Source of the DNA: Lentzea tibetensis
Lineage (GTDB): Bacteria > Actinomycetota > Actinomycetes > Mycobacteriales > Pseudonocardiaceae
Assembly: GCF_007845675.1 (NCBI RefSeq)
Contig: NZ_VOBR01000016.1
Coordinates: forward strand, 1-64,000
Direction: 5' to 3'
DNA: 64,000 nt
Both the position numbers and the translations under genes were made by a program. Under the pieces are notes generated by a model. That model saw only the letters and a list, made by a program, of their open reading frames with translations, ran no database searches and was not told the DNA's origin. Numbering within the stretch: the stretch's first letter is position 1; every line of letters starts with the position of its first letter. This document shows, in pieces, positions 1-64,000 of the stretch.

Positions 1-101
1 CCAACCGGTGCGTCGGCATCCTGCATGGCTGCCTCAAAACCCGCACGCACTACGACGAGGCGACCGCCTGGTCGCATCGTGTCGAGAAGGCTGCTGCTTG
101 A
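1..101 (+). CDS. C-terminal end of a transposase-like protein, cut by the window edge
   Basis: The third forward frame is open from the window edge to a TGA at 99-101 and encodes about 32 residues with the stretch GILHGCLKTRTHYDEATAW, followed by SHR. This resembles, from memory, the C-terminus of IS110/IS116-like transposases of actinomycetes (an LHxCLxxxxxYxExxAW pattern). The rest of the gene lies outside the window, so it cannot be said whether the element is intact. Bases 102-246 after it contain no gene, only the approach to the next lipoprotein gene. The family call is tentative. Confidence 0.45.
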   Translation, partial: NRCVGILHGCLKTRTHYDEATAWSHRVEKAAA

Positions 102-246
102 CATTCAAGCTCCTGGGATGTCTTTCGGCTCGTGCCGGTTCGGCCGGGCTCGCCTCGTTTCGCTCGCTGCTGGGCGACTTGGCCGGTCACGTGCGCCTGT
201 GAGGGTCCTTGAACCCCGTTCACAGTTGTCTGGCACTGTGGTGGAC

Positions 247-1920
247 ATGAGGCGACTTGGGGGAGTGCTGGCGGCGGCCGTGTTCGGCCTTGCCGCGTGC
301 ACCAACGCGCCACCACCGCCGCTGGTCCCCGATTCCGAGGTCCCGACGATCGTCACGACGGGCCCGAAGATCAAGGAGATCGTGCTCGGCGTCGACGAGG
401 TGAAGGGCGGGTACAACCCGCACACGCTCGCCGGGCAGAGCGCGATGACCACGGCGTTGTCGTCGCTCCTCCTCCCCAGCGCCTTCCGGCCCGCGCAGGA
501 CGGGGCACCGCAGCTGGATCGGACGTTGCTGGTCAGCGCTCAGGTCACCAAGGCCGAGCCGTTCACCGTCACGTACACGATCCGCAGGGACGCGAGCTGG
601 AGTGACAGTGCGCCGATCGCCGCCGAGGACTTCGCGTACCTGTCGGAGCGGATGCGCAACGAGCCCGGCGTGGTGGACGCCGCCGGGTACCGGCTGATCC
701 AGAACGTCGGGTCGCGCGAGGGCGGCAAGGTCGTCGAGGTCACCTTCGCCAAGCCGTTCCCCGGCTGGCGGTCGCTGTTCGGGAACCTGCTGCCCGCCCA
801 CCTGCTCAAGGACGCACCAGGCAACTGGTCCAGCGTGCTGGCCACCGGGTTCCCCGCCACGGCCGGGCCGTTCGCCGTGCGGTCGCTCGACGAGCCGCGC
901 GGTGAGGTCATCCTCGAACGCAGCGATCGGTACTGGGAAGCGCCGACGACACTCGATCGGGTGGTGTTGCGGCGGTCGGGGCACCAGGAGATGGCCGACT
1001 CGCTCAAGGACGGTGACGTCCAGGCCGCGCTGCTGCGGGCGGATGCCATCGCGCTCAACCTGCTGCGGCCCGTGCCGGGCCTGGTCACCAAGGCCGTTCC
1101 GCGCAACGAGGTCGTCCAGCTGCTCGTCCGGCCGGCCAGTCCGCAGCTGGCCACGTCCACGGTGCGCAAGGCGCTGGTCGCCGCGCTCGACCGGGACACG
1201 CTCATCGCCGCGGGCACCGGCAACGGGCCGTCCGCGCAGCTCAGGGCGGACTCGCTCGTGGTGCCGCCGAGCAGGCCCGGCTACCAGGCCACGATTCCGG
1301 CCGGCATCAGCGACAAGGTGAAGGCCGAGCAGCTGCTCACCTCGGCCGGGTACGTCAAGACCGCCGCGGGCTGGGGCAAGGACGGCAAGCCGCTGCAGAT
1401 CAGGATCGCGGCGCAACAAGGCGTCGAGCCCTACCTGACGGTCGCGAACGAGGCGCAGCGCCAACTGAAGGCGTTCGGAATTGATGCCAGCGTCATCACG
1501 CCGAACGCGGAAGAACTGTACGGAAGACTTCTCGTCTCGAAACTCTCCGAGTCCGAAGGATCGGTTGATATCGCCGTTGTGCCGAGGGCCGATGGCGGTG
1601 ATTCGGCGGCGGCGCTGGCCAGCTCATTCGGCTGTGTAACTACGCCACCCGATGGTGGGACCGCCGGACCCGTGAATTCCACCGGATTCTGTGATCGGTC
1701 AATGCAGCCGTCGATCGAAGCTGTGCTCACCGGCAAGACGCCTCTCGCCGACGGACTCACCGCACTGGAGCCCCAGTTGTGGGAACAGGCCGTCGCATTG
1801 CCGTTGTTCCAGGTGGCCGACCTGCTGGCCGTGACACCTGCGGTTTCCGGTGTCGACGCGGGCGCTCCGCTGGCTGGAGTCCTCTCCGGTGCGCCCGAAT
1901 GGCGCAGGCTCGACCGCTGA
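247..1920 (+). CDS. Family-5 extracellular solute-binding lipoprotein
   Basis: About 557 residues. The N-terminus is a lipoprotein signal with lipobox LAAC followed by TNAPPPP, so the mature protein should be anchored on the outer face of the membrane. The body has the look of family-5 peptide/opine/nickel binding proteins (an early VDEVKGGYNPHTLAG segment and a VTYTIRRDASWSD segment, then a long two-lobe body). ATG 247 is chosen because it gives the shortest complete signal peptide; GTG 241 and GTG 238 are in frame and equally lack a clear ribosome binding site. It lies upstream of the transporter operon but has its own intergenic region after it, so it is probably an independent or accessory binding protein for the same kind of substrate. 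Ligand unknown. Confidence 0.8.
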   Translation: MRRLGGVLAAAVFGLAACTNAPPPPLVPDSEVPTIVTTGPKIKEIVLGVDEVKGGYNPHTLAGQSAMTTALSSLLLPSAFRPAQDGAPQLDRTLLVSAQVTKAEPFTVTYTIRRDASWSDSAPIAAEDFAYLSERMRNEPGVVDAAGYRLIQNVGSREGGKVVEVTFAKPFPGWRSLFGNLLPAHLLKDAPGNWSSVLATGFPATAGPFAVRSLDEPRGEVILERSDRYWEAPTTLDRVVLRRSGHQEMADSLKDGDVQAALLRADAIALNLLRPVPGLVTKAVPRNEVVQLLVRPASPQLATSTVRKALVAALDRDTLIAAGTGNGPSAQLRADSLVVPPSRPGYQATIPAGISDKVKAEQLLTSAGYVKTAAGWGKDGKPLQIRIAAQQGVEPYLTVANEAQRQLKAFGIDASVITPNAEELYGRLLVSKLSESEGSVDIAVVPRADGGDSAAALASSFGCVTTPPDGGTAGPVNSTGFCDRSMQPSIEAVLTGKTPLADGLTALEPQLWEQAVALPLFQVADLLAVTPAVSGVDAGAPLAGVLSGAPEWRRLDR

Positions 1921-1961
1921 GTTAATCACCTTCCCAATTAGCTCGAGGTGCGCGTTGCCTC

Positions 1962-1998
1962 GTTCGTTGACAGTATTTCCGGCGTCCGGTTAACGAAC
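1962..1998 (+). promoter_or_regulatory. Probable promoter of the peptide-transporter operon inside an inverted repeat
   Basis: TTGACA at 1967-1972 and TTAACG at 1990-1995 are separated by 17 bases, a good housekeeping promoter. The arms GTTCGTT (1962-1968) and AACGAAC (1992-1998) form an inverted repeat that overlaps both boxes, which is the arrangement expected of a repressor operator. No start codon with a ribosome binding site occurs before 2208, so the transcript would carry a leader of about 200 bases. Confidence 0.55.
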
Positions 1999-2207
1999 GC
2001 TCCCGGCCGGTAATCGGGGTGTAGCTTGCTGCTACCAGCGTGTCACCCTTTGGTCACGATCACGCGTGGGACAGTGACCCGCCCCGCCACCGGTTCTTAC
2101 GGTGCTGCAACGGTGTGTCGGTTCGGGGCGCGTATGACACATCACGGGTTACGGGTGATGAAGGCGCCAACAGGCCGCTTCACCCAGTGCTAGGAGGGCA
2201 CGTGTCG
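1999..2207 (+). other. Long untranslated leader of the transporter operon
   Basis: No gene is seen here. The stretch holds short complementary segments (GGTCAC near 2053 with GTGACC near 2075; GTGTCA near 2040 with TGACAC near 2135), so the leader may fold, but no known riboswitch class is recognised. It ends with the strong ribosome binding site AGGAGG at 2192-2197. Confidence 0.35.
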
Positions 2208-3986
2208 ATGAGTAGAACCAAAGCACTGCCGGTGATCGCGCTGCTTTCTGGCGCGGCTCTCGTGCTGAGCGCGTGTAGCGGCAGTGGAGGTGGCGGAGAT
2301 GCCACCAGTGGCGACGGTTCGATCGCCGAGATGGCGGTCCCGCGTGGTGAGTCGGGTGACACCTACACCGCTCCTGAGACCAAGGAGAGCGACCTCATCG
2401 AGGTGTCGCAGGACAAGCCGTTCACCACGTACAACAACGCCACGGCTGACGGCAACAACTCGTACAACACCTACGCGCTGGCGCTGATCCAGGTGGGCGC
2501 GTACAAGTTGGACGGCAACAACAAGGTCATCCTGAACAAGGATGTCATGGAGTCCGTCGAGGTCACGAACGCGGACCCGCAGGAAGTCACCTGGAAGCTC
2601 AAGTCGGGCGTGAAGTGGTCCGACGGCGAGGCCTGGGACTGCGACGACTTCTACATGCAGTGGTTCACCTCGTCCGGCAAGGTCAAGAAGCCCGACGGCA
2701 GCCCGTACTTCCTGTCGGCCAGCAGCAACGGCTACGAGCTGATCGACGGCTCGTGCAAGGACGACCAGACGTTCGTCGGCAAGTTCTCGGACAAGTACCC
2801 GGACTACCAGGACCTGTTCAGCGCCGACGTGCTCCCCGCGCACATCGTGGAGAAGCAGGCGAACGTCCCCGACATCACCAAGCTGACGGCCACCAGTGAC
2901 GCCGCGCAGCTCGCTGCGGTGGCGGAGTTCTGGAACACGAAGTGGAACGGCTTCGACAAGGCCATCCAGCCGGGCTCCGGCCCGTACGTGATGACCGAGT
3001 TCGTCGCCAACCAGTCCGTGACGCTGGAGCGCAACCCGAACTGGGTCGGCAAGAAGGGTGGCCCGAAGAAGATCTTCATCAAGGCCATTCCGGACCCGGT
3101 CGCCCAGGCTCAGGCGCTGGAGAACAACGAGGTCAAGGTCAACGGCCTGACCCAGCCCGACGTCAACGCCGCCACCCGCCTGAAGGGCCTCGCGTCCCAG
3201 GGCATCACCTTCGGCGCGGCTCCGGGTCTCTCCTTCGAGCACCTCGACCTGAACTTCAAGCACCCCGCTCTGAAGCAGAAGGAAGTTCGCCAGGCGTTCT
3301 TCCAGTGCGTGAAGCGCCAGGACATCGCGGACAAGCTGATCGCCGAGATCCAGAGCGACGTCAAGCCGCTCGGCTCGCTGATCTTCTTCCCGAGCGACGA
3401 GGGCTACAAGGACCTCTACGCGGACAAGAGCAAGGGCAGTGCGGACGAGGCCAAGAAGGTCCTCTCCGGTGCCGGCTGGACCCAGGGTGCCGACGGCATC
3501 TTCGCGAAGGACGGCGTGAAGGCGTCCTTCAAGATCAGCCACACCGACATCCCGCGCCGCAAGCAGACGGTCGAGCTCATCCAGGGCCATTGCAAGGAAG
3601 CCGGTATCGAGGTCATCGACGACACCGACCCGAACTTCCTCGACAAGCGCGTGAGCGACGGTGACTACGAGGTCGCCCTGTTCGCGTGGTCCGGTGGCCC
3701 GTACAAGAGCTCCAAGAAGTCCATCTACGAGACGGGCGGCGGCCAGAACTGGCAGGGCGTCTCCTCGAAGGGCTACGACGAGAACTTCAAGAAGGCCGTC
3801 TCGCAGACGTCGATCTCCGACGCGCTGAAGTACTACCAGGAGGCCGACAAGGCGCTGGCCGACGAGTACGCGTCACTGCCGCTGTTCCAGATGCCCAACA
3901 TGTGGGCGTTCAAGGGCATCGACCGCGTGTACTTCCAGAGCCAGTACGGCGTCGCCACCTACGCCAACGAGTGGCAGCTGAAGTGA
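2208..3986 (+). CDS. Family-5 (DppA/OppA-like) substrate-binding lipoprotein of an ABC transporter
   Basis: About 592 residues. It has a lipoprotein signal with lipobox LSAC followed by a Ser/Gly-rich linker, then a family-5 solute-binding fold with a VTWKLKSGVKWSDGE segment and a SGPYVMTEF segment typical of DppA/OppA-like proteins. ATG 2208 sits 10 bases after AGGAGG; GTG 2202 is also in frame but only 4 bases away. It is the first gene of a five-gene operon with two permeases and two ATPases and should deliver peptides or a related substrate to them. A hairpin just downstream (4019-4043) may keep the binding protein more abundant than the membrane parts. Substrate not determined. Confidence 0.9.
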   Translation: MSRTKALPVIALLSGAALVLSACSGSGGGGDATSGDGSIAEMAVPRGESGDTYTAPETKESDLIEVSQDKPFTTYNNATADGNNSYNTYALALIQVGAYKLDGNNKVILNKDVMESVEVTNADPQEVTWKLKSGVKWSDGEAWDCDDFYMQWFTSSGKVKKPDGSPYFLSASSNGYELIDGSCKDDQTFVGKFSDKYPDYQDLFSADVLPAHIVEKQANVPDITKLTATSDAAQLAAVAEFWNTKWNGFDKAIQPGSGPYVMTEFVANQSVTLERNPNWVGKKGGPKKIFIKAIPDPVAQAQALENNEVKVNGLTQPDVNAATRLKGLASQGITFGAAPGLSFEHLDLNFKHPALKQKEVRQAFFQCVKRQDIADKLIAEIQSDVKPLGSLIFFPSDEGYKDLYADKSKGSADEAKKVLSGAGWTQGADGIFAKDGVKASFKISHTDIPRRKQTVELIQGHCKEAGIEVIDDTDPNFLDKRVSDGDYEVALFAWSGGPYKSSKKSIYETGGGQNWQGVSSKGYDENFKKAVSQTSISDALKYYQEADKALADEYASLPLFQMPNMWAFKGIDRVYFQSQYGVATYANEWQLK

Positions 3987-4018
3987 TCTTGTTCAGCAGG
4001 TAGTAAGACCTATGGGGC

Positions 4019-4046
4019 GGGGTCGGACCACGAGTCCGGCCCCGTT
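4019..4046 (+). terminator. Hairpin between binding protein and permease genes (attenuator-like)
   Basis: Arms 4019-4028 and 4034-4043 pair over 10 bp with one G-U pair around a CACGA loop, followed by GTT. The lack of a long T run and the operon continuing downstream suggest partial termination or 3'-end protection of the binding-protein message. Confidence 0.55.
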
Positions 4047-4152
4047 CTCCTGGGTTCCCCCCGACTTCACACCGCGCGTACAGTCCGCGCAGGAGGGTTC
4101 CCGTGCCCGGCCTCACCCCCCAGGCCACCGGGTGCCGTCAAGGAGCTTGATC

Positions 4153-5151
4153 GTGATTCGCTACATACTTCGCCGACTTCTCATATCGATACCGATCTTG
4201 TTGATCGGTAGCTTCCTCTGCTACGTCCTCGTTGCCACGGCGGGCAACCCACTGGCTGAAATGCGTGCGAAGCCAGGCGTGACGGAGGCTCAGGTCCAGC
4301 AGGTGGCCAACGAGCTCGGCCTCAACCGGCCGGTGCTGGTCCGGTACTGGGACTGGCTGACGAACTTCGTGCAGGGCGACTGGGGCACGAGCGTCGCGCT
4401 CGGCCAGGCGCGCGCCGAGGTCCAGCCGGCCATCATGGACGCGCTCTGGACCACCGGACGCCTCGTGCTCGGCGCCGAGCTGCTCGCGCTCACGCTGGGC
4501 GTCGCGGTCGGTGTCCTCGCGGCCGTCAAGCAGTACTCGATCTTCGACTACCTCGCCACGAGCACCGCGTTCCTGATGTTCTCGATGCCGATCTTCTGCG
4601 TCGCCGTCATCATCAAGAACTACGGCATCCAGTTCAACAACGTGCTGGAGTCGATCGGTCTGCAGCGCTGGCTGACCACGGCGGGCCCGCGTGAAGGCGG
4701 GTTCTCCGGCAGCATCGGTGACGCGATATTCAAGTACACCGGCACCTTCCTGCTGCCCACGGTCAGCCTCATGCTGATCAGCTTCGCGGCGTACAGCCGG
4801 TTCGAACGGGCCTCGATGCTGGAGATCATGCACTCCGACTTCGTGCGCACCGCGCGGGCGAAGGGCATCTCGCAGAGCCGCGTGATCTTCCGCCACGCGT
4901 TCCGCAACGCGCTCATCCCCGTCGCGACGCTGTTCTCGCTGAACTTCGGCGCCGTCTTCGCCGGCGCGATCATCACCGAGACGGTCTTCGGCTGGGTGGG
5001 CATGGGTACGCGTCTCGTCGAGGCGGTGCGCAACTTCGACCCGTCCATGCTCATGGGCTGGCTCGCGGTGACCGCGACCATGGTCGTCCTGTTCAACCTG
5101 GTTGCCGACATCGTGTACGGCATCCTCGACCCGAGGATCCGACTTGGCTAA
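4153..5151 (+). CDS. ABC transporter permease, DppB/OppB type
   Basis: About 332 residues beginning VIRYILRRLLISIPILLIG, the classic N-terminal first helix of DppB-like permeases. Five further hydrophobic segments follow, with the EAA-like cytoplasmic loop MHSDFVRTARAKGIS (ARAKG motif) that docks on the ATPase. GTG 4153 is preceded by AAGGAG at 4140-4145. Its 3' end overlaps the next permease by 8 bases, so the two membrane subunits are translationally coupled. It forms half of the transmembrane channel of the importer. Confidence 0.92.
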   Translation: MIRYILRRLLISIPILLIGSFLCYVLVATAGNPLAEMRAKPGVTEAQVQQVANELGLNRPVLVRYWDWLTNFVQGDWGTSVALGQARAEVQPAIMDALWTTGRLVLGAELLALTLGVAVGVLAAVKQYSIFDYLATSTAFLMFSMPIFCVAVIIKNYGIQFNNVLESIGLQRWLTTAGPREGGFSGSIGDAIFKYTGTFLLPTVSLMLISFAAYSRFERASMLEIMHSDFVRTARAKGISQSRVIFRHAFRNALIPVATLFSLNFGAVFAGAIITETVFGWVGMGTRLVEAVRNFDPSMLMGWLAVTATMVVLFNLVADIVYGILDPRIRLG

Positions 5152-6076
5152 CGTCAACCTCACCTCAGCGTCCCTGCCGCCCGCGGGCGTCGGTACCGAC
5201 AGCTCGCACGAGTTCGACGCGGCCACCACCAGGACGCAGGGCCAGCTCGTGCTTCGCCGGTTCCTCCGGCACCGCATGGCGATGATCAGCTTCGGTGTGT
5301 TCATCGCACTGGTGGTCTTCGCGTTCATCGGCCCGCTGGTGTGGTCCTACGACTTCGAGGACGTCTCCAGCAAGGCCTACCAGGCGCCCAGCATCGGCCA
5401 CCCGCTCGGCACCACGCAGGTCGGCAAGGACATGCTGGCGCTGCTGATGCGCGGCACCGGCTACTCGCTGCAGATCGCGCTCGTCGTCGCGGCGCTCGCC
5501 ACGGTCATCGGCGTCGTGTTCGGCGCCCTCGCGGGTTACCTGCGCGGGTTCGTCGACAACGCGCTGATGCGGCTCGTCGACCTCATGCTGATCGTCCCGC
5601 AGATCGCCGTCGCGGCCATCGTCGTGAAGGGCTTCTCGGGCAGCTGGTACGTCGTCGCTCTCGTGCTCGCGGCCTTCGCGTGGATGTCCATCGCCCGCAT
5701 CACCCGCGGTGAGACGCTCTCCCTGTCGCAGCGCGAGTTCATCGAGGCGGCCAGGGCGTGCGGCGCGACGACGCCGCGGATCATCTTCAAGCACCTCGTC
5801 CCCAACATGATCGGCAGCATCACGGTCAACGCGACCCTCGCGATCGCGGCGGCCGTGCTGACCGAGGCCGCACTGTCGTTCCTCGGCCTGGGCGTGCGCC
5901 CGCCGGACACCTCGCTCGGTGTGATCGTGCAGGAGAACTACGGGCAGTTCCTCAACCGTCCCTGGCTGTTCTGGGGACCGTTCGTGGTGCTCGTGTCCCT
6001 CTCCCTCGCGGTCAACTTCATCGGCGACGGTCTGCGCGACGCGTTCGACCCCCGGCAGACGAAGGTGCGTGCCTGA
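5144..6076 (+). CDS. ABC transporter permease, DppC/OppC type
   Basis: About 310 residues. A hydrophilic N-terminus precedes the first helix (FLRHRMAMISFGVFIALVVF, an OppC_N-type segment); then come GTTQVGKDMLALLMRGTGYS, further helices and the EAA loop FIEAARACGATTPRIIFKH. The chosen start is TTG 5144, with GAGGA at 5133-5137; no ATG or GTG lies in frame near the conserved region except far upstream in the previous gene. It overlaps the upstream permease by 8 bases and the ATPase gene by one base (TGATG). It pairs with the DppB-like subunit to form the channel. Confidence 0.9.
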   Translation: MANVNLTSASLPPAGVGTDSSHEFDAATTRTQGQLVLRRFLRHRMAMISFGVFIALVVFAFIGPLVWSYDFEDVSSKAYQAPSIGHPLGTTQVGKDMLALLMRGTGYSLQIALVVAALATVIGVVFGALAGYLRGFVDNALMRLVDLMLIVPQIAVAAIVVKGFSGSWYVVALVLAAFAWMSIARITRGETLSLSQREFIEAARACGATTPRIIFKHLVPNMIGSITVNATLAIAAAVLTEAALSFLGLGVRPPDTSLGVIVQENYGQFLNRPWLFWGPFVVLVSLSLAVNFIGDGLRDAFDPRQTKVRA

Positions 6077-7233
6077 TGTCCCAGGTTTCCGAACTGACGG
6101 AGGACTTCCTCCCCTCCGACTCCACCACCCCGCTGCTCTCGGTCGAAGGCCTCTCGGTCACGTTCCCGACCGACGACGGCGACGTGCGCGCGGTGCGCAA
6201 CGTGTCGTTCGACCTCAACTCCGGTGACGTGCTCGGCATCGTGGGTGAGTCGGGGTCGGGCAAGTCGGTCTCCTCCATGGCGATCATGGGTCTGCTGCCG
6301 GGATCGGCGCGGATCGAGGGCTCCATCCGCTACCGCGGCCAGGAGCTCGTCGGCCGCAACTACAAGCAGATGCAGCCGTTCCGCTCCAAGCACATCTCGA
6401 TGATCTTCCAGGACCCGATGACGTCGCTCAACCCGGTTTACACCGTGGGCTGGCAGCTCGCGGAGACCTACCGGGCGCACCACAACGTCTCGAAGAAGGC
6501 GGCGTGGGCGAAGGCCGTCGAGTCGCTGGAGCTGGTCGGCATCCCGCAGCCGGACAAGCGTGCGGCGCAGTACCCGCACGAGTTCTCCGGCGGCATGCGG
6601 CAGCGCGTCGTGATCGCCATGGCGATCATCAACGACCCCAGCGTCATCATCGCCGACGAGCCGACGACCGCACTGGACGTCACCGTGCAGGCGCAGATCC
6701 TCGACACGATGCTGCGCATCCAGCAGGAGACCGACGCCGCGATCGTCATGATCACGCACGACCTCGGTGTCGTCGCCGGCATGGTCAACCGCGTGCAGGT
6801 CATGTACGGCGGCACGGTCGTCGAGTCCGGTCCGGTCGACGACGTCTTCGAGGCGCCGCGCATGCCGTACACCGTCGGCCTGCTCGGCTCCGTGCCGAAC
6901 CCGTCGACGCTGGGCAAGCGCCTCACCCCGATCAAGGGTGCGCCGCCCTCGCTGGTGAACCTGCCGTCCGGCTGCGCCTTCTCACCGCGCTGCCCGCTCG
7001 TCGCCGAGGTGTGCCACGAGTCGGAGCCGGTGCTGGCCGAGGCCGGTGTCAGCAACCACCGTTCCCGGTGTCACCGCTGGGAGCACCTGGCGACGCTGGA
7101 GAACCCGCAGAAGCTGTTCCTCACCGAGGAGATCGGCGTCGTGGAGAACCCGGCCTCGCTCACCGTGGCCGACCCGGACATCCCGGTGATCGCGGACATT
7201 GTTTCCGTTGATTTCGAAGGAGACAAGTCGTGA
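6076..7233 (+). CDS. ABC transporter ATPase, DppD/OppD type
   Basis: About 385 residues. Walker A GESGSGKS is at residues 57-64, the signature is SGGMRQR, and Walker B is [12 protein letters not shown], followed by the switch His in MITHDLG. The C-terminal oligopeptide-transporter domain carries the usual cysteines ([15 protein letters not shown]). The tail after that domain is longer than in many DppD proteins and acidic, without a recognised motif. The gene starts on the ATG of a TGATG junction and overlaps the next ATPase by four bases (GTGA). It powers import together with the DppF-like subunit. Confidence 0.93.
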
Positions 7234-8237
7234 CCGCCGTCAGCTCTTCCGGGCCCCTCCTGGAGGTCACGGACCTCGTCAAGTCCTTCCCGGTGCGGGG
7301 CAAGGGGATCATCCCTCGCTCCGTCGGTGAGGTGCAGGCCGTCTCCGGCATCTCGTTCAAGCTGGAGGCGGGCGAGACGCTCGGTCTGGTCGGCGAGTCG
7401 GGCTGCGGCAAGTCGACGACCGGCCGCGCGATCCTCCAGCTGCACAAGCCGACCTCGGGCTCGGTGAAGTTCGAGGGCCGCGAGCTCACGTCGATGAGCA
7501 CCAAGCAGCTCCGGCCGCTGCGCAAGGACATCCAGATCGTGTTCCAGGACCCGTACGCTTCGCTGAACCCGAAGTGGCAGGTCAACGACATCATCGCGGA
7601 GCCGCTGCGCATCCACGGCAGGGAGAAGGGCGTGCAGGGCCGGGTCAACGAGCTCATGGAGCTCGTCGGCCTCAACCCGGAGCACCGCAACAGGTACCCG
7701 CACGAGTTCTCCGGCGGCCAGCGCCAGCGCATCGGCATCGCGCGTGCGCTCGCGCTCAACCCGAAGTTCCTCGTGCTGGACGAGCCGGTGTCCGCACTGG
7801 ACGTCTCCGTCCAGGCGGGCGTGGTGAACCTGCTGGAGGAGCTGCAGGACCGGCTCGGGCTCGCGTACCTGTTCGTCGCGCACGACCTGTCGGTCGTCCG
7901 GCACATCTCGGACCGGGTCGCGGTCATGTACCTCGGCAAGATCATCGAGATGGGTGACCGCGAGGCCATCTACAGCAGGCCGATGCACCCCTACACCCAG
8001 GCGCTGCTGTCCGCGGTGCCGATGCCGGACCCGAAGGCGGAGCGCCAGCGCCAGCGGATCGTGCTCACGGGTGACGTGCCGTCGCCGGTGAACCCGCCGT
8101 CGGGCTGCCGGTTCCGCACGCGGTGCTGGAAGGCGCAGGACATCTGCGCCACCGAGGAGCCGAAGCTCGAGTTCCGCGGCTCGCCGGAGGGCACCATGTC
8201 GGCGTGCCACTTCGCCGAAGAGAAGTCCGTGGTCTGA
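7230..8237 (+). CDS. ABC transporter ATPase, DppF/OppF type
   Basis: 335 residues. Walker A GESGCGKS is at residues 55-62, the signature is SGGQRQR, Walker B is [12 protein letters not shown], and FVAHDLS is the His switch. The C-terminal domain again has the paired cysteines ([16 protein letters not shown]). GTG 7230 overlaps the stop of the DppD-like gene and is preceded by AAGGAG. It is the last gene of the operon; a strong hairpin terminator begins 14 bases after its stop. With its partner it forms the heterodimeric ATPase of the importer. Confidence 0.93.
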
Positions 8238-8241
8238 GAGT

Positions 8242-11130
8242 TCACTGCCGAACGGGGTCTCGCGACTGGTCGCGGGACCCCGTTTTCCGTTGCACGGCAA
8301 GCGCTCGCTGCTCGTGCAGCCGCAGCCCGGTCCGCTCGATCTCCTCGAGCGCCGCGGCCGCATCCCGTGCCGCGGCCTCGTCCTCGCCGAGCTCGTGCCG
8401 CGCCTCCGCGCACCCGAGCAGCGACTCGATGCGGCCGGTGAGGTCGTCGGCCGCGGTGAGCGCGGCCAGCCCGCCCGTGTGCTTCGCGACCGCGCCGCGG
8501 GCGTCGCCGAGGTGCCGCAGCGCCAGGCCGACGCGGTTGAGGAACCTGCCCTCGAACATGTCGTCCGCCCGTGATCTCGCGAGCGCGAGGCCTTCCTGCC
8601 CGTACGCCAGTGCCTGGTCGTGCAGGCCCAGCGCGCAGTGCACCGACGACAGCTCGTCGAGTGCGACGAGGTCGCCGCGCGTCGCCCCGGTCAGGTGGTA
8701 GAGCCGCTGCGCCTCGAGTACGAGCTCCAGCCCGGCGGCCGGCCTGCCCTGCTCGCGGAGCGCGTGGCAGAGGTTGGTCAGGCAGTTCCCCGTCGTGTAG
8801 TCGTTGCCGAGCTCGCGGGTCAGCGCCAGCCCGGCGCGCAGGTGCCGTTCGGCTTCGATCAACCGGCCGGTCTCCACGCACGCCATGCCCAGGCTGGACA
8901 ACGCGTTCGCCTCGCGCAGCCGGGCACCGGCCGCGCGGGCGACCGTCAGCGACTCGGTGAGCAGCTCGACCCCGAGGTCCGCCTCGCCCAGCCGCATGTG
9001 GGCGATACCGATGTTGTGCAGCGCCGCGGCGAGCCCGTCCGACGGGCCGAGCTCGCGGTACCTGTCCGCGCCGTGCGTGAACTGGACGATCGCGTCGCGC
9101 AGGCGGTGCTGGGTCCAGCGCAGCGCGCCGAGGCTGTTGTGCATGACGGCCTGTGCCAGCTCGTCGTCCGCCGCCCGTGCGGCGGCGAGGCCGGCATCGG
9201 CGAGCAACGCCCACTCCGGCTGCAGGTGGGCCAGCACCAGCTGACCGCGCAACGCGTCGGCGAGCCGCCAGCTGATCGATCCCGCGTCCGCGGCGGTCGC
9301 CGTCGCGACGAGGTTGCCCAGCTCCGCTGCGACCCAGGCCCGTGCCGATGCCGAGTCGGTGAACTCGCGTCCCGTGCCAGCGGGCTCCGGCCAGCGCGTG
9401 CGGTGCAGGCCGGTGTTGGTCGCGACCGCCGCGTTCTCCGAGCCGGCGAGGTACCACTCGGCCAGCCGCCGGGTGGCCGCCCGCCAGTGGCTCTCCTCGG
9501 CGAGGCAGCACTGCCGGGCGAACTCGCGAAGCAGGTCGTGGAAGTGGAAGCGGCCGTCCTGGTGCTGCAGGAGGTTCGCCGTGACGAGACGCTCCAGCAG
9601 TGGCGCCGCCTCCGCACCCGCGAGCACGGTGGCCGACCCGGTCGTGAAGTCCACGCCCGGCGCGACACCCAGCAGGCGGAACAGCCGCCGCACCTCGGGT
9701 GACAGCGCGTCGTAGGACAGGGAGAACGTCGTGTGCACGGCGTTCTCCTCGTCGCCGTCGATGGCGAGCGCGGTCAGCCTGCTCTCGCCGCGCAGCTCGT
9801 CGAGGTAGTCGGTGATGTCGCTGTCCGCGATCCGCGCTCCGGCGATCCTGATCGCCAGCGGCAGGTGCGCGCAGGCGTCGACGAGCTCCGTCGCGGACGC
9901 CAGGTCGAACCGCTCGCTGACCAGCTGGTCCAGCAGCCCGAGCGCCTCGGTCGTGCTGAAGGCGCCCAGCGCGACGTGCCGGGCGGGGAGGTCGTCCAGG
10001 GTGTCGCGGCTCGTCACCAGCACGCCGCAGCCCGCGGCCACGGGCAGCAGCGGCAGGACCTGCTCGGTCGAGGCCGCGTTGTCCAGCACCACCAGCACCT
10101 GCCGTTCGGCGAGCAGCGAGCGGTACAGCGCGACCTGCTCCTCCTCGTCGTGCGGGAGCATCTCCGGCGCGACGCCGAGCGCGCGGAGGAACCGGGCGAT
10201 CGCGTAGCCGGGCCGCACCGCGGGCTGGGGCGAGTACCCGCGCAGGTTCACGTACAGCTGCCCGTCCGGGAACCGCGCGCGCACCCGGTGCGCGACGTGC
10301 ACGGCGAGCGTGGTCTTGCCCGTGCCGGGTGGCCCGGAGATCGCCGCGGTGCGGCCCGCGAGCTCCTCCAGCGCGCTGATCTCCTCGGCCCGGCCGACGA
10401 ACCCCGTGACGTCCGCGGGCAGCTCGGACGGCACGACCCGCGGCGGGCTCAGCTGGTCGGCCAGCGCGCGCAGCTCGGGACCGGGGTCGAGGCCCTGCTC
10501 GTCGGCCAGCCGGTCGCACAGCGCGCGGTACACCTGCACCGCCTCCGCCCGACGGTTCGACCGGTGCAGCGCCCGCATGAGCTGCCCGGTCAGCCGTTCC
10601 CGCAGCGGGTGCTCGGCGACCAGCACCCGCAGCTCGGTGACGAGATCGGCGTGCCCGCCCAGCTCCAGCTCCAGCTCGATGCGGCGTTCCAGCGCGCCGA
10701 GCCTGCGTTCCGCGAGGTCGGCCACCACGTCGGCGGCCAGCGCGGTCGGGGTGCCGCGCCACAGGTCCAGCGCCGCGCGCAGCAGGGCGGCCTCCCTGGC
10801 GGGATCGGCCTCGCGGTGGGACTCGGCCAGCAGCTCCCTGAACTCGAGCAGGTCCAGCTGGTCCGATCCGATCTCGACGACGTAACCGTTCGGCAAGGTG
10901 CGGATCACGTCGCGGTGCGGGCCCAGCGCCCTGCGCAGCCGGGTCATCGCCGTGAGCAGTGCCGCGGGGCTGCCGCCCACCACGTCGAGCAGCCGGTCCG
11001 CGTCGACCCCGACACCGGCGTTCACCAGCAACGTCGCCAGCAGGTACCGCAGCTTGCCCGAGGGCAGCACGACCAGCCCGGCGTCATCGTGGACCTCGAG
11101 CTCACCGAGTACTGCGAACCTCACCGCCAT
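8242..11130 (-). CDS. SARP-type transcriptional regulator with NB-ARC ATPase and TPR region (AfsR-like)
   Basis: 962 residues. Residues 1-100 are an OmpR-type winged helix, residues 100-240 a bacterial transcriptional activation domain (LDLWRGTPTALAADVVAD; AEAVQVYRALCDRLADEQGL is characteristic). An NB-ARC ATPase follows with Walker A GPPGTGKT at 266-273 and Walker B QVLVVLDNAA, and the C-terminal 350 residues are TPR-like helical repeats. This is the AfsR architecture of ATP-dependent regulators of secondary metabolism and development. It starts 9 to 36 bases from mshB, transcribed the other way. No biosynthetic gene cluster adjoins it, so its targets are unknown. The last residues are encoded by the terminator hairpin of the neighbouring transporter operon. 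Confidence 0.9.
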   Translation of the reverse strand: MAVRFAVLGELEVHDDAGLVVLPSGKLRYLLATLLVNAGVGVDADRLLDVVGGSPAALLTAMTRLRRALGPHRDVIRTLPNGYVVEIGSDQLDLLEFRELLAESHREADPAREAALLRAALDLWRGTPTALAADVVADLAERRLGALERRIELELELGGHADLVTELRVLVAEHPLRERLTGQLMRALHRSNRRAEAVQVYRALCDRLADEQGLDPGPELRALADQLSPPRVVPSELPADVTGFVGRAEEISALEELAGRTAAISGPPGTGKTTLAVHVAHRVRARFPDGQLYVNLRGYSPQPAVRPGYAIARFLRALGVAPEMLPHDEEEQVALYRSLLAERQVLVVLDNAASTEQVLPLLPVAAGCGVLVTSRDTLDDLPARHVALGAFSTTEALGLLDQLVSERFDLASATELVDACAHLPLAIRIAGARIADSDITDYLDELRGESRLTALAIDGDEENAVHTTFSLSYDALSPEVRRLFRLLGVAPGVDFTTGSATVLAGAEAAPLLERLVTANLLQHQDGRFHFHDLLREFARQCCLAEESHWRAATRRLAEWYLAGSENAAVATNTGLHRTRWPEPAGTGREFTDSASARAWVAAELGNLVATATAADAGSISWRLADALRGQLVLAHLQPEWALLADAGLAAARAADDELAQAVMHNSLGALRWTQHRLRDAIVQFTHGADRYRELGPSDGLAAALHNIGIAHMRLGEADLGVELLTESLTVARAAGARLREANALSSLGMACVETGRLIEAERHLRAGLALTRELGNDYTTGNCLTNLCHALREQGRPAAGLELVLEAQRLYHLTGATRGDLVALDELSSVHCALGLHDQALAYGQEGLALARSRADDMFEGRFLNRVGLALRHLGDARGAVAKHTGGLAALTAADDLTGRIESLLGCAEARHELGEDEAAARDAAAALEEIERTGLRLHEQRALAVQRKTGSRDQSRDPVRQ
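8251..8286. terminator. Bidirectional terminator between convergent genes, lying inside the regulator's 3' end
   Basis: Arms 8251-8265 and 8270-8284 form a 15-bp stem with one G-U pair and a CTGG loop, followed by TTTT on the plus strand. The opposite-strand regulator's stop is at 8242-8244, so the hairpin encodes that protein's last residues. Confidence 0.8.
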
Positions 11131-11166
11131 CGCACCCGGATGCTAGCCGCGCTCTACTCTTTTCCG

Positions 11167-12003
11167 GTGACGCTGACTGCACCACCACGGTTGCTCCTGG
11201 TACACGCGCACCCCGATGACGAGAGCCTGTGGACGGGCGGCACCATCGCGAGGTACGCGGCGGCGGGTGTGCACGTCACCGTGGTCACCTGCACCCTGGG
11301 GGAAGAGGGCGAGATCATCCCGCCCGCACTTCAAGAACTCGCCGCGAACGCCGCCGATCAACTGGGCGGGTATCGAGTGGCGGAGCTGAGATCGGCGTGC
11401 GCGGCACTCGGCGTGACCGAACACCGGTTCCTCGGCGGCATCGGCCGCTGGCGCGACTCCGGCATGGTCGGCGTCGACTCCAACGCGCACCCGCGCGCCT
11501 TCGTCCAGGGCGACCTCGACGACCAGGCCGCCGCACTGCTGGAGATCATCAAGGAGGCCAAGCCGCAGGTCGTCGTGTCGTACGACGCGTTCGGCGGCTA
11601 CGGCCACCCGGACCACATCCGCGCGCACGAGATCACCATGGCCGCGACCGCGCAGACGAACGACGTCGAACGCGTCTTCTACGCCGTGACCTCTCGCGAC
11701 GCCACGAAGGCCGGGCTGGCCGAGCTGGACGTGACCGGCCTGCCGTTCCGCATGCCCGCCGACGGCGAACTGCCCGTCACGCCGGACGAGGAGATCACCA
11801 CGGTGGTCGACGTGTCCGAGCACCTGGCCGCCAAGCGGCGGGCGTTGCGCGCGCACTCCACGCAGGTGAGCGTGTGGCCCGAGGGCTACGCGCTGTCCAA
11901 CAACATCGCCCAGCCGCTCGTGGGCGCTGAGTACTACGTGCTCGCCAGGGGTGCCGCGGACGGTGCCGCCACCGACCTGTTCGGAGGACTGGGTGAGCGT
12001 TAG
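11167..12003 (+). CDS. mshB: N-acetyl-GlcN-inositol deacetylase of mycothiol synthesis
   Basis: About 278 residues of the PIG-L/LmbE family. The zinc motif HAHPDDE is at the N-terminus and YGHPDH supplies further ligands; the segment LGEEGEIIPPALQELAA is typical of MshB rather than of other LmbE proteins. It removes the acetyl group from GlcNAc-inositol, an early step of mycothiol synthesis in the cytoplasm. GTG 11167 is favoured: TACTCT at 11155-11160 would be a -10 box placing transcription start on the GTG, giving a leaderless message; ATG 11140 is in frame but would sit 9 bases from the divergent regulator's start. It is followed by a membrane protein with the same pairing as Rv1170-Rv1171 in mycobacteria. 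Confidence 0.92.
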   Translation: MTLTAPPRLLLVHAHPDDESLWTGGTIARYAAAGVHVTVVTCTLGEEGEIIPPALQELAANAADQLGGYRVAELRSACAALGVTEHRFLGGIGRWRDSGMVGVDSNAHPRAFVQGDLDDQAAALLEIIKEAKPQVVVSYDAFGGYGHPDHIRAHEITMAATAQTNDVERVFYAVTSRDATKAGLAELDVTGLPFRMPADGELPVTPDEEITTVVDVSEHLAAKRRALRAHSTQVSVWPEGYALSNNIAQPLVGAEYYVLARGAADGAATDLFGGLGER

Positions 12004-12400
12004 CGCGCGGCTGTTGCTGCTGCTCCTGTGCGTCGAGACGTTCGTGCTCGCCGTGCTGGAGGTGTTCTTCCTGCCGCTGCGCCTCGACGGCACCCTGCTG
12101 CCGAGGTGGGGCGACATCCAGTTCCCGATCACCATCGGGGTGGCCATCGTGACGACGCCGATGCTCGTGCTGAGCGCGGCCGGCCTCGGTCGCTCGCTGC
12201 GGGTCGCGGCGGCGCCGCTCGCGGTGTGGGCGCTGACCGTGTTCGTCACGCTGTTCTTCGAGCCGGGCGGCCAGTACATGCTGCTGGACGACTGGCGCAC
12301 GCTGATGCTGTTCGCCGGCGGCGCGCTGCCCGGCGCGGTGGCCGTCGGCGCGGTGATGGGGCGCCACGCCCGGGAACGGGTACCCGGCACCCATGGCTGA
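11993..12400 (+). CDS. Small integral membrane protein (Rv1171-like)
   Basis: About 135 residues with four predicted membrane segments: the N-terminal LLLLLLCVETFVLAVLEVFF, then ITIGVAIVTTPMLVLS, AAPLAVWALTVFVTLFF and LMLFAGGALPGAVAVGAVMG. No catalytic motif is seen. GTG 11993 lies inside the end of mshB (11-base overlap) behind GGAGGA, so it is translationally coupled to mshB. A small membrane protein follows mshB in mycobacteria too, but its role is unknown. Confidence 0.75.
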   Translation: MSVSARLLLLLLCVETFVLAVLEVFFLPLRLDGTLLPRWGDIQFPITIGVAIVTTPMLVLSAAGLGRSLRVAAAPLAVWALTVFVTLFFEPGGQYMLLDDWRTLMLFAGGALPGAVAVGAVMGRHARERVPGTHG

Positions 12401-13085
12401 GGCGATCACCGACAGACACGTCGTGGCGGTGCTGAGACCGTTCGTGCGGGCCTCAGGGCCGCTGGTGGACAGGTTGCGCGAGTCGAACCCGTTCGGGCTG
12501 CGGGACAGCGAGCTGGAGGGGTTGCTCGGCAAGCTGGCGACGATCAAGGCACCCGGAACCGCCGCGTGGGCCGCGATGAGCGTCGAGGACCGCGACGAGT
12601 GGTGGATCAACCGCGTCGGGCGCTTCACGGCGCTGCTGGCGTCCGTGCCGGGCATCGGCGGCGCGCTCGCGGACCGGCTGCCGATCCAGGACGCGCTCGG
12701 CGCCGCCGGTCAGGGGCTGCTGCTGTGCGCGCTGGCCGGTGAGCACGGCTTCACGTCCGTCGAGGATCGGGTGCGGCTGCTCGCGTGGGTGCTGTTCGAA
12801 CGCGACGTCGACCCGACGCCGCGAGAGCCCGACGAGGACGCCAGGACCGAGGAGCTCAAGGTCGAGGGCGGCACGATGAAAGCCGTGGCTCGGACGGTGT
12901 GGAAGCTCGGCCGCATGCTCTGGGGGCTCGGCGACGAGCTGGGCAAGCGCCCGCAGGGACGCCTGCACCACAAGGCGCTCGGCATGCTGCCCGTCGTCGG
13001 ACTCGTCGGCGACTACCTGGGGGAGCGGTCGGCGCTGCGCAAGGTGCGCACGCGCGCGCTTCAGTGGTTCGACGGGATCCAGTAG
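12393..13085 (+). CDS. Conserved hypothetical protein (possibly EcsC-like)
   Basis: 230 residues, overlapping the preceding membrane-protein gene by 8 bases and so probably in the mshB operon. The protein is mostly helical, with SVPGIGGALADRLPIQDALGAAGQGLLLCALA in the middle and a Gly-rich segment near the C-terminus (LGMLPVVGLVGDYLGER). These resemble the glycine-rich amphipathic segments of EcsC-type membrane-associated proteins, but the match is weak and no function is claimed. Its 3' end overlaps the convergent acetyltransferase gene by 25 bases. Confidence 0.6.
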   Translation: MAEAITDRHVVAVLRPFVRASGPLVDRLRESNPFGLRDSELEGLLGKLATIKAPGTAAWAAMSVEDRDEWWINRVGRFTALLASVPGIGGALADRLPIQDALGAAGQGLLLCALAGEHGFTSVEDRVRLLAWVLFERDVDPTPREPDEDARTEELKVEGGTMKAVARTVWKLGRMLWGLGDELGKRPQGRLHHKALGMLPVVGLVGDYLGERSALRKVRTRALQWFDGIQ

Positions 13086-13798
13086 CGGTACCGGTGGTGC
13101 TCGGTGCAGCCGAGCTCCTCGTAGAGCCCGATGGCGGCCGTGTTGTGCTCGGCGACCTGCAGGACGCACGTCTTCGCGCCCCGTTCGACGCCCCAGCCGG
13201 CCAGCTCGCTCATGAGCCGGCGCGCGAGCCCCCGGCGCCGGTGCGACGGCCGCACCGCCAGCCGCGCCACGTGCAGCAGGTCCTCGACGACCGTTCCGCG
13301 CACGGCGGCGACCGTCACGCCATCCTCCTCGATGCCCGCGAAGCACACCTCGCCGGTGGCGAGCACGTGCCGTTGCGCCGGGGTCGGATCCTTCGACGCG
13401 GCCAGTTCCCACCATCCGGGACTCGCGTCACTTCGGGCCGGAGATCCCGCGAACGTCTCGAGTGGCCCGGTCATCACGAGCGACTCGGCACCTCCTGGAT
13501 GGTCGAGGTTCACCCGCCAGCCCGCCGCGTCGACCGCGTCCTCGTTGCGCGAGCCGATCACCACGTGCGCGGTCGGCTCGATGCCGTGTGACCTGGCGAA
13601 ATCCTCGGTCGCGCGCAGCGCTTCGGCGACGGGGACGCCCGGATCGCCCGTGGTCAGCGTGCTGTTGGCGCGTCCGGTGAAGCCGTCCGCGGCGCGCATC
13701 CACCAATCCCCCAGCCGTTCTTCGACCAGTGCGGGCCATGCTCGTGCGCAGAGGTGTTCGAGAAGATCGACGTCGTGCACGGTTCCATCCTGACCCAT
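13061..13798 (-). CDS. GNAT-family N-acetyltransferase with an N-terminal half domain
   Basis: 245 residues. The N-terminal part (CARAWPALVEERLGDWWMRA and GFTGRANSTL) is the conserved first half of a two-domain actinobacterial GNAT family. The C-terminal half contains the acetyl-CoA binding motif RPSHRRRGLARRLMSEL and ends with YEELGCTEHHRYRYW. It transfers an acetyl group from acetyl-CoA to an unknown amine. ATG 13798 is used; GTG 13780, preceded by GGATGGA, is a good alternative start. The gene stands alone, convergent with the mshB operon and divergent from fdxA. Confidence 0.8.
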   Translation of the reverse strand: MGQDGTVHDVDLLEHLCARAWPALVEERLGDWWMRAADGFTGRANSTLTTGDPGVPVAEALRATEDFARSHGIEPTAHVVIGSRNEDAVDAAGWRVNLDHPGGAESLVMTGPLETFAGSPARSDASPGWWELAASKDPTPAQRHVLATGEVCFAGIEEDGVTVAAVRGTVVEDLLHVARLAVRPSHRRRGLARRLMSELAGWGVERGAKTCVLQVAEHNTAAIGLYEELGCTEHHRYRYWIPSNH

Positions 13799-13916
13799 CG
13801 CCCTGTGTGACCTGGATTACCGTGGAACTAAGGCAGGCCTGACCGGGTGATACTCAAGTGTGCCGCGTACTCTCCGGCTTGCGCGGTGTGGACCAGAACA
13901 GAAGCAGGAGAGCGCA

Positions 13917-14243
13917 GTGACCTATGTGATCGCCCAGCCGTGCGTGGACGTGCTCGACAAGGCGTGCATCGAAGAATGCCCCGTCGACTGCATCTACGAA
14001 GGCGACCGGATGCTCTACATCCACCCCGACGAGTGCGTGGACTGTGGCGCGTGCGAACCGGTGTGCCCGGTGGAGGCCATCTACTACGAGGACGACGTTC
14101 CCGATGAGTGGAAGGACTACACCAAGGCGAACGTCGACTTCTTCAACGAGCTCGGCTCGCCCGGTGGCGCGTCGAAGGTCGGCAAGGTGAGCGCCGACCC
14201 CGAGTTCATCAAGGTGCTCGAGCCGCAGGCCGAGGGGCATTGA
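13917..14243 (+). CDS. fdxA: 7Fe ferredoxin
   Basis: 108 residues with two iron-sulfur cluster motifs: [17 protein letters not shown], where the first motif has the spacing of a 3Fe-4S site, and [18 protein letters not shown] for the 4Fe-4S cluster. The C-terminal tail ([12 protein letters not shown] to EPQAEGH) matches the FdxA/FdxC type of actinobacteria. It is a soluble electron carrier. GTG 13917 follows AGGAG at 13906-13910. It overlaps the dapC start by four bases, the same pairing as fdxC-Rv1178 in M. tuberculosis. Confidence 0.93.
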
Positions 14244-15340
14244 CCACTCTGCGCAAGGGGCCGGCCCTGCCGGACTTCCCGTGGGACGCGTTGGCTGACC
14301 ACGCCGCCAAGGCGCGCACGCACCCCGGTGGCGTGGTCGACCTGTCCATGGGGACACCGGTCGACCCGGTCCCGCGGGTGATCCAGGAAGCGCTGGCCAC
14401 CAAGGCGCACGAGCCCGGTTACCCCACCACGCACGGAACACCCGAGCTGCGCGAGGCGGCCGTCGCGGCCATGGCCCGCCGGTTCGGCGTGACCGGTATC
14501 GACCCGGCCGCGGTGCTGCCGACCATCGGTTCCAAGGAACTGGTGGCGTGGCTGCCGAAGCTGCTGGGCCTCGGTTCCGACGACATCGTCGCGATCCCCG
14601 CCGTGGCCTACCCGACCTACGAGGTCGGCGCCCGCATCGCGGGCTGCGCCGTGGTGCGGCTGGAGGACGGCGAGGCCCCGCCCGCCGGAACGTCGTTGGT
14701 GTGGCTCAACTCCCCGTCGAACCCGACCGGCCGCGTCCTGTCCGCGTCCGCCATGCGCTCGGCCGTCGACGCGGCGCGGTCCGCGGGGGCGATCGTGGCC
14801 TCCGACGAGTGCTACCTGACGCTGCCGTGGGAGTCCACGCCGGTCTCCGCGCTGCATTCGTCCGTTGTGGACGGTGACTTCGACGGGGTGCTCGCGGTGC
14901 ACTCGCTGTCGAAGTCCTCGTGCCTCGCCGGATATCGGGCCGGGTTCGTCACCGGCGACGCCGAACTGGTGGCCGGGCTGCTGGGGATTCGCAAGCACGC
15001 CGGGATGATCGTGCCCCGGCCGGTGCAGGCGGCCATCACCGCGGCGTTGTCGGACGACGCGCACGTCGAGGTGCAGAAGGCCCGGTACGGGGCGCGGCGC
15101 GAGGTGCTGCTGCCCGCCCTGCGCGCCGCGGGGTTCACGGTCGACCACTCCGAAGCCGGCCTCTACCTGTGGTCGACGCGCGGTGAGGACGCCTGGGAGA
15201 CCACGGCTTGGTTCGCCGATCGCGGAATCGTCGTCGCTCCGGGCACCTTCTACGGGCCGACGAGCACGAAGCACGTGCGGATCGCGCTGACCGCGTCGGA
15301 CGAGCGCGTCGCCGCCGCGGCCGAACGCATCACAGCCTGA
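14240..15340 (+). CDS. dapC: Succinyldiaminopimelate aminotransferase (PLP, class I/II)
   Basis: About 366 residues. It is a fold-type-I aminotransferase with [23 protein letters not shown] and the PLP lysine in [16 protein letters not shown], ending with an Arg-containing [12 protein letters not shown]. It converts N-succinyl-2-amino-6-ketopimelate to N-succinyl-LL-diaminopimelate, supplying lysine and the DAP of peptidoglycan. The start is TTG 14240, overlapping the ferredoxin stop by four bases behind GAGGGG. Linkage to fdxA and, 3 kb away, to dapD and dapE supports the DapC assignment over other aminotransferases. Confidence 0.88.
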
Positions 15341-17549
15341 CGGAGCCGTTGGTCCCCGCCAGGATGTGCGGCAGGATCGCGCGGACGGTGGTCGACGTGG
15401 TCGGCGAGCTGTCGATCACGAACTGACCGCCGAGCCCCTCGACCCGTTCGCGCATCGTGTCGAGCCCGAAGTGGCCGGGGCGCCGGACCCGCGGGTCGAA
15501 CCCGGTGCCGTCGTCGAGCACCTCGATCTCCAGCGTGCCGTCCACACTGCCCGGTTCGACCAGCCGGACCTTGATGCGCTCGGCCTGCGCGTGCTTCGCG
15601 CAGTTGTGCAACGCCTCGCGCACGAACAGGAACAGCTCGGACTCGGCGCGCTCGTCCAGCGGGAAGTGGTCCTGCGACGTGTCGACGAGGATGTCCAGTC
15701 CCTCGCGCGCGGACAGCGCTGCCGCCTGCTTGCGGATCGCGACGACCAGCCCGTCGTTGTGCAGCGCGTCCGGGCGCAGCTGGAAGATCAGCGCGCGCAT
15801 CTCGGACAGGGCCGTCTGCGTCAGGTCGCGCAGATCTTCCAGTCCCCGCGCCATCTTCGCGTCGCGCGTGCTGTCGTTGCCGCGTTCGACCATGAGCTGC
15901 AGCGCACGGGTGTGCAGGTTCATCGAGAACAGCGCCTGCGACACCGAGTCGTGCAGATCTCCTGCCAGCCGTTGACGTTCCTCGCGCCGGTGCGCGTCCT
16001 CGACGGCCGCGAGCGCCGCGCGTTCCCGCTCGACCATGAACGCCCGGTGCAGCGCCGCACTCAGCTGCGACTGGAGCGTCTCGTACAGCCAGCCGATCCG
16101 CGGGCCCACCTCGAGCAGCACGAAACCCAGCTGCTCGTCGGTGAAGTACAGCGGCGCGAGCACCGTGTTGCGCGGCCGCGGGCCGGCCAGCAGGTCTCCC
16201 GGCACCAGCTCGACGGAGCGGAAGATCTCCAGGTCGGGCGTGATGTCCAGCCGGACGCCGTCCTCGCAGGCGAAGAGCAGGTCCGACCACGCGGTCGCGG
16301 TTCTGTTGGCCCGCTTCACCTGCGTCTCGGTGTCGTCCGGCGAGGGGAGATCACCGTGGTAGGACGCCAGGTAGCAGCTCGGGATCCCGATCTTGGAGAG
16401 CGCGCCGGGCAGCATGTCCAGCAGCTCGTCCGCGTCGGACGCCGCGATCAGGTCCTGGCCGATCTCCCTGACGATCTGGCTGCGCTTCTCGACGATCACC
16501 TGCATGTACTGCCAGTCGCGTTCCTCCGGCGCGCTCAGCTCCGGCGCCTCGGCGGGCTCGCACCCGCAGGAGCGGCGCACGACGAGCTCGGTGGGCACGG
16601 TGACCACCGGGTCGACGGGCTCGCCGTTCAGCAGGCGGGCCACGACCTCGACGGCGCGATGTCCCAGCTCCCAGAACGGTGCGCGGACGGTGGTGAGGGA
16701 CAGGCTGTCCACCGCGGGACCGTCGTCGCCGGACGGTTCGCTGAACCCCAGCTCGTCGGACGTGATGTTGATGGAGTCGTCGAACCCGACGACGGCCACG
16801 TCGCCGGGGACGCTGAGCCCGGCGCCCGCGAGCGCGGCGACGACCGCCACCGCGAACCCGTCGTTGACCGCGGCCACGGCTTCGGGCGGGTCGGCGAGAA
16901 TCCGGGCGAGCCACTCGGGGTCGATCTCCGCGGCGTGGCCGGTCGCGACGCCTTCGGTGTCCGTCGAGGTCACGCCGCACGTGACGACCGCGTCCGGCGA
17001 GGCGATGCCGTCGCTGGTCCACGGTTCCGAGTTGGCCGAGACCAGTTGCGGGTCCACGGTCAGGCCGTGGTCGCGCATCGCGTCGAGATAGCCCTGGTAG
17101 CGCTCTTCGGCGCCGTCGTGGGTGGTGGGTCCGCGCACGAACGCGATCCGGGTGTGACCGTGCGCCTCGATCAGGTGGGCGACGGCTTCGCGCATGCCGG
17201 ACCGGTTGTCCATGAGCACCATGGGTGCGTCACCGAGCGCCTGCTCGACGGCCACGACCGGCAACGGCGAGTACTGGCGGCGGAACGCTTCCATGCGTTC
17301 GCTGCCGACGTGGATGCCGAGCGTGCTCGACCACACGACCAGCGCGTCGACCGACTCCGGGCCGACCAGGTCGTAGACCACGTTGGCCTGGCGCTTGAAC
17401 CCCGTGTCCTCCAGCGGCCTGCCGCAGAACGTGATCAGGTCCAGCCCGAGTTCGCGGGCGGCGTCCATCGCGCCGAAGGACTGGTCGGCGTAGATGTCGA
17501 ACAGGTTCTGCTGCAGCATGCCGACCACTGGTCGGCTCCGCGAGACCAC
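15330..17549 (-). CDS. LacI-type sensor fused to a GAF-like region and a HisKA_3 histidine kinase
   Basis: 739 residues, no membrane segment and no signal. Residues 5-325 are a periplasmic-binding-protein-like sensor of the LacI/PurR type (VVGMLQQNLFDIY start, AVAAVNDGFAVAVVAALAGAG, VPGDVAVVGFDDS) but without the usual DNA-binding helix-turn-helix. A short Cys motif RRSCGC follows. Residues 340-510 look GAF-like. The kinase part has the phospho-acceptor His533 in RLAGDLHDSVSQAL and an ATPase domain with DDGTGFDP and HFGLDTMRERVEGLGG, as in NarX/DesK-type kinases. So it is a cytoplasmic ligand sensor that should phosphorylate a NarL-type regulator; none is encoded beside it. Its end overlaps dapC by 11 bases. 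GTG 17549 is the start. Confidence 0.85.
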   Translation of the reverse strand: MVSRSRPVVGMLQQNLFDIYADQSFGAMDAARELGLDLITFCGRPLEDTGFKRQANVVYDLVGPESVDALVVWSSTLGIHVGSERMEAFRRQYSPLPVVAVEQALGDAPMVLMDNRSGMREAVAHLIEAHGHTRIAFVRGPTTHDGAEERYQGYLDAMRDHGLTVDPQLVSANSEPWTSDGIASPDAVVTCGVTSTDTEGVATGHAAEIDPEWLARILADPPEAVAAVNDGFAVAVVAALAGAGLSVPGDVAVVGFDDSINITSDELGFSEPSGDDGPAVDSLSLTTVRAPFWELGHRAVEVVARLLNGEPVDPVVTVPTELVVRRSCGCEPAEAPELSAPEERDWQYMQVIVEKRSQIVREIGQDLIAASDADELLDMLPGALSKIGIPSCYLASYHGDLPSPDDTETQVKRANRTATAWSDLLFACEDGVRLDITPDLEIFRSVELVPGDLLAGPRPRNTVLAPLYFTDEQLGFVLLEVGPRIGWLYETLQSQLSAALHRAFMVERERAALAAVEDAHRREERQRLAGDLHDSVSQALFSMNLHTRALQLMVERGNDSTRDAKMARGLEDLRDLTQTALSEMRALIFQLRPDALHNDGLVVAIRKQAAALSAREGLDILVDTSQDHFPLDERAESELFLFVREALHNCAKHAQAERIKVRLVEPGSVDGTLEIEVLDDGTGFDPRVRRPGHFGLDTMRERVEGLGGQFVIDSSPTTSTTVRAILPHILAGTNGSVRL

Positions 17550-17572
17550 GAGCCGATGCTAACCCCCAGGTG

Positions 17573-17612
17573 GGGCGTGATGGCTACCTCCGAGTAGGTG
17601 GCCATCACGCCC
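17573..17612. terminator. 17-bp hairpin downstream of dapD and upstream of the sensor kinase
   Basis: Arms 17573-17589 and 17596-17612 pair over 17 bp with one G-U pair and a 6-base loop. It lies 12 bases past the dapD stop and 24 bases before the sensor-kinase start on the same strand, so it can terminate dapD transcription; its symmetry would also suit an operator for the kinase gene. Confidence 0.65.
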
Positions 17613-17623
17613 ACGCACGGTGG

Positions 17624-18574
17624 TCAGTTGGCGTGCAGGGCCTCGTTCAGCTCCACGCCGGTGCCCTTGCGGGCCTTCACCAGCACGGTGCCGGACACCG
17701 AGTCGCGGATGAACAGCAGTCCGGACTGCCCGGACAGCGACCCGGCCTTCGCGACCTCACCGGTCGGCAGCGTCACCTTGGTGCCCGCCGTGATGTAGAG
17801 ACCGGCCTCGACCACGCAGTCGTCGCCGAGCGAGATGCCGACACCGCCGTTGGCGCCGACGAGGCAGCGCTCGCCCAGCGAGATGACCTCTTTGCCGCCA
17901 CCTGAGAGCGTGCCCATGATTGAAGCGCCGCCGCCGACGTCCGAGCCGTCACCGACGACGACGCCCGCGGAGATGCGGCCCTCGACCATCGAGGCGCCGA
18001 GCGTGCCCGCGTTGAAGTTGACGAAGCCCTCGTGCATGACGGTCGTGCCGGACGCCAGGTGCGCGCCGAGCCGCACGCGGTCCGCGTCACCGATGCGCAC
18101 GCCGGTCGGGACCACGTAGTCGACCATGCGCGGGAACTTGTCGATGCCGTACACGGTCACCGGGCCGCGCACGCGCAGCCGCAGGCGGGTCTGCTCGAAG
18201 CCGTCGACGGCGCACGGACCGTGGTTGGTCCACACGACGTTCGTCAGCTTGCCGAACACGCCGTCCATGTTCTGGCCGTGCGGCTGGACCAGCCGGTGCG
18301 ACAGCAGGTGCAGCCGCAGGTAGGTGTCGTAGGCGTCCGCGGGCGCGTCCGCCAGCGCGATGCCGGTGCGCACGCCGACGACCTCGACGCCGCGCTCCAG
18401 GTCCTCGCCGAGCAGCTTGGCCGCCGCCTCACCGAGTTCGGCCGCCACCTCGGCCGCCGAGAGGCGGAAGGTGCCGGTGGCCTCCCCGCCGAGTGACGGC
18501 GCGGGGAACCAGGTGTCGAGGACGGTGCCGTCCGGGGTCAGAGTGGCAAGACCAATCGCATTCGCAGTGCTCAC
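17624..18574 (-). CDS. dapD: 2,3,4,5-tetrahydropyridine-2,6-dicarboxylate N-succinyltransferase
   Basis: About 316 residues, the size of actinobacterial DapD. The C-terminal half has the hexapeptide repeats of a left-handed beta helix ([39 protein letters not shown]). The N-terminal domain contains [20 protein letters not shown], typical of the mycobacterial-type enzyme. It succinylates tetrahydrodipicolinate in the lysine/DAP pathway. GTG 18574 is chosen; TAACCT about 8 bases before it would make the transcript leaderless. dapE is encoded divergently just beyond a small lipoprotein gene, as in the Rv1201c-Rv1202 pair. Confidence 0.94.
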
Positions 18575-18585
18575 AGGCGTACAGG

Positions 18586-19014
18586 TTAGTCGGGAACCTG
18601 CGCGGAGAAGTACAGGGAGCCCAGGTCGCCCCTGGTCGCGATGAGCGCCTCGTTGCACTTGGACTGCCTGGCCTCGGTGCTGGAGACGTTGTCGACCTTC
18701 ACGTCCGAGCACTTGTGGGTCTCGAACTCGCCGACGGCGGTCATCAGCTTCGGCAGCGTGTCGCGCACGGCGGGCTCGACGGGCTTGCCCTGCAGCGACT
18801 GGTCGAGTGACTTCGCCATCGCGCTGACCTTGCCGACCCACTTGGCGCACTCCGCGGGCGTGCCCGAGTGCTGCGACCCGCAGGGCGCCTCGAAGAGGGT
18901 TCTGATCTCGCCGCACTGTCTGCCGCAGGCTTCGGGGGCCGGGCCGCACCCGGAGGCGCACAACCCAGCGGCGGACAACAGGGCGCCGATGAGGAGCGGT
19001 GTGCGTTTCGTCAC
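18586..19014 (-). CDS. Small cysteine-containing lipoprotein of unknown function
   Basis: About 142 residues. It has an N-terminal signal ([17 protein letters not shown]) with a plausible lipobox ending in Cys, followed by cysteines in [19 protein letters not shown] of PAECAKW and HKCSDV that may form disulfides outside the cell. No domain is recognised. GTG 19014 is preferred because it directly precedes the basic VTKR; GTG 19023 is in frame upstream. It ends 11 bases before dapD on the same strand and starts 60 bases from dapE, so it may share the dapD transcript. Confidence 0.65.
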
Positions 19015-19073
19015 GCGGCGCACCGTAATGGTCGCGCGGCGTCACCTCCACCCGCCATCGGTACGGTCTAGGG

Positions 19074-20162
19074 GTGTCCGACACCCTTGACCTTCACAGT
19101 GACCCTGCCGATCTGACGGCCGCCCTGGTGGATGTGCGCAGCGTGTCCGGGGAGGAGGCCGAGCTGGCCGATCTCGTCGAGCGCAGCCTCGCGGCCCACG
19201 CTCCCCATCTGGAAATCGCCCGATCGGGGAACGCCGTGCTGGCGCGCACGAACCTCGGCCGCGGCCAGCGGGTGGTGCTCGCCGGGCACCTCGACACGGT
19301 GCCGATCAACCAGAACTGGCCCAGCAGGCGCGAGGGCGGCGTCCTGCACGGCTGCGGCACGGTCGACATGAAGAGCGGCGACGCGGTGATGCTCACGATC
19401 GCCGCGCAGGTGACGGATCCCGCGTACGACCTCACGTTCGTCTTCTACGACTGCGAGGAGGTCGAGGCGGACCGCAACGGGCTCGGCCGCATCGAGCGCG
19501 AGATGCGCGAGTGGCTGGACGGCGACCTCGCGATCGTGTGCGAACCGTCGAACGGCGTCGTCGAGGCGGGCTGCCAGGGCACGATGCGCGTGGACGTCCG
19601 CGCGACCGGCAAGCGGGCGCACACCGCGCGGGCGTGGATGGGCGACAACGCGATCCACAAGATGGGCGAGGCGCTGCGCAGGCTCGACGCCTACGAGGCG
19701 CGCGTCGTCGAGATCGACGGCTGCACCTACCGCGAGGGCCTGCAGGCCGTGAAGGTCACCGGCGGCGTCGCGGGCAACGTCGTCCCCGACGAGGTCGTCC
19801 TGTCGGTCAACCACCGGTTCGCGCCGGACAAGTCCGTTGAGGACGCCGAGGCGCACCTGCGCGAGGTGTTCGATGGCTACGAGGTCACGGTCGTCGACCA
19901 CGCCGCGGGCGCGCTGCCCGGACTGAACGCACCCGCCGCGCAGCAGCTCGTGCGGGCCGCGGGCGGGGAGCCGGTCGCGAAGCTCGGGTGGACGGACGTC
20001 GCGCGGTTCGCGGCGCTCGGCATGCCCGCCGTCAACTTCGGACCGGGCGACCCGGTGCTGTGCCACACGCGGGAGGAGCACGTTCCCGTCGAGCAGATCG
20101 GTGTTTGCCAAGGTGTCCTCAAGCGTTTCCTGGGACGTGCGTCACTAGAATCGCGCCAATGA
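19074..20162 (+). CDS. dapE: Succinyl-diaminopimelate desuccinylase
   Basis: 362 residues of the M20 peptidase family. Metal-binding segments are [22 protein letters not shown] and the general-base pair in [27 protein letters not shown] and the dimerisation region [10 protein letters not shown] follow. It releases succinate to give LL-diaminopimelate, completing with dapC and dapD the succinylase branch. GTG 19074 is leaderless by position: TACGGT (19062-19067) ends 6 bases upstream. It overlaps the next gene by four bases (ATGA). Confidence 0.94.
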
Positions 20163-20935
20163 CCGAAGACAAGAACGGTGTGGTGGACGAGCACCCCAGG
20201 GAGAAGCAGCGCGGCCCCGTCGTGCTGCGCCGGGACCGCCGCGACGAGATCACCACCACCGACCAGCGCCTGCTCGACTCGCGGGGCCCCGCGGACTGGG
20301 TCCACACCGACCCGTGGCGGGTGTTCCGCATCCAGGCCGAGTTCGTCGAGGGCTTCGGCGCGCTCGCCGAGGTGCCCAGCGCGGTGACCGTGTTCGGGTC
20401 CGCGCGCACCGGCCGCGACCACCCCGAGTACCAGCTGGGCCGCGACCTGGGCGCCGCGCTGGCGCAGGCGGGTTTCGCGTGCATCACCGGCGGCGGGCCG
20501 GGTGCGATGGAGGCGGTGAACCGCGGCTGCTCCGAGGCCGGTGGCTTCTCGGTCGGGCTCGGCATCGAGCTGCCGTTCGAGCAGGGCCTCAACCCGTGGG
20601 TCGACCTCGGCGTGAACTTCCGCTACTTCTTCGTGCGCAAGACGATGTTCATCAAGTACTCGCAGGCGTTCATCTGCCTGCCGGGTGGTTTCGGCACGCT
20701 CGACGAGCTGTTCGAGGCGCTGACCCTGGTGCAGACGAAGAAGGTCACCAAGTTCCCGGTCGTGCTGTTCGGCACGCAGTACTGGCAGGGCCTGTACGAC
20801 TGGATCAAGGACTCGGTGCTGCCCGGCGGCAAGGTCGGCGAGAAGGACCTGGCGCTGCTGCACCTCACCGACGACATCGAGGACGCCGTCCGCGTCGTCA
20901 AGGAAGCCCACCAGGCCTGGGCGGACACGCACTGA
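20159..20935 (+). CDS. LOG-family (TIGR00730) phosphoribohydrolase-like protein
   Basis: 258 residues. The core Rossmann-like fold contains [15 protein letters not shown] and the family signature [13 protein letters not shown], with RKTMFIKYS in between. LOG proteins release free bases from nucleoside 5'-monophosphates such as cytokinin ribotides. An N-terminal extension of about 60 residues contains [19 protein letters not shown]. It starts on the ATGA overlap with dapE and itself overlaps a second LOG gene by one base, making a dapE-LOG-LOG operon. A LOG gene near dapE is also found in M. tuberculosis (Rv1205). Confidence 0.9.
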
Positions 20936-21468
20936 TGCGGGTGTGCGTCTACTGCGGTTCGCTCAAGACGGTTCCCGAGTCCTACGTGGAGCTGGCCGCG
21001 TCGGTCGGTCGTGAGATCGCCGCACGCGGCTGGTCCCTCGTGTGGGGCGGCGGCCGGACGTCCATGATGGGCGCCGTCGCCCGCGCCGCGCGGGAAGGTA
21101 GCGCGCGCACGGTCGGCGTCATCCCGCGCGGGCTCGTCGACCGGGAGATCGCGGACGACGAGGCGGACGAACTGCTCGTCGTCGACACCATGCGCGAGCG
21201 CAAGGCCGCCATGGAGGCGCACGCCGACGCGTTCCTCGCGCTGCCCGGCGGCATCGGGACTGCCGAGGAGTTCTTCGAGGTGTGGACCGCGCGCGTCCTC
21301 GCCATGCACGCGAAGCCGGTCGTGCTGCTCGACGTCGACGACCACTACAAGGGACTCGCCGACTGGCTGACCGGGTTGCGGGACAAGGGTTTCGTGTCCG
21401 ACTTCGCCATGCGGTCCCTGGTCGTGACGAACGACGTGTCAGCCGCTCTGGACGCGTGCGCCGCCTGA
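20935..21468 (+). CDS. Second LOG-family phosphoribohydrolase-like protein
   Basis: 177 residues, shorter than its upstream neighbour and starting directly with the fold ([19 protein letters not shown]). The glycine loop is WGGGRTSMMGAVARAA and the signature LPGGIGTAEEFFEVWTA. It corresponds to the classic short LOG protein. Its ATG uses the last base of the preceding stop (TGATG). The two LOG proteins are not recent duplicates: outside the motifs the sequences differ strongly. A terminator hairpin follows. Confidence 0.9.
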   Translation: MRVCVYCGSLKTVPESYVELAASVGREIAARGWSLVWGGGRTSMMGAVARAAREGSARTVGVIPRGLVDREIADDEADELLVVDTMRERKAAMEAHADAFLALPGGIGTAEEFFEVWTARVLAMHAKPVVLLDVDDHYKGLADWLTGLRDKGFVSDFAMRSLVVTNDVSAALDACAA

Positions 21469-21474
21469 CGCGAA

Positions 21475-21501
21475 ACACCCCGAGGGGACTCCTCGGGGTG
21501 T
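21475..21501 (+). terminator. Terminator after the dapE-LOG operon
   Basis: Perfect 11-bp stem (21475-21485 with 21491-21501), loop GGACT, followed by CTCT. It begins 6 bases after the stop of the second LOG gene. Confidence 0.8.
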
Positions 21502-21583
21502 CTCTGAGCCTTCCGGCTGTCAGGTGCTACAGACCCGAAGTCCACGCACCTGTCCGCAGTGTGCTGCGAGTGCTGAGCTCGTG

Positions 21584-22372
21584 TCAAGCGACCGGAACGC
21601 CGCGCGACAACACCCGCAACGCGCGTTCAGCGCGTCTCGCGATCCACCGGTCGTGCTCGTAGACGCGCACGCTGAAACCAGTGCTGACGTGCCCGGACGC
21701 AAAGTTCTCCACGCCGAGTCGGGCGCGTAGCCGGGCGGCCGTCCTGCCCTTCAACGAATCGTGGCTGGCGAGTCCGTTGTCGGCCTTGAACCCGAACGCG
21801 ACGGCGCCGGTGAGCACGTCGACCAGCTGGAGCCCCTCGGTCGCACCGGAGTCGACCTGCACGACCGACACCACGGCGAGCCGCCGCAGGCGGGCGTTGC
21901 AGTCCCGGCGAACGGTGTTCTCGAACGACCGGTTGTTCGGCGCCGAGTAGTGGTCCGCGAGCACCGACACGAGTTCGTGCGGGCGGACGCTGCCGTGCAG
22001 CAGCTGGGTGGCCAGCTTCTCGTACGCCTGGAAGGAATCCCCGAACCGCTCGACGGGGTCGGCGACGCTCCGGTCGGCGACGAAGCACGAGTAGATGGCG
22101 TCCGAGTCGAGCAGCAGGTCGATCAAGTCGGCCATCGCCTGACGGTTCCTGGTGGTCAGTCCGGCCCACTTGAACTCGTCGTGGTACCCGTGCGCCTTCC
22201 GGAGCTTCTTCACCTCCTTGAGGAGGTCGGCGTGGTTCGCGACACGAAGCAGTCCCACCGCGAAGAACCTGTCACTCGAGATGGCGCCGGCCTCGTCGAA
22301 GAAGGCGACCGAGGTCGGGTGATCCGGGTGAAGCGCGTGCGGCTGTTCGTGCGCGGGTGGGAAGGAGCCCAC
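21584..22372 (-). CDS. DUF3800 protein, partner of the DGQHR protein
   Basis: About 262 residues. It begins with the DUF3800 motif VAFFDEAGA and contains YHDEFKW, CFVADRSVAD, LADHYSAPNN and the late motif VQVDSGATEGLQLVDVLTGAV, all matching this RNase-H-like family (acidic residues at the ends of strands). Such proteins are common beside mobile and defence genes; their activity is not established. GTG 22372 is preferred because GAGGAAG lies 9 bases upstream, leaving 28 bases after the DGQHR stop; TTG 22420, which would overlap that gene, is in frame but has no binding site. It should be co-transcribed with the DGQHR gene. Confidence 0.75.
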   Translation of the reverse strand: MGSFPPAHEQPHALHPDHPTSVAFFDEAGAISSDRFFAVGLLRVANHADLLKEVKKLRKAHGYHDEFKWAGLTTRNRQAMADLIDLLLDSDAIYSCFVADRSVADPVERFGDSFQAYEKLATQLLHGSVRPHELVSVLADHYSAPNNRSFENTVRRDCNARLRRLAVVSVVQVDSGATEGLQLVDVLTGAVAFGFKADNGLASHDSLKGRTAARLRARLGVENFASGHVSTGFSVRVYEHDRWIARRAERALRVLSRGVPVA

Positions 22373-22400
22373 TGCGCCTGTCTTCCTCTCTGCCTCGTCG

Positions 22401-23615
22401 CTACCCGGCGTCGCCGGCAAGGCGTACGCGCTTGCCCGCCTCGGAGTCGGGATCGGCCAATGCCTCGATCACCGCGTGCCCGTACTCCTTGATGCCGCCG
22501 ATCGAGAACTTCCCGGTGGGGGTGATCTTGCCGGCTATCCCTTCCCAGGGACTGATGGGCTGACCGTGCTCGTTTCGCGCCGAGCGGTCCCAGCAGATCT
22601 GGGAGATGAGCTTCTGCACGTCCTCCGACGTGATCTGCTCCGTGGACGCCGACCGCGGTGGGTTGGGCAACGTCTGGTGTGCCAGCACACCGAGTCCGGC
22701 CATGATCACCGGAGCGCTCACCACCGTCTCGTTGCGACGGTTGAACTCCGGGATGAGCATCTCCAGCAACGGTTTCCACACGTCGAGCACGTGCTTGAGC
22801 AAGACGGACTCGTCAATGCCCTGGAGCTTCTCGCCGATCGGCTTCGAGCCGAGGCCGAGCCCGGTCCGGCCGATGAGCGTGGTCACGACCGCCGAGCGCA
22901 GAGCGCTGATCGTCACCAGCTCCGTGCTGTTCTGCCCCAGCTGCCGTCCGGTCTGCATGACCCGGTTCTTCAGGACCGGCGAGCGTTCCTCGAGCTCGCG
23001 GGCGATGCGGGTCGCCACGTCGGAGCTGTCCATGCTGATGCCGACGGCGACGTTCGGACGCACGCCGAGCAGGTTGAAGTCGTGGAAGATCTGGCGAGCC
23101 CAGGACACCGACCTGCCGTGGGAGATCGTGACCGCGACCTTGGCGTTGTTGATCTCCGGTTCGCGGGCCGCCGCCCACGCCCAGGCCATGCGCTGAGTCT
23201 CGCCGTCGGTGTTGACGAGGAAGTCCCCAGGGCTCAACAGGAACGCGACACCGTTGCCGTCGGGGAGCTTGAAGAGCTCGACGGAGTCCTCCCGGAACAG
23301 CTGCATCGTGGGGGTGTCCCACAATTCGCGTTCACGGCGGAATCCTTCCAAGATGTACTGGCCGTAGGCGATGACGTTCGACTTCTTGGCGCCGGTGACG
23401 CTGCGCTGCACCTTGCCCCGCACCTGTTGCGCCATGCGCTTGCGCGCGTCGCTCGCGGTGATCTTGGGGTTTTCCAGGTCGGTCGGATCGAGCACGGCCT
23501 GCACCAGTGACGCGACCTTCATCGCCGTCTGGAGCTTGTGATCGTCAACCGGGACGCAGGGCAGGAGCACACCCTCGCCCCAGGGGATCTCACTGCTCGG
23601 ACGGATCGTAGCCAT
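22401..23615 (-). CDS. DGQHR-domain (DndB-like) protein
   Basis: 404 residues. It has the DGQHR-type organisation of DndB: LFKLPDGNGVAFLLSPGDFLVNTDGETQRMAWAWA at about residues 115-150, where NTDGETQR stands in for the DGQHR core, followed by QIFHDFNLLGVRPN and MDSSDVATRIARELEE (the FxxxN...K and D-rich features of this fold). DndB regulates DNA phosphorothioation genes and represses its own promoter in Streptomyces. No dndA, C, D or E gene is present here. It is the first of a two-gene unit with a DUF3800 gene. ATG 23615 coincides with the expected transcription start. The pair interrupts a gene order conserved with mycobacteria, suggesting acquisition. Confidence 0.75.
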   Translation of the reverse strand: MATIRPSSEIPWGEGVLLPCVPVDDHKLQTAMKVASLVQAVLDPTDLENPKITASDARKRMAQQVRGKVQRSVTGAKKSNVIAYGQYILEGFRRERELWDTPTMQLFREDSVELFKLPDGNGVAFLLSPGDFLVNTDGETQRMAWAWAAAREPEINNAKVAVTISHGRSVSWARQIFHDFNLLGVRPNVAVGISMDSSDVATRIARELEERSPVLKNRVMQTGRQLGQNSTELVTISALRSAVVTTLIGRTGLGLGSKPIGEKLQGIDESVLLKHVLDVWKPLLEMLIPEFNRRNETVVSAPVIMAGLGVLAHQTLPNPPRSASTEQITSEDVQKLISQICWDRSARNEHGQPISPWEGIAGKITPTGKFSIGGIKEYGHAVIEALADPDSEAGKRVRLAGDAG

Positions 23616-23650
23616 TGGCGCATCATGGTCAACTGCCTCGAGGTTGTCAA
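23616..23650 (-). promoter_or_regulatory. Leaderless promoter of the DGQHR/DUF3800 unit
   Basis: Reading the minus strand, TTGACA (23650-23645) and CATGAT (23627-23622) are exactly 17 bases apart, and transcription would begin 6-7 bases later at the ATG itself (23615). One CCTCGAGG palindrome fills the middle of the spacer. Confidence 0.7.
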
Positions 23651-23718
23651 ACTAATCCTCGAGGGTGAATCCGGCCTTTACCTTCTCGCCTCGAGGTCAA
23701 TGATCAACTACCTCGAGG
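23636..23718. promoter_or_regulatory. Array of four CCTCGAGG palindromes (candidate operators)
   Basis: Perfect copies lie at 23636-23643, 23657-23664, 23689-23696 and 23711-23718. Centre-to-centre distances are 21, 32 and 22 bases, close to two, three and two helical turns, so all face the same side of the DNA. Copies 1 and 4 share a longer left flank (TCAACT, one base, then the octamer). The first copy sits between the -35 and -10 boxes. This is the layout of cooperative repression, most simply by the DGQHR protein itself. Confidence 0.7.
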
Positions 23719-23767
23719 AAACTTGGGTGGTGGCGGGGATCACTGTGCTGACGGCAAGGCTAGAGGG

Positions 23768-24814
23768 TCAGTGAACGCGTGCGTCGCCCAGCCCCTTGGC
23801 CTGCGCGGCGCGTTCGGCTTCCGGTTCGAGCTTCTTCAGGTTCAGCTTCCGGTACGGCGTGACGGTGACGTCGAGCCGTTTGCCGGACGTCCTGGCCTGC
23901 CACGAGCCGACGATCTCACCGTCGACCAGCACGCCGCCGCGCCTGCCCAGCACCCGGAAGACGTCCTTCTGCTGTCCCTTGTCCGGCAGCAGGAGGTCCC
24001 GGTCGCGCGCCTGCAGGTACGGGTCGGTCGGCGGGAGCAGCCGGACGAAGTTCGGCTTCTCGTCCGAGATCTCGACGTCCTCGGGCAGCCACGCCTTGCG
24101 CCCCTCGACGGTGACTTCCCTGAGCGCGGGCCAGTTCGTCTTGACCTCCTTGGCCGTCGTGCCGAAGTAGGAGGCCACTTCGGACGGTCCGGCCGGGCCG
24201 TGCAGCCGCAGGTACTTCTCGACCAGGTCGCCGAAGTCGCCCGTTTTCGCAGGCACGCCAGGCCATTTCGGGATGCGCTCGAACGTGATCGTCTTCTCCC
24301 CGGTGACGATCCGCAGCCCGGCGGGCAGCGCGGCGAGCCGGAAGATCGGGTCGCTGACGTGGTGGGTGTCGCAGCCGCGGCACCACTCGACCGTCTGCTC
24401 CGGAGCCTTCGGGGTGAGCGCGGTGCTGATCTCGCCCTTGGTCATCGGCTTCGTCACGATGGCGCGCATGGCCTTCGCGGTCTGTCGCAACGCGTCCACC
24501 GCGGTGTCGACCTTCGGCCTGCTCATGCGGGCCAGCGCGTCCGCGTCGCTCCACGGCCACAACGCCTTCGCGAGTGCGGGGAGCTCCGCCGGCCGGTGCA
24601 GGTGCGGCGCACCGCGGACGGTCCACGTGACGGTGAAGCCGCTCGCGTCCGGATCGTCGAGCCTGGCGGACAGGCTGAGCGCCGCCGAGCCGGCGGTGTT
24701 GTCCTGGACACCCAGGTCGAACACCCTCAGCTCGGCGGCGCTGGTCACCCGCCGGTCCAGCTCGTGCGCGTGGATCCGGTGAGCCAGGACCTGGTGCCTA
24801 GTCAGATCAGGCAT
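23768..24814 (-). CDS. Winged-helix DNA glycosylase-like protein (AlkZ/HTH_42 family)
   Basis: About 348 residues. The order of segments fits the AlkZ-like winged-helix family: an N-terminal helix TRHQVLAHRIHAHEL, FDLGVQDNTAGSAALSL, a central winged-helix part with RPKVDTAVDALRQTAKAMRAIVTKPMTKGEIS, a C-x-G-C pair in VEWCRGCDTHH, and a C-terminal GPAGPSEVASYFGTT to GRRGGVLVDGEIVGSWQ. AlkZ excises interstrand cross-links; whether this diverged member does so is unknown, since the usual QxQ motif reads VQDN here. ATG 24814 is used because CAGAAT lies about 7 bases upstream; ATG 24844 is also in frame. Confidence 0.7.
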   Translation of the reverse strand: MPDLTRHQVLAHRIHAHELDRRVTSAAELRVFDLGVQDNTAGSAALSLSARLDDPDASGFTVTWTVRGAPHLHRPAELPALAKALWPWSDADALARMSRPKVDTAVDALRQTAKAMRAIVTKPMTKGEISTALTPKAPEQTVEWCRGCDTHHVSDPIFRLAALPAGLRIVTGEKTITFERIPKWPGVPAKTGDFGDLVEKYLRLHGPAGPSEVASYFGTTAKEVKTNWPALREVTVEGRKAWLPEDVEISDEKPNFVRLLPPTDPYLQARDRDLLLPDKGQQKDVFRVLGRRGGVLVDGEIVGSWQARTSGKRLDVTVTPYRKLNLKKLEPEAERAAQAKGLGDARVH

Positions 24815-24856
24815 GCACCAGATTCTGGCACCGGACCCTGACACCCGCTGTCAGGT

Positions 24857-25369
24857 TCAGCAGTTGGTCTCGGCGTCGTCCTGCAGCTGCACGCGGTCGA
24901 CCACGTTGTTGGACACGTTGAACTTGTACTGCGCGTCGTGGTTCAGCGGCGCGTCCGCGACCCAGATCCACGGGAACACGTGGTGCGGCCTGGCGTCCGG
25001 GTACGCCTTGCGCACCTCGTCGAGAGTGGAGCCTTCGTGGATGCCCCGCGTCGTCGTCATCTCGGTGGTGCTGTTGATCAGGACGACTCCGTGGTCCTTC
25101 TGCACGGTGACCGTCGTGTTGGGCTGGCGCGGCCCTTCGGACGGGACCAGCTCGTAGTACTCGCAGGTGAAGAACGAGCCGACGTGCCGCAGCAGCCCGG
25201 TCTCCTCCGCCTGCTGCGCGTTCATGCCGAGCAGCAGGTTCTCGTAGCCGAAGGAGTGCAGGACCTTCGGGAACACCTCGACGTCAGCCGGTGCGGCGGA
25301 CGCTGCCGGCGCGATGGTGGCCACCAGGCCCGCGGTGACAGCGGCGATTGCGATTGCGAACTTCTTCAT
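24857..25369 (-). CDS. Secreted protein of unknown function, paralogue 1 of a tandem pair
   Basis: About 170 residues. A signal peptide (MKKFAIAIAAVTAGLVATIA, cut after ASA) is followed by HSFGYENLLLGMNAQQAEETGLL and, 60 residues on, TTTRGIHEGSTLDEVRKAYPDA. These two segments are typical of a family of actinobacterial exported proteins in which an LGM..A..TG segment and a GI..GST...V...YP segment are conserved; the function is unknown. Two cysteines (FTCEY and the penultimate residue) could form a disulfide. ATG 25369 follows a GGGGAGAG stretch. The next gene upstream encodes a clear paralogue. Confidence 0.72.
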   Translation of the reverse strand: MKKFAIAIAAVTAGLVATIAPAASAAPADVEVFPKVLHSFGYENLLLGMNAQQAEETGLLRHVGSFFTCEYYELVPSEGPRQPNTTVTVQKDHGVVLINSTTEMTTTRGIHEGSTLDEVRKAYPDARPHHVFPWIWVADAPLNHDAQYKFNVSNNVVDRVQLQDDAETNC

Positions 25370-25421
25370 GATGGAACTCTCCCCCCCAGGAGATCTTCGG
25401 AAAGTCTGCGATACGCGGAGA

Positions 25422-25943
25422 TCAGAACGCGCAGACGGTCTCGTTGAGCGACAGGTGGATCTGCCAGACGCCGTGCTGCTTGGACGCGTCGAACTCGTAG
25501 TGCGCACGAGGGTTGAGCGGCGCCGGGGCGTCCTGCTTCCAGCTGTGCTGCGGGTTCTGCGTCGCGTTCGGGTAGGCCGTGAGCAGCTCGTCGAACGTCG
25601 ATCCCTTGCCGATGCCGCGCGTGGTCTTCATCGGGTAGGTGCCGTTGATCTTCTCGACACCGTTCTCCTTGGACACGAACACGACGGTCATCGGGTCGCG
25701 GGCGCCCTCGGACTGCTTGAGCGTGTAGACGGCGCATTCGTCGTCGCTGGCGGACGGCTGGTTGAGCAGACCCGTCGCGACCGCCTGCTCACCGGACATG
25801 CCGAGCAGGAGGTTCTTGTAGCCGAACGAGTGCAGCAACTGCGGTGCACCGGTCGAGGGCTCGTCGGCGGACGCGATCGGTGCGGTGGTGGCGACCAGAC
25901 CGGCGACAGCGGTGGCCATGAGTGCGAGCGTGAGCTTGCGCAT
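25422..25943 (-). CDS. Secreted protein of unknown function, paralogue 2 of a tandem pair
   Basis: About 173 residues. The signal peptide MRKLTLALMATAVAGLVATT (cut near ASA) precedes HSFGYKNLLLGMSGEQAVATGLL, and later MKTTRGIGKGSTFDELLTAYPNA. It shares its entire organisation with the neighbouring downstream gene, including one central cysteine (DDECAVY) and a C-terminal cysteine (NETVCAF), so the two arose by tandem duplication. It is 52 bases upstream of paralogue 1 and in the same direction. ATG 25943 follows GGGGAA. Confidence 0.72.
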   Translation of the reverse strand: MRKLTLALMATAVAGLVATTAPIASADEPSTGAPQLLHSFGYKNLLLGMSGEQAVATGLLNQPSASDDECAVYTLKQSEGARDPMTVVFVSKENGVEKINGTYPMKTTRGIGKGSTFDELLTAYPNATQNPQHSWKQDAPAPLNPRAHYEFDASKQHGVWQIHLSLNETVCAF

Positions 25944-25975
25944 TTCGGTGTTCCCCCAAGTACTTCGGACCGCCT

Positions 25976-26020
25976 CCCCTTGGCGGTCGTACGTGAACAA
26001 CACGCACGACCGCCAAGGGG
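25976..26020 (-). terminator. Long hairpin after the secreted hydrolase gene
   Basis: A perfect 15-bp stem (25976-25990 with 26006-26020) is extended by one A-C mismatch and four more pairs to a 5-base AACAA loop. It starts 9 bases beyond the hydrolase stop and separates that gene from the tandem secreted-protein pair. Confidence 0.75.
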
Positions 26021-26028
26021 GGTTGCCC

Positions 26029-27522
26029 TCAGTTGCGGGGAATTTTCAGACTGGACGCCCCGAAGGTGACCGATGACCCGAACGTGCTCTGGGTCAGGTA
26101 CCTCGGGTCGACCGTGTCGACCACGAGCACCAGCCTGTTTCCGCGTGCCACGTCCCACAGCGTCGGTTCCAGCGGGATGTCGAGGTTCCGCGTGATGCCG
26201 GCACCGGTGACCGTGAACGGCTTGTGCGTCACCAGCGCGCCGAGCCCGAGCGGCCCGACCTCGTACAGGTACGCGAAGAGCGAGGTCTTCTCCGCGCTCG
26301 GCGTCACGCTGACCTGCAGGCGTGGCGTGCCCGCGATGGTCGCGCCGTTCGGGTAGCTCGGCCCGTTCCACACGGCCGCCACGTTGCGGTCGACGAACGG
26401 CAGGGCCACCCCGGTCGGGATGTTGAAGAACCCCTGCATCGCGCCGCTCAGCAGCACCGTGCCGCTGTCCGCGACGGTCGGCCAGCCCGCGAAGATCCGC
26501 TTGCCGTCGAGCGCCACGGTGTCACCCGCTGGTGCGGGCCACGACGGGTACGAACGCCACGCGCCGCCGTTGTTCGGCTTGAGCCGGACCGGCTGTTCGG
26601 CGTCGATGCCGTTGCTCTCGCCCTTCACGTACCGGTTGAACCAGCGTCCGGTGGACTCCCAGATGTCGTTCGGGAGACCGGCCGCGCCGAACAGCTCCGC
26701 CGTGGCGTGATCACCGGGGGAGAGCATGAGGCGCTTCGGCCCGGTGAGCTGGCCGTAGAAGTCCGCGACCTGGCCGGGCGCGAAGATGCCGTCGTTCCAG
26801 GCGTTGCCGAGCAGGACGGCGGTGCCGTTGGCGTTGATCTGGGCGACCTTCGACGCGGCCGACCGGCCCGCCGAGATCGGGACGACCTCGTGGAACCGGC
26901 CCGCGTTGTAGGCGGCCTTGGCCTCCTTCAGCACCGGGCCGGGTCGTCCGGTGAGGTCGGCCGCGGTCAGCAGGACCTCGACGGCCTGCTTGTTGACGGT
27001 CTCGTTGGGGTAGAGCGACCTGGCCAGGTCGGTCCACGTGCTCAGCGCGGCGACGGCCTTGACCCTCGGGTCGGCCGCCGCGGACAGCAGGGCCTGTCCC
27101 GCGCCGTACGAGATGCCGGCGACGCCGACCTTCGTGCCGTCGGCGTGGGCGTTCGCGACGGCCCAGTCGATGACCTTGCTGACGTCGCCGACGGTGTCCG
27201 GGCCCGCGATGTCGATCTCGCCGCCGGAGTCCCAGAAGCCGCGGCTGGTGTAGCTCACCACGACGTAGCCGGACTCCTTGGCGAGCTTCGCGGCCGCGCC
27301 GACGTACTCGATGTTGTTGATCGCCCAGCTGGAAGGCATCACGAGCAGCGGGAAGGGTCCGCTGCCCCAGCCGGTCGGTTCGATGACGAAACCCTTGATC
27401 GGGGCTCCGCCGACGCCGGCGATGGTCTGGTAGCTCGCTTTGTGGCCCGGAGCAGCGATCGCGGCCGGGGTGATGAACAGGGAGGTCAGGAAAACTGCCG
27501 TGAGAACAAGTGATCGTCGCAC
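26029..27522 (-). CDS. Secreted CocE/NonD-type alpha/beta hydrolase (X-Pro dipeptidyl-peptidase S15 family)
   Basis: 497 residues. The N-terminal signal peptide (RRSLVLTAVFLTSLFITPAAIAA) directs export. The hydrolase domain shows the nucleophile elbow GISYGAGQ, the preceding SYTSRGFWDSGGEIDIAG segment, a probable acid in NAWNDGIF and a His in SPGDHATAE. A C-terminal jelly-roll-like domain (from about residue 330, with YLYEVGPLGLGALVTHKPF and VARGNRLVLVVDT) is the usual partner in S15/CocE proteins. It should cleave a peptide or ester outside the cell. GTG 27522 has AAGGAGG seven bases upstream. Two TetR-type palindromes lie in the shared upstream region. Confidence 0.87.
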   Translation of the reverse strand: MRRSLVLTAVFLTSLFITPAAIAAPGHKASYQTIAGVGGAPIKGFVIEPTGWGSGPFPLLVMPSSWAINNIEYVGAAAKLAKESGYVVVSYTSRGFWDSGGEIDIAGPDTVGDVSKVIDWAVANAHADGTKVGVAGISYGAGQALLSAAADPRVKAVAALSTWTDLARSLYPNETVNKQAVEVLLTAADLTGRPGPVLKEAKAAYNAGRFHEVVPISAGRSAASKVAQINANGTAVLLGNAWNDGIFAPGQVADFYGQLTGPKRLMLSPGDHATAELFGAAGLPNDIWESTGRWFNRYVKGESNGIDAEQPVRLKPNNGGAWRSYPSWPAPAGDTVALDGKRIFAGWPTVADSGTVLLSGAMQGFFNIPTGVALPFVDRNVAAVWNGPSYPNGATIAGTPRLQVSVTPSAEKTSLFAYLYEVGPLGLGALVTHKPFTVTGAGITRNLDIPLEPTLWDVARGNRLVLVVDTVDPRYLTQSTFGSSVTFGASSLKIPRN

Positions 27523-27562
27523 TCTGGTCCTCCTTGACCATGACGTAGATCACACAGGGTTG

Positions 27563-27598
27563 TTACTGGTGAGTAAACAGAGACTTACTCGCCGGTAG
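27563..27598. promoter_or_regulatory. Two adjacent TetR-type palindromes between divergent genes
   Basis: TTACTGGTGAGTAA at 27563-27576 is a palindrome with 5-bp arms, and TTACTCGCCGGTAG at 27585-27598 is a degenerate second copy 22 bases away. The two also pair with each other as an imperfect hairpin. They lie between the secreted hydrolase and the folP2-like gene. No TetR gene is in the window. Confidence 0.5.
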
Positions 27599-27638
27599 CA
27601 ACGAGGTGTGACCCAGCTCACTGTTTACGCTGGATGCT

Positions 27639-27977
27639 GTGAAACGATTCCGCGTGGCTGAGCTGGCACTCGACCGAGTGCTGGTAATGGCGCAGGTAGA
27701 CACGGTGGACGAGGCGTTGCGCGCGGTGGCGGACGGTGCCGATCTGATCGAGTTCGACGGCTCGCTGGAGCTCCAGGAAGACTCGTCGGCGTGGGAAGCC
27801 GTGACCGTTCCGCCCGGTGGCCCGGACGAGATGCTGGCCTTCGCGTCGCTGGCGGCGTGGGGTGGTGCGCGGGTGCTCCGGACACCGGACGTCCGGCTGA
27901 CGAGGAAGGTGGTCGAGATGGTCGCCAGCATCGCTGGCACCCGGCCGCCCGCGCGGGCCGTGCGGGCGCTGGCCTGA
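27639..27977 (+). pseudogene. Shrunken dihydropteroate-synthase-like gene (folP2 remnant)
   Basis: 112 residues, against about 280 for dihydropteroate synthase. The C-terminus, from AWGGARVLRTPDVRLTRKVVEMVASI to RPPARAVRALA, closely matches the last strand and helix of FolP2 proteins, and the front holds VDEALRAVADGADLIEF, like the first barrel strands; the pterin- and pABA-binding middle is missing. It sits directly before gpgS with a four-base overlap, exactly where folP2 precedes gpgS in mycobacteria. TACGCT (27626-27631) 7 bases before GTG 27639 suggests leaderless expression is retained. It cannot be a working synthase; it may survive as a translational leader for gpgS or with another role. 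Confidence 0.65.
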
Positions 27978-28885
27978 TGCTGCCTTCGGTCGAACGCTGG
28001 TTCGCGTCGCACACGTGGCAGCAGCCGTCGTGGTCCGTCGAGGAGCTCGTCGCGCTGAAACGCGGGCGCACGGTTTCCGTGGTATTGCCCGCGTTGAACG
28101 AAGAGGCCACTGTCGGCGACGTCGTCTCCGTGGTAAAGCCGTTCGTCGGGTCGCTTGTGGACGAACTGGTGGTGATGGACTCCGGTTCGGTGGACGAGAC
28201 CGTGGTTCGCGCGCGGGCAGCCGGTGCTCGTGTCGTGCTGCGCACGGACGTGCTGCCGTGGCTGGAACCGTTGCCCGGCAAGGGAGAGGTGCTGTGGCGC
28301 TCGCTCGCCGCGACCTCGGGCGACCTGATCGTCTTCCTCGACTCGGACCTGGTGGACCCGGACCCCGCGTTCGTGCCCGCCCTGCTCGGCCCGCTGCTGA
28401 CCGGTGACGTCCACCTCGTGAAGGGCTTCTACCGCAGGCCGTTGCGGCTGGAGAGCTCCGGTGGCGGACGCGTCACCGAGCTGGTCGCGCGCCCGCTGCT
28501 GAACACGCTGCGCCCGGAGCTCTCCGGTGTCGTGCAACCGCTCGGCGGCGAGTACGCGGCGACCCGGTCGTTCCTCGAATCCGTTCCGTTCGCCGCGGGT
28601 TACGGCGTGGAGATCGGGCTGCTGCTCGACGCGCACCGCCGGTACGGGCTTTCCGGGCTGGCGCAGGTGAACCTCGGCGTGCGCAAGCACCGCAACCGGT
28701 CGCTGCTCCAGCTCGGCGTGATGTCATCGCAGATCATGGGCACCGCTCTCGCCCGCTGCGGCGTCGCCGTGTCACCCGGCCCGCTGACCCAGTTCGTCCA
28801 GGTCAGTGACGAGTGGCTGCCCGACTCGACGGACGTCCTCGTCGCCGACCGGCCCCCGATGATGCACGTGGTCGAACAGCCGTAG
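27977..28885 (+). CDS. gpgS: Glucosyl-3-phosphoglycerate synthase
   Basis: About 302 residues of glycosyltransferase family 81/2. VSVVLPALNEEATVGDVV opens the nucleotide-binding fold, DSGSVDET and the metal-binding VFLDSDLVDPDP follow, with GKGEVLWRSL and PLGGEYAATR typical of GpgS and AGYGVEIGLLLD near the acceptor site. It transfers glucose from a nucleotide sugar to 3-phosphoglycerate, the first step to glucosylglycerate and methylglucose lipopolysaccharide. The ATG overlaps the stop of the folP2-like gene (TGATG). Its last 114 bases overlap the end of the convergent cydC. Confidence 0.93.
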   Translation: MLPSVERWFASHTWQQPSWSVEELVALKRGRTVSVVLPALNEEATVGDVVSVVKPFVGSLVDELVVMDSGSVDETVVRARAAGARVVLRTDVLPWLEPLPGKGEVLWRSLAATSGDLIVFLDSDLVDPDPAFVPALLGPLLTGDVHLVKGFYRRPLRLESSGGGRVTELVARPLLNTLRPELSGVVQPLGGEYAATRSFLESVPFAAGYGVEIGLLLDAHRRYGLSGLAQVNLGVRKHRNRSLLQLGVMSSQIMGTALARCGVAVSPGPLTQFVQVSDEWLPDSTDVLVADRPPMMHVVEQP

Positions 28886-30226
28886 CTGCTCCATCCGGTG
28901 CGTCACGACGACCGCGGTTCCCCGGCAGTTGGCGAGGATTCGTTCGAGCACGGCGTCCGCTTGCTTCGGATCGAGTCCTTCGGTGGGTTCGTCGAGCAGC
29001 ATCACTTCCGGGTCGGCGAGCACGGTGCGCGCGAGGATCAGGCGTTGGCGCTGACCGCCGGAGATCTGCTCGCCGCGTTCGCCGACCCTGGTGTCCCAGT
29101 CGAGGTCGAGCTCGACGATCTCGGCGGCGCGGTCCAGTTCCTCCTGTGTCGCGTCGGGTTTGGCGAGCAGTACGTTCGCGCGGACGGTCGTGTTGAAGAC
29201 GTGCGCGTCTGCCAGGGCGCCGCGGCACGGCTCCAGCTGCCTGGCGATCGCGTTGAGCATCGTCGTCTTGCCCGCGCCGGTGGGTCCGACTATCGCGATC
29301 CTGCCCGCGAGCGGCACCGCTGTTGCTGAGTTGATCTTGCCTGCAAGATGCACTCGCGGCCCGGAATTGTCGGTGCCGGCTGAGATGATTGGAGTGGGGA
29401 GCTCGTCTCTCCCCCACCCCACCGCGGGGTCCCCGAGGGGGGACGCCTGCGCGAGCGTTGTCAGCGGGAGTGTCACCTCGAAGGCCGCGATCGCGCCCAG
29501 CACCAGCCACGCGGGGTCGCCCTGGGTCAGCATCAGGAGTGCGGTGCCGAACTGGACGAGTATCGCCAGCGCGGTCAGGTCGGCGGTGCGTTCCTTGCTC
29601 GCCAAGGTCTTCGCGATGCGGCCGGCCTTGGCGAGCTCGTCGTCGAGCAGGTCGAACGCGACCAGTTCTTCGCGGCCGTGCACGAGGAACACCGCGTGGT
29701 CGGCCAGCCGCGCGCGCAGTGGTGCGCATGTGCTGAGTCGCCTCCTCGCCAGTGCGGCCGAGACGAGGGGGAGTGCGACACCGGTGAGCAGCAGGCCGAT
29801 GGTGAGCGGCCAGGAGGTCGCCACGGCGATCGCCACCAGGCTCACCAGGCCAGCCACGGAGGCCGGGATCAGGCAGCGCAGCAGCACGTCCAGCTTCTTG
29901 TCCACATCGGACACGAGTTGGGTGAGCGCGTCGCCGGACGGGATGTTCTTGCGGCGCAGCAACGAGTCGTACACGCGGCCGCGCAGCTCGACGGCGTGCC
30001 GGAGCACGGCGCTGTGGCCGGTGAGGCGCTCGGCGTAGCGCAGGCCGCCGCGCGCCATGGCCAGCGCGCGCACCGCGACGATCGCCACGGTCAGCGCCGC
30101 CATGGGCGGCTGCTCGGCGGCGCGCATGATCAGCCACGTCGCGGTGGCGGTGAGCGCGACACCGGAGAGCTCGGCGAGCGCGCCGACGACGACGGCGAGC
30201 CCGATTCTCGTGGCGCCGACCCTCAT
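28772..30226 (-). CDS. cydC: Heterodimeric ABC exporter subunit CydC with a repeat inserted in the linker
   Basis: About 484 residues. The membrane domain (about residues 1-270) lies before an ATPase with Walker A GPTGAGKTT, signature ISGGQRQR and Walker B VMLLDEPTEGLD. CydDC exports cysteine and glutathione and is needed to assemble cytochrome bd. Between the two domains, PTPIISAGTDNSGP is encoded by an interspersed repeat (29361-29456) found elsewhere in the window; the linker seems to tolerate it and the frame stays open. ATG 30226 overlaps the cydD stop by four bases. The last 114 bases are antisense to gpgS, which is unusual; the C-terminus after THRMEQLRLFDHV may be unconstrained. Confidence 0.85.
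   Translation of the reverse strand: MRVGATRIGLAVVVGALAELSGVALTATATWLIMRAAEQPPMAALTVAIVAVRALAMARGGLRYAERLTGHSAVLRHAVELRGRVYDSLLRRKNIPSGDALTQLVSDVDKKLDVLLRCLIPASVAGLVSLVAIAVATSWPLTIGLLLTGVALPLVSAALARRRLSTCAPLRARLADHAVFLVHGREELVAFDLLDDELAKAGRIAKTLASKERTADLTALAILVQFGTALLMLTQGDPAWLVLGAIAAFEVTLPLTTLAQASPLGDPAVGWGRDELPTPIISAGTDNSGPRVHLAGKINSATAVPLAGRIAIVGPTGAGKTTMLNAIARQLEPCRGALADAHVFNTTVRANVLLAKPDATQEELDRAAEIVELDLDWDTRVGERGEQISGGQRQRLILARTVLADPEVMLLDEPTEGLDPKQADAVLERILANCRGTAVVVTHRMEQLRLFDHVHHRGPVGDEDVRRVGQPLVTDLDELGQRAG
29361..29456 (+). repeat. Interspersed repeat copy A, inside cydC
   Basis: Begins CCGGAATTGTCGGTG and ends in GGACGCCTGCGCGAGC, sharing both ends with copy B. About 25 extra bases sit in the middle compared with the other copies. 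The complementary strand, which is the cydC coding strand, reads PTPIISAGTDNSGP. Confidence 0.75.
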
Positions 30227-31584
30227 GCCGCCGCCTCGATCCGCACCACGCGGTCCACCTCGTCGAGCAGCGCGGGCCGGTGCGCGACCAGCACGGTCGT
30301 CCGGCCGCGGAGGAAACCCCGGCAGTCCCGCAACACCTTCGCCTCCGTCTCCGGATCCAGCCTGGCCGTGGGTTCGTCGAGCAGGAACAGGCCCGCGTCC
30401 TCCCTGGCCAGGGCACGGTTGAGGGCCACCTGCTGCCGTTCGCCCGACGAGAGGTCCTGGGGGACCACAGTCGGCCGTTGCGGCATCCACGCCACCCGGC
30501 GCAACCACTCCGCCTGGTCCACGTCGCGGAGGTCGACGCCGCCGACGAGCACGCGTCCGGAATCCGGACGGACGAACCCGAGCAGCAGCCCGAGCACCGT
30601 GCTCTTCCCGGCGCCGCTCGGCCCGACGAGCGCGACCCGTTCGCCCGGTGCGATGCGCAAGGTGAAGTCCCGCAACGACCGCACGGTCACCGACTCGAAC
30701 ACGATCTCCGCGCCGAGCAGGTCCGGTGCCGGGCAACCGGTGTCCGACGGCAGGTCGGGCACCTGGTCCAGCACGGCCTTGCCCTCCGCCGAAGCGTGGA
30801 ACTGGGCGCCTGCCGCGCGCAGCGGCAGGTAGGCCTCGGGTGCGAGCAACAGCACCAGCAGCGCGGTGTGCAGGGCGACGCCACCGTCCAGCAGGCGCAG
30901 CCCCACCGGCACGGCCACCATCGCCACGGACAGCGTTGCGACCAGCTCCAGCACCAGCGCGGAGAGGAACGCCACCCGCAGCGTGCTCATGGTCGCGGAC
31001 ACGTGCTGGTCGGCCAGTTGCCGCACGGTCACCGACTGCGCCTCGGCCCGCCCGAACGCGCGCAGCGTGCCGATTCCCTTGACCACGTCGAGGAAATGGC
31101 CGCCCAGTGCGGACAAGGCGTCCAACTGCGTCTTGGTCCGGTCCCGCGTGTGCGCACCCACCAGGGCGGCGAACACCGGCACCAGCGGCAGCGTCACCGC
31201 GATCGTCAGCGCCGCCGTCACGTCGGCGAAGGCCAGCCGCACGATCACCGCGACCGGCACCAGCGCGGCCAGCACCATCTGCGGCAGGTAGCCGGCGACG
31301 TACGGCTCGACCGCGTCGACGCCGCGAGTCACCAGCGTCGCCACCTCGCCCGCCCGCGAACCTGGCGAGCGGAGGAACCGCATGCGCAGCCGGACTGTCG
31401 TGGCCGCGGCCGCGCGCTGACCCAGGTACCGGTTCAGCCAGATCACCCCGGCCCGCGCCGCGACCACGAGTGCGAGCAGCGCGACTCCGCCGTTCCCGGT
31501 GAGCACCCGCGCGAGCAGTTCCGCCTGTGCGAGAACGAGTAGCGGGATCGGGATCAGCGCGACGAGATGGCGACGATCGACCAC
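30223..31584 (-). CDS. cydD: Heterodimeric ABC exporter subunit CydD (short form)
   Basis: About 453 residues, shorter than the usual 550. The membrane domain shows YVAGYLPQMVLAALVPVAVI and GHFLDVVKGIGTLRAFGRA; the ATPase has Walker A GPSGAGKST, a degenerate signature LSSGERQQ and Walker B LFLLDEPTARLD. With CydC it forms the thiol exporter for cytochrome bd maturation. GTG 31584 (VVDRRHLVALIPIP) is the most likely start, overlapping cydB by 31 bases; it removes the N-terminal cytoplasmic extension seen in other CydD proteins. No ATG lies nearby in frame. Confidence 0.85.
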   Translation of the reverse strand: MVDRRHLVALIPIPLLVLAQAELLARVLTGNGGVALLALVVAARAGVIWLNRYLGQRAAAATTVRLRMRFLRSPGSRAGEVATLVTRGVDAVEPYVAGYLPQMVLAALVPVAVIVRLAFADVTAALTIAVTLPLVPVFAALVGAHTRDRTKTQLDALSALGGHFLDVVKGIGTLRAFGRAEAQSVTVRQLADQHVSATMSTLRVAFLSALVLELVATLSVAMVAVPVGLRLLDGGVALHTALLVLLLAPEAYLPLRAAGAQFHASAEGKAVLDQVPDLPSDTGCPAPDLLGAEIVFESVTVRSLRDFTLRIAPGERVALVGPSGAGKSTVLGLLLGFVRPDSGRVLVGGVDLRDVDQAEWLRRVAWMPQRPTVVPQDLSSGERQQVALNRALAREDAGLFLLDEPTARLDPETEAKVLRDCRGFLRGRTTVLVAHRPALLDEVDRVVRIEAAA

Positions 31585-32180
31585 TGCAGGATCACCACCA
31601 GCGGCAGGATCGGGATCGCGACCCAGCTGAGCATCGCGAGCGTGTCCGGGTGCGCCATCAGCCCGGCGACCGAGTGCGAGCTGAACGCGATCGGCACGGG
31701 CAGCGCGCAGGCGAGCGCGGTGAGCAGGAAAGCAGGCCTGCGACGTGTCTGGAAAGCCCAGCCGTGCAAGGCGAACAGCATCGGCATGACCACGACCCAG
31801 ATGAACCACGGCGTGCCGGACAGGTGCGCGACGAACAGCCCCCAGCCGCACGACACCATCAACGCGCCCGCGAACACCAGGCCGTGCCACAGTCGCAGTT
31901 GGACGGACGCCATGAACAGCACCAGCCCGCCGAGCACCAGCGTGAACACCTGGTGCGCACCGGAGAGCAGTTCCCCTTCCAGGCGCGGGAAAGCGGCGAA
32001 CAGCACGCCGACCGACGCGACGAGCCACACCTCGTTGCCCAGGAAGAACGGCGTCATCCTGCGCATCGCCTCAGCGCGCCGGACGAACGGCAGCAGCAGG
32101 CCCGTCCCGTAGTCGAACCCCGCCAGTGCGAAGTACCCCATGACGAGCACCGTCAGCAGGGCGAGCCAGAGCGTTTCCAC
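31554..32180 (-). CDS. cydB: Cytochrome bd oxidase subunit II, compact form
   Basis: About 208 residues, against 330-380 for typical CydB. The N-terminus VETLWLALLTVLVMGYFALAGFDYGTGLLLPF is the conserved first helix and loop of CydB, followed by MTPFFLGNEVWLVAS. About six hydrophobic helices are visible; the C-terminus (PLVVILQWSIVAISSR) resembles the last helix of normal CydB, so the length difference seems to come from internal loss rather than truncation. It is the partner subunit of CydA in the plasma membrane. GTG 32180 follows a GGGGGATT stretch, 10 bases after the cydA stop. Confidence 0.82.
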   Translation of the reverse strand: METLWLALLTVLVMGYFALAGFDYGTGLLLPFVRRAEAMRRMTPFFLGNEVWLVASVGVLFAAFPRLEGELLSGAHQVFTLVLGGLVLFMASVQLRLWHGLVFAGALMVSCGWGLFVAHLSGTPWFIWVVVMPMLFALHGWAFQTRRRPAFLLTALACALPVPIAFSSHSVAGLMAHPDTLAMLSWVAIPILPLVVILQWSIVAISSR

Positions 32181-32190
32181 GACAATCCCC

Positions 32191-33351
32191 CTAGAGCGAC
32201 ACGACGAGCGGCGCGATCGGCCGCGGCGTCGTCTCCGGTCCACTTCGGACAGCACGCGCGATGAGCGCCCAGTCGGTGACGGCGAGCAGCAGGAACATCG
32301 ACGAGAACACGACCAGCGAAGTGGTCATGCTCGCCGCGCTCACGTGCGACACGGCGTCCTCGGTGCGCAGCAACCCGTACACGAGCCACGGCTGCCGCCC
32401 GATCTCGCGGAACAACCAGCCGAAGATCGCCGCGCAGAACGGCAGCGGGATGCCGATCACCATGAGGTACAACGGAAAGCGCATTCGGATGACCCAGTCG
32501 CGGAACAGCAGCGGCACGGCCGCCCAGCTGGCCAGCAGCAGCGACATGCCGATGAGGATCATGAACCCGAGCGGCACGCCGAGCCACGGCGCCGCGTCCT
32601 CCTTGTGCGGCTGGTAGGTCCCGATGATCGGGAACTGCCCGAACCCCGCGCCGATCAGGAACGGCGTCGCCACCGCCGTCACGACGACACCGAGCCGCAG
32701 CGAACGGCGGAAGAACTCGACTTCCCCGGTGCACTTGATGAAGTGGTAGGCGCTCACGCCCGTGACGAACACGCCGCCGGTCGTCAGCGCCGCGAAGACG
32801 ACGTGCGTCAACGCGGTGCCGAACGTCGGATTGGTCAGCAGCGCACCGAAGTCGACCAGCCGCAGCACGCCGTCGCGCTCCTCGTAGCCGACCGGGTGCT
32901 GCAGGAAACCGTTGGCCGCCATGATCCAGAACGCCGACGCGTACGCGGTCAGCGCGGTCAGCCAGATCAGTGCGAGGTGCACCCAGCGGTTCAACCGTCC
33001 CCAGCCGAAGATCCACAGACCGAGGAACGTGGACTCCAGGAAGAACGCGACCAGCGTCTCCAGTGCCAGCGGCGCGCCGAACACGTCGCCCGCGTAGCTC
33101 GCGAGCCCGCTCCAGTTCAGACCGAACTGGAACTCCATCACGACGCCGGTGACGATGCCGAGCGCGTAGTTGATGACGTAGATGCGGCCCCAGAACTTCG
33201 TCATCCGTTCGTGCACGGGCGCTCTGGTCAGCGTGAACCTGGTCTGCATCACCACGATCAGCGTCACCAGGCCCAGCGTGAGCAGCACGAACAGGAAGTG
33301 GAACGACGTCGTCACGGCGAACTGGAGCCGCGCCAGGTCCAAGGTGTCCAT
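32191..33351 (-). CDS. cydA: Cytochrome bd ubiquinol/menaquinol oxidase subunit I
   Basis: About 386 residues, shorter than the common 450-520, mostly through a short quinol-binding loop. Hallmarks are His18 in TTSFHFLFV, WGRIYVINYALGIVTGVVMEFQFG, the heme-binding His in VSAYHFIKC, GAGFGQFPIIGTYQPHKED and GRQPWLVYGLLRTEDAVS. It reduces oxygen to water with electrons from menaquinol at low oxygen. ATG 33351 is preceded by TAACGT and an 8-base gap, so it is probably leaderless. The promoter block has a near-identical mirror copy in front of the divergent padR gene, which suggests PadR control. Confidence 0.92.
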   Translation of the reverse strand: MDTLDLARLQFAVTTSFHFLFVLLTLGLVTLIVVMQTRFTLTRAPVHERMTKFWGRIYVINYALGIVTGVVMEFQFGLNWSGLASYAGDVFGAPLALETLVAFFLESTFLGLWIFGWGRLNRWVHLALIWLTALTAYASAFWIMAANGFLQHPVGYEERDGVLRLVDFGALLTNPTFGTALTHVVFAALTTGGVFVTGVSAYHFIKCTGEVEFFRRSLRLGVVVTAVATPFLIGAGFGQFPIIGTYQPHKEDAAPWLGVPLGFMILIGMSLLLASWAAVPLLFRDWVIRMRFPLYLMVIGIPLPFCAAIFGWLFREIGRQPWLVYGLLRTEDAVSHVSAASMTTSLVVFSSMFLLLAVTDWALIARAVRSGPETTPRPIAPLVVSL

Positions 33352-33460
33352 AGGTAGCGACGTTATATGTAGGCTGGCTACGTCAAGCTGTTTTCGGGGC
33401 GATATCAGGGATATCTCAGGGCTCCCCGGAGCCCGTTCATCAGTAAGGTCGCTACCTATG
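33349..33460. promoter_or_regulatory. Divergent cydA/padR control region with mirrored 17-bp blocks
   Basis: In front of cydA (minus strand, 33365-33349) the sequence is TAACGTCGCTACCTATG and in front of padR (33444-33460) it is TAAGGTCGCTACCTATG, identical but for one base and each ending in the ATG. TAA(C/G)GT would be the -10 box and the shared GTCGCTACC a regulator site between it and the leaderless start. TTGACG upstream of cydA may be its -35 box. Between them lie a doubled GATATC segment and a GC-rich palindrome at 33419-33434. Confidence 0.65.
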
Positions 33461-33793
33461 AAGCCGGACGCGCTGCGCGGACACCTCGACGCGTTGCTGC
33501 TCGCCACGCTCGACGGCAGGCAGCTGCACGGTTACGCGATCATCGAGGCGCTGCAGCAGGGCAGCGGGGGAGTGCTGGACCTGCCGACCGGCACGGTCTA
33601 CCCGGCACTGCGGCGGCTCGAACGGGCGGGGCACGTCTCCAGCGACTGGAGCACGGTCGGCGGGCGCCAGCGCCGCACGTACCGGCTCACGTCGTCGGGC
33701 CAGCGGGCGCTGTCGGCCGAGCGGTCGGCGTGGCGCGAGTTCACCAGCGTGATCGACGGCGTACTCGGGGGTGGCAAGTGGAAGCAGGTGTGA
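33458..33793 (+). CDS. PadR-family transcriptional regulator
   Basis: 111 residues, a single winged-helix domain: LLLATLDGRQLHGYAIIEALQ, then the wing region DLPTGTVYPALRRLERAGHVSSDW and GRQRRTYRLTSSGQRAL, all standard for PadR. PadR proteins are usually repressors responding to small molecules. The gene is divergent from cydABDC and both starts carry the same 17-bp block, so it probably represses itself and the oxidase operon. It overlaps the following HAAS-domain gene by four bases. Confidence 0.9.
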   Translation: MKPDALRGHLDALLLATLDGRQLHGYAIIEALQQGSGGVLDLPTGTVYPALRRLERAGHVSSDWSTVGGRQRRTYRLTSSGQRALSAERSAWREFTSVIDGVLGGGKWKQV

Positions 33794-34458
33794 TCGACAG
33801 ATACGTGGCCGATCTCGACGGCAGGCTGCGCGGCCCGCGAGCGGCGAAGGACGACCTGCTGACCGAGACCCGCGACAGCCTGGTCGACGCCGTCGAGGCC
33901 CACCTGGAGAGCGGCCTGTCGTCGTCCGCGGCCGAACGCCGTGCGATCGAGGAGTTCGGCCCGGTCGGCACGATCGCGCGGGCCTACCAGGCGGAGCTCG
34001 CCGTGTCGGCCGGCACGCGGACGCTGGTGACGATCGCGGTCGTCCTGCCGCTGATGCACGTGATGTGGGAGCTCAACCGCTGGTTCTTCATCGGCGCGTG
34101 GGACCCGCACATGGACGCGCCGCCCGCCTGGTACCTGTGGCTCGCGAAGGTCAACGACATGACCGGCATCGTCGCGGCGGGCGTCGCCTTCGCCGCCCTG
34201 CTCGTCGGCCGGTACCTGTGCCGGGGCAGGACGCACAGCGCCACGATGGGCAAGCTGGCCAGCGGCCTCGCCCTGTGCTCGGTGGCGGCGGTGATGACCG
34301 GCCAGGTCGCGATCATGGCGGCCACCTGGCACGTCGACGTCCGCATGCTGCTGCTGTCCCCGCCGGTGACGATCGCCAGCGCGATCTCCCTGGTGATCCT
34401 CATCTGGCTCGGTGTCCTCGCTCGCCGCTGCCTGAGCTGTGCCACGATCGTCAGGTGA
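33790..34458 (+). CDS. Membrane protein with an N-terminal HAAS (permease-prefix) domain
   Basis: About 222 residues. Residues 1-70 (VIDRYVADLDGRLRGPRAAKDDLLTETRDSLVDAVEAH and EFGPVGTIARAYQAELA) are the helical HAAS domain that typically follows PadR regulators. About four membrane helices follow (TIAVVLPLMHVMWEL, IVAAGVAFAALLVG, ASGLALCSVAAVMTGQ, IASAISLVILIWLG). GTG 33790 overlaps the PadR stop (GTGA); GTG 33778 after GGGGGTGG is an alternative. PadR-HAAS pairs usually act together in membrane-signal control; the signal here is not evident. Confidence 0.8.
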   Translation: MIDRYVADLDGRLRGPRAAKDDLLTETRDSLVDAVEAHLESGLSSSAAERRAIEEFGPVGTIARAYQAELAVSAGTRTLVTIAVVLPLMHVMWELNRWFFIGAWDPHMDAPPAWYLWLAKVNDMTGIVAAGVAFAALLVGRYLCRGRTHSATMGKLASGLALCSVAAVMTGQVAIMAATWHVDVRMLLLSPPVTIASAISLVILIWLGVLARRCLSCATIVR

Positions 34459-34766
34459 CCACCGCCCTGATCTACTTGATCATCATGGTGCTCGTGGCGG
34501 CCGTGGTGTTCCTGCTCGCCTCGCTGGTGTTCGGCCGAGGCGAGGAACTGGCTCCGCTGCCGCCCGGCGCCTCGCCGACGCGCCTACCGGCCGAGGACAT
34601 CACGTCCGACGACGTGCGCGTGCTCAAGTTCCAGCAGGTCCTGCGCGGCTACAAGATGAGCGAGGTCGACTGGGTCCTGCTGCGGCTCGCCGACGAGCTG
34701 GACACCCTGCGCGCCCGCGTCGCCGAGCTCGAGGACTCCCGCGAGGCCTCCCGTGAGCACAGCTGA
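34455..34766 (+). CDS. Small membrane-anchored DivIVA-domain protein (Rv1209-like)
   Basis: About 103 residues. One N-terminal membrane helix (ALIYLIIMVLVAAVVFLLASLVF) is followed by a short linker and a DivIVA-like motif, ITSDDVRVLKFQQVLRGYKMSEVDWVLLRLADELDTLRARVAEL, ending in a coiled coil. Such proteins sense membrane curvature or scaffold polar growth factors. Its place before tag matches Rv1209-Rv1210 in mycobacteria. GTG 34455 overlaps the preceding stop by four bases, and the next gene by 14. Confidence 0.85.
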   Translation: MTTALIYLIIMVLVAAVVFLLASLVFGRGEELAPLPPGASPTRLPAEDITSDDVRVLKFQQVLRGYKMSEVDWVLLRLADELDTLRARVAELEDSREASREHS

Positions 34767-35157
34767 GCTGACGCTCTCGGTGGACGTGGCCGCGCCTCCC
34801 GCGGCCATCTTCGCGGCCATGACCGACTGGAAGCGGCAGTCCGAGTGGATGCTCGGCACATCCGTGTCCGTTGTGTCGGGGACCGGGTCTTCTGTGGGGT
34901 CCGAGTTGGTCGCCGTGACCTACGGGGTCCGGGACCGCATGCGGATCACCCGGTGGGACCCACCGCACGTCGTCTCCGTTCTGCATCTCGGACGAGTGGT
35001 GCGCGGCACGGGGGACTTCGCGGTGCGCGGATCCTCGTTCGTGTGGTCAGAGCGGCTTTCCGTGCCGTTCTTCTTTCCCGTGGTGCGGCCGGTGTTCCTG
35101 GCCGGGCTGCGGTACTCGTTGAGGCGGTTCGCCCGGTTCGCGGAGGGGTATCGGTGA
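34753..35157 (+). CDS. SRPBCC-fold (polyketide cyclase-like) protein
   Basis: 134 residues. The N-terminus LSVDVAAPPAAIFAAMTDWKRQSEWM is the standard opening of START/SRPBCC proteins; ITRWDPPHVVSVLHL and a hydrophobic C-terminal helix follow. These bind hydrophobic ligands; no substrate is evident. GTG 34753 overlaps the DivIVA-like gene, and its stop overlaps tag by four bases, so it is embedded in this operon. Confidence 0.78.
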   Translation: MSTAELTLSVDVAAPPAAIFAAMTDWKRQSEWMLGTSVSVVSGTGSSVGSELVAVTYGVRDRMRITRWDPPHVVSVLHLGRVVRGTGDFAVRGSSFVWSERLSVPFFFPVVRPVFLAGLRYSLRRFARFAEGYR

Positions 35158-35696
35158 TCGTTCGTTGTCCCTGGGGTGAGTCCACTCCTGACTACATCGC
35201 CTACCACGACAACGAGTGGGGCGTGCCGTTGCACGGGGTCGCCGAGTTGTACGAGCGGATGTGCCTCGAGTCGTTCCAGTCCGGGTTGTCGTGGATCACG
35301 ATCTTGCGGAAGCGGGAGAACTTTCGGCGCGCGTTTGCCGGGTTCGAGCCTGAGGTGGTTGCCGGGTACGGGGATGCCGATGTTGCGCGGCTGCTCGGCG
35401 ATGCGGGGATTGTGCGGAATCGGGCCAAGATCAATGCTGCTGTGCGCAACGCTCAGGTGATACTGGGGCTTGACGTTGACCTTGATGAGTTGTTGTGGTC
35501 GTTTGCGCCATCGTTGCATGTGCGGCCTGTGACCATTGCTGATGTGCCTGCGGTTACCCTCGAGTCCAAGGCTATGGCCAAGGAGTTGAAGCGGCGTGGG
35601 TTTACCTTTTTGGGGCCTACCACCTGTTATGCGTTGATGCAGGCCACTGGGATGGTTGATGATCACATCGCTGGCTGTTTTCGGGCGCAGGGTTGA
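35154..35696 (+). CDS. tag: DNA-3-methyladenine glycosylase I
   Basis: About 180 residues. It begins VIVRCPWGESTPDYIAYHDNEWGVP, the Tag N-terminus with the zinc-binding Cys and His, then LESFQSGLSWITILRKRENFRRAFAGF (catalytic Glu region) and GRNRAKI-like IVRNRAKINAAVRNA. The C-terminal CYALMQATGMVDDHIAGC holds the remaining zinc ligands. It removes 3-methyladenine from DNA. GTG 35154 follows GGAGGGG and overlaps the preceding stop (GTGA). The 3' half uses many T-ending codons, unlike its neighbours. Confidence 0.94.
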   Translation: MIVRCPWGESTPDYIAYHDNEWGVPLHGVAELYERMCLESFQSGLSWITILRKRENFRRAFAGFEPEVVAGYGDADVARLLGDAGIVRNRAKINAAVRNAQVILGLDVDLDELLWSFAPSLHVRPVTIADVPAVTLESKAMAKELKRRGFTFLGPTTCYALMQATGMVDDHIAGCFRAQG

Positions 35697-35844
35697 GGTT
35701 TCTGGTGTGGGGTGGCAAGGCTGCGCCTGATCAGCGAGGACCTCCCCACCCTGGCCCTTCGGATGCTTGGGATCATTCGGCCGCCGGTTTGGGCTCGGGG
35801 GCCGCGCCCGTTGGGCAGTGCGGGGGTTGGCAGTGCGGCGGGCG

Positions 35845-35968
35845 CTCCTTTCTTTTGGCATCTGCCGGTTTGGTCGGTGCTCCCTTGGTACCTGCCGGTT
35901 TTCGCTGTGCTCTCTTGGCACCTGCCGGTTGGGTGGGTGCTCGCTTGATGCCCGCTGTTTGGGCCGTG
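35845..35968. repeat. Degenerate tandem repeat, about four 30-bp units
   Basis: Units at 35845-35879, 35880-35909, 35910-35939 and 35940-35968 share CTCnCTTGG, then ACCTGCCGGTT and a G/T-rich tail ending GTG. Units 2 and 3 are both exactly 30 bases. The length is a multiple of three, so frames through it give decapeptide repeats, but no gene is supported. Confidence 0.75.
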
Positions 35969-36007
35969 CTCCCTAGTAGGTCTTCGTCAGGTTGGCAGGT
36001 CAGGGGT

Positions 36008-36049
36008 CGTGAGTGATTAGGAGGCCTATGGCACGCCTAATCACTCACG
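36008..36049. terminator. Strong hairpin in the gap after tag
   Basis: Arms CGTGAGTGATTAGG (36008-36021) and CCTAATCACTCACG (36036-36049) pair perfectly over 14 bp around a 14-base loop. It can act as terminator of the padR-to-tag transcript. Confidence 0.65.
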
Positions 36050-36155
36050 AGCTTTGACCTGCTGCGATTGATGATGGCGCCCGCTGTGCTCGTGTCGGTG
36101 GGGGTGTGGCGGGCCTTGGAATCTGCGGGGTTTGAGGGGTGGCGTTGCTGCGGGC

Positions 36156-36226
36156 CGGGGATTGTCGGTGCTGGCTGGGAGCATGATTTCGGGGAGTTCT
36201 CACGTGCGGGGGACGCCTGCGCGAGG
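36156..36226 (+). repeat. Interspersed repeat copy B (intergenic)
   Basis: Reads CCGGGGATTGTCGGTGCTGG at the start and GGGGGACGCCTGCGCGAG at the end. The complementary strand would read LPASTDNPR in the frame used by the in-gene copies. It lies between convergent genes. Confidence 0.7.
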
Positions 36227-36374
36227 CTGCGACGACACCGGCACCTCGACACGCCCACGTCGTCGGCGAATCCGTGCGTGTTGCTCGAAGTCGGAGCGCC
36301 CCGAACAGCGGAGAACCCCGGCGGCAATTGCCAACCGGGGCTCTCCGCACACCGCGATCAGGCCAAGAGGCCGA

Positions 36375-37160
36375 TCAGCGGCCGATGAACTTGGGGCGGC
36401 GCTTCGCCACGAACGCCTCCACCGCCTCGCGGTGGTCCTCTGTGCGCCCGGCGTCCGCCTGGGTGCGGGCCTCGGCGTCCAGCGCGTCCTCGAGGGTGCC
36501 GTCAGCGGCGGCGGCCAGCGCTTCCTTGATCTTGGCGTAGGCGGTGGTCGGACCGGCTGCCAGCCGGGACGCCAGTGCGTGGGCCGTGGAGAGGAGCTCC
36601 TCGTCGGGCACGACCTGGTTGACCATGCCCACGCGCAGGGCTTCCTCGGCACCCACCGGCTGCGCCAGCAGCATCATCTCCATGGCGCGGCCGTGGCCGA
36701 TCAGGCGCGGCAGCGTCCACGAGGCGCCGGAGTCCGCGGTCAGGCCCACGTTGGCGAAAGCCATCAGGAACTTGGCGGACGCGCCCGCGATGCGCAGGTC
36801 GCTGGCGTAGGCCAGGGAAGCGCCCGCGCCCGCGGCGGAGCCGTTGACGGCTGCGATCACCGGCTTCGGCATGCCGATCAGGGCGCGGACCATCGGGTTG
36901 TAATGCACCTCAACGGTGTTCAGCGGGGACGGGTCGCCCGCCTCGAGCAGTGCGATGTGTTCCTTGAGGTCCTGGCCCGCGCAGAACGCCCTGCCCGCGC
37001 CGGTCAGCACCACGGCGCGCACCGACGGGTCCGCCGAAGCGTCCTGCAGTGCTGCCAGGAACTGCTCCTTCAGCGCGATGGTGAACGCGTTGAACGAGTC
37101 CGGGCGGTTGAACGTGAGCGTGCGAACACCGTCAGCGTCCTCGATGAGCAGTTCAGGCAC
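36375..37160 (-). CDS. Enoyl-CoA hydratase/isomerase (PaaG-like)
   Basis: About 261 residues of the crotonase fold: oxyanion segments CAGQDLKEH and NGSAAGAGASLAYASDLRIA, FANVGLTADSGASWTLPRLIG, with Asp in the position used by PaaG-type isomerases, and a C-terminal AFVAKRRPKFIGR. GTG 37160 is chosen because GGAGG is about 7 bases upstream and the protein then begins VPELLIED like relatives; ATG 37175 and TTG 37178 are also in frame. A PaaX-family regulator gene ends inside its leader, which favours a role in phenylacetate-type ring degradation, although no other paa gene is present. Confidence 0.85.
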   Translation of the reverse strand: MPELLIEDADGVRTLTFNRPDSFNAFTIALKEQFLAALQDASADPSVRAVVLTGAGRAFCAGQDLKEHIALLEAGDPSPLNTVEVHYNPMVRALIGMPKPVIAAVNGSAAGAGASLAYASDLRIAGASAKFLMAFANVGLTADSGASWTLPRLIGHGRAMEMMLLAQPVGAEEALRVGMVNQVVPDEELLSTAHALASRLAAGPTTAYAKIKEALAAAADGTLEDALDAEARTQADAGRTEDHREAVEAFVAKRRPKFIGR

Positions 37161-37174
37161 GGGGTGGACCTCCA

Positions 37175-38017
37175 TCAAGCTGTCGAAACGTCGCGGATCG
37201 GTCGGTCAAGGCACTCGTCGACGAATCTCGTCACCGCCGGTGCGAGTCTGCGGGTGTGCTCGTCGAAGAACACCGCTGCCGCGTGGCCCGGCCAGCCGTC
37301 CGGCAACAGTTCAGCAGGCAAACCCGGATCGCGGAACAGGAACTTGCGCCACGCGTGCAGCAGGCGCTGTGACGCCGCGAACGCGTCCGGTGGTGCTGAT
37401 CCGTCCACAACAGACACGGCTGGTTCCCAGGTCGCGACGAACTGCGCGTAGTCCTCGCCGAGAGAGTCCAGGTCCCAGGCCCGCGCGGCCAGCTCGGTGT
37501 CCTTGCCGTCGTGTGAACCGTGAAAAGTTCGTGCCGCCACTTCTTCGGCGGCGAGCACGTCCGGCAGTTCCGGCGACGGGCGGGGTGCGATCCACGTCAC
37601 TGGGCCCAGTGCTCCGTACCCCAGCAGTTGTAGGGAGGACGTGAGGTGGTCGCGCGAGTCGCGCGCCGGCATCTCCTCGAGCACCACGACGTGCCAGCGA
37701 CCGTCCCAGGTGGACGGCAGAGTGCGGTAGATGCGTGCCGCCGCCTCGTCCAACCTGCGTTCTCCGCGCGGAGTCATGGCGTATCCGGGGCCGCCCGCGA
37801 GTCGCACCGGGTGCAGCCAGCCCTGCCGCACCGTTCTCGACACCGCGGTGCGCACAGCGGGCGCCGCGAAGTCCAGCGGTTCGAGCAGACGGACGAGGGC
37901 GGCGATCGTCGCGGCACCCCCGCGCTCGCGCAGGTGGCCTCCGTAGACGTCGAACAGGGCGGAACGGGCTCGCACGACCGCCAAGTGTGTCATGGCCTGA
38001 GTCACTTCGCGGGACAT
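37175..38017 (-). CDS. PaaX-family transcriptional regulator
   Basis: About 280 residues. The N-terminal winged helix (RARSALFDVYGGHLRERGGAATIAALVRLL then RTAVSRTVRQGWLHPVR) and the central and C-terminal domains (WHVVVLEEMPARDSRDHLTSSLQLLGYGALGPVTWIAPR; FLFRDPGLPAELLPDGWPG) match PaaX, the phenylacetyl-CoA-responsive repressor. ATG 38017 is used; ATG 37993 is an internal alternative. It lies immediately upstream of the PaaG-like gene and likely controls it. Confidence 0.85.
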   Translation of the reverse strand: MSREVTQAMTHLAVVRARSALFDVYGGHLRERGGAATIAALVRLLEPLDFAAPAVRTAVSRTVRQGWLHPVRLAGGPGYAMTPRGERRLDEAAARIYRTLPSTWDGRWHVVVLEEMPARDSRDHLTSSLQLLGYGALGPVTWIAPRPSPELPDVLAAEEVAARTFHGSHDGKDTELAARAWDLDSLGEDYAQFVATWEPAVSVVDGSAPPDAFAASQRLLHAWRKFLFRDPGLPAELLPDGWPGHAAAVFFDEHTRRLAPAVTRFVDECLDRPIRDVSTA

Positions 38018-38225
38018 TGGTCACGACGAGGTGACAAGAGACATTCGCGACGAAAGCGTTAGGACACCGGGAATCCCGGCCATGAGCAGCGACGAAACAA
38101 GATCGTTTTCTCACGGAGGAACTCGCCGAAAGATCGGTTCGGTTTCGCTGCTGAGTCGCGATAGGGGAGAATGGCGTCGGTCCGGCCTGGCCGGGCGGGG
38201 AAGATGTTGACGGAGGGAGCACGCG

Positions 38226-38393
38226 ATGGCGGCCATGAAGCCCCGGACCGGCGACGGTCCCCTCGAGGTCACCAAGGAGGGACGCGGCATTGTCATGCGC
38301 GTGCCGCTCGAGGGTGGTGGGCGCCTTGTCGTCGAGATGTCGGCAGACGAGGCCAGCGCTCTGGGCGACGCGTTGAAGGCCGCCGCCGGCTGA
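38226..38393 (+). CDS. DUF3117 small protein (Rv1211-like)
   Basis: 55 residues: MAAMKPRTGDGPLEVTKEGR, then GIVMRVPLEGGGRLVVEMSA and DEASALGDALKAAAG. This is the very conserved actinobacterial DUF3117 family of unknown function, located between tag and the glycogen genes in mycobacteria as well. ATG 38226 follows GGAGG at about 38213. A terminator hairpin follows 21 bases after the stop, so it is a single-gene unit. Confidence 0.9.
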   Translation: MAAMKPRTGDGPLEVTKEGRGIVMRVPLEGGGRLVVEMSADEASALGDALKAAAG

Positions 38394-38413
38394 GGCCTCC
38401 CAGCTGAGCACGA

Positions 38414-38442
38414 GCCCCGGTTTCCACAGTGGAGACCGGGGC
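38414..38442 (+). terminator. Terminator after the DUF3117 gene
   Basis: GCCCCGGTTTCCAC (38414-38427) can pair with GTGGAGACCGGGGC (38429-38442) with one G-U pair; the innermost pairs open to form the loop. Confidence 0.7.
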
Positions 38443-38525
38443 ATCGCTTCGTTGGCGGACCTCGTAACGCAGAATGTGACCCGATTGAAGTGTTACGCAG
38501 TGAAACGCCTTCGAAGGAGGCCGCC

Positions 38526-39974
38526 GTGCGCACGCCGGTACCCACCGTGCCCACCAAGCTCGTGGACGTGGAGGTTGCTTCCGCCCCGCGCGACGGCGTC
38601 ACTCGGGTGGTGCTAGCCGCCACCGGCCCCGAACTCGGTCCGGGCGCGCAGTCCGCCGACCTGACCGGCGTCACCGGCAAAGCCGGGGAGACCGTGCGGC
38701 AGGCGGACCCCGATCTGTGGGTGCTCGGCATCGGTGCCGGCACCATCGGCGACTGGAAGATCGCTGGTGCGAGCCTCGTGCGAGCGCTCACCGGCGACAC
38801 CGCGCCCAAGACCGCGGACGTCCTGCTGACCGACATCGACGCCGACGCGCTGCGCGCTTTCGTGCTCGGTGCCGCGCTCGGCGGCTACCGGTTCCGCGTG
38901 ACCGGTGAGGACGCCAAGCCCCAGGTGCGCACGCTGCGTCTCGTCGTCGCGGACCAGGGCATCGAGGACGTGCTCGCCGCGTCCGCGCTGAAGGCCCACG
39001 CGCTCGCGACGGCCACCGCGCTGACCCGCGACCTCGCGAACACGCCGTCCAACGTCAAGGACCCCAAGTGGCTCGCGTCGACCGGCGCGAAGCTCGCCGA
39101 GAAGGTGACGGGCGTCACGGCCGTCGTGCGCGACGAGAAGTGGCTGGCCGAGCAGGGCTTCGGCGGTGTGCTCGCGGTCGGCGGCGGATCCAGCCGCCCG
39201 CCCAGGTTCCTCGAGCTGAGCTGGAACGCGTCGGCGAAGAACGTGCCGCACGTCGTGCTGGTCGGCAAGGGCATCACGTTCGACACCGGCGGCATCTCGG
39301 TGAAGCCCGCCGACGGCATGCACCTCATGCGCACGGACATGGCCGGTGGCGCCGCTGTGATCTCCGCGCTGATGGCCATCGCGCGCCGCGGCCTGCCGGT
39401 CCGGGTGACCACCCTGGTGCCGTGCGCCGAGAACCACGTCTCCGGCACCGCCTACCGCCCCGGTGACGTCGTGCGCCACTACGGCGGCGCGACGACCGAG
39501 GTCGTGAACACCGACGCCGAGGGCCGCATGGTCCTGGCCGACGCCATGGCGTACGCGGTGACGAAGCTGTCGCCGGACCTGCTGGTGGACGTCGCCACGC
39601 TGACCGGCGCCATGAAGGTCACGCTCGGCCTGCGCACCGGCGGCCTGTTCACCAACACGGACTCGCTGGCGACCGACGTGATCGCCGCGGGTGAGCGCGC
39701 CGGCGAGCGCTGGTGGCGGATGCCGCTGCTGGAGGAGCACGCGGACGCCGTCCACAGCGAGATCGCGGACTACCGCCAGTGCCCGCCGGGACCGGGCGGC
39801 ATCACCGCCGCGCTGTTCCTGGAGAAGTTCGCGGGCGGCCTGCCGTGGGTGCACCTGGACATCGCGGGCCCGGCGCGTTCGGAGAAGAACTACGACGAGG
39901 TCGTGCCCGGCGCCACCGGCTTCGGCGCCCGCACGCTCGTCGAACTCGTCGAGGACTACGCGCGCAAGGCGTAG
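38526..39974 (+). CDS. pepA: Leucyl aminopeptidase (M17 family)
   Basis: About 482 residues. The catalytic C-terminal domain has VGKGITFDTGGISVKPADGMHLMRTDMAGGAAV and the M17 signature NTDAEGRMVLADAMAYA; Lys and Asp residues in the first segment bind two metals. The N-terminal domain is less conserved. It releases N-terminal residues from peptides in the cytoplasm. GTG 38526 is five bases after AAGGAGG. It overlaps the convergent LysR gene by 19 bases. Confidence 0.93.
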   Translation: MRTPVPTVPTKLVDVEVASAPRDGVTRVVLAATGPELGPGAQSADLTGVTGKAGETVRQADPDLWVLGIGAGTIGDWKIAGASLVRALTGDTAPKTADVLLTDIDADALRAFVLGAALGGYRFRVTGEDAKPQVRTLRLVVADQGIEDVLAASALKAHALATATALTRDLANTPSNVKDPKWLASTGAKLAEKVTGVTAVVRDEKWLAEQGFGGVLAVGGGSSRPPRFLELSWNASAKNVPHVVLVGKGITFDTGGISVKPADGMHLMRTDMAGGAAVISALMAIARRGLPVRVTTLVPCAENHVSGTAYRPGDVVRHYGGATTEVVNTDAEGRMVLADAMAYAVTKLSPDLLVDVATLTGAMKVTLGLRTGGLFTNTDSLATDVIAAGERAGERWWRMPLLEEHADAVHSEIADYRQCPPGPGGITAALFLEKFAGGLPWVHLDIAGPARSEKNYDEVVPGATGFGARTLVELVEDYARKA

Positions 39975-40909
39975 TCGCGGAAGTTCCGGACGGCCGGCGG
40001 CAGCGGGTGGTCCCTGCGCCACGCGAGGCCGAACCGCCTGCTCGTCCGGGGCGTCAGCGGTAGCTCGACGAGCCCCTGCGGCGGTGTCAGCTCGGCGTGC
40101 GTCAGCAGCGCCACGCCGAGCCCCGCCGCGACGAGGCCGCGCACCGTCTCGATCTCCTGGCTCTCGAACGCGATCTTCGGCGTGAACCCCGCTCGCGCGC
40201 ACAGCTCGTCGTGGATCTGGCGCAGGCCGTAGCCGTGCTCCAGCACGATGAAGTCGTCCCCGGCGAGCTCCTCGAGCCGCACCTGGGTGCTTCCCGCCAG
40301 CCGGTGCGTCGACGGGACGATCACGATCAGCTCCTGCTCGAACACCACCCGGCTCTCGAACTCATCGCCCTCCGGCGGTGGCGCGACGAGCGCCAGGTCG
40401 ACCTCGCCTCGGGCGAGCAGCTCCGTGACGGCCTGGCGGGAGTTCTGGACGAGCCCGAAGCGGACGTGCGGGTGCTCCTGGCGGAAGCCGCGCACCAGCT
40501 CGGGGACCACCGAGCGGCCCAGCATGTGCAGGAACCCGAGCACGACGCGTCCCCGTTCCGGGTCCACCTCCTCCTCGACCTGCCGCAGGCCGGCTTCGAG
40601 CGCGTTCATCGACCGCTCGGCGGCTTCGGCGAGCAGCTTGCCCGCTCGGGTGAGGCGGATCCGGCGGCCGTCCCTGACGAGGATCGGCGTGCCCAGCTCC
40701 TCGCTGAGATCGGTCAGCCAGCGGCTCGCGGTGGGCTGCGGAACTCCGGCTCGTTCCGCGGCGCGGGTCAGGTGTTCGTCCTGGGCGAGCGCGCCGAGTA
40801 CGGCCAATTTGGGTGCCAAAGTCGCGGAATTGTCGGTGTCAGCTGGGAGAATGGAATCAGGGGACCCCCTGGGCGGGGACTCTTGCGTGAGCTTGGGCGA
40901 TTCACTCAT
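39956..40909 (-). CDS. LysR-family regulator with a repeat-encoded N-terminus
   Basis: About 317 residues. The helix-turn-helix is LAVLGALAQDEHLTRAAERAGVPQPTASRWLTDLSEELG at residues 33-71, later than the usual position 2-40. The first 30 residues (ending SPDSILPADTDNSAT) come from interspersed repeat copy C. The effector domain follows (VVLGFLHMLGRSVVPELVRGF; GEVDLALVAPPPEGDEFESRVV). It is divergent from an MFS transporter gene 51 bases away, the standard arrangement for a regulator and its target. ATG 40909 is used; a TTG (LAPKLAV) just after the repeat could have been the original start. Confidence 0.88.
   Translation of the reverse strand: MSESPKLTQESPPRGSPDSILPADTDNSATLAPKLAVLGALAQDEHLTRAAERAGVPQPTASRWLTDLSEELGTPILVRDGRRIRLTRAGKLLAEAAERSMNALEAGLRQVEEEVDPERGRVVLGFLHMLGRSVVPELVRGFRQEHPHVRFGLVQNSRQAVTELLARGEVDLALVAPPPEGDEFESRVVFEQELIVIVPSTHRLAGSTQVRLEELAGDDFIVLEHGYGLRQIHDELCARAGFTPKIAFESQEIETVRGLVAAGLGVALLTHAELTPPQGLVELPLTPRTSRRFGLAWRRDHPLPPAVRNFRDYALRA
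40824..40892 (+). repeat. Interspersed repeat copy C, in the 5' end of the LysR gene
   Basis: Begins GCGGAATTGTCGGTG, then GGGAGAATGGAATCAGGGGA and a GC-rich hairpin end CCCCTGGGCGGGGAC. On the LysR coding strand it gives SPDSILPADTDNSA. Confidence 0.75.
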
Positions 40910-40960
40910 GGATTGATTGTGCCGCCTGGCCGTATTGGACGTATGGCTTAGCGTCGAAGT

Positions 40961-42331
40961 GTGTCCACCAGGTTGACCGTGTCCGTTGCCGCGGCCGGGC
41001 TCGCGAGCTTCGCGTTGCTGTACGCGCCGCAGCCCGTGCTGCCCCAGATCGCTGCCGAGTACGGGCTGGAACCGGGTGGCGCTTCGCTTGCCGTGAGCGC
41101 TGCGACCGGGGCGCTGGCGGTGGTGGTCGTGCCGGTCGCTGCGTTGTCGGAACGGGTCGGGCGGCGGCCGGTGATCCTCGTGTCCGTGCTCGCCGCGGCG
41201 GTGCTCGCTCTGCTGCTGCCGTTCGCGCCGGACTACTCGACGTTCCTGGTGCTGCGGGTCCTGCAAGGTGCCGCGGTCGCCGGCGTGCCCGCTGCCGCGA
41301 TGGCGTTCCTCGCGGACGAGATGCGGGACAACCTCGGCGGCGCCGTCGGCGCGATGATCGCGGGCAACAGCGCGGGCGGGATGCTCGGGCGGCTGCTCGC
41401 CGGGACCACCGCCGACTGGCTCGGATGGCGCGGGGCGCTCGGGGCGGCCGCCGTGTTCGGCCTGTTGTGCGCGTGCGTCGTGGCCTTCCTGCTGCCACGG
41501 CCTGAATTGGACCGCAGTGGATCGGGCCGCTTGGGTTCGGACCGCTCGGTGTCGCCTCGCGCGGCTCGCCTGGGAATGCTTCGCAGGGGTCCCCGCCCTG
41601 GGGGTCCCCCAGATCCAATTATCCCAGGCAGCACCGACAATTCCGGGGGCTCAGGACTGAAAGCGGCGTTATCCGACCCAGCTCTCCTGTGCCTCTACGG
41701 CGTGGCGGTGCTGGCGGTCGGCTCGTTCATCTCGCTCTACAACGTGATCGGCTTCCGCCTCGCGGCACTCCCGAGCTGGCTGTCGTCGCTCGTCTTCGTC
41801 GTCTACGCGGTGGGTGGCATCGCGTCCGCGACGGCGGGCAGGCTCGCCGACCGCCACGGGCGGGGCCGGGTGCTCCTCGTGTGCCTCGGCATCACGGCGG
41901 TGGGCGCACTGGTGACCATCCCGCTGGTCCCGCTCGGCCTGGCGATCTTCACCGGCGGCTTCTTCGCCGCCCACGCCACCGCCAGCGGCTGGGTCGGCAG
42001 CCGCGCCCCGCGGCACGCACGCGGCCAGGCGTCCGGGCTCTACCTGTGCGGGTTCTACGTCGGCAGCAGCGTCCTCGGCACCACCGGCAGCGCCGCGTTC
42101 GGCGCGTGGGGCTGGACCGGGCTGACCGCGCTCGTCGTGAGCTGGCTCGCGATGGCCGCCGTGCTCGTTCAGAAGTCGAGGGGGATCGACACCGACGACT
42201 CCAGCGCCTTGAGGTCCACCCTGCCCAGCCGGGGCAGGTCCAGCGAACCGGACTTCAGGCCCACCGACACGGAGCGGGTGTCGGCGGGGACCTCGACGAC
42301 CACCGCCGACGGGAACACGCCGCCGTCGTAG
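40961..42331 (+). CDS. MFS transporter with a repeat inserted in its central loop
   Basis: 456 residues, 12 predicted helices, related to YnfM/CynX-type exporters: LLYAPQPVLPQIAAEYGL at the start, then ALSERVGRRPVILVS, the motif-A loop between helices 2 and 3. The central cytoplasmic loop between helices 6 and 7 is enlarged to about 60 residues and contains PDPIIPGSTDNSGG, encoded by repeat copy D; its position in a tolerant loop should leave the protein working. The gene is divergent from the LysR regulator. The hydrophilic tail after VLVQKSRG overlaps the end of the convergent lipoprotein gene by 163 bases. GTG 40961 follows TAGCGT by 6 bases, suggesting a leaderless transcript. Confidence 0.88.
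   Translation: MSTRLTVSVAAAGLASFALLYAPQPVLPQIAAEYGLEPGGASLAVSAATGALAVVVVPVAALSERVGRRPVILVSVLAAAVLALLLPFAPDYSTFLVLRVLQGAAVAGVPAAAMAFLADEMRDNLGGAVGAMIAGNSAGGMLGRLLAGTTADWLGWRGALGAAAVFGLLCACVVAFLLPRPELDRSGSGRLGSDRSVSPRAARLGMLRRGPRPGGPPDPIIPGSTDNSGGSGLKAALSDPALLCLYGVAVLAVGSFISLYNVIGFRLAALPSWLSSLVFVVYAVGGIASATAGRLADRHGRGRVLLVCLGITAVGALVTIPLVPLGLAIFTGGFFAAHATASGWVGSRAPRHARGQASGLYLCGFYVGSSVLGTTGSAAFGAWGWTGLTALVVSWLAMAAVLVQKSRGIDTDDSSALRSTLPSRGRSSEPDFRPTDTERVSAGTSTTTADGNTPPS
41582..41647 (-). repeat. Interspersed repeat copy D, inside the MFS gene
   Basis: Reverse orientation relative to copies A, B, C and E. Its minus strand reads CCGGAATTGTCGGTGCTGCC, then GGGATAATTGGATCTGGGGG and a hairpin end. 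The plus strand, the MFS coding strand, gives PDPIIPGSTDNSG. Confidence 0.75.
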
Positions 42332-43566
42332 CGGACGCCGCGCAGCGGGACGGCCGAGCCGTCCGCGAGGGTCACGGAGATCAGGTCCTTGGTGGCGTAC
42401 GCGGCCGCGCTGTCGGGGGCGTCGCCGCTCGCGTCCAGCAATATCTCCAGCAGGGCCTTGTCCGGAGCCGACGCGCTGACCATGTCGTACACCGCCAGGG
42501 CGTCGGCCTTGACCGGCCTGCGCACGCCCAGCCGCACCCCGTTGACCTTCATGCCGAACTCCTTCGAGCCCACCTGGACCTTCTGGGTCGGCAGGGGCGC
42601 ACCGGACGTCGCTGCGCGCAGCAGTGCCGCGGGAGGTTTGTCCGTGCGCTTGCCGGACGGGACCTCGACGCGCTGGTCCAGCGACTTCACGCCGATCGAG
42701 CTCAGCACCACCGACTCAGGGCCGCCCGACTCGGGGACGGTGTAGACGACGACCACGGAACCGTTGTCCGGCAAGCGATCCGCGGGCAGCACGTGGCGCT
42801 TGCCCGGAACCTCCACCGCCAGCTCGGACGGCTGCGGCGCCCAGCCCTGCCAGTTCGTCGAACGGAAACCGTTGTCCGTCTGCAGCAGCTTCTCGACGTG
42901 CAGGCGCGCGACGTGCAGGCGGCTGCCCGGCGCAGCCTTCAGCACGCCGTCCGGGGTCGGCCAGCTGTCCGGGTTCGCCCAGCCCGTGCCGCGCACGGAC
43001 AGCAGGTCGTCGCGCAGCCGGACGTCCAGGTCGCCGAGGCCGAGCTCGGAGTTCGACTTCTTGCCGTCGTCCGGCAGGACCGCGAGGAACTCGGCACCCG
43101 CGACCATCTCCGCCGGTGACTTCGGGTCGAACTCGGCGCCGTCGGTGCGGATGAGCGTGCTCTCCGGCGTGCTCCGCGCGCCGGACTGCGGCACCTGTGG
43201 CGACTGCACCTCCAGTCGCACGCCATCGCCGGACTGGTCGACCTCCTTCAGCGGCACGGGCACCCAGTCCGGTGTGGGTCCGGTGCCCGGCACCTGGACC
43301 GGGCCGCACCACAGCCGGGCGTCGACGTCCAAGGCCGCGCCCGCCGTGCGAGCGAACCAGCACTTCACCGCGGCCGAACCCGCGCGCGCCACGTAGCCGA
43401 AGCCGAGCGTGTACGCGAGCTGCGCCTCCGCCTGCGACTGCAGATCGGGCGCGCCGAGCACGGTCTTGCCCTTGATGGTCAGCGTCACGTCGCGCGGCTC
43501 GGGTGGTGGCGGCGTTGCGCAGGAAGCCACGAGCAGGCACGCCAGCGCCACCGCCATCCGTCGCAC
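42169..43566 (-). CDS. Large lipoprotein of unknown function
   Basis: 465 residues. Signal with lipobox VASC then ATPPPPEP. The remainder contains no recognised domain; it is rich in beta-type segments and contains a possible disulfide pair (KCWFARTAG and RLWCGPVQVPG). Segments such as YTVPESGGPESVVLSSIGVKSLDQRVEV suggest an extracytoplasmic beta-rich protein. GTG 43566 follows GGGGG about 7 bases upstream; ATG 43557 is an alternative. An inverted repeat (43576-43600) lies directly upstream. Its end overlaps the MFS gene. Confidence 0.7.
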   Translation of the reverse strand: MRRMAVALACLLVASCATPPPPEPRDVTLTIKGKTVLGAPDLQSQAEAQLAYTLGFGYVARAGSAAVKCWFARTAGAALDVDARLWCGPVQVPGTGPTPDWVPVPLKEVDQSGDGVRLEVQSPQVPQSGARSTPESTLIRTDGAEFDPKSPAEMVAGAEFLAVLPDDGKKSNSELGLGDLDVRLRDDLLSVRGTGWANPDSWPTPDGVLKAAPGSRLHVARLHVEKLLQTDNGFRSTNWQGWAPQPSELAVEVPGKRHVLPADRLPDNGSVVVVYTVPESGGPESVVLSSIGVKSLDQRVEVPSGKRTDKPPAALLRAATSGAPLPTQKVQVGSKEFGMKVNGVRLGVRRPVKADALAVYDMVSASAPDKALLEILLDASGDAPDSAAAYATKDLISVTLADGSAVPLRGVRYDGGVFPSAVVVEVPADTRSVSVGLKSGSLDLPRLGRVDLKALESSVSIPLDF

Positions 43567-43575
43567 AGGTCGCCC

Positions 43576-43600
43576 CCAGTAGGTAGATCGTCGCTACTGG
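43576..43600. promoter_or_regulatory. Inverted repeat upstream of the lipoprotein gene
   Basis: CCAGTAG (43576-43582) and CTACTGG (43594-43600) are perfect arms around 11 bases, 10 bases before the GTG. The segment includes TAGGTAG and GTCGCTAC, both also part of the cydA/padR block, so a shared regulator is possible. Confidence 0.45.
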
Positions 43601-43646
43601 TTAAAGGCGAGTATCGCTCGATCGGGTTGCCCCAATCGGGGGTGAC

Positions 43647-44804
43647 TCAGATCACAGTGCGGTACACGTCCACGGTCTGCTTGGCCATCGTCTCCCAGGA
43701 AAAGTCCTGGACAGCGCGGGTGCGACCAGCTTCGCCGAACGTCCTGGCGCGCGCCGGGTCCGCGAGCAGTGCGTTGATCGCCACGGCGAGATCGTGTCGA
43801 TATGTCGACAAATCGTGCTCGTCGTAGTGCACGAGCAGGCCGGTCTCGTCCTGCACGACGACCTCGGGGATGCCGCCGACGTCCGACGCGACGACGGCCG
43901 TGCCGCACGCCATCGCCTCCAGGTTCACGATGCCGAGCGGCTCGTAGACCGATGGGCACGCGAACACGGTCGCGTGGCTCAGGATCTGCCGGACCTCGGG
44001 CAGCGGCAGCATCTGCTGGATCCAGAAGACACCCGGCCGCACCGCGGACAGCTCCCCGACCGCGAGGCGGGTCTCCTCGGCGATCTCCGGGGTGTCCGGC
44101 GCGCCCGCGCACAGCACGATCTGCGCGTCGCGGGAGATCTCGTGCGCCGCGGCGACCAGGTGCCCGACGCCCTTCTGCCTGGTGATCCGGCCGACGAACG
44201 CGACGATCGGCCGCGCCGGGTCGATGCCCCGGCTGGTCAGGGCGTCGGTCTCGGTGACGGGCCGGTAGGTCTCCGTGTCGATGCCGTTGCGCACGACGTG
44301 CACGCGCGCCGGATCGAGCGCGGGGTAGCAGTCGAGCACGTCCGCGCGCATGCCGTCGCTCACCGCGATGATCGCGTCCGCCGCCTCGTACGCGGTGCGC
44401 TCGGCCCACGACGAGATCCGGTAGCCGCCGCCGAGCTGCTCGGCCTTCCACGGCCTGCGCGGCTCCAGCGAGTGCGCGGTGATCACGTGCGGCACGCCGT
44501 GCAGGAGTTTGGCCAGGTGCCCGGCCATGTTCGCGTACCAGGTGTGCGAGTGCACGAGCTCAGCATCTGAGACGGCTGAGGCCATGCTGAGGTCGACCGA
44601 CAGGGTGCTGAGCGCGAAGTTGGCCTCCGCGAGGCCCGGCGCGGGGTCGTGGGTGGTCGCGTCATCGCGCGGACCGCCGAAGCAGTGCACGTCCACCTCG
44701 ACCAGCTCCCGCAGGTGCGGGACGAGGAATCCGACGTGCACCCCGGCACCGCCGTAGACCTCAGGCGGGTATTCCCGTGTCAACAGTCCTACGCGCACAC
44801 CCAT
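43647..44804 (-). CDS. glgM: Alpha-maltose-1-phosphate synthase (GT4 glycogen synthase type)
   Basis: 385 residues. GT4 fold: [20 protein letters not shown] at the N-terminus, [38 protein letters not shown] and the donor-site E-x7-E in [18 protein letters not shown]. It corresponds to Rv1212c, which makes maltose-1-phosphate from ADP-glucose and glucose-1-phosphate for the GlgE glycogen pathway. ATG 44804 lies 53 bases from the divergent glgC start, so substrate supply and use are adjacent. Older annotation would call it glgA. Confidence 0.92.
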
Positions 44805-44857
44805 ACGTTAGTTCAGAAGCTGGTCCGTTGGCTGCGACGCAGATAGGGTCACATGCT

Positions 44858-46072
44858 GTGAAGGGGCAGCCGCACGTTCTCGGAATTGTGCTTGCTGGCG
44901 GCGAGGGCAAGCGCCTCTGGCCACTGACGGCCGACCGGGCCAAGCCCGCCGTGCCCTTCGGTGGCAACTACCGGCTGGTCGACTTCGTGCTGTCGAACCT
45001 GGTCAACGCCGGCCTGGTGCGTCTGTGCGTGCTCACCCAGTACAAGTCGCACTCGCTCGACAAGCACATCTCGACGACCTGGCGGTTGTCCAATGTGCTC
45101 GGTCAGTACGTGACGCCCGTGCCCGCTCAGCAGCGGCTCGGGCCCCGCTGGTACACCGGCAGCGCCGACGCCATCTTCCAGTCGCTGAACCTGGTGCACG
45201 ACGAGAAGCCGGACCACATCGCGATCTTCGGTGCCGACCACGTGTACCGAATGGACCCGAGCCAGATGATCGACCAGCACGTCGAGTCCGGCGCGTCGGT
45301 CACGGTCGCGGGCATCCGGGTGCCGCGGACCGAGGCCAAGGCGTTCGGCTGCATCGACTCGGACGCCGCCGGCAAGATCACCCGGTTCCTCGAGAAGCCG
45401 TCCGAGCCGCCGCACGTGCCGGACGACCCCGAGGTCACCTTCGCGTCGATGGGCAACTACGTCTTCACGACCGAGGCCCTGCTCGACGCGCTGCGCTCCG
45501 ACGCGCTCAACCCCGACTCGGACCACGACATGGGCGGCGACATCATCCCCATGCTCGTCGACCAGGGGGAGGCGCACGTCTACGACTTCAAGGACAACGT
45601 CGTGCCGGGCGCGACCGAGCGCGACCAGGGCTACTGGCGTGACGTCGGGACCATCGACGCCTACTACGACGCGCACATGGACCTCGTGTCCGTGCACCCG
45701 ATCTTCAACCTCTACAACCAGATGTGGCCGATCCGCACCGCGACGCCACCGCTGCCGCCCGCGAAGTTCATCGCGGGAGGGTCGGCGGAGGACTCGATGG
45801 TCGGGCCGGGCTCGATCATCTCCGGCAAGATCCACGGCTCGGTGATCTCGTCGGACGTCATCGTCGAGGTCGGGTCCGTCGTGCAGGGGTCCGTGCTGCT
45901 GCCCGGTGTGCGCATCGGCAAGGGCGCGGTCGTGCGGCGCGCGATCCTCGACAAGAACGTGCTCGTGCCCGACGGCGCGCTGATCGGCGTCGACCCGGCG
46001 ACGGACCGGGAGCGCTACACCGTCAGCGCCGGCGGCGTCACCGTGCTCGGCAAGGGCGTCCGCGCCTACTGA
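44858..46072 (+). CDS. glgC: Glucose-1-phosphate adenylyltransferase (ADP-glucose pyrophosphorylase)
   Basis: About 404 residues. The nucleotidyltransferase motif is [29 protein letters not shown], then [14 protein letters not shown] and [19 protein letters not shown]; the C-terminal beta helix ([20 protein letters not shown]) is usual for GlgC. It makes ADP-glucose for glycogen and related glucans. GTG 44858 is leaderless by position: TAGGGT (44844-44849) ends 8 bases upstream. It is divergent from glgM. Confidence 0.95.
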
Positions 46073-46097
46073 ACCCGCGTTGCTCGCTCAACCCGCG

Positions 46098-46166
46098 CTT
46101 CAAGGGGTCCCCCGGCAAGGGGATCCCCTTGTTGTAAGTCTTTCACGCAGGACCGACAAGAACGGG
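46098..46166 (-). repeat. Interspersed repeat copy F (diverged), with terminator-like hairpin
   Basis: On the minus strand: CTTGTCGGTCCTGCGTGAAA, then the hairpin AAGGGGATCCCC-TTGCC-GGGGGACCCCTT. It shares TTGTCGGT and the hairpin end with the other copies but has lost most of the middle. It lies between the convergent glgC and methyltransferase genes, 25 bases after the glgC stop, where a terminator is expected. Confidence 0.55.
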
Positions 46167-46223
46167 TGCTCAGCGCTCGTTGAGGCTGATCAGGTGCGGT
46201 GAACGGCCCGTTGACCGCGCGAG

Positions 46224-46856
46224 TCAGGGCCGCCGCGCGGCGACCAGCAGCCCGTCGCCCAGCGGCAGGATCACCGGCACCAGCCGGTCGTCCTCCCGCA
46301 CGGACCGGGCGATGTCGCGCATCGCGTTGGTCGACTCGTCCCGCTGCGCCTGGTCGACGACGCGCCCGTGCCACAGCACGTTGTCGAACGCGATCACGCC
46401 GCCCGGCCGCAGCATCCGCACCCCGTGCTCGAGGTACTTCGGGTACTCCGGCTTGTGCCCGTCGACGAACACGAGGTCGTAGCCGCCGTCGGTCAGCCGC
46501 GGCAGCACGTCCAGCGCGCTGCCCATGATCAGCCTGGTCCGCGACGGCGAGATCCGGGCCCGCGAGAACATCTCGCGCGCCACCCGCTGGTGCTCCGGCT
46601 CCACGTCGATGGACGTCAGCACGCCCGAAGCCGGCATGCCGCCGAGCAGGTAGAGGCCGCTCACACCGGCACCCGTTCCCACCTCGACCACGGCCTTGGC
46701 CTGCAACGCGGTCGCGAGGAACCGCAGCGCCGCGCCGCCACCCGCGCCGATGGGGACGCACCCCAGCTCCAGGCCGCGGGCCCGTGCGGCCTGCTGCACG
46801 TCGTCCTCCGGGAGGTACTGCTCCACGTACTCCCGAAGTGGCGAATCCGGTGTCAC
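46224..46856 (-). CDS. O-methyltransferase (Rv1220c-like, class I SAM-dependent)
   Basis: 210 residues. The SAM motif is VVEVGTGAGVSGLYLLGGMP, then LTSIDVEPEHQRVAREMF and the metal-binding LVFVDGHKPEYPKYLEHGVRMLRPGGVIAFDNVLWHG, as in catechol-type O-methyltransferases. The equivalent gene precedes sigE, divergently, in M. tuberculosis. The natural substrate is unknown. GTG 46856 is the start. Confidence 0.9.
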   Translation of the reverse strand: MTPDSPLREYVEQYLPEDDVQQAARARGLELGCVPIGAGGGAALRFLATALQAKAVVEVGTGAGVSGLYLLGGMPASGVLTSIDVEPEHQRVAREMFSRARISPSRTRLIMGSALDVLPRLTDGGYDLVFVDGHKPEYPKYLEHGVRMLRPGGVIAFDNVLWHGRVVDQAQRDESTNAMRDIARSVREDDRLVPVILPLGDGLLVAARRP

Positions 46857-46997
46857 AAGGACGGAGGTTACTGCCGACTGTGCCCAAAACGGGTGAACCC
46901 GCCGACCGGATTCTCAGCCAGCTCTCAGGCCACTCTCACGATCGTCTAAAGGGAGCACGACAAAGTGACACTCGAGGTTGGAACCAGGCTCAGATCG

Positions 46998-47023
46998 GGA
47001 ACACACGGGACCAGATCAGCGTT
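46998..47023 (+). promoter_or_regulatory. Probable ECF-type promoter of the sigE operon
   Basis: GGAAC at 46998-47002 and CGTT at 47020-47023 are separated by 17 bases, the pattern read by SigE-like ECF sigma factors. A second GGAACC lies at 46980-46985 without a matching -10. The implied leader is about 40 bases. This indicates self-activation of sigE. Confidence 0.6.
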
Positions 47024-47071
47024 GAGCCGCTCAAGGGCCGCCGAGGCCCGCTGGAGGTGCCGTAACACCTG

Positions 47072-47650
47072 ATGCGTACACAGTCGAGTTCCGCGGAGGC
47101 CGTCGCGCCCATCGAGACGGTCGACTGGACGCCGCCCTCGTGGGACGAGGTCGTGCGCGAGCACGCCGATCGGGTGTACCGGTTGGCGTACCGCCTCACC
47201 GGTAACCAGCACGACGCCGAGGACCTCACCCAGGAGACGTTCATCCGGGTGTTCCGCTCGCTCGCGTCCTACAAGCCGGGCACGTTCGAGGGCTGGCTGC
47301 ACCGCATCACCACGAACCTCTTCCTCGACATGGCGCGCCGCCGTTCGCGGCTGCGCATGGAGGGCCTGCCCGACGACACGGACCGGCTCGAGGGCGACGA
47401 CCCCACCCCGGAGGAGATCTGGGACAGCACCCACCTGGACCCGGACCTGCAGGCCGCGCTGGACGCGCTGCCCGCCGAGTTCCGCGCCGCCGTGGTGCTG
47501 TGTGACGTGGAAGGACTCTCCTACGAGGAGATCGGTGCCACGCTCGGCGTAAAACTGGGTACCGTGAGGAGCAGGATCCACCGGGGCCGCCAGGCCCTTC
47601 GCGCCGAACTCGAACGCCGGAGGCAAACTGTGCAGGAGGACTCTGCATGA
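47072..47650 (+). CDS. sigE: ECF RNA polymerase sigma factor, SigE type
   Basis: 192 residues. Region 2 is [38 protein letters not shown], region 4 is [47 protein letters not shown]. It directs transcription of envelope-stress genes. GGAGGTG lies about 13 bases before ATG 47072, a rather long spacing. The gene overlaps its anti-sigma gene by four bases and the order sigE-rseA-htrA-tatB is that of M. tuberculosis. Confidence 0.93.
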
Positions 47651-48207
47651 CCGACCTTCGTGGTTGGCGTCTGCCTGAGCAGCACCTTCTGCCGGATGCC
47701 GTGGTCGCCTTCGTCGACGGCGAGCTGTCGGCCACCGCGCACCAACGCGTCGCCACGCACATCGCGCGATGCGGCTTCTGCGCCTTCGAGACCTACGCCC
47801 AGCAGCAGGCGCGCACCCTCGTGCGCGCCGCGGAAGCGCCCGCCGCTCCCGCTGGGCTCCTCGACCGCCTGGGTGCCATCCCCCAGGAAGTCGACCTGCC
47901 CAGCGCGCCCGACGGGCTCGCGCTGGACGAGCACGGCCAGTTCGTCACGATGCAACGCACCGACCGCACCGCGTTCGGCTCAGGGCCGAGGCTCGGCGAG
48001 TCACGCCCGCTCGGCAGCCAGGGCTGGTTCAGCGGCCGCCGTGCCCGCCAGGGCGCGGGAGTCGTCGTCTCCGGCCTCATGCTCGGCGCGCTCGCGCTGA
48101 TCGCACCGGACTCCGACACGCCGGCCGAACCCGCCCGCGTCGCGGGTGACCCGCAGCCCGGCGGCATCCAGCTCGACGGCCGCGCCGCGCTGCTCGGCAA
48201 CCGCTGA
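47647..48207 (+). CDS. rseA: Zinc-containing anti-sigma factor for SigE
   Basis: 186 residues. The zinc anti-sigma motif is His38, Cys42 and Cys45 in [13 protein letters not shown], after [14 protein letters not shown] probable membrane helix is [19 protein letters not shown] near residues 136-154. It should bind and inhibit SigE in the cytoplasm and release it under oxidative or envelope stress. It is translationally coupled to sigE by ATGA. Confidence 0.88.
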
Positions 48208-48242
48208 CGCCCACTTCACCGGACTTGTAGCAGGCTGAACGA

Positions 48243-49763
48243 GTGAGTCAGCAGTCGCCCAACGGACAGACGTCCACCCCGGTGTCCGGTGTGGACGACG
48301 GCGCCCATCGGCGGCTGGGGCCCCGCCCCATCGACCGGCCCGAGACCGACCCCGTGCTGACCTCCACCTTCGGCCGCCCCGACGGCGTCGAAGGCGCGTT
48401 CGCGCGCGGCCCCGAGGTCACGCCGCCTCCCGTCCAGCTCGCGGCCCCGCCGCCCGAGGCGCTGTCGACCGCGTTCGGCCGCCCGCCCTACGGCGACGAG
48501 CTGCTCCAGCGACCCCCCGGCGACACGCCGCCGGAACCCGAGGTCGACCCGGTCTTCTGGGCGGGCAAGCCCGCGGGCGACCCGTGGCGCGACCCCGGCG
48601 CGGGCGCCGTGATCGGCCCGCCCGCCGTCACCGAGGACACCCCGGCCAAGGAGAAGAAGCCGGCGCCCGGCCCGCAGTTCTCGGTGCCCGAGCTGATCCT
48701 CGGCCGCCGCGTGAAGCCGACGTCGATGGCGATCCTGCTGGTCGTCGTGCTGCTGATCGGTGCGGCCGGTGGTCTCGTCGGCTGGCTGGTCGGCCGCGCG
48801 GGCAACCCGCTGACCGACGCCGAGGTCACCCTCGCCGAGGTCGCACCCGGCAAGGAACGCCCGGCGGGCTCCGTCTCGGACATCTCCACGCGCGTCACGC
48901 CGTCCGTCGTGTCGATCGAGTTCAAGGGCACCAACATCGCGGGCATCGGCTCGGGCGTCGTGATCGACGGCGAGGGCTACGTGCTCACCAACGACCACGT
49001 CGTCGCACCGGCCGCGCAGGACACGTCCGCGAAGCTCACCGCCGTCTTCACCGACGGCACCCGCGCGCAGGCCCGCATCGTCGGCCGCGACTCCAAGACC
49101 GACCTCGCGGTGATCAAGGTCGAGGTGAAGAACCCGACCGTCCTGCGGTTCGGCAACTCCGACGAGCTCAAGGTCGGTGACACGGTCATCGCCGTCGGCT
49201 CGCCGCTGCAGCTGTCCAACACCGTCACCCAGGGCATCGTCTCCGCGCTGCACCGACCCGTGACGGCCGCGGGCGAGAACGGCGGCCCGCAGGTCACCTA
49301 CGACGCCATCCAGACCGACGCGGCCATCAACCCCGGCAACTCCGGCGGTGCGCTGGTCGACTCGTCCGGGACGCTCGTCGGGATCAACTCGTCGATCCGC
49401 ACCGAGACCGGCGGTTCCGTCGGACTCGGGTTCGCGATCTCCGGCAACCAGGCCCGCAAGATCGCCGAGGCGCTCATCCGCGAGGGCAAGGTCCGGCACG
49501 CGGACATGAACATCAACGTGAAGTCCGTGTCCGCGGAGACGTCCGAGGGCGCTCAGGTGCAGAACGTGCCCGCTGGTGGCGCGGCGGCCGCCGCCGGCAT
49601 CCAGGAGGGTGACGTGATCACCAAGGTGGGCAACCGGATCGTGCGGAACGCCGCCGAGCTCACCGTCGCCGTCCGCGAACGCGAGATCGGCGAGACCGTG
49701 AAGGTCGTGCTGGCCCGGCAGGGGCGCGAGCTGACGGTTGACGTGACTCTCAAGTCCGACTGA
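48243..49763 (+). CDS. htrA: HtrA-like membrane-anchored serine protease with PDZ domain
   Basis: 506 residues. A proline-rich cytoplasmic segment of about 150 residues precedes one membrane helix (161-183). The trypsin-like domain has catalytic His252 (LTNDHVV), Asp287 (SKTDLAVIKV) and Ser367 (NPGNSGGAL), and a PDZ domain follows (GGAAAAAGIQEGDVITKVGNRIV). The protease domain is outside the membrane and handles damaged envelope proteins; in mycobacteria it also adjusts the SigE response. It is 35 bases after the anti-sigma gene. GTG 48243 is the start. Confidence 0.94.
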   Translation: MSQQSPNGQTSTPVSGVDDGAHRRLGPRPIDRPETDPVLTSTFGRPDGVEGAFARGPEVTPPPVQLAAPPPEALSTAFGRPPYGDELLQRPPGDTPPEPEVDPVFWAGKPAGDPWRDPGAGAVIGPPAVTEDTPAKEKKPAPGPQFSVPELILGRRVKPTSMAILLVVVLLIGAAGGLVGWLVGRAGNPLTDAEVTLAEVAPGKERPAGSVSDISTRVTPSVVSIEFKGTNIAGIGSGVVIDGEGYVLTNDHVVAPAAQDTSAKLTAVFTDGTRAQARIVGRDSKTDLAVIKVEVKNPTVLRFGNSDELKVGDTVIAVGSPLQLSNTVTQGIVSALHRPVTAAGENGGPQVTYDAIQTDAAINPGNSGGALVDSSGTLVGINSSIRTETGGSVGLGFAISGNQARKIAEALIREGKVRHADMNINVKSVSAETSEGAQVQNVPAGGAAAAAGIQEGDVITKVGNRIVRNAAELTVAVREREIGETVKVVLARQGRELTVDVTLKSD

Positions 49764-49779
49764 CAGCTAGGCTGGCATC

Positions 49780-50157
49780 GTGTTCGACAGCATCGGATGG
49801 GTCGAGATCCTCATCATCGTGGTCGCGGGTCTCTTCGTCCTGGGCCCGGAACGGCTGCCGTCCGCGGCGGCATGGCTCGGCAAGACCGTCCGAACGGTGC
49901 GTGAGTACGCGACGGGCGCGCGCGAGCAGCTCAAGCAGGAGATGGGGCCCGAGTTCGAACAGCTGCGCAAGCCCCTCGAGGACCTGCGCGAACTGCGGAA
50001 CTTCGACCCCAAGCGCGCGGTGACCAAGCACCTCTTCGACGACGACTCGTCCTCGAAGCCCAACGGCTACCCCGCCACGCCTTCGACGCCGTCCGCGCCG
50101 GAGCAGCGGCCACTCGCGCCCGGCGAGCGTCCGCCCTACGACCCGGACGCGACCTGA
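49780..50157 (+). CDS. tatB: Sec-independent translocase subunit TatB
   Basis: 125 residues. One N-terminal helix ([20 protein letters not shown]) with the conserved Glu and the FVLGPERLP hinge, followed by an amphipathic helix ([18 protein letters not shown]) and an unstructured Pro/Ser-rich tail. It is the substrate receptor subunit of the twin-arginine translocase. GTG 49780 is 16 bases after the htrA stop, at the end of the sigE operon. Confidence 0.92.
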
Positions 50158-50212
50158 TCGCAGGCACCTGCGCCCGATTGCCGCGGCGCTGATCCCAGGC
50201 GACGTGGCTGAG

Positions 50213-50239
50213 TTGTCCACAGGCCTCGAGTTGTCCACA
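50213..50239 (+). promoter_or_regulatory. Two DnaA boxes in direct repeat
   Basis: TTGTCCACA occurs at 50213-50221 and 50231-50239, both in the same orientation, 18 bases apart, each inside GAGTTGTCCACAGG. This is the consensus DnaA box of high-GC actinobacteria. There is no dnaA/dnaN gene here, so this is not the main origin as seen; a titration or regulatory site is possible. Confidence 0.55.
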
Positions 50240-50254
50240 GGCTCGGTCTCGCGG

Positions 50255-50325
50255 GCCCCGAACTGTCGGTGCTCAGTGGGAGAATCAAATCAGGGGTCCC
50301 CTGGGCGGGGACCCCTTTCAAGCGT
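50255..50325 (+). repeat. Interspersed repeat copy E, with perfect 10-bp terminator-like hairpin
   Basis: Begins CCCCGAACTGTCGGTGCTC and ends in AGGGGTCCCC-TGGGC-GGGGACCCCT followed by TTCAAG. The complementary strand would read DLILPLSTDSSG. It lies between the convergent tatB and mrp genes. Confidence 0.72.
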
Positions 50326-50358
50326 TGACGGGCAGTCTGCTGACCGGCGGTGCGGTGG

Positions 50359-51504
50359 CTAGCGGCCCGCGGGTGAGACGTTCAGCAGCCGGCCGGACAG
50401 ACCACGCGACCGCACAGACAGCTTCTGCGCCACGTCGATGAGCACCTGCGCGGCAGCGGAGTCCGGAACGGACGACACGATCGGCGTGCCGGTGTCACCG
50501 TTCTCCCGCAGGCGCGGGTCGAGCGGCACCTGGCCGAGCAGCGGCACGTCGGCGCCGATGGCCTTGGACAGCGACTCGGCCACGGCCGCGCCGCCGCCCG
50601 TGCCGAAGACCTCCATGCGGCTGCCGTCCGGCAGCTCCAGCCACGACATGTTCTCGATGACGCCCGCGACGCGCTGACGCGTCTGCAGCGCGATCGAGCC
50701 CGCGCGCTCGGCGACCTCGGCGGCCGCCTGCTGCGGGGTCGTCACGACCAGGATCTCGGCGTTCGGGACCAGCTGCGCGACGGAGATCGCCACGTCGCCG
50801 GTGCCGGGCGGCAGGTCGAGCAGCAGGACGTCCAGGTCGCCCCAGAAGACGTCCGCGAGGAACTGCTGCAGCGCGCGGTGCAGCATCGGGCCGCGCCACA
50901 CCACCGGGGTGTTGCCGGGGGTGAACATGCCGATCGAGATGACCTTCACGCCCTGCGCCTGCGGCGGCATGATCATCTTCTCGACCTGGGTCGGCTTGCC
51001 CGTCGCGCCCAGCATGCGGGGGATCGAGTGGCCGTAGATGTCGGCGTCGACGATGCCGACGGACAGGCCGCGCGCGGCCATCGCCACGGCGAGGTTCACC
51101 GTGACCGACGACTTGCCGACGCCGCCCTTGCCGGACGCGACGCAGTACACGCGCGTCAGCGAGCCCGGCTGGGCGAACGGGATGACCGGCTCCTCGACGC
51201 CGCCGCGCAGCGACTTGCGCAGCTCGGTGCGCTGGGCGTCGCTCATGACGTCCAGCTCGACCGCCACACCGGTGACGCCGTCGAGCGCCTCGACGGCCGC
51301 CGTGACGTCCTTGGTGATCTTGTCGCGCATCGGGCAGCCCGCGACGGTCAGGTAGATCGCGACCGCGACGACCCCGTCCTCGCCGATCGAGACGCTCTTC
51401 ACCATCCCGAGCTCGGTGATGGGGCGCCTGATCTCGGGGTCCTGGACTCCGGACAGCGCCTTCTGGACGTCGTCGACCGCGGGTAGGGGCTTCACAGCAG
51501 CCAT
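50359..51504 (-). CDS. mrp: Mrp/NBP35-type iron-sulfur carrier ATPase (MIP18 plus P-loop)
   Basis: About 381 residues. An N-terminal DUF59/MIP18 domain (ALSGVQDPEIRRPITELGMV and AGCPMRDKI) precedes a ParA/Mrp P-loop domain with SGKGGVGKSSVTVNLAVAMA, DADIYGHSIPRMLG and LLDLPPGTGDVA. It carries or transfers iron-sulfur clusters. The usual CXXC near the C-terminus is not seen. ATG 51504 is chosen because it begins the conserved MIP18 domain. It is divergent from a MarR gene and corresponds to Rv1229c. Confidence 0.92.
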   Translation of the reverse strand: MAAVKPLPAVDDVQKALSGVQDPEIRRPITELGMVKSVSIGEDGVVAVAIYLTVAGCPMRDKITKDVTAAVEALDGVTGVAVELDVMSDAQRTELRKSLRGGVEEPVIPFAQPGSLTRVYCVASGKGGVGKSSVTVNLAVAMAARGLSVGIVDADIYGHSIPRMLGATGKPTQVEKMIMPPQAQGVKVISIGMFTPGNTPVVWRGPMLHRALQQFLADVFWGDLDVLLLDLPPGTGDVAISVAQLVPNAEILVVTTPQQAAAEVAERAGSIALQTRQRVAGVIENMSWLELPDGSRMEVFGTGGGAAVAESLSKAIGADVPLLGQVPLDPRLRENGDTGTPIVSSVPDSAAAQVLIDVAQKLSVRSRGLSGRLLNVSPAGR

Positions 51505-51599
51505 GCTACGTCCGGCCCAGTGGCGTTCTACCGACTGGTCACTTTCGTCCACAGGGTCAGGTCGTAGTCGCGCACCTCCTTTCCGTAACATCGACTTCC

Positions 51600-52067
51600 G
51601 TGCCGGATTCGGGTAGTTCCCGTTTGCCCACCCGCGTCGAGCTCGGGGTGTGGCGATCGTTCCTCCGCGCGCATGCAAGGATCACTCGGATCCTCGAGAC
51701 CGAACTGATTGCTGAGCAGCGCCTTTCGCTCGCGGCCTACGACGTCCTGGTCCAGTTGGCCGAGACACCGGGCATGCGGATGCGCATGACTGAACTCGCC
51801 GACGCGGTCCTGTTGTCCCGCTCCGGCGTGACCCGCCTCGTGGACAGACTGGAACGCGCCGGCCTCGTCGGGCGCGAACGCGCCGACGGTGACGGACGCG
51901 GCATCGTGGCCGTACTCACACCCCAGGGCATGGATCGCCTCAAGAACGCCTCCGGCACCCACCTCGCGGGTGTCGCTGAGCACTTCGGTGAGAGCTTCGG
52001 CCCCGGCGACCTGGAGGCCTTCGGCCGCATGTGCGACCGGCTCGGCGCCGACGAGGAGTTCTCCTGA
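51600..52067 (+). CDS. MarR-family transcriptional regulator
   Basis: 155 residues. The winged helix is LSLAAYDVLVQLAETPGMRMRMTELADAVLLSRSGVTRLVDRLERAGLVGRERADGDGRGIVAVLTPQG, standard MarR. The ligand is unknown. GTG 51600 is probably leaderless, with TAACAT (51586-51591) ending 8 bases upstream. It overlaps the NUDIX gene and may regulate it. Confidence 0.92.
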   Translation: MPDSGSSRLPTRVELGVWRSFLRAHARITRILETELIAEQRLSLAAYDVLVQLAETPGMRMRMTELADAVLLSRSGVTRLVDRLERAGLVGRERADGDGRGIVAVLTPQGMDRLKNASGTHLAGVAEHFGESFGPGDLEAFGRMCDRLGADEEFS

Positions 52068-52462
52068 TCAAGGTCGTCGGACTGGTCCACGTGCTCGACG
52101 GCCGCCTGCTCGTGGTGCGGTCCCGGCACAAGCGCGCCTTCTACCTGCCCGGCGGCAAGATCGAGCCGGGGGAGACGCTGGAGGACGCGCTGCGCCGCGA
52201 GGTGCGTGAGGAGCTCGGCGTCGGCCTCACGAACCCGCGGTGGCTCAAGCGCTACCTCGCACCCGCGTACGGCGAGGGTGAGGGCGCGATGGTCGACATG
52301 ACCTGCTTCACCGCGGACCTCGACGCCGAGCCTGTGCCGAGCGCCGAGATCGCCGAGATGGCGCTCGTGACGGCCGACGAGTACGCGAACCACCCGGAGA
52401 CGGCACCCGCGATCCACGAGGTCCTCAACGACCTCGTCATGACCGGACGCGTTTCTCCTTGA
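52064..52462 (+). CDS. NUDIX hydrolase, probable CTG start
   Basis: About 132 residues. The NUDIX box is complete: GKIEPGETLEDALRREVREE then LGV, with the metal-binding Glu residues in place. It hydrolyses a nucleoside diphosphate derivative, perhaps an oxidised nucleotide. The best start is CTG 52064, overlapping the MarR stop as CTGA with GAGGAG five bases upstream; GTG 52031 is the nearest ordinary start but would give a 37-base overlap and an arginine-rich N-terminus with no family support. Its end overlaps the convergent DUF1003 gene by 26 bases. Confidence 0.88.
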   Translation: MIKVVGLVHVLDGRLLVVRSRHKRAFYLPGGKIEPGETLEDALRREVREELGVGLTNPRWLKRYLAPAYGEGEGAMVDMTCFTADLDAEPVPSAEIAEMALVTADEYANHPETAPAIHEVLNDLVMTGRVSP

Positions 52463-52910
52463 CCAGGCGGTCCAGCTCGCCCCGGATGAAGTCGCGCGTC
52501 GCGACCTCGCCCAGGGCCAGCCGCAGGGCCGCGAGCTCGCGCGCCAGGAACTCGGTGTCGGCCTTCGTCTGAGCCGCGCGTGCCCGGTCCTCCTCGAGCG
52601 ACACCCGGTCCCGGTCGTCCTGCCGGTTCTGCGCCAGCAGGATCAACGGGGCGGCGTAGGCGGCCTGCGTGGAGAACGCCAGGTTGAGCAGGATGAACGG
52701 GTAGGGGTCCCAGCGCAGCGACACCGCGACCAGGTTGAGCGTGATCCAGACGAGCACGAGCAGCGTCTGCCAGAACAGGAACTTGCCGGTCCCCAGGAAC
52801 CTGGCGAGTCGTTCCGACAGCCTGCCGAACGCCTCGGGGTCGATCGCGAGACGCAGCCGCCGCGGCTCGCGCGGCTGGTCGAGTCTGCGCCGGGGCAGCA
52901 GTTCAGGCAT
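52437..52910 (-). CDS. DUF1003 membrane protein
   Basis: 157 residues. Two membrane helices (FLFWQTLLVLVWITLNLVAVSL and PYPFILLNLAFSTQAAYAAPLILLAQNRQ) are the DUF1003 signature, followed by a charged coiled coil (DRVSLEEDRARAAQTKADTE). The function is unknown. Its ATG lies within the end of the MgtE-N/CBS gene (8-base overlap), so it is coupled to it; a similar pair occurs in mycobacteria. Confidence 0.88.
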   Translation of the reverse strand: MPELLPRRRLDQPREPRRLRLAIDPEAFGRLSERLARFLGTGKFLFWQTLLVLVWITLNLVAVSLRWDPYPFILLNLAFSTQAAYAAPLILLAQNRQDDRDRVSLEEDRARAAQTKADTEFLARELAALRLALGEVATRDFIRGELDRLVKEKRVRS

Positions 52911-54156
52911 GGGTCAGTCCCGTCTCGCGCCAGTCGTCCGGCAGCAGGTGGTCCAGCACGTCGTCCACGGTGACCGCGCCGAGCAGGTGCTCAGTCTCGT
53001 CGATCACCGGTGCGCACACCAGGTTGTACGCGGCGAAGTAGCGGGTCACGTCCTCCAGCGAAGCGTCTGGTGAGAGGCTCGCGAGGTCCGTGTCGAGCAC
53101 GCCGGCGACCAGGTCGAAAGGCGGTTCGCGGAGCAGTCGCTGGATGTGCACGCAGCCGAGGTAGCGGCCGGTGGGCGTCGCGGACGGCGCCCGGCACACG
53201 AACACCATCGACGCCAGCGCGGGCGTCAGGTCCGGGTTGCGGACGCGGGCCAGCGCCTCGGCGATCGTCGCGTCCGGGGTCAGGATGATCGGCTCCGGCG
53301 TCATCAGGCCGCCCGCCGTGTCGAACGAGTACTTGAGCAGCCGACGGACCGGCTCGGACTCCTCGGGCTCCATCAGGCCCAGCAGGCGGTCCTTGTCCGG
53401 CTCCGGCAGCTCGGCGAGCAGGTCGGCCGCGTCGTCCGGGTTCATCGCCTCGAGGATGTCCGCGGCGCGTTCCTCGTGCAGGTGCGCCAGCAGGTCCTTC
53501 TGGTCGTCCTCGGACAGCTCCTCGATGACGTCGGCGAGCCGTTCGTCGTCGAGTGCGTCCGCGACCTCGTAGCGGCGCTTGGACGGCAACGCGTGCAGCG
53601 TGCTCGCGACGTCCGCCGCGCGCATGCCCTCGAACACGGCGAGCAGCTGCTGCGCACCCTGCGGCTGGCCGGCCAGCTCGTTGACGCTCAGCCCGGTGAT
53701 GTCCTCCCACCGCCACACCTGCACCGGGCCGCGGCGGCCAAGCCTGCCGGTGCGGACGCGCGCCGCGACGCGGGTCATCCGCCAGTCGCGGGTGCGGGTC
53801 GGCTCCATCGCGGCGTCGATGACGATCGCGGTCGAGCCGTCCTCCAGCCTCACGTGGGCGTCCAGCAGCTCACCGACGACCAGCACCTCGTTGGCGCGCT
53901 GGTGGAACGCCCGCAGGTTGACCTGCCCGGTCGCGAGCGTCACGGCGTTCGGCTCGACCGACATGACCCGCAGCATCGGCACGAAGATCCGCCGCCGGGT
54001 CACCAGCTCGAGGACCATGCCGAGCACCCGCGGCGGCTGCCGGTCGATCCGGAGGCTGATCACCACATCCCGCGCCCTGCCGATGGGTTCTCCGTCCGGG
54101 CCGAAGACGGGCAGCCCGGCGAGCTGAGCGACGAAGACCCTGTTCACAGCCACCAC
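52903..54156 (-). CDS. MgtE N-terminal domain and CBS-pair protein (Rv1232c-like), no membrane part
   Basis: 417 residues. Residues 1-70 look like a PRC-barrel (FGPDGEPIGRARDVVISL); residues 190-290 are an MgtE_N superhelical domain (EELSEDDQKDLLAHLHEERAADILEAMNPDDAADLLAELPEPD), and two CBS domains follow (TPEPIILTPDATIAEAL; LGAVTVDDVLDHLLPDDWRE). The magnesium channel part of MgtE is absent, so it is probably a magnesium or nucleotide sensor, perhaps acting on the adjoining DUF1003 membrane protein. GTG 54156 is leaderless by position relative to TAGCCT (54168-54163, minus strand). Confidence 0.88.
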   Translation of the reverse strand: MVAVNRVFVAQLAGLPVFGPDGEPIGRARDVVISLRIDRQPPRVLGMVLELVTRRRIFVPMLRVMSVEPNAVTLATGQVNLRAFHQRANEVLVVGELLDAHVRLEDGSTAIVIDAAMEPTRTRDWRMTRVAARVRTGRLGRRGPVQVWRWEDITGLSVNELAGQPQGAQQLLAVFEGMRAADVASTLHALPSKRRYEVADALDDERLADVIEELSEDDQKDLLAHLHEERAADILEAMNPDDAADLLAELPEPDKDRLLGLMEPEESEPVRRLLKYSFDTAGGLMTPEPIILTPDATIAEALARVRNPDLTPALASMVFVCRAPSATPTGRYLGCVHIQRLLREPPFDLVAGVLDTDLASLSPDASLEDVTRYFAAYNLVCAPVIDETEHLLGAVTVDDVLDHLLPDDWRETGLTHA

Positions 54157-54170
54157 GAATCAAGGCTAGA

Positions 54171-55010
54171 TCACGTGCGTGCGGCCCACCGCGCGATCTT
54201 CTCCAGCACGTCCTCCGCCTCCGGGTCCTCCTCGAGGCACCAGATCCAGTTCGACACCGCGCGGTGCAACGTCCAGCCGAGCGCCCGTTCCGGATCCAGG
54301 TCGCCCGCCGCGCAGATCGCGGCGAACCGGTCGCTCAGCCCGCGTTCGCTGTCGAGCTCGCTGAACCTGTTCCACAGCAGCGGGATCACCGCCCACTCGG
54401 GATCACCGGACACCGGCTTCGGGTCGATCATCAGCCACGGCTCGCGGCCGCCGCGCAGCACGTTCTCGTAGTGCAGGTCCTCGTTGACGAGCGTGTCGCC
54501 CTGCGACTTCACCAGCTCCTCGCCGATCTCCCGCGCGGCGTCGAGCAACTTCGCGGGCACCGCGGGATGGTCAGCGATCTCCGGCTCGACGCGCCGGACC
54601 TCGGCGGGGGCGGGGATGCGGAGCGTGCGGATCAGGCCGCCGACGACGTCGATCGCCTCCTCGATCGGCGCGTCGTGCAGCGAGTAGGAGTGGTCGAGCC
54701 GCTCCAGCAGCAACGCGCCGAGCTCGGGATCGTGGTCCAGCAGGCGCACGACACCCTTGCCGTCCCACAGCTTCAGCGCGAGCGCCTCGTGCTCGGTCTC
54801 CTCGTCGATCCACGTCAGCTTCAGCACCGCCGGATGCCCGTCGGCCTGGCGCACCGGCAGGACGACCGCGCAGAACCCGTTCATCAGCTCGCCGTCCGGC
54901 GTCAGCCGCCAGCGGGCGCAGATCTTCGTCGCGAGCCGCGGCAGCGACGCCACCCACTTCGGGGCTCCCTCGCCGAGCCCTTCGCCGAACCCGTCAGGGA
55001 CAGTGATCAC
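54171..55010 (-). CDS. Aminoglycoside/hydroxyurea phosphotransferase-like kinase, APH(6) family
   Basis: About 279 residues. AVLKLTWIDEETEHEALALKLWDGKGVVRLLDHD is the N-lobe and GDTLVNEDLHYENVLRG with LMIDPKPVSGDPEW the catalytic Brenner-type and metal-binding loops, as in the APH(6)/StrA-StrB type family. Many chromosomal members of this family do not confer resistance, so no drug is named. GTG 55010 overlaps the preceding small gene by four bases (GTGA), so the two form a unit. Confidence 0.85.
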   Translation of the reverse strand: MITVPDGFGEGLGEGAPKWVASLPRLATKICARWRLTPDGELMNGFCAVVLPVRQADGHPAVLKLTWIDEETEHEALALKLWDGKGVVRLLDHDPELGALLLERLDHSYSLHDAPIEEAIDVVGGLIRTLRIPAPAEVRRVEPEIADHPAVPAKLLDAAREIGEELVKSQGDTLVNEDLHYENVLRGGREPWLMIDPKPVSGDPEWAVIPLLWNRFSELDSERGLSDRFAAICAAGDLDPERALGWTLHRAVSNWIWCLEEDPEAEDVLEKIARWAART

Positions 55011-55342
55011 GCGACCTCCAAGCGGTACACCGACTCCCACTGCGGCGTGGTGTTGAGCCGTGCGGTCCGCAGCGCGAGAGCCGTTTCCTCGTCCGGTTCG
55101 GTCAGGCGCGCTGTCGCCGGGGTCTCGAGCAGGTGCGAGTGCGTACTGGGCGACCGAACAGTTACCCTGACCGCCACGCCGTCGGCAAGACCCGGCACCT
55201 CTTGTTCTGTGCCACCGACAGCGAGCCAGATCGTGTTCTGCCGCCACAGGGCCCAGACGAGTTTCGGCGGGTGACCGGGGACGGCGACCCAGATCGCGGC
55301 GGCCTTGCGGAGGGCGGCGTCGAGCACTTGGGAGATCTCCAC
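55007..55342 (-). CDS. Conserved hypothetical protein upstream of the kinase gene
   Basis: 111 residues. The sequence (VLDAALRKAAAIWVAVPGHPPKLVWALWRQNTIWLAVGGTEQEVPGL) suggests a compact alpha/beta protein; no motif or signal peptide is seen. The GTG start at 55342 begins VEISQVLD. Translational coupling to the APH-like gene suggests a shared role. Confidence 0.62.
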   Translation of the reverse strand: MEISQVLDAALRKAAAIWVAVPGHPPKLVWALWRQNTIWLAVGGTEQEVPGLADGVAVRVTVRSPSTHSHLLETPATARLTEPDEETALALRTARLNTTPQWESVYRLEVA

Positions 55343-55453
55343 CGGTCAAGCCTGCCAGGTGGCTGTGAAAAGCGACTCAGCGAATAGCGGGTGTTGGATA
55401 CGCGTGCCAGTGTTTGCGCAGCACAGTTACCGGCCGGTACGAGGAGGTACCCA

Positions 55454-56413
55454 GTGGTCGACCAGCAGCGTCCCCGTCGCTCGTGTCTGGCTGTTCCCGG
55501 CTCGAGCCAGAAGATGATCGACAAGGCTCGCACGCTGCCGGCGGACCAGGTGTTCCTCGACCTCGAGGACGCCTGCGCGCCGCTCGCGAAGCCCGACGCG
55601 CGCAAGACGATCGTCGCGTCCCTCAACGAGGGCGGGTGGGGCGAGAAGGCCCGCGTCGTCCGCGTGAACGACTGGACGACGGAGTGGACCTACCGCGACG
55701 TCACCGAGGTCGTGGAGGGCGCGGGCGCGAACCTCGACTGCATCATGCTGCCGAAGGTTCAGACGCCCGAGCAGATCCACGCGCTCGACCTGTTGATCAC
55801 CCAGATCGAGAAGACCATGGGCTACGAGGTCGGCAAGATCGGCATCGAGGCCCAGATCGAGAACGCGCTCGGCCTGGTGAACGTCGACGCGATCGCGACG
55901 GCGTCCCCGCGCGTCGAGACGATCATCTTCGGTCCGGCGGACTTCATGGCGTCGATCAACATGAAGTCGCTCGTCGTGGGTGAGCAGCCGCCCGGCTACG
56001 ACGTCGGCGACGCCTACCACTACATCCTGATGCGGATCCTGATGGCCGCTCGGGCGCACGACAAGCAGGCCATCGACGGCCCGTACCTGCAGATCCGCGA
56101 CGTCGACGGCTACAAGCGCGTGGCCGGTCGCTCGGCGGCGCTCGGCTTCGACGGCAAGTGGGTGCTGCACCCCGGCCAGATCGACGCGGCCAACGAGGTG
56201 TTCAGCCCGAAGCAGGACGACTACGACCACGCGGAGAACATCCTCGACGCGTACTCGTACTTCACGTCCGAGGCGGGCGGCAGGCGCGGTGCCGTGATGC
56301 TGGGCGACGAGATGATCGACGAGGCGTCCCGCAAGATGGCGCTCGTGATCTCCGGCAAGGGCCGTGCGGCGGGCATGTCGCGCACGAACGTGTGGACGCC
56401 GCCGGAGGACTAG
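55454..56413 (+). CDS. HpcH/HpaI aldolase family, L-malyl-CoA/beta-methylmalyl-CoA lyase-like
   Basis: About 319 residues. CLAVPGSSQKMIDKARTLPADQVFLDLEDACAP is the family opening, with the metal-binding Glu/Asp in LEDA; MLPKVQTPEQIHAL, IEAQIENALGLVNVD, FGPADFMASI and KWVLHPGQIDAANEVFSP follow. Such lyases cleave malyl-CoA or methylmalyl-CoA to glyoxylate and an acyl-CoA. GTG 55454 follows GAGGAGG by six bases. An 18-bp hairpin terminates it. The nearby acyl-CoA dehydrogenase may act in the same acyl-CoA metabolism, but it is not in the same transcript. Confidence 0.87.
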   Translation: MVDQQRPRRSCLAVPGSSQKMIDKARTLPADQVFLDLEDACAPLAKPDARKTIVASLNEGGWGEKARVVRVNDWTTEWTYRDVTEVVEGAGANLDCIMLPKVQTPEQIHALDLLITQIEKTMGYEVGKIGIEAQIENALGLVNVDAIATASPRVETIIFGPADFMASINMKSLVVGEQPPGYDVGDAYHYILMRILMAARAHDKQAIDGPYLQIRDVDGYKRVAGRSAALGFDGKWVLHPGQIDAANEVFSPKQDDYDHAENILDAYSYFTSEAGGRRGAVMLGDEMIDEASRKMALVISGKGRAAGMSRTNVWTPPED

Positions 56414-56423
56414 GCCTGTGGCG

Positions 56424-56466
56424 ATGGACACTCTCGGTAACGCGGAATGTTGCCGAGAGTGTTCAT
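56424..56466 (+). terminator. 18-bp hairpin after the lyase gene
   Basis: Arms 56424-56441 and 56449-56466 pair over 18 bp with two G-U pairs around a 7-base loop. It starts 11 bases after the stop. Confidence 0.75.
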
Positions 56467-56558
56467 GAACTACGTACCGTCACAGGTTGCGATGACCTGA
56501 CTCACAATCCGTGACAGAAAATTGCAATGCGGGGGTCCCGTGGGTGCATGCTGCTGGC

Positions 56559-56732
56559 ATGTCACGGACGAGTAACGGAAAGAGCGGCAGAGGCCTGCGA
56601 CTGTTCAAGCGCCGCGAAGACGACCTCTACGAGCGCAGCTTCCGCAGCTGCCCCGGCTGCCACACCGATGTGCACGTGTTCTTCGACGTCTGCCGCCACT
56701 GCGGTGGCGCGCTGGAGCTCCTGGCCAGCTGA
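56559..56732 (+). CDS. Small zinc-ribbon protein
   Basis: 57 residues. A basic N-terminus (MSRTSNGKSGRGLRLFKRRE) is followed by two CxxC knuckles, CPGCHTDVHVFFDVCRHCGG, which should bind one zinc. No function is known. ATG 56559 is used; a longer frame from 56511 has no support. It is convergent with the DUF4190 gene (9 bases between stops). Confidence 0.7.
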   Translation: MSRTSNGKSGRGLRLFKRREDDLYERSFRSCPGCHTDVHVFFDVCRHCGGALELLAS

Positions 56733-56741
56733 CCAGCGGCC

Positions 56742-57023
56742 CTACTGGTTCGGCAGGTCCGACATGACCGGCCAGAACAACACCAGCAGCACGATCCAGG
56801 CGATGAAGATCAGCGCCGTGAGCGCGGTCAGCACGATGCCGACTATGAGGCCGGCGGTCGCCATTCCCCAGCCGTCCTCGCCGGTGCGCTTGATCTCGTT
56901 GCGCGCCATGACGCCGAGGACGATCGACGCGGGCGCGAAGAAGAAGAGCATGACCAGCGAGATGATCGCGAGCGTGTTCGTCCTGCGCGGCGGCGGGTAG
57001 TACGGCGGCGGCTGCTGGTACAT
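56742..57023 (-). CDS. DUF4190 small membrane protein
   Basis: About 93 residues. A Pro/Tyr-rich start (MYQQPPPYYPPPRRTNTLAI) is followed by two membrane helices flanking MARNEIKRTGEDGWGMATAGLIVG, the usual DUF4190 core. The role is unknown. ATG 57023 has GAGGAG about 7 bases upstream. It is divergent from the acyl-CoA dehydrogenase gene. Confidence 0.85.
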   Translation of the reverse strand: MYQQPPPYYPPPRRTNTLAIISLVMLFFFAPASIVLGVMARNEIKRTGEDGWGMATAGLIVGIVLTALTALIFIAWIVLLVLFWPVMSDLPNQ

Positions 57024-57147
57024 CGGCGGGCTCCTCGGGTGTGACGCTGTCTCGGTCAAGCGTGTTGCACTGAGCACAACCTCATTCGCAAACGGGCGTT
57101 AACCGGTCCATACTCGCCGGTAACCTCCAGGAACGAAGGGAAGTGCG

Positions 57148-58344
57148 ATGGCGCGCCTCGCCCAGACCGCGGGTCTCACGGACATCCAGGAAGAGATCCT
57201 CGCGACCGTCCGGACCTTCGTGGACAAGGAGATCATCCCGCACGCTCAGACGCTGGAGCACGGGGACACCTACCCCACCGACATCGTCGAGGGCATGAAG
57301 GAGATGGGCCTCTTCGGCCTGACGATCCCGGAGGAGTTCGGCGGGCTCGGCGAGTCGCTGCTCACCTACGCGCTCGTGGTCGAGCAGATCGCCCGAGGCT
57401 GGATGAGCGTCTCCGGTGTCATCAACACCCACTTCATCGTGGCGCACATGCTCAAGCAGCACGGCACGCCCGAGCAGAAGCAGAAGTACCTGCCGCGCAT
57501 GGCCGCGGGCGAGGTCCGCGGCTCCTTCTCGATGTCCGAGCCCGAGCTGGGCTCCGACGTCGCCGCCATTCGCACGAAGGCGAAGAAGGACGGCGACGAC
57601 TTCGTCATCAACGGCCAGAAGATGTGGCTGACCAACGGCGGCACGTCCAACCTGACCGCCGTGCTGGTGAAGACCGACGAGGGTGCCGAGAAGCCGCACC
57701 AGAACCTCACCACGTTCCTCGTCGAGAAGCCCGAGGGCTACGGCGAGGTCCTGCCCGGCCTCATCATCCCCGGCAAGATCGACAAGATGGGCTACAAGGG
57801 CGTCGACACCACCGAGATGGTGTTCGACGGCTTCCGGATCTCCGGCGACCAGGTGCTCGGCGGCGAGACCGGCAAGGGCTTCCGCCACATGATGGACGGC
57901 GTCGAGGTCGGCCGCGTCAACGTCGCCGCCCGCGCCTGCGGCATCGCGATCCGCTCGTTCGAGCTCGCCATCGAGTACGCCCAGCAGCGCAAGGCGTTCG
58001 GCAAGGCGATCGTCGAGCACCAGGCGATCGCGTTCAAGCTCGCCGAGATGGCCACCAAGGTCGAGGCCGCTCACCTGATGATGGTGAACGCCGCGCGGCT
58101 CAAGGACTCCGGCGCCCGCAACGACGTCGAGGCCGGCATGGCCAAGCTCATCGCGTCCGAGTACTGCGCCGAGGTCACCCAGGAGGCGTTCCGCATCCAC
58201 GGCGGCTACGGCTACTCCAAGGAGTACGAGATCGAGCGCCTGATGCGCGAGGCGCCGTTCCTGCTCATCGGCGAGGGCACCAGCGAGATCCAGAAGACCA
58301 TCATCAGCCGCGGCCTGTTGCGCGACTACCCGTCACGCGGCTGA
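57148..58344 (+). CDS. Acyl-CoA dehydrogenase
   Basis: 398 residues. MSEPELGSDVAAIRT and WLTNGGTSNLTAVLVKT are the FAD-binding segments, QQRKAFGKAIVEHQAIAFKLAEM and the C-terminal RIHGGYGYSKEYEIERLMREAPFLLIGEGTSEIQKTIISR the family signatures. The enzyme oxidises an acyl-CoA to the enoyl-CoA and passes electrons to ETF; chain preference cannot be read. GAAGGGAAG lies just before ATG 57148. It is a single-gene unit as far as can be seen. Confidence 0.93.
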   Translation: MARLAQTAGLTDIQEEILATVRTFVDKEIIPHAQTLEHGDTYPTDIVEGMKEMGLFGLTIPEEFGGLGESLLTYALVVEQIARGWMSVSGVINTHFIVAHMLKQHGTPEQKQKYLPRMAAGEVRGSFSMSEPELGSDVAAIRTKAKKDGDDFVINGQKMWLTNGGTSNLTAVLVKTDEGAEKPHQNLTTFLVEKPEGYGEVLPGLIIPGKIDKMGYKGVDTTEMVFDGFRISGDQVLGGETGKGFRHMMDGVEVGRVNVAARACGIAIRSFELAIEYAQQRKAFGKAIVEHQAIAFKLAEMATKVEAAHLMMVNAARLKDSGARNDVEAGMAKLIASEYCAEVTQEAFRIHGGYGYSKEYEIERLMREAPFLLIGEGTSEIQKTIISRGLLRDYPSRG

Positions 58345-58437
58345 CACTCTGCCTCAATCCAATTCTGGGGAGGCGAAAGACCGTTCCCATCTCGCTGAGT
58401 AAGGTGCTGTGCGCCTGGGGACCGTCGCCGCCCGTTG

Positions 58438-59295
58438 ATGAGGTCGTTGTTGGAGATCCCGTTAGACCTGACCCTCCCGAGACCCGTCACCACGCCGCAC
58501 GTCGTCCGGCTGGAGATCGACAGCTTCACCGATCTCCGCCGGGACGCGGCGCCGCTGGCCGCGTGGTTCGGCGAGCTGGTCGCCGCACTGCTCGTGCCGT
58601 TGTGCCCGGCGTCGGTCGCGGAACTGGTCAGCGTCGCCCGTCAGTACCGTCCGTCGGACACGACGCCGTGGGGGCCGCCGGGGTACGCCCGGCTGCTGCT
58701 CAGCTCGGGTGACTTCACCGTCGAGGCGTGGGCGCGCCAGCTCGACCTGCTGAGCGAGGGCGAGCTCGACTTCCTGCGCGTCGTGCTGGTCCGGTTGGAC
58801 GACCAGGGGCTGCCCGCCGCGGAGACGTGGGCCGCCGAGGTCGTGCTCAAGGACGATCCCGAGTTCCCGCACCAGATCGTCGTCACCGCCGCGCGCGAGG
58901 TGTTCGGCGGGTGGATCAGCCGTCCCGTGCAGCAGAACTGGCTCGACCACCTCGCCACCGGCGCGATTCTCGCCAAGGCCGCGCACGGCTGGATCACGCT
59001 CGACCGCGTCGGTGCGCGCACGGCACACGAACTGGCCACCGGAACGGGGATCGACACCGCGCTCACCGCCGTCGCGGAGAAGGCGCGCGGCTGCCACTGG
59101 GCCACGCTGCTGGGGCCGCGGCAGACGGCCGCGCTCGGCGGTGTCGAGCACGTGCTCCACGAGGCGCCGTGCCTGGAGGCCGACCACCTCGGTGGTGGTC
59201 GAATCCTGTTGCGGCTCACCGAGGATCTCGAGAACGTCCCGGAGAACGCCGAGCGCGGCCTGAAGAACTTCCTCGAACCGGTGCTACTGGGCTGA
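58438..59295 (+). CDS. Hypothetical protein
   Basis: About 285 residues with no recognised motif, no signal and no membrane helix. Its body contains VVRLEIDSFTDLRRDAAPLAAWFGELVAALL and GYARLLLSSGDFTVEAWARQLDLLSEGELDFLRVVLVRLDD, and the C-terminal half AAREVFGGWISRPVQQNWLDHLATGAILAKAA. A soluble alpha/beta protein is likely. Start ATG 58438 (TTG 58435 also possible). It ends inside the convergent ribA gene with a 12-base overlap. I do not recognise it. Confidence 0.6.
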   Translation: MRSLLEIPLDLTLPRPVTTPHVVRLEIDSFTDLRRDAAPLAAWFGELVAALLVPLCPASVAELVSVARQYRPSDTTPWGPPGYARLLLSSGDFTVEAWARQLDLLSEGELDFLRVVLVRLDDQGLPAAETWAAEVVLKDDPEFPHQIVVTAAREVFGGWISRPVQQNWLDHLATGAILAKAAHGWITLDRVGARTAHELATGTGIDTALTAVAEKARGCHWATLLGPRQTAALGGVEHVLHEAPCLEADHLGGGRILLRLTEDLENVPENAERGLKNFLEPVLLG

Positions 59296-59931
59296 ACGTC
59301 CACTCTGGACGGTCGGGTACACGTCGACCTGAGGCAGGTCGTGCCCGAGCCGGTCCCGCTTGGCCGTCAGGTAGCCGATGTTGTGGGTGTTCGGCGCCAT
59401 CAGCAACGGCACCCGCGCGGCGACCGGGATGCCGTGCGCCTCCAGCGCCTCGATCTTGTCGGGGTTGTTCGACAGGAGGCGGACGGTCTGCACGCGCAGG
59501 TGCTTGAGGATCCTGGCCGCGGGGGTGTAGTCCCTGATGTCGACCGGCAGTCCGAGCTCGGTCGCGGAGTCGAGGGTGTCGAGGCCCTGCTCGTCCTGGA
59601 GGACGTGCGTGCGAACCTTCGCCACCAAACCGATGCCGCGGCCCTCGTGGCCGCGCAGGTACACGAGCACGCCGCTGCCCTCGCGGACGATCGCTTCCAG
59701 CGACGCGTCGAGCTGCTCGCCGCACTCGCAGCGCATGGCACCGAAGATGTCACCGGTCATGCACTCGGAGTGAACGCGCACGAGCACGTTCTCGCGCATC
59801 CTGATCTTGCCGAACACCAGGGCCATGTGCTCGTGGCCGTCGGCCTTGAAAGCGACGGCCCGGAACGTCCCCCGGCGTGTCACCAGGTCGGACTCCGCGA
59901 CGTCCTCGTCGTTGAAGGCTTTCTCGTACAT
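59284..59931 (-). CDS. ribA: GTP cyclohydrolase II
   Basis: 215 residues, the GTP cyclohydrolase II domain alone without the dihydroxybutanone phosphate synthase part. HSECMTGDIFGAMRCECGEQL supplies zinc ligands Cys57, Cys68 and Cys70; VYLRGHEGRGIGLVAK and the GTP-binding Arg/Asp residues follow, with LLSNNPDKIEAL. It opens GTP to 2,5-diamino-6-ribosylamino-pyrimidinone phosphate. The classical rib operon is not here; instead it is divergent from a diverged 6-pyruvoyl-tetrahydropterin synthase and its cluster, which suggests a different use of the product. Confidence 0.92.
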   Translation of the reverse strand: MYEKAFNDEDVAESDLVTRRGTFRAVAFKADGHEHMALVFGKIRMRENVLVRVHSECMTGDIFGAMRCECGEQLDASLEAIVREGSGVLVYLRGHEGRGIGLVAKVRTHVLQDEQGLDTLDSATELGLPVDIRDYTPAARILKHLRVQTVRLLSNNPDKIEALEAHGIPVAARVPLLMAPNTHNIGYLTAKRDRLGHDLPQVDVYPTVQSGRSAQ

Positions 59932-60019
59932 CCGGTCCCCTCGTCACCCGACACCGGCCGAACGTCATTACGCTCGGTCGGAAGTTGCACCGTAGCTCGC
60001 ACATCAGCTGGAGGACACC

Positions 60020-60418
60020 CTGTTCAGCATCACTGTTCGTGACCACGTGATGATCGCCCACAGCTTCCGCGGCGAGGTCTTCGGACCGGCGCAACGTCTC
60101 CATGGGGCAACGTTCGTTGTGGACGCACGGTTCAAAAGGGCCGAACTGGACGCCGACAACATCGTCGTCGACATCGGACTCGCCACGCAGGAACTCCACT
60201 CCGTTCTCGCGGACCTCAACTACCGGAACTTGGACGAGGTACCCGAGTTCGAGGGGATCAACACATCGACCGAGTTCCTCGCCAAGCACATCGCGGACCG
60301 GCTGGTCGCGCTGGTGCACGCGGGCGCGCTCGGTGAGGGCGCGCGGGGCCTGACCGGCATCGAGGTCACCCTCGCCGAGTCGCACGTCGCCTGGGCGAGC
60401 TACGAACGGTCGCTGTGA
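60020..60418 (+). CDS. Diverged 6-pyruvoyl-tetrahydropterin synthase/QueD-like protein, CTG start
   Basis: About 132 residues. Family segments are [38 protein letters not shown], and the C-terminal [15 protein letters not shown]. Zinc-binding His14 and His28 are present but the usual HGH is HGA and no cysteine lies between them, so the normal catalytic set is incomplete and the reaction may differ. The protein should begin LFSITVRDH, but the codon is CTG (60020) with GGAGGA at 60010-60015; the nearest alternatives (GTG 60044, ATG 60047) cut into the conserved first strand. It overlaps the glycosyltransferase gene by four bases. Confidence 0.82.
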
Positions 60419-61443
60419 CGTTCCTGCACGTCGTGCTGCCGGGCAACGTCGACGACGTGCCCAGCGGCGGCAACGTCTACGACCGGCGGCTGTGCCGGGG
60501 ACTGGTGGCGCTCGGCACCGAGGTGCGCGAGCTCGCCGTCCCCGGCGCCTGGCCGCGGCCGGACGACACGACGCCCCTGCACAGGGCTCTGGCGGCCATC
60601 CCCGACGACGCCGTCGTGCTGCTCGACGGCCTGGTGGCGTGCGGTGTGCCCGAGGTGGTCGTGCCGCATGCCAAACGCTTGCGCCTCGCTGTGCTCGTGC
60701 ACCTGCCGCTGGCCGACGAGACGGGTCTCACACCCGAGCTCGCCGCCGGCCTCGACGCGGCCGAGCGCGAGGTCCTGCACGCCGCGCGGGCCGTCATCGC
60801 GACCAGCCCCCGAGCGGCCGGGCAGCTGAAGGAGCACCACGGCCTGGCCGAGGTGCACGTCGTCGTGCCGGGCACCGACCCGGAACCGCTCACGCCGGGC
60901 ACGGACGGCGCCTCGCGGCTGCTGTGCGTCGCGTCGGTCACCCCGCGCAAGGGCCACGACCTGCTCGTCGAGGCACTGGCGACGGTGCGCGACCTGCCGT
61001 GGACCTGCGAGTGCGTCGGCCCGTTCGGCGCTGACGCGCACGTCCGGCGGGTGCGCGAGCTGATCGACCGGCACGGCCTCGGCGACCGGGTCGCGCTGAG
61101 CGGCCCGCGCACCGGCGCGCCGCTGGCCGAGGCGTACGCGAAGGCCGACCTGTTCGTGCTGCCGTCGCGCGCCGAGACCTACGGGATGGTCGTCACCGAG
61201 GCGCTCGCCCGCGGCATCCCGGTGCTCGCGACCGACGTCGTCCCGGACGCGCTCGGCACCGGCGGACTGGCCGTCGCGCCGGACGACACACCTGCTCTCG
61301 CGCGCGCGGTGCGGCGCTGGCTGACCGACCCCGGACTGCGCGGAGACCTGCGTCACGCGGCGCTCGCCCGGCGCGCCGAGCTGTCCACATGGGACGAATC
61401 CACACGGGACATGGCGGAGGTGCTGGCTAGTCTGCGGGCATGA
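60415..61443 (+). CDS. Family-4 glycosyltransferase
   Basis: 342 residues of the GT-B fold. The N-terminus [21 protein letters not shown] includes the glycine loop, and [18 protein letters not shown] with the E-x7-E donor motif in [19 protein letters not shown] is typical of GT4. It likely transfers a sugar from a nucleotide donor to the product of the neighbouring enzymes. GTG 60415 overlaps the PTPS stop and the methyltransferase gene overlaps its end by four bases. Confidence 0.87.
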
Positions 61444-62228
61444 CATTCGCCCCGGAATGGTTGGCACTGCGCGAGAAGGCCGACGCGGACGCCCGGTCGC
61501 CCGAGCTCGTTGAGCTGTTGGTCGCATCACTCGTTGAACGCGATCGGCTCGACATCCGTGACATGGGTTGTGGCACGGGATCGATGGGCCGATGGCTCTC
61601 CGGACGGTTGGGCGGCGTTCAGCACTGGGTGCTGCACGACCGCGACCCCCGGCTGCTCGACTTGGCCGGTGCGACCGTGACGGGGCCGGATGTGACGACG
61701 GAGACGCGGCAGGGTGACCTGACCGCGCTGCGCGCCGCCGACCTCACGGGTGCGTCGCTCGTCACCTGTTCCGCACTGCTCGACCTGCTCACGACCGACG
61801 AGATGAACTCACTGGCCGCCGCGTGCGTACATGCCGGTGTGCCCGCTCTGTTCACGCTGTCGGTTGCCGGACGAGTCGAACTCGACCCGTCCGAGCCTCT
61901 CGACGCCGAGTTCGAGTCGGCTTTCAACGCGCACCAGAGGCGTGTTGACGACGGTCGCAGGCTGCTCGGACCGGACGCTCCCGAGGCGGCCGCGAAGGCG
62001 TTCGAGGACCTCGGTGCCCGCGTTGTCACGCGGCCGAGCCCGTGGCGCCTCGGTCCGGACCAGGCCGCGCTGACCGCGGAGTGGCTGCGCGGCTGGGTGA
62101 ACGCGGCGGTCGAGCAGGAACCGGGTCTCGCCGCCGAGGCCCCCGCTTACCTGGAACGCAGGCTCTCCGGAGAACTGCGGGCCGTCGTCCACCACACCGA
62201 CCTGCTAGCGATACCGAGGGCACTCTGA
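61440..62228 (+). CDS. SAM-dependent methyltransferase
   Basis: 262 residues. Motif I is IRDMGCGTGSMGRWL and motif II HDRDPRLLDLAG; SALLDLLTTDEMNSL and a helical C-terminus follow. The protein should methylate a small molecule made by this cluster. It is coupled to the glycosyltransferase (ATGA) and to the membrane protein gene (TGATG). Confidence 0.87.
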   Translation: MTFAPEWLALREKADADARSPELVELLVASLVERDRLDIRDMGCGTGSMGRWLSGRLGGVQHWVLHDRDPRLLDLAGATVTGPDVTTETRQGDLTALRAADLTGASLVTCSALLDLLTTDEMNSLAAACVHAGVPALFTLSVAGRVELDPSEPLDAEFESAFNAHQRRVDDGRRLLGPDAPEAAAKAFEDLGARVVTRPSPWRLGPDQAALTAEWLRGWVNAAVEQEPGLAAEAPAYLERRLSGELRAVVHHTDLLAIPRAL

Positions 62229-63199
62229 TGAAGCGATTTTGGCCGTGGGCTCGGCTGCTGCTCGCCGTCGCCATCCTGGTGGCGCTCGGGTGGCGGCTGG
62301 GCACCGACGCCTTCGTCGACGGGCTTCGCGCGATCAACGCGTGGTCGGTGCTCGCGGCGCTCGGCATCGGGCTGATGACCACCGTCTTCAGCGCTTGGCG
62401 CTGGTGCGTCATCGCACACGGCCTCGGCCTGCCGCTGCGGCTGCGCACGGCCGTCGCGGACTACTACCGGGGGCTCCTGCTCAACGCGGTGCTCCCGGCC
62501 GGTGTCCTCGGCGACGTGCACCGCGCGGTCGACCACGGCAGGCAGTCCGGCGACGTCGGACGCGGCGTGCGCGCCGTGGTGTTCGAGCGGTTCGCCGGGC
62601 AGGTCGTGCTCATCGTGATCGGTGCCGTGGTGCTGATGACGCAGTCCACGCTGCCGGTCGACCTCGTGCCCAGCGGCGAGACGGTGGTCGCGGTGCTGGT
62701 GGCGCTGGCGGCCGCCGCCGCGGGTGCGGCCATGGTCGGCCGGGTGCGCCGGGCGCTGACGACGACCTGGCTGGACGCGCGGGCGGGCCTGTTCTCCCGC
62801 TACGCGCTGCCCAGGGTCACGTTCTTCTCGGCCGCCACGGTCGCAGGCCACATCGCGATGTTCGTCGTCGCGGCCCGCGCCGCAGGCTCGGACGCCACGA
62901 TCGCGCAGCTCGTGCCGCTGATCGTGCTCGCGCTGCTGGTGATGGCCGTGCCGATCAACATCGGTGGCTTCGGGCCGCGCGAGGCGTTCCTCGCCGTCGC
63001 GTTCGGCGCGACCGGGCTGGGTGCGGCGCAGGGCGTCACCACCGCCGTCGTCTACGGCGTGCTGGCCATGATCGCCAGCCTGCCGGGCGTGCTGGTGCTG
63101 TTCCGCGGCCGCCGCAGGCAGCTAACCGTCGAGAACCACGAGGTGATCGCGGAAGGCGCCGACCAGCCCCGCGAGAAGGTCCTCGCCCTTGCGGGCTGA
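62228..63199 (+). CDS. UPF0104/LPG-synthase-type membrane protein (flippase-like)
   Basis: About 323 residues and about eight membrane helices. FSAWRWCVIAHGLGLPLRLRTAVADYYRGLLLNAVLPAGVLGDVHRA is the family signature (YYRG...NxxLPAGxxGDxxR), with RAVVFERFAGQVVLI. Related proteins flip or transfer lipids or glycolipids. Within this cluster it may move a glycosylated product across the membrane. It overlaps the convergent creatininase gene by 78 bases. Confidence 0.85.
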   Translation: MKRFWPWARLLLAVAILVALGWRLGTDAFVDGLRAINAWSVLAALGIGLMTTVFSAWRWCVIAHGLGLPLRLRTAVADYYRGLLLNAVLPAGVLGDVHRAVDHGRQSGDVGRGVRAVVFERFAGQVVLIVIGAVVLMTQSTLPVDLVPSGETVVAVLVALAAAAAGAAMVGRVRRALTTTWLDARAGLFSRYALPRVTFFSAATVAGHIAMFVVAARAAGSDATIAQLVPLIVLALLVMAVPINIGGFGPREAFLAVAFGATGLGAAQGVTTAVVYGVLAMIASLPGVLVLFRGRRRQLTVENHEVIAEGADQPREKVLALAG

Positions 63200-63817
63200 C
63201 GCCAGCGAGGCGCGGCCGATCACCCCGGACTCCGTGTACGGGCCCATGCCGCTGGTCAGCAGGAACCGCCGCGAACCGCCGTCGTGGTCACTCGCCTCGT
63301 AGCCGGGTTTCACCAGCTCGGGATGGGCGTGCAGGAGGATCGACGTCTCCAGCTCGCCGCCGTGCATGTCGTCGTAGGCCGACACCTCCATGCCGGCCGC
63401 GGCGCGCACGGACTCCCAGTCCTCGAAGGCCGGGAAGAGCGACATCCGGCCGCGCGACTCCTGCACCACGTTCGACAGCACGTAGTTGCCGCCGTGGCCG
63501 TTGACGACCACGAGGTTGGGCACGCCGGAGCGCGCCAGCGAGTCCGCGATGTCGCGCACGACGTCGTACAACGTCCGCGCGGAGATGCTCACCGTGCCCG
63601 GCCAGGCCGCGTGCTCGTGCGAGCAGGAGATCGTGATCGGCGGCAGCAGCTGCACCGGGTAGGCGGCCGCGATGCGCTCGGCGATCGTGCAGGCGATCAC
63701 CGTGTCGGTGATCAGCGGCAGGTACCGGCCGTGCTGCTCCAGGCTGCCGACGGGCAGCACGGCGACGCGCTTGTCCCGTTCGTCGGCGGTGGTGGTGAGC
63801 GGGAGCAGGTAGGTCAT
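63122..63817 (-). CDS. Creatininase-family amidohydrolase
   Basis: 231 residues. Metal ligands are in LPVGSLEQHGRYLPLITDT (Glu, His, Asp), VVNGHGGN (His) and MHGGELETS (Glu), the complete set of the family. Family members include creatininase, the archaeal formamidopyrimidine deformylase of riboflavin/F420 synthesis (ArfB), and MftE. Next to a GTP cyclohydrolase II and a PTPS-like protein, an ArfB-like role on a pyrimidine is the attractive inference. The ATG overlaps the stop of the zinc dehydrogenase gene (ATGA). Confidence 0.88.
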   Translation of the reverse strand: MTYLLPLTTTADERDKRVAVLPVGSLEQHGRYLPLITDTVIACTIAERIAAAYPVQLLPPITISCSHEHAAWPGTVSISARTLYDVVRDIADSLARSGVPNLVVVNGHGGNYVLSNVVQESRGRMSLFPAFEDWESVRAAAGMEVSAYDDMHGGELETSILLHAHPELVKPGYEASDHDGGSRRFLLTSGMGPYTESGVIGRASLASARKGEDLLAGLVGAFRDHLVVLDG

Positions 63818-64000
63818 GCCTCGGCACCGTAGTCAACGCGGTGGCACAGGGCCGGGATCTCGCCGTTCGCCAGCTTCGGCATGACGTCCGGCAGCTCGTC
63901 GAACCGGCACTCGCCGGTGATCAGCGCGTCGAACACCGGGTCGGCGAGCAGATCGAGCGAGAGCGCCAGCCGGTCGCCGAACGTGCGGTCCGGACGGCCG
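63814..64000 (-). CDS. C-terminal end of a zinc-dependent alcohol dehydrogenase (MDR), cut by the window edge
   Basis: About 61 residues are visible: DRLALSLDLLADPVFDALIT, then FDELPDVMPKLANGEIPALCH and RVDYGAEA to the TGA at 63816-63814. The FDELPDVMPKLANG segment matches the C-terminus of medium-chain zinc dehydrogenases. It is directly coupled to the creatininase gene, so it belongs to the same cluster; the catalytic part lies outside the window. Confidence 0.75.
   Translation of the reverse strand, partial: GRPDRTFGDRLALSLDLLADPVFDALITGECRFDELPDVMPKLANGEIPALCHRVDYGAEA

Follow-up and report, generated by a model that had tools for sequence, protein, structure and literature searches.

A stretch of 64,000 nucleotides of the Lentzea tibetensis genome (hereafter the window) carries six short, related segments, three of them within genes, which raises the question of what kind of repeat they represent and how it has come to lie inside proteins. 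A sequence-only reading had proposed a dispersed, protein-tolerated repeat of this lineage and likened it to Rickettsia palindromic elements (RPEs). The six copies, called A to F, are located where that reading had placed them (Table 1).

Table 1. Repeat copies in the window and their component parts
Feature	Position	Strand	Context
Copy A, long form	29360..29464	+	inside cydC (gene on -), TMD/NBD linker; TDNSG frame
Promoter-like core of A: TTGTCGGTG - 8 nt - GATGAT	29367..29389	+	
Copy B, type 2	36155..36234	+	intergenic
Promoter-like core of B: TTGTCGGTG - 8 nt - GAGCAT	36162..36184	+	
Copy C, type 1	40823..40900	+	near LysR gene start (gene on -); TDNSA frame
Promoter-like core of C: TTGTCGGTG - 8 nt - GAGAAT	40830..40852	+	
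Copy D, type 1	41569..41647	-	inside MFS gene (ORF 40961-42331, +), central loop; TDNSG frame
Promoter-like core of D: TTGTCGGTG - 8 nt - GATAAT	41618..41640	-	
Copy F, diverged	46089..46166	-	intergenic
Promoter-like core of F: TTGTCGGTC - 8 nt - AAGACT	46137..46159	-	
Palindrome GGTCAACGGGCCGTTCACC	46198..46216	-	left of F; variant of one found beside other copies
DnaA-box-like GTTGTCCACAGG	50212..50223	+	outer box of E
DnaA-box-like GTTGTCCACAGG	50230..50241	+	fixed distance from copy E
Copy E, type 1	50256..50332	+	between convergent genes, 3' of Mrp/ApbC gene
Promoter-like core of E: CTGTCGGTG - 8 nt - GAGAAT	50263..50285	+	
Hairpin of E: AGGGGTCCCC / GGGGACCCCT	50292..50316	+	10-bp stem

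Size and spread of the repeat family

The repeat unit is ~72 bases long, and its consensus spans CCGGAA to GCGTGAGC. A profile of 77 positions, built from 28 copies with C, D and E among them and A, B and F left out, recovered all six window copies, with bit scores of 85.4 for C, 79.3 for D, 72.8 for E, 52.2 for B, 43.6 for A and 34.2 for F, the weakest (E = 2.8e-4). Copy A is ~28 bases longer than this model. The L. tibetensis genome contains at least 145 copies (E <= 0.01), a lower bound because 150 candidates out of 5,572 were scored. The family is well above chance: the genome has 89 matches to a degenerate left-half pattern with up to three mismatches, compared with 0 for the reversed control.

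Within the genus, one further genome (G165) has 71 copies and the remaining 23 have 3 to 16 each (E <= 0.001); no match was found in any of 196 other genomes of the class. A second genus also carries the repeat, and 40 copies were examined there. The strong amplification is specific to the lineage, in agreement with the sequence-only reading. Certain copies are shared, at the same site, by three to six Lentzea species, and thus not all copies are recent insertions. Tandem arrays of the repeat also exist.

Location at gene ends and within proteins

Most copies follow closely on a gene, and some lie in frame within one. The gene finder placed 10 of the 145 within genes, compared with 89% coding sequence in the window; this number is a lower bound, since the program did not call the LysR (C) and MFS (D) copies in-gene, whereas the orthologues do. 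Gaps of >60 bases that hold a copy are divergent in 4 and convergent in 45 of 102 cases, as opposed to 54 and 7, respectively, of 112 gaps without a copy. REPs have a bias towards gene 3' ends as well. Copies do not point towards downstream genes, the right-hand gene being codirectional for 28 of 66 intergenic type-1 copies.

In the window, the copies in the CydC linker, the LysR N-terminus and the central loop of the MFS protein are all read in the TDNS(G/A) frame, as initially noticed, and orthologues bear out the proposed insertions. At sites A (CydC) and C (LysR), the repeat is present in G165 and absent from the other 23 genomes of the genus, all of which have both flanks and no match to the model even at E <= 1. 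Site E lacks the repeat in 16/16 relatives having both flanks, and copy D is absent from five aligned relatives. The empty sites are ~75% alike, too diverged for a target duplication to be read. With its inferred start codon, the LysR protein begins with MSESP followed by 25 residues and LAPK, compared with MDESE-LAPK in an aligned relative with an ATG start. The MFS central loop is ~41-42 residues longer than in five translated relatives; as this gain exceeds the length of the copy, other sequence there has changed too. In-frame insertion into the predicted CydC and LysR proteins is confirmed by these sequence comparisons. Elsewhere in the genome, the inserts of HrpB and COesterase are visible against solved structures.

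The glycerate-kinase protein is not longer than a solved structure at its copy (C20:139754), which is thus not an insertion; the element peptide replaces a native loop. The methyltransferase (C22:152929) and xanthine-dehydrogenase-type (C77:156670) ORFs were discarded as in-gene cases because their copies are upstream of the matched domains. Loci C38:19342, L376 and L379, devoid of a family match to decide the frame, were left out of the frame evidence.

The idea that in-gene copies always use a single frame did not survive this wider survey. Among nine in-gene loci of the L. tibetensis genome, seven are in the TDNSG frame (three of them weaker) and two, COesterase and FtsX, in frame +1, and the family-supported cases of the second genus are in frames +0, +1, -1 and -0.

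A promoter-like core followed by a hairpin

The conserved left half of the repeat matches a PafBC-type DNA-damage promoter (tTGTCRgtg-N8-TAnnnT), usually minus the T that opens TAnnnT. The core statistics cover the copies that could be anchored, 143 of the 145. The exact TTGTCRGTG nonamer is present in 99 of the 143 anchored copies, which keep A(-11) in 143, G(-14) in 142, T(-7) in 140 and T(-15) in 135 cases, while positions -13, -12, -10, -9 and -8 are variable. T(-12), which belongs to the promoter consensus, is found in a single copy, the other 142 having G, C or A; the family thus does not display the full PafBC promoter motif, although A and T are kept in 140 copies. In the second genus, A and T are kept in 39 of 40 copies, even though the exact nonamer has been lost in 38, drifting most often to TTGTCGGAC. 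As all copies are related, the conserved letters and the spacing control, which is weak for that reason, are not independent evidence, and the copy-finding model favours its own consensus. The L. tibetensis genome also has 14 perfect TTGTCRGTG-N8-TAnnnT sites, compared with 1 in the control. Five are followed by a repeat-like GC hairpin, as judged by eye, and the other nine include sites upstream of genes for an SbcD-like protein, a proteasome subunit, a proteasomal ATPase and a WYL regulator.

Of 73 type-1 copies, 21 have a DnaA-box-like sequence, TTGTCCACA, at a constant position upstream, and such boxes at fixed distance occur in two genera. This conservation, like the copies common to several species, would fit selection rather than movement, the copies then being regulatory sites that arose or were retained at the ends of genes, for instance to titrate PafBC or DnaA. 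We find this improbable, as copies in unrelated proteins and in tandem arrays, and a range of 3 to 145 copies within one genus, look like amplification.

The predicted transcription start lands on the hairpin, whose columns are kept about as well as the core. That equal conservation, the perfect hairpin of copies such as E, the position behind stop codons and between convergent genes, and the presence of quite different hairpins in the same gap in other species could all point to an ordinary REP-like hairpin repeat. If active, it would supply a portable terminator or mRNA end, its likeness to a promoter being a coincidence or a harmless relic. However, a terminator has no need for a conserved, unpaired left half, in which the letters kept are mostly those required by a promoter and lie at promoter spacing; we therefore deem this explanation possible but unlikely.

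A structural RNA maintained by compensatory changes was not supported, since none of 7 and none of 17 predicted pairs show changes in both partners. When five copies were folded one by one, each differed from its shuffles by less than one standard deviation, and Rfam 15 at the gathering score gave 0 matches in the window. No end-to-end inverted repeat of the MITE type was seen by eye in the repeat alignments.

Possible origin of the repeats and comparison with known systems

The repeat is probably a non-autonomous small interspersed element of Lentzea and some related genera, built on a damage-promoter-like core and spread in trans. Rather than an ordinary palindrome, it seems to represent a long-established family of promoter-like units that spread. 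Its parts are, in order, in many copies a DnaA-box-like 9-mer, then CCGGAA, the core (TTGTCRGTG, 8 nt, xAnnnT, usually preceded by TG) and a GC-rich hairpin beginning about where transcription would be expected to start. The unit may descend from a damage-inducible promoter together with its 5' leader and still bind the promoter machinery, at least weakly, and would be spread by a trans-acting mover. Insertion would be widespread, with loss of the copies in promoters and of most copies in genes; the survivors would be found after stop codons, or in tolerant protein loops, provided that they add a multiple of three nucleotides and contain an open frame.

A bolder version, which we regard as doubtful, holds that every copy is a live or poised start. 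The element would then be a spreading promoter unit read by PafBC and often bound by DnaA ~56 bases upstream of the predicted start, and well over 100 damage- and replication-responsive starts would have been seeded at gene ends, many of them antisense to the neighbouring gene.

As to the mover, DUF222-HNH (13E12-type) genes often carry the same promoter motif, and the repeat might be their target or leftover. By eye, ~9/30 DUF222 loci of the class have TGTCGGTG a short distance upstream of the gene and on its strand, with 21 occurrences in all vs 5.1 in mononucleotide shuffles. Nevertheless, a shared promoter type explains the shared motif, and none of the 8 DUF222 loci of L. tibetensis (gene plus ~1.5 kb on each side) has the repeat; these genes were therefore rejected as the driver, and a role for them is very unlikely.

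In a REP/RAYT system, short palindromes are mobilized by a Y1 transposase. The size, copy number and ORF copies of the repeat are reminiscent of REPs as described in part of PMC3733652. However, its consensus has no GTAG tag, and Y1_Tnp has a match in 11 of the 25 Lentzea genomes; the 14 without one include that of L. tibetensis, which has the most copies; for lack of the transposase there, this extremely improbable explanation was ruled out.

Among known systems, the RPEs, some of which are CGTC-tagged REPs, are described in passages of PMC2229807 and PMC3733652 as short repeats that are intergenic or tolerated in frame within conserved proteins; by the same passages, CGTC repeats seem to be without a dedicated transposase. 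The Lentzea repeat is likewise short, intergenic and in frame in conserved proteins, with copies A and C missing from 23/23 genomes of the genus other than G165. In contrast with RPEs, it is not palindromic over the whole unit, has no CGTC tag, lies mostly at gene 3' ends and has a promoter-like core, often with a DnaA-like box. Thus, the Rickettsia-like picture holds for the tolerated in-frame copies and is too narrow otherwise: only 10/145 copies, as a lower bound, are in genes, and the conserved core had been overlooked.

With the GTAG-tagged, RAYT-associated REP/BIME elements, the repeat shares a hairpin, high copy number, grouped copies and copies in ORFs, features that part of PMC3733652 reports for REPs; it differs by lacking the GTAG tag and, in L. 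tibetensis, a Y1 transposase. The RecA-independent DNA-damage promoter (recA P1, PafBC regulon) has the nonamer, the 8-nt spacing, A(-11) and T(-7) in common with the repeat, which differs in having T(-12) replaced in 142/143 copies and in its position, which is not suited to transcribing a gene downstream. Like the Lentzea repeat, Neisserial Correia/NEMIS elements, as presented in a portion of PMC2229807, are small and mobile, with in-frame fusions and putative promoters. The 24-bp terminal inverted repeats and the target duplications of Correia elements are not established for the Lentzea repeat. Small bacterial repeats surviving inside proteins are already known; the Lentzea family adds a clear actinobacterial case, with empty sites, of repeats that lengthen proteins. 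A family that combines a conserved damage-promoter core with a DnaA-like box, placed at a constant distance in two genera, would link the amplification of repeats with the response to DNA damage, and would allow a test of whether repeats of this kind alter transcription at the ends of genes.

Copy number and distribution of the repeat

All six copies described in the sequence-only reading (A to F) were confirmed at their positions. A covariance model built from 28 copies recovered them together with the rest of the family, giving at least 145 copies in the Lentzea tibetensis genome at E ≤ 0.01; this number is a lower bound because scoring covered 150 of the 5,572 first-look candidates. A degenerate pattern for the left half of the repeat matched 89 times in the same genome, versus none with the reversed control. 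Sequence patterns divide the 145 copies into type 1 (75 copies, like C, D and E) and type 2 (70 copies, like B), and some copies, e.g. A, are longer than the rest. Type-2 copies are also found ~270-640 bases from contig ends (loci L039-L044, L047, L053, L054 and L056), where they are part of more extensive non-coding repeat regions that contain short TGGTACCTGCCGGTTTCGCTGGG-like arrays and long perfect hairpins. These regions probably break the assembly.

We then considered other genomes. The exact pattern, searched in named genomes, matched four stretches, all from Lentzea. Within the genus, we counted 145 copies in L. tibetensis (E ≤ 0.01), 71 in G165, the genome closest to it at the compared loci, and 3-16 in the remaining 23 genomes (E ≤ 0.001). 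Given this excess, the repeat is amplified in a lineage-specific manner in these two genomes. At the family level, 36 of 150 genomes and 13 of 46 genera, L. tibetensis included, have matches at E ≤ 0.01, several of them weak; three genomes of a second genus (g21) harbour 96, 28 and 13 copies. Among 197 genomes of the class, searched at E ≤ 1e-4 with strict filters, L. tibetensis was the sole match, the genomes listed being from outside the family.

Empty sites and reading frames

Comparison of orthologues showed that the inserts of cydC (site A), the LysR gene (site C) and the MFS gene (site D) are missing from relatives, except that G165 has copies at A and C. Both flanks of sites A and C were matched in all 23 other genomes of the genus, and the 23 loci per site gave no model match even at E ≤ 1; G165 matched the model at both. 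At site C, the L. tibetensis protein reads MSESP, 25 residues and LAPK. In the alignment, the N-terminus is MDESE-LAPK in a relative with an ATG start and VDEL(D/E)-LAPK in three others, and G165 has three successive copies. The site A segment is missing in nine aligned relatives, and that of G165 is shorter and likewise reads TDNSGP. At site D, the copy is missing in five aligned relatives, including G165, and the L. tibetensis loop exceeds theirs by 41-42 residues. Both flanks of site E, located between convergent genes 3' of an Mrp/ApbC gene, are present in 16 of 20 relatives examined, with no model match in any of L249-L267. G165 has a repeat copy beyond the same gene (see table), and G160, of the same genus, has a lone DnaA-box-like sequence without the repeat in the site E gap.

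A codon-based gene finder placed 10 of the 145 copies within genes, versus 89% coding in the window; the true in-gene count is higher because C and D were missed. Frames were read using family and structure matches. As had been proposed, the CydC, LysR and MFS copies are all read in the TDNSG frame; the extension of this rule to every in-gene copy did not hold, as L. tibetensis uses TDNSG and +1, and g21 uses +0, +1, -1 and -0. The TDNSG frame is also used in HrpB, with ~33 extra residues relative to a solved HrpB structure. Weaker cases of its use are a glycerate kinase with its native loop replaced, an S13 carboxypeptidase ORF (in its N-terminal part) and, with two copies, the tail of a LanC-like protein. 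Frame +1 is found in a carboxylesterase with ~35 extra residues and in an FtsX-type permease with three tandem copies (Pfam only). The supported g21 cases comprise frame +0 in two NRPS condensation domains, -1 in a methylmalonyl-CoA mutase, -0 after a trypsin domain, and +1 both in two AAA_16 regulators and in copies adjoining an amylase and a LUD domain; in some of these cases, two species may have inherited a single insertion. Among type-1 copies, TDNSG is open more often than any other frame (70/75), which may explain its lead in L. tibetensis. By eye, a copy at a common place in five species (L318, L320, L321, L323 and L328) seemingly gives the preceding gene its final residues and its stop codon.

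Coordinates of individual features (L, loci; C, L. tibetensis contigs)
Feature	Location	Observation
Glycerate kinase	L088:1331-2632	Element-encoded peptide instead of native loop; full damage-promoter motif on opposite strand
G165 Mrp-type gene (91% identical)	L248:17977-19426	Repeat copy with two boxes beyond gene end, oriented opposite to gene; gene inverted relative to L. tibetensis
Convergent gap	window 50157-50359	Quite different hairpins or longer sequence between species of the genus (L249-L267)
Seven GTTGTCCACAGG boxes	C44, 18847-237879	Not adjoining repeat copies; perhaps near replication origin
Perfect damage-promoter motif	C20:139789	Belongs to the 145 copies

Gene context, upstream box and promoter-like core

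For 119 copies both neighbours were called: 50 lie between convergent genes and 4 between divergent ones, and flanking genes read with the element more often than against it (42 vs 23, p = 0.025). Among gaps >60 bases, 4/102 with a copy are divergent, versus 54/112 without (Fisher p = 2e-14). Similarly, none of 30 intergenic copies of g21 is in a divergent gap.

TTGTCCACA, which we take to be of the actinobacterial DnaA box type, flanks 27 of the 75 type-1 copies on the left (80 bases or less, either orientation) and one on the right. It is 28-31 bases from the core in 22 of 35 occurrences, a place where 21/73 type-1 versus 4/70 type-2 copies have it. Of 44 genomic occurrences of the 12-mer GTTGTCCACAGG (one in the control), 31 adjoin repeat copies; seven of the other 13 are all on one contig. 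In g21, TTGTCCACAG, TTATCCACAG and CTATCCACAG occupy the same place relative to the repeat. In some copies the palindrome GTGAACGGGCCGTTCAC replaces the box near the same distance. It occurs 10 times in 525 kb of L. tibetensis, with ten repeat copies lying 80 bases or less from one.

The core resembles the LexA/RecA-independent DNA-damage promoter, published as tTGTCRgtg - 8 nt - TannnT (PMC5656591). Of 143 anchored copies, 99 have an exact TTGTCRGTG and 140 an xAnnnT hexamer 8 nt beyond the nonamer. The bases kept are A(-11) in 143, G(-14) in 142, T(-7) in 140 and T(-15) in 135, letters favoured because the search model itself holds them; positions -13, -12, -10, -9 and -8 vary, with T(-12) in one copy. 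Under the same bias, A(-11), G(-14) and T(-7) are each present at 30/30 loci of other genomes (L312-L341), and g21 retains the A and T in 39/40 copies. From our reading of the spacing, the predicted start would coincide with the hairpin base in both types.

Perfect damage-promoter motifs number 14 in L. tibetensis versus one in the control. Five are followed, by eye, by a repeat-like GC hairpin (two on C19, two on C20 and one on C66), only one of which belongs to the 145. Some of the other nine lie upstream of genes for an SbcD-like protein, a WYL regulator, a proteasomal ATPase and a proteasome subunit (the last with its ORF 303 bases further). Across the class, DUF222-HNH genes often have a damage-promoter-like TGTCGGTG shortly upstream (L270, L274, L277, L280, L284, L289, L291, L294 and L296).

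In the portions of the open-licence literature available, we found no description of repeats of this group or with this promoter. The best-supported reading is that of a non-autonomous repeat, spread by a putative mover, whose copies would have been purged from promoters and from most genes. It would be founded on a hairpin leader and a putative promoter part, likely, from its sequence, a promoter of the DNA-damage type.
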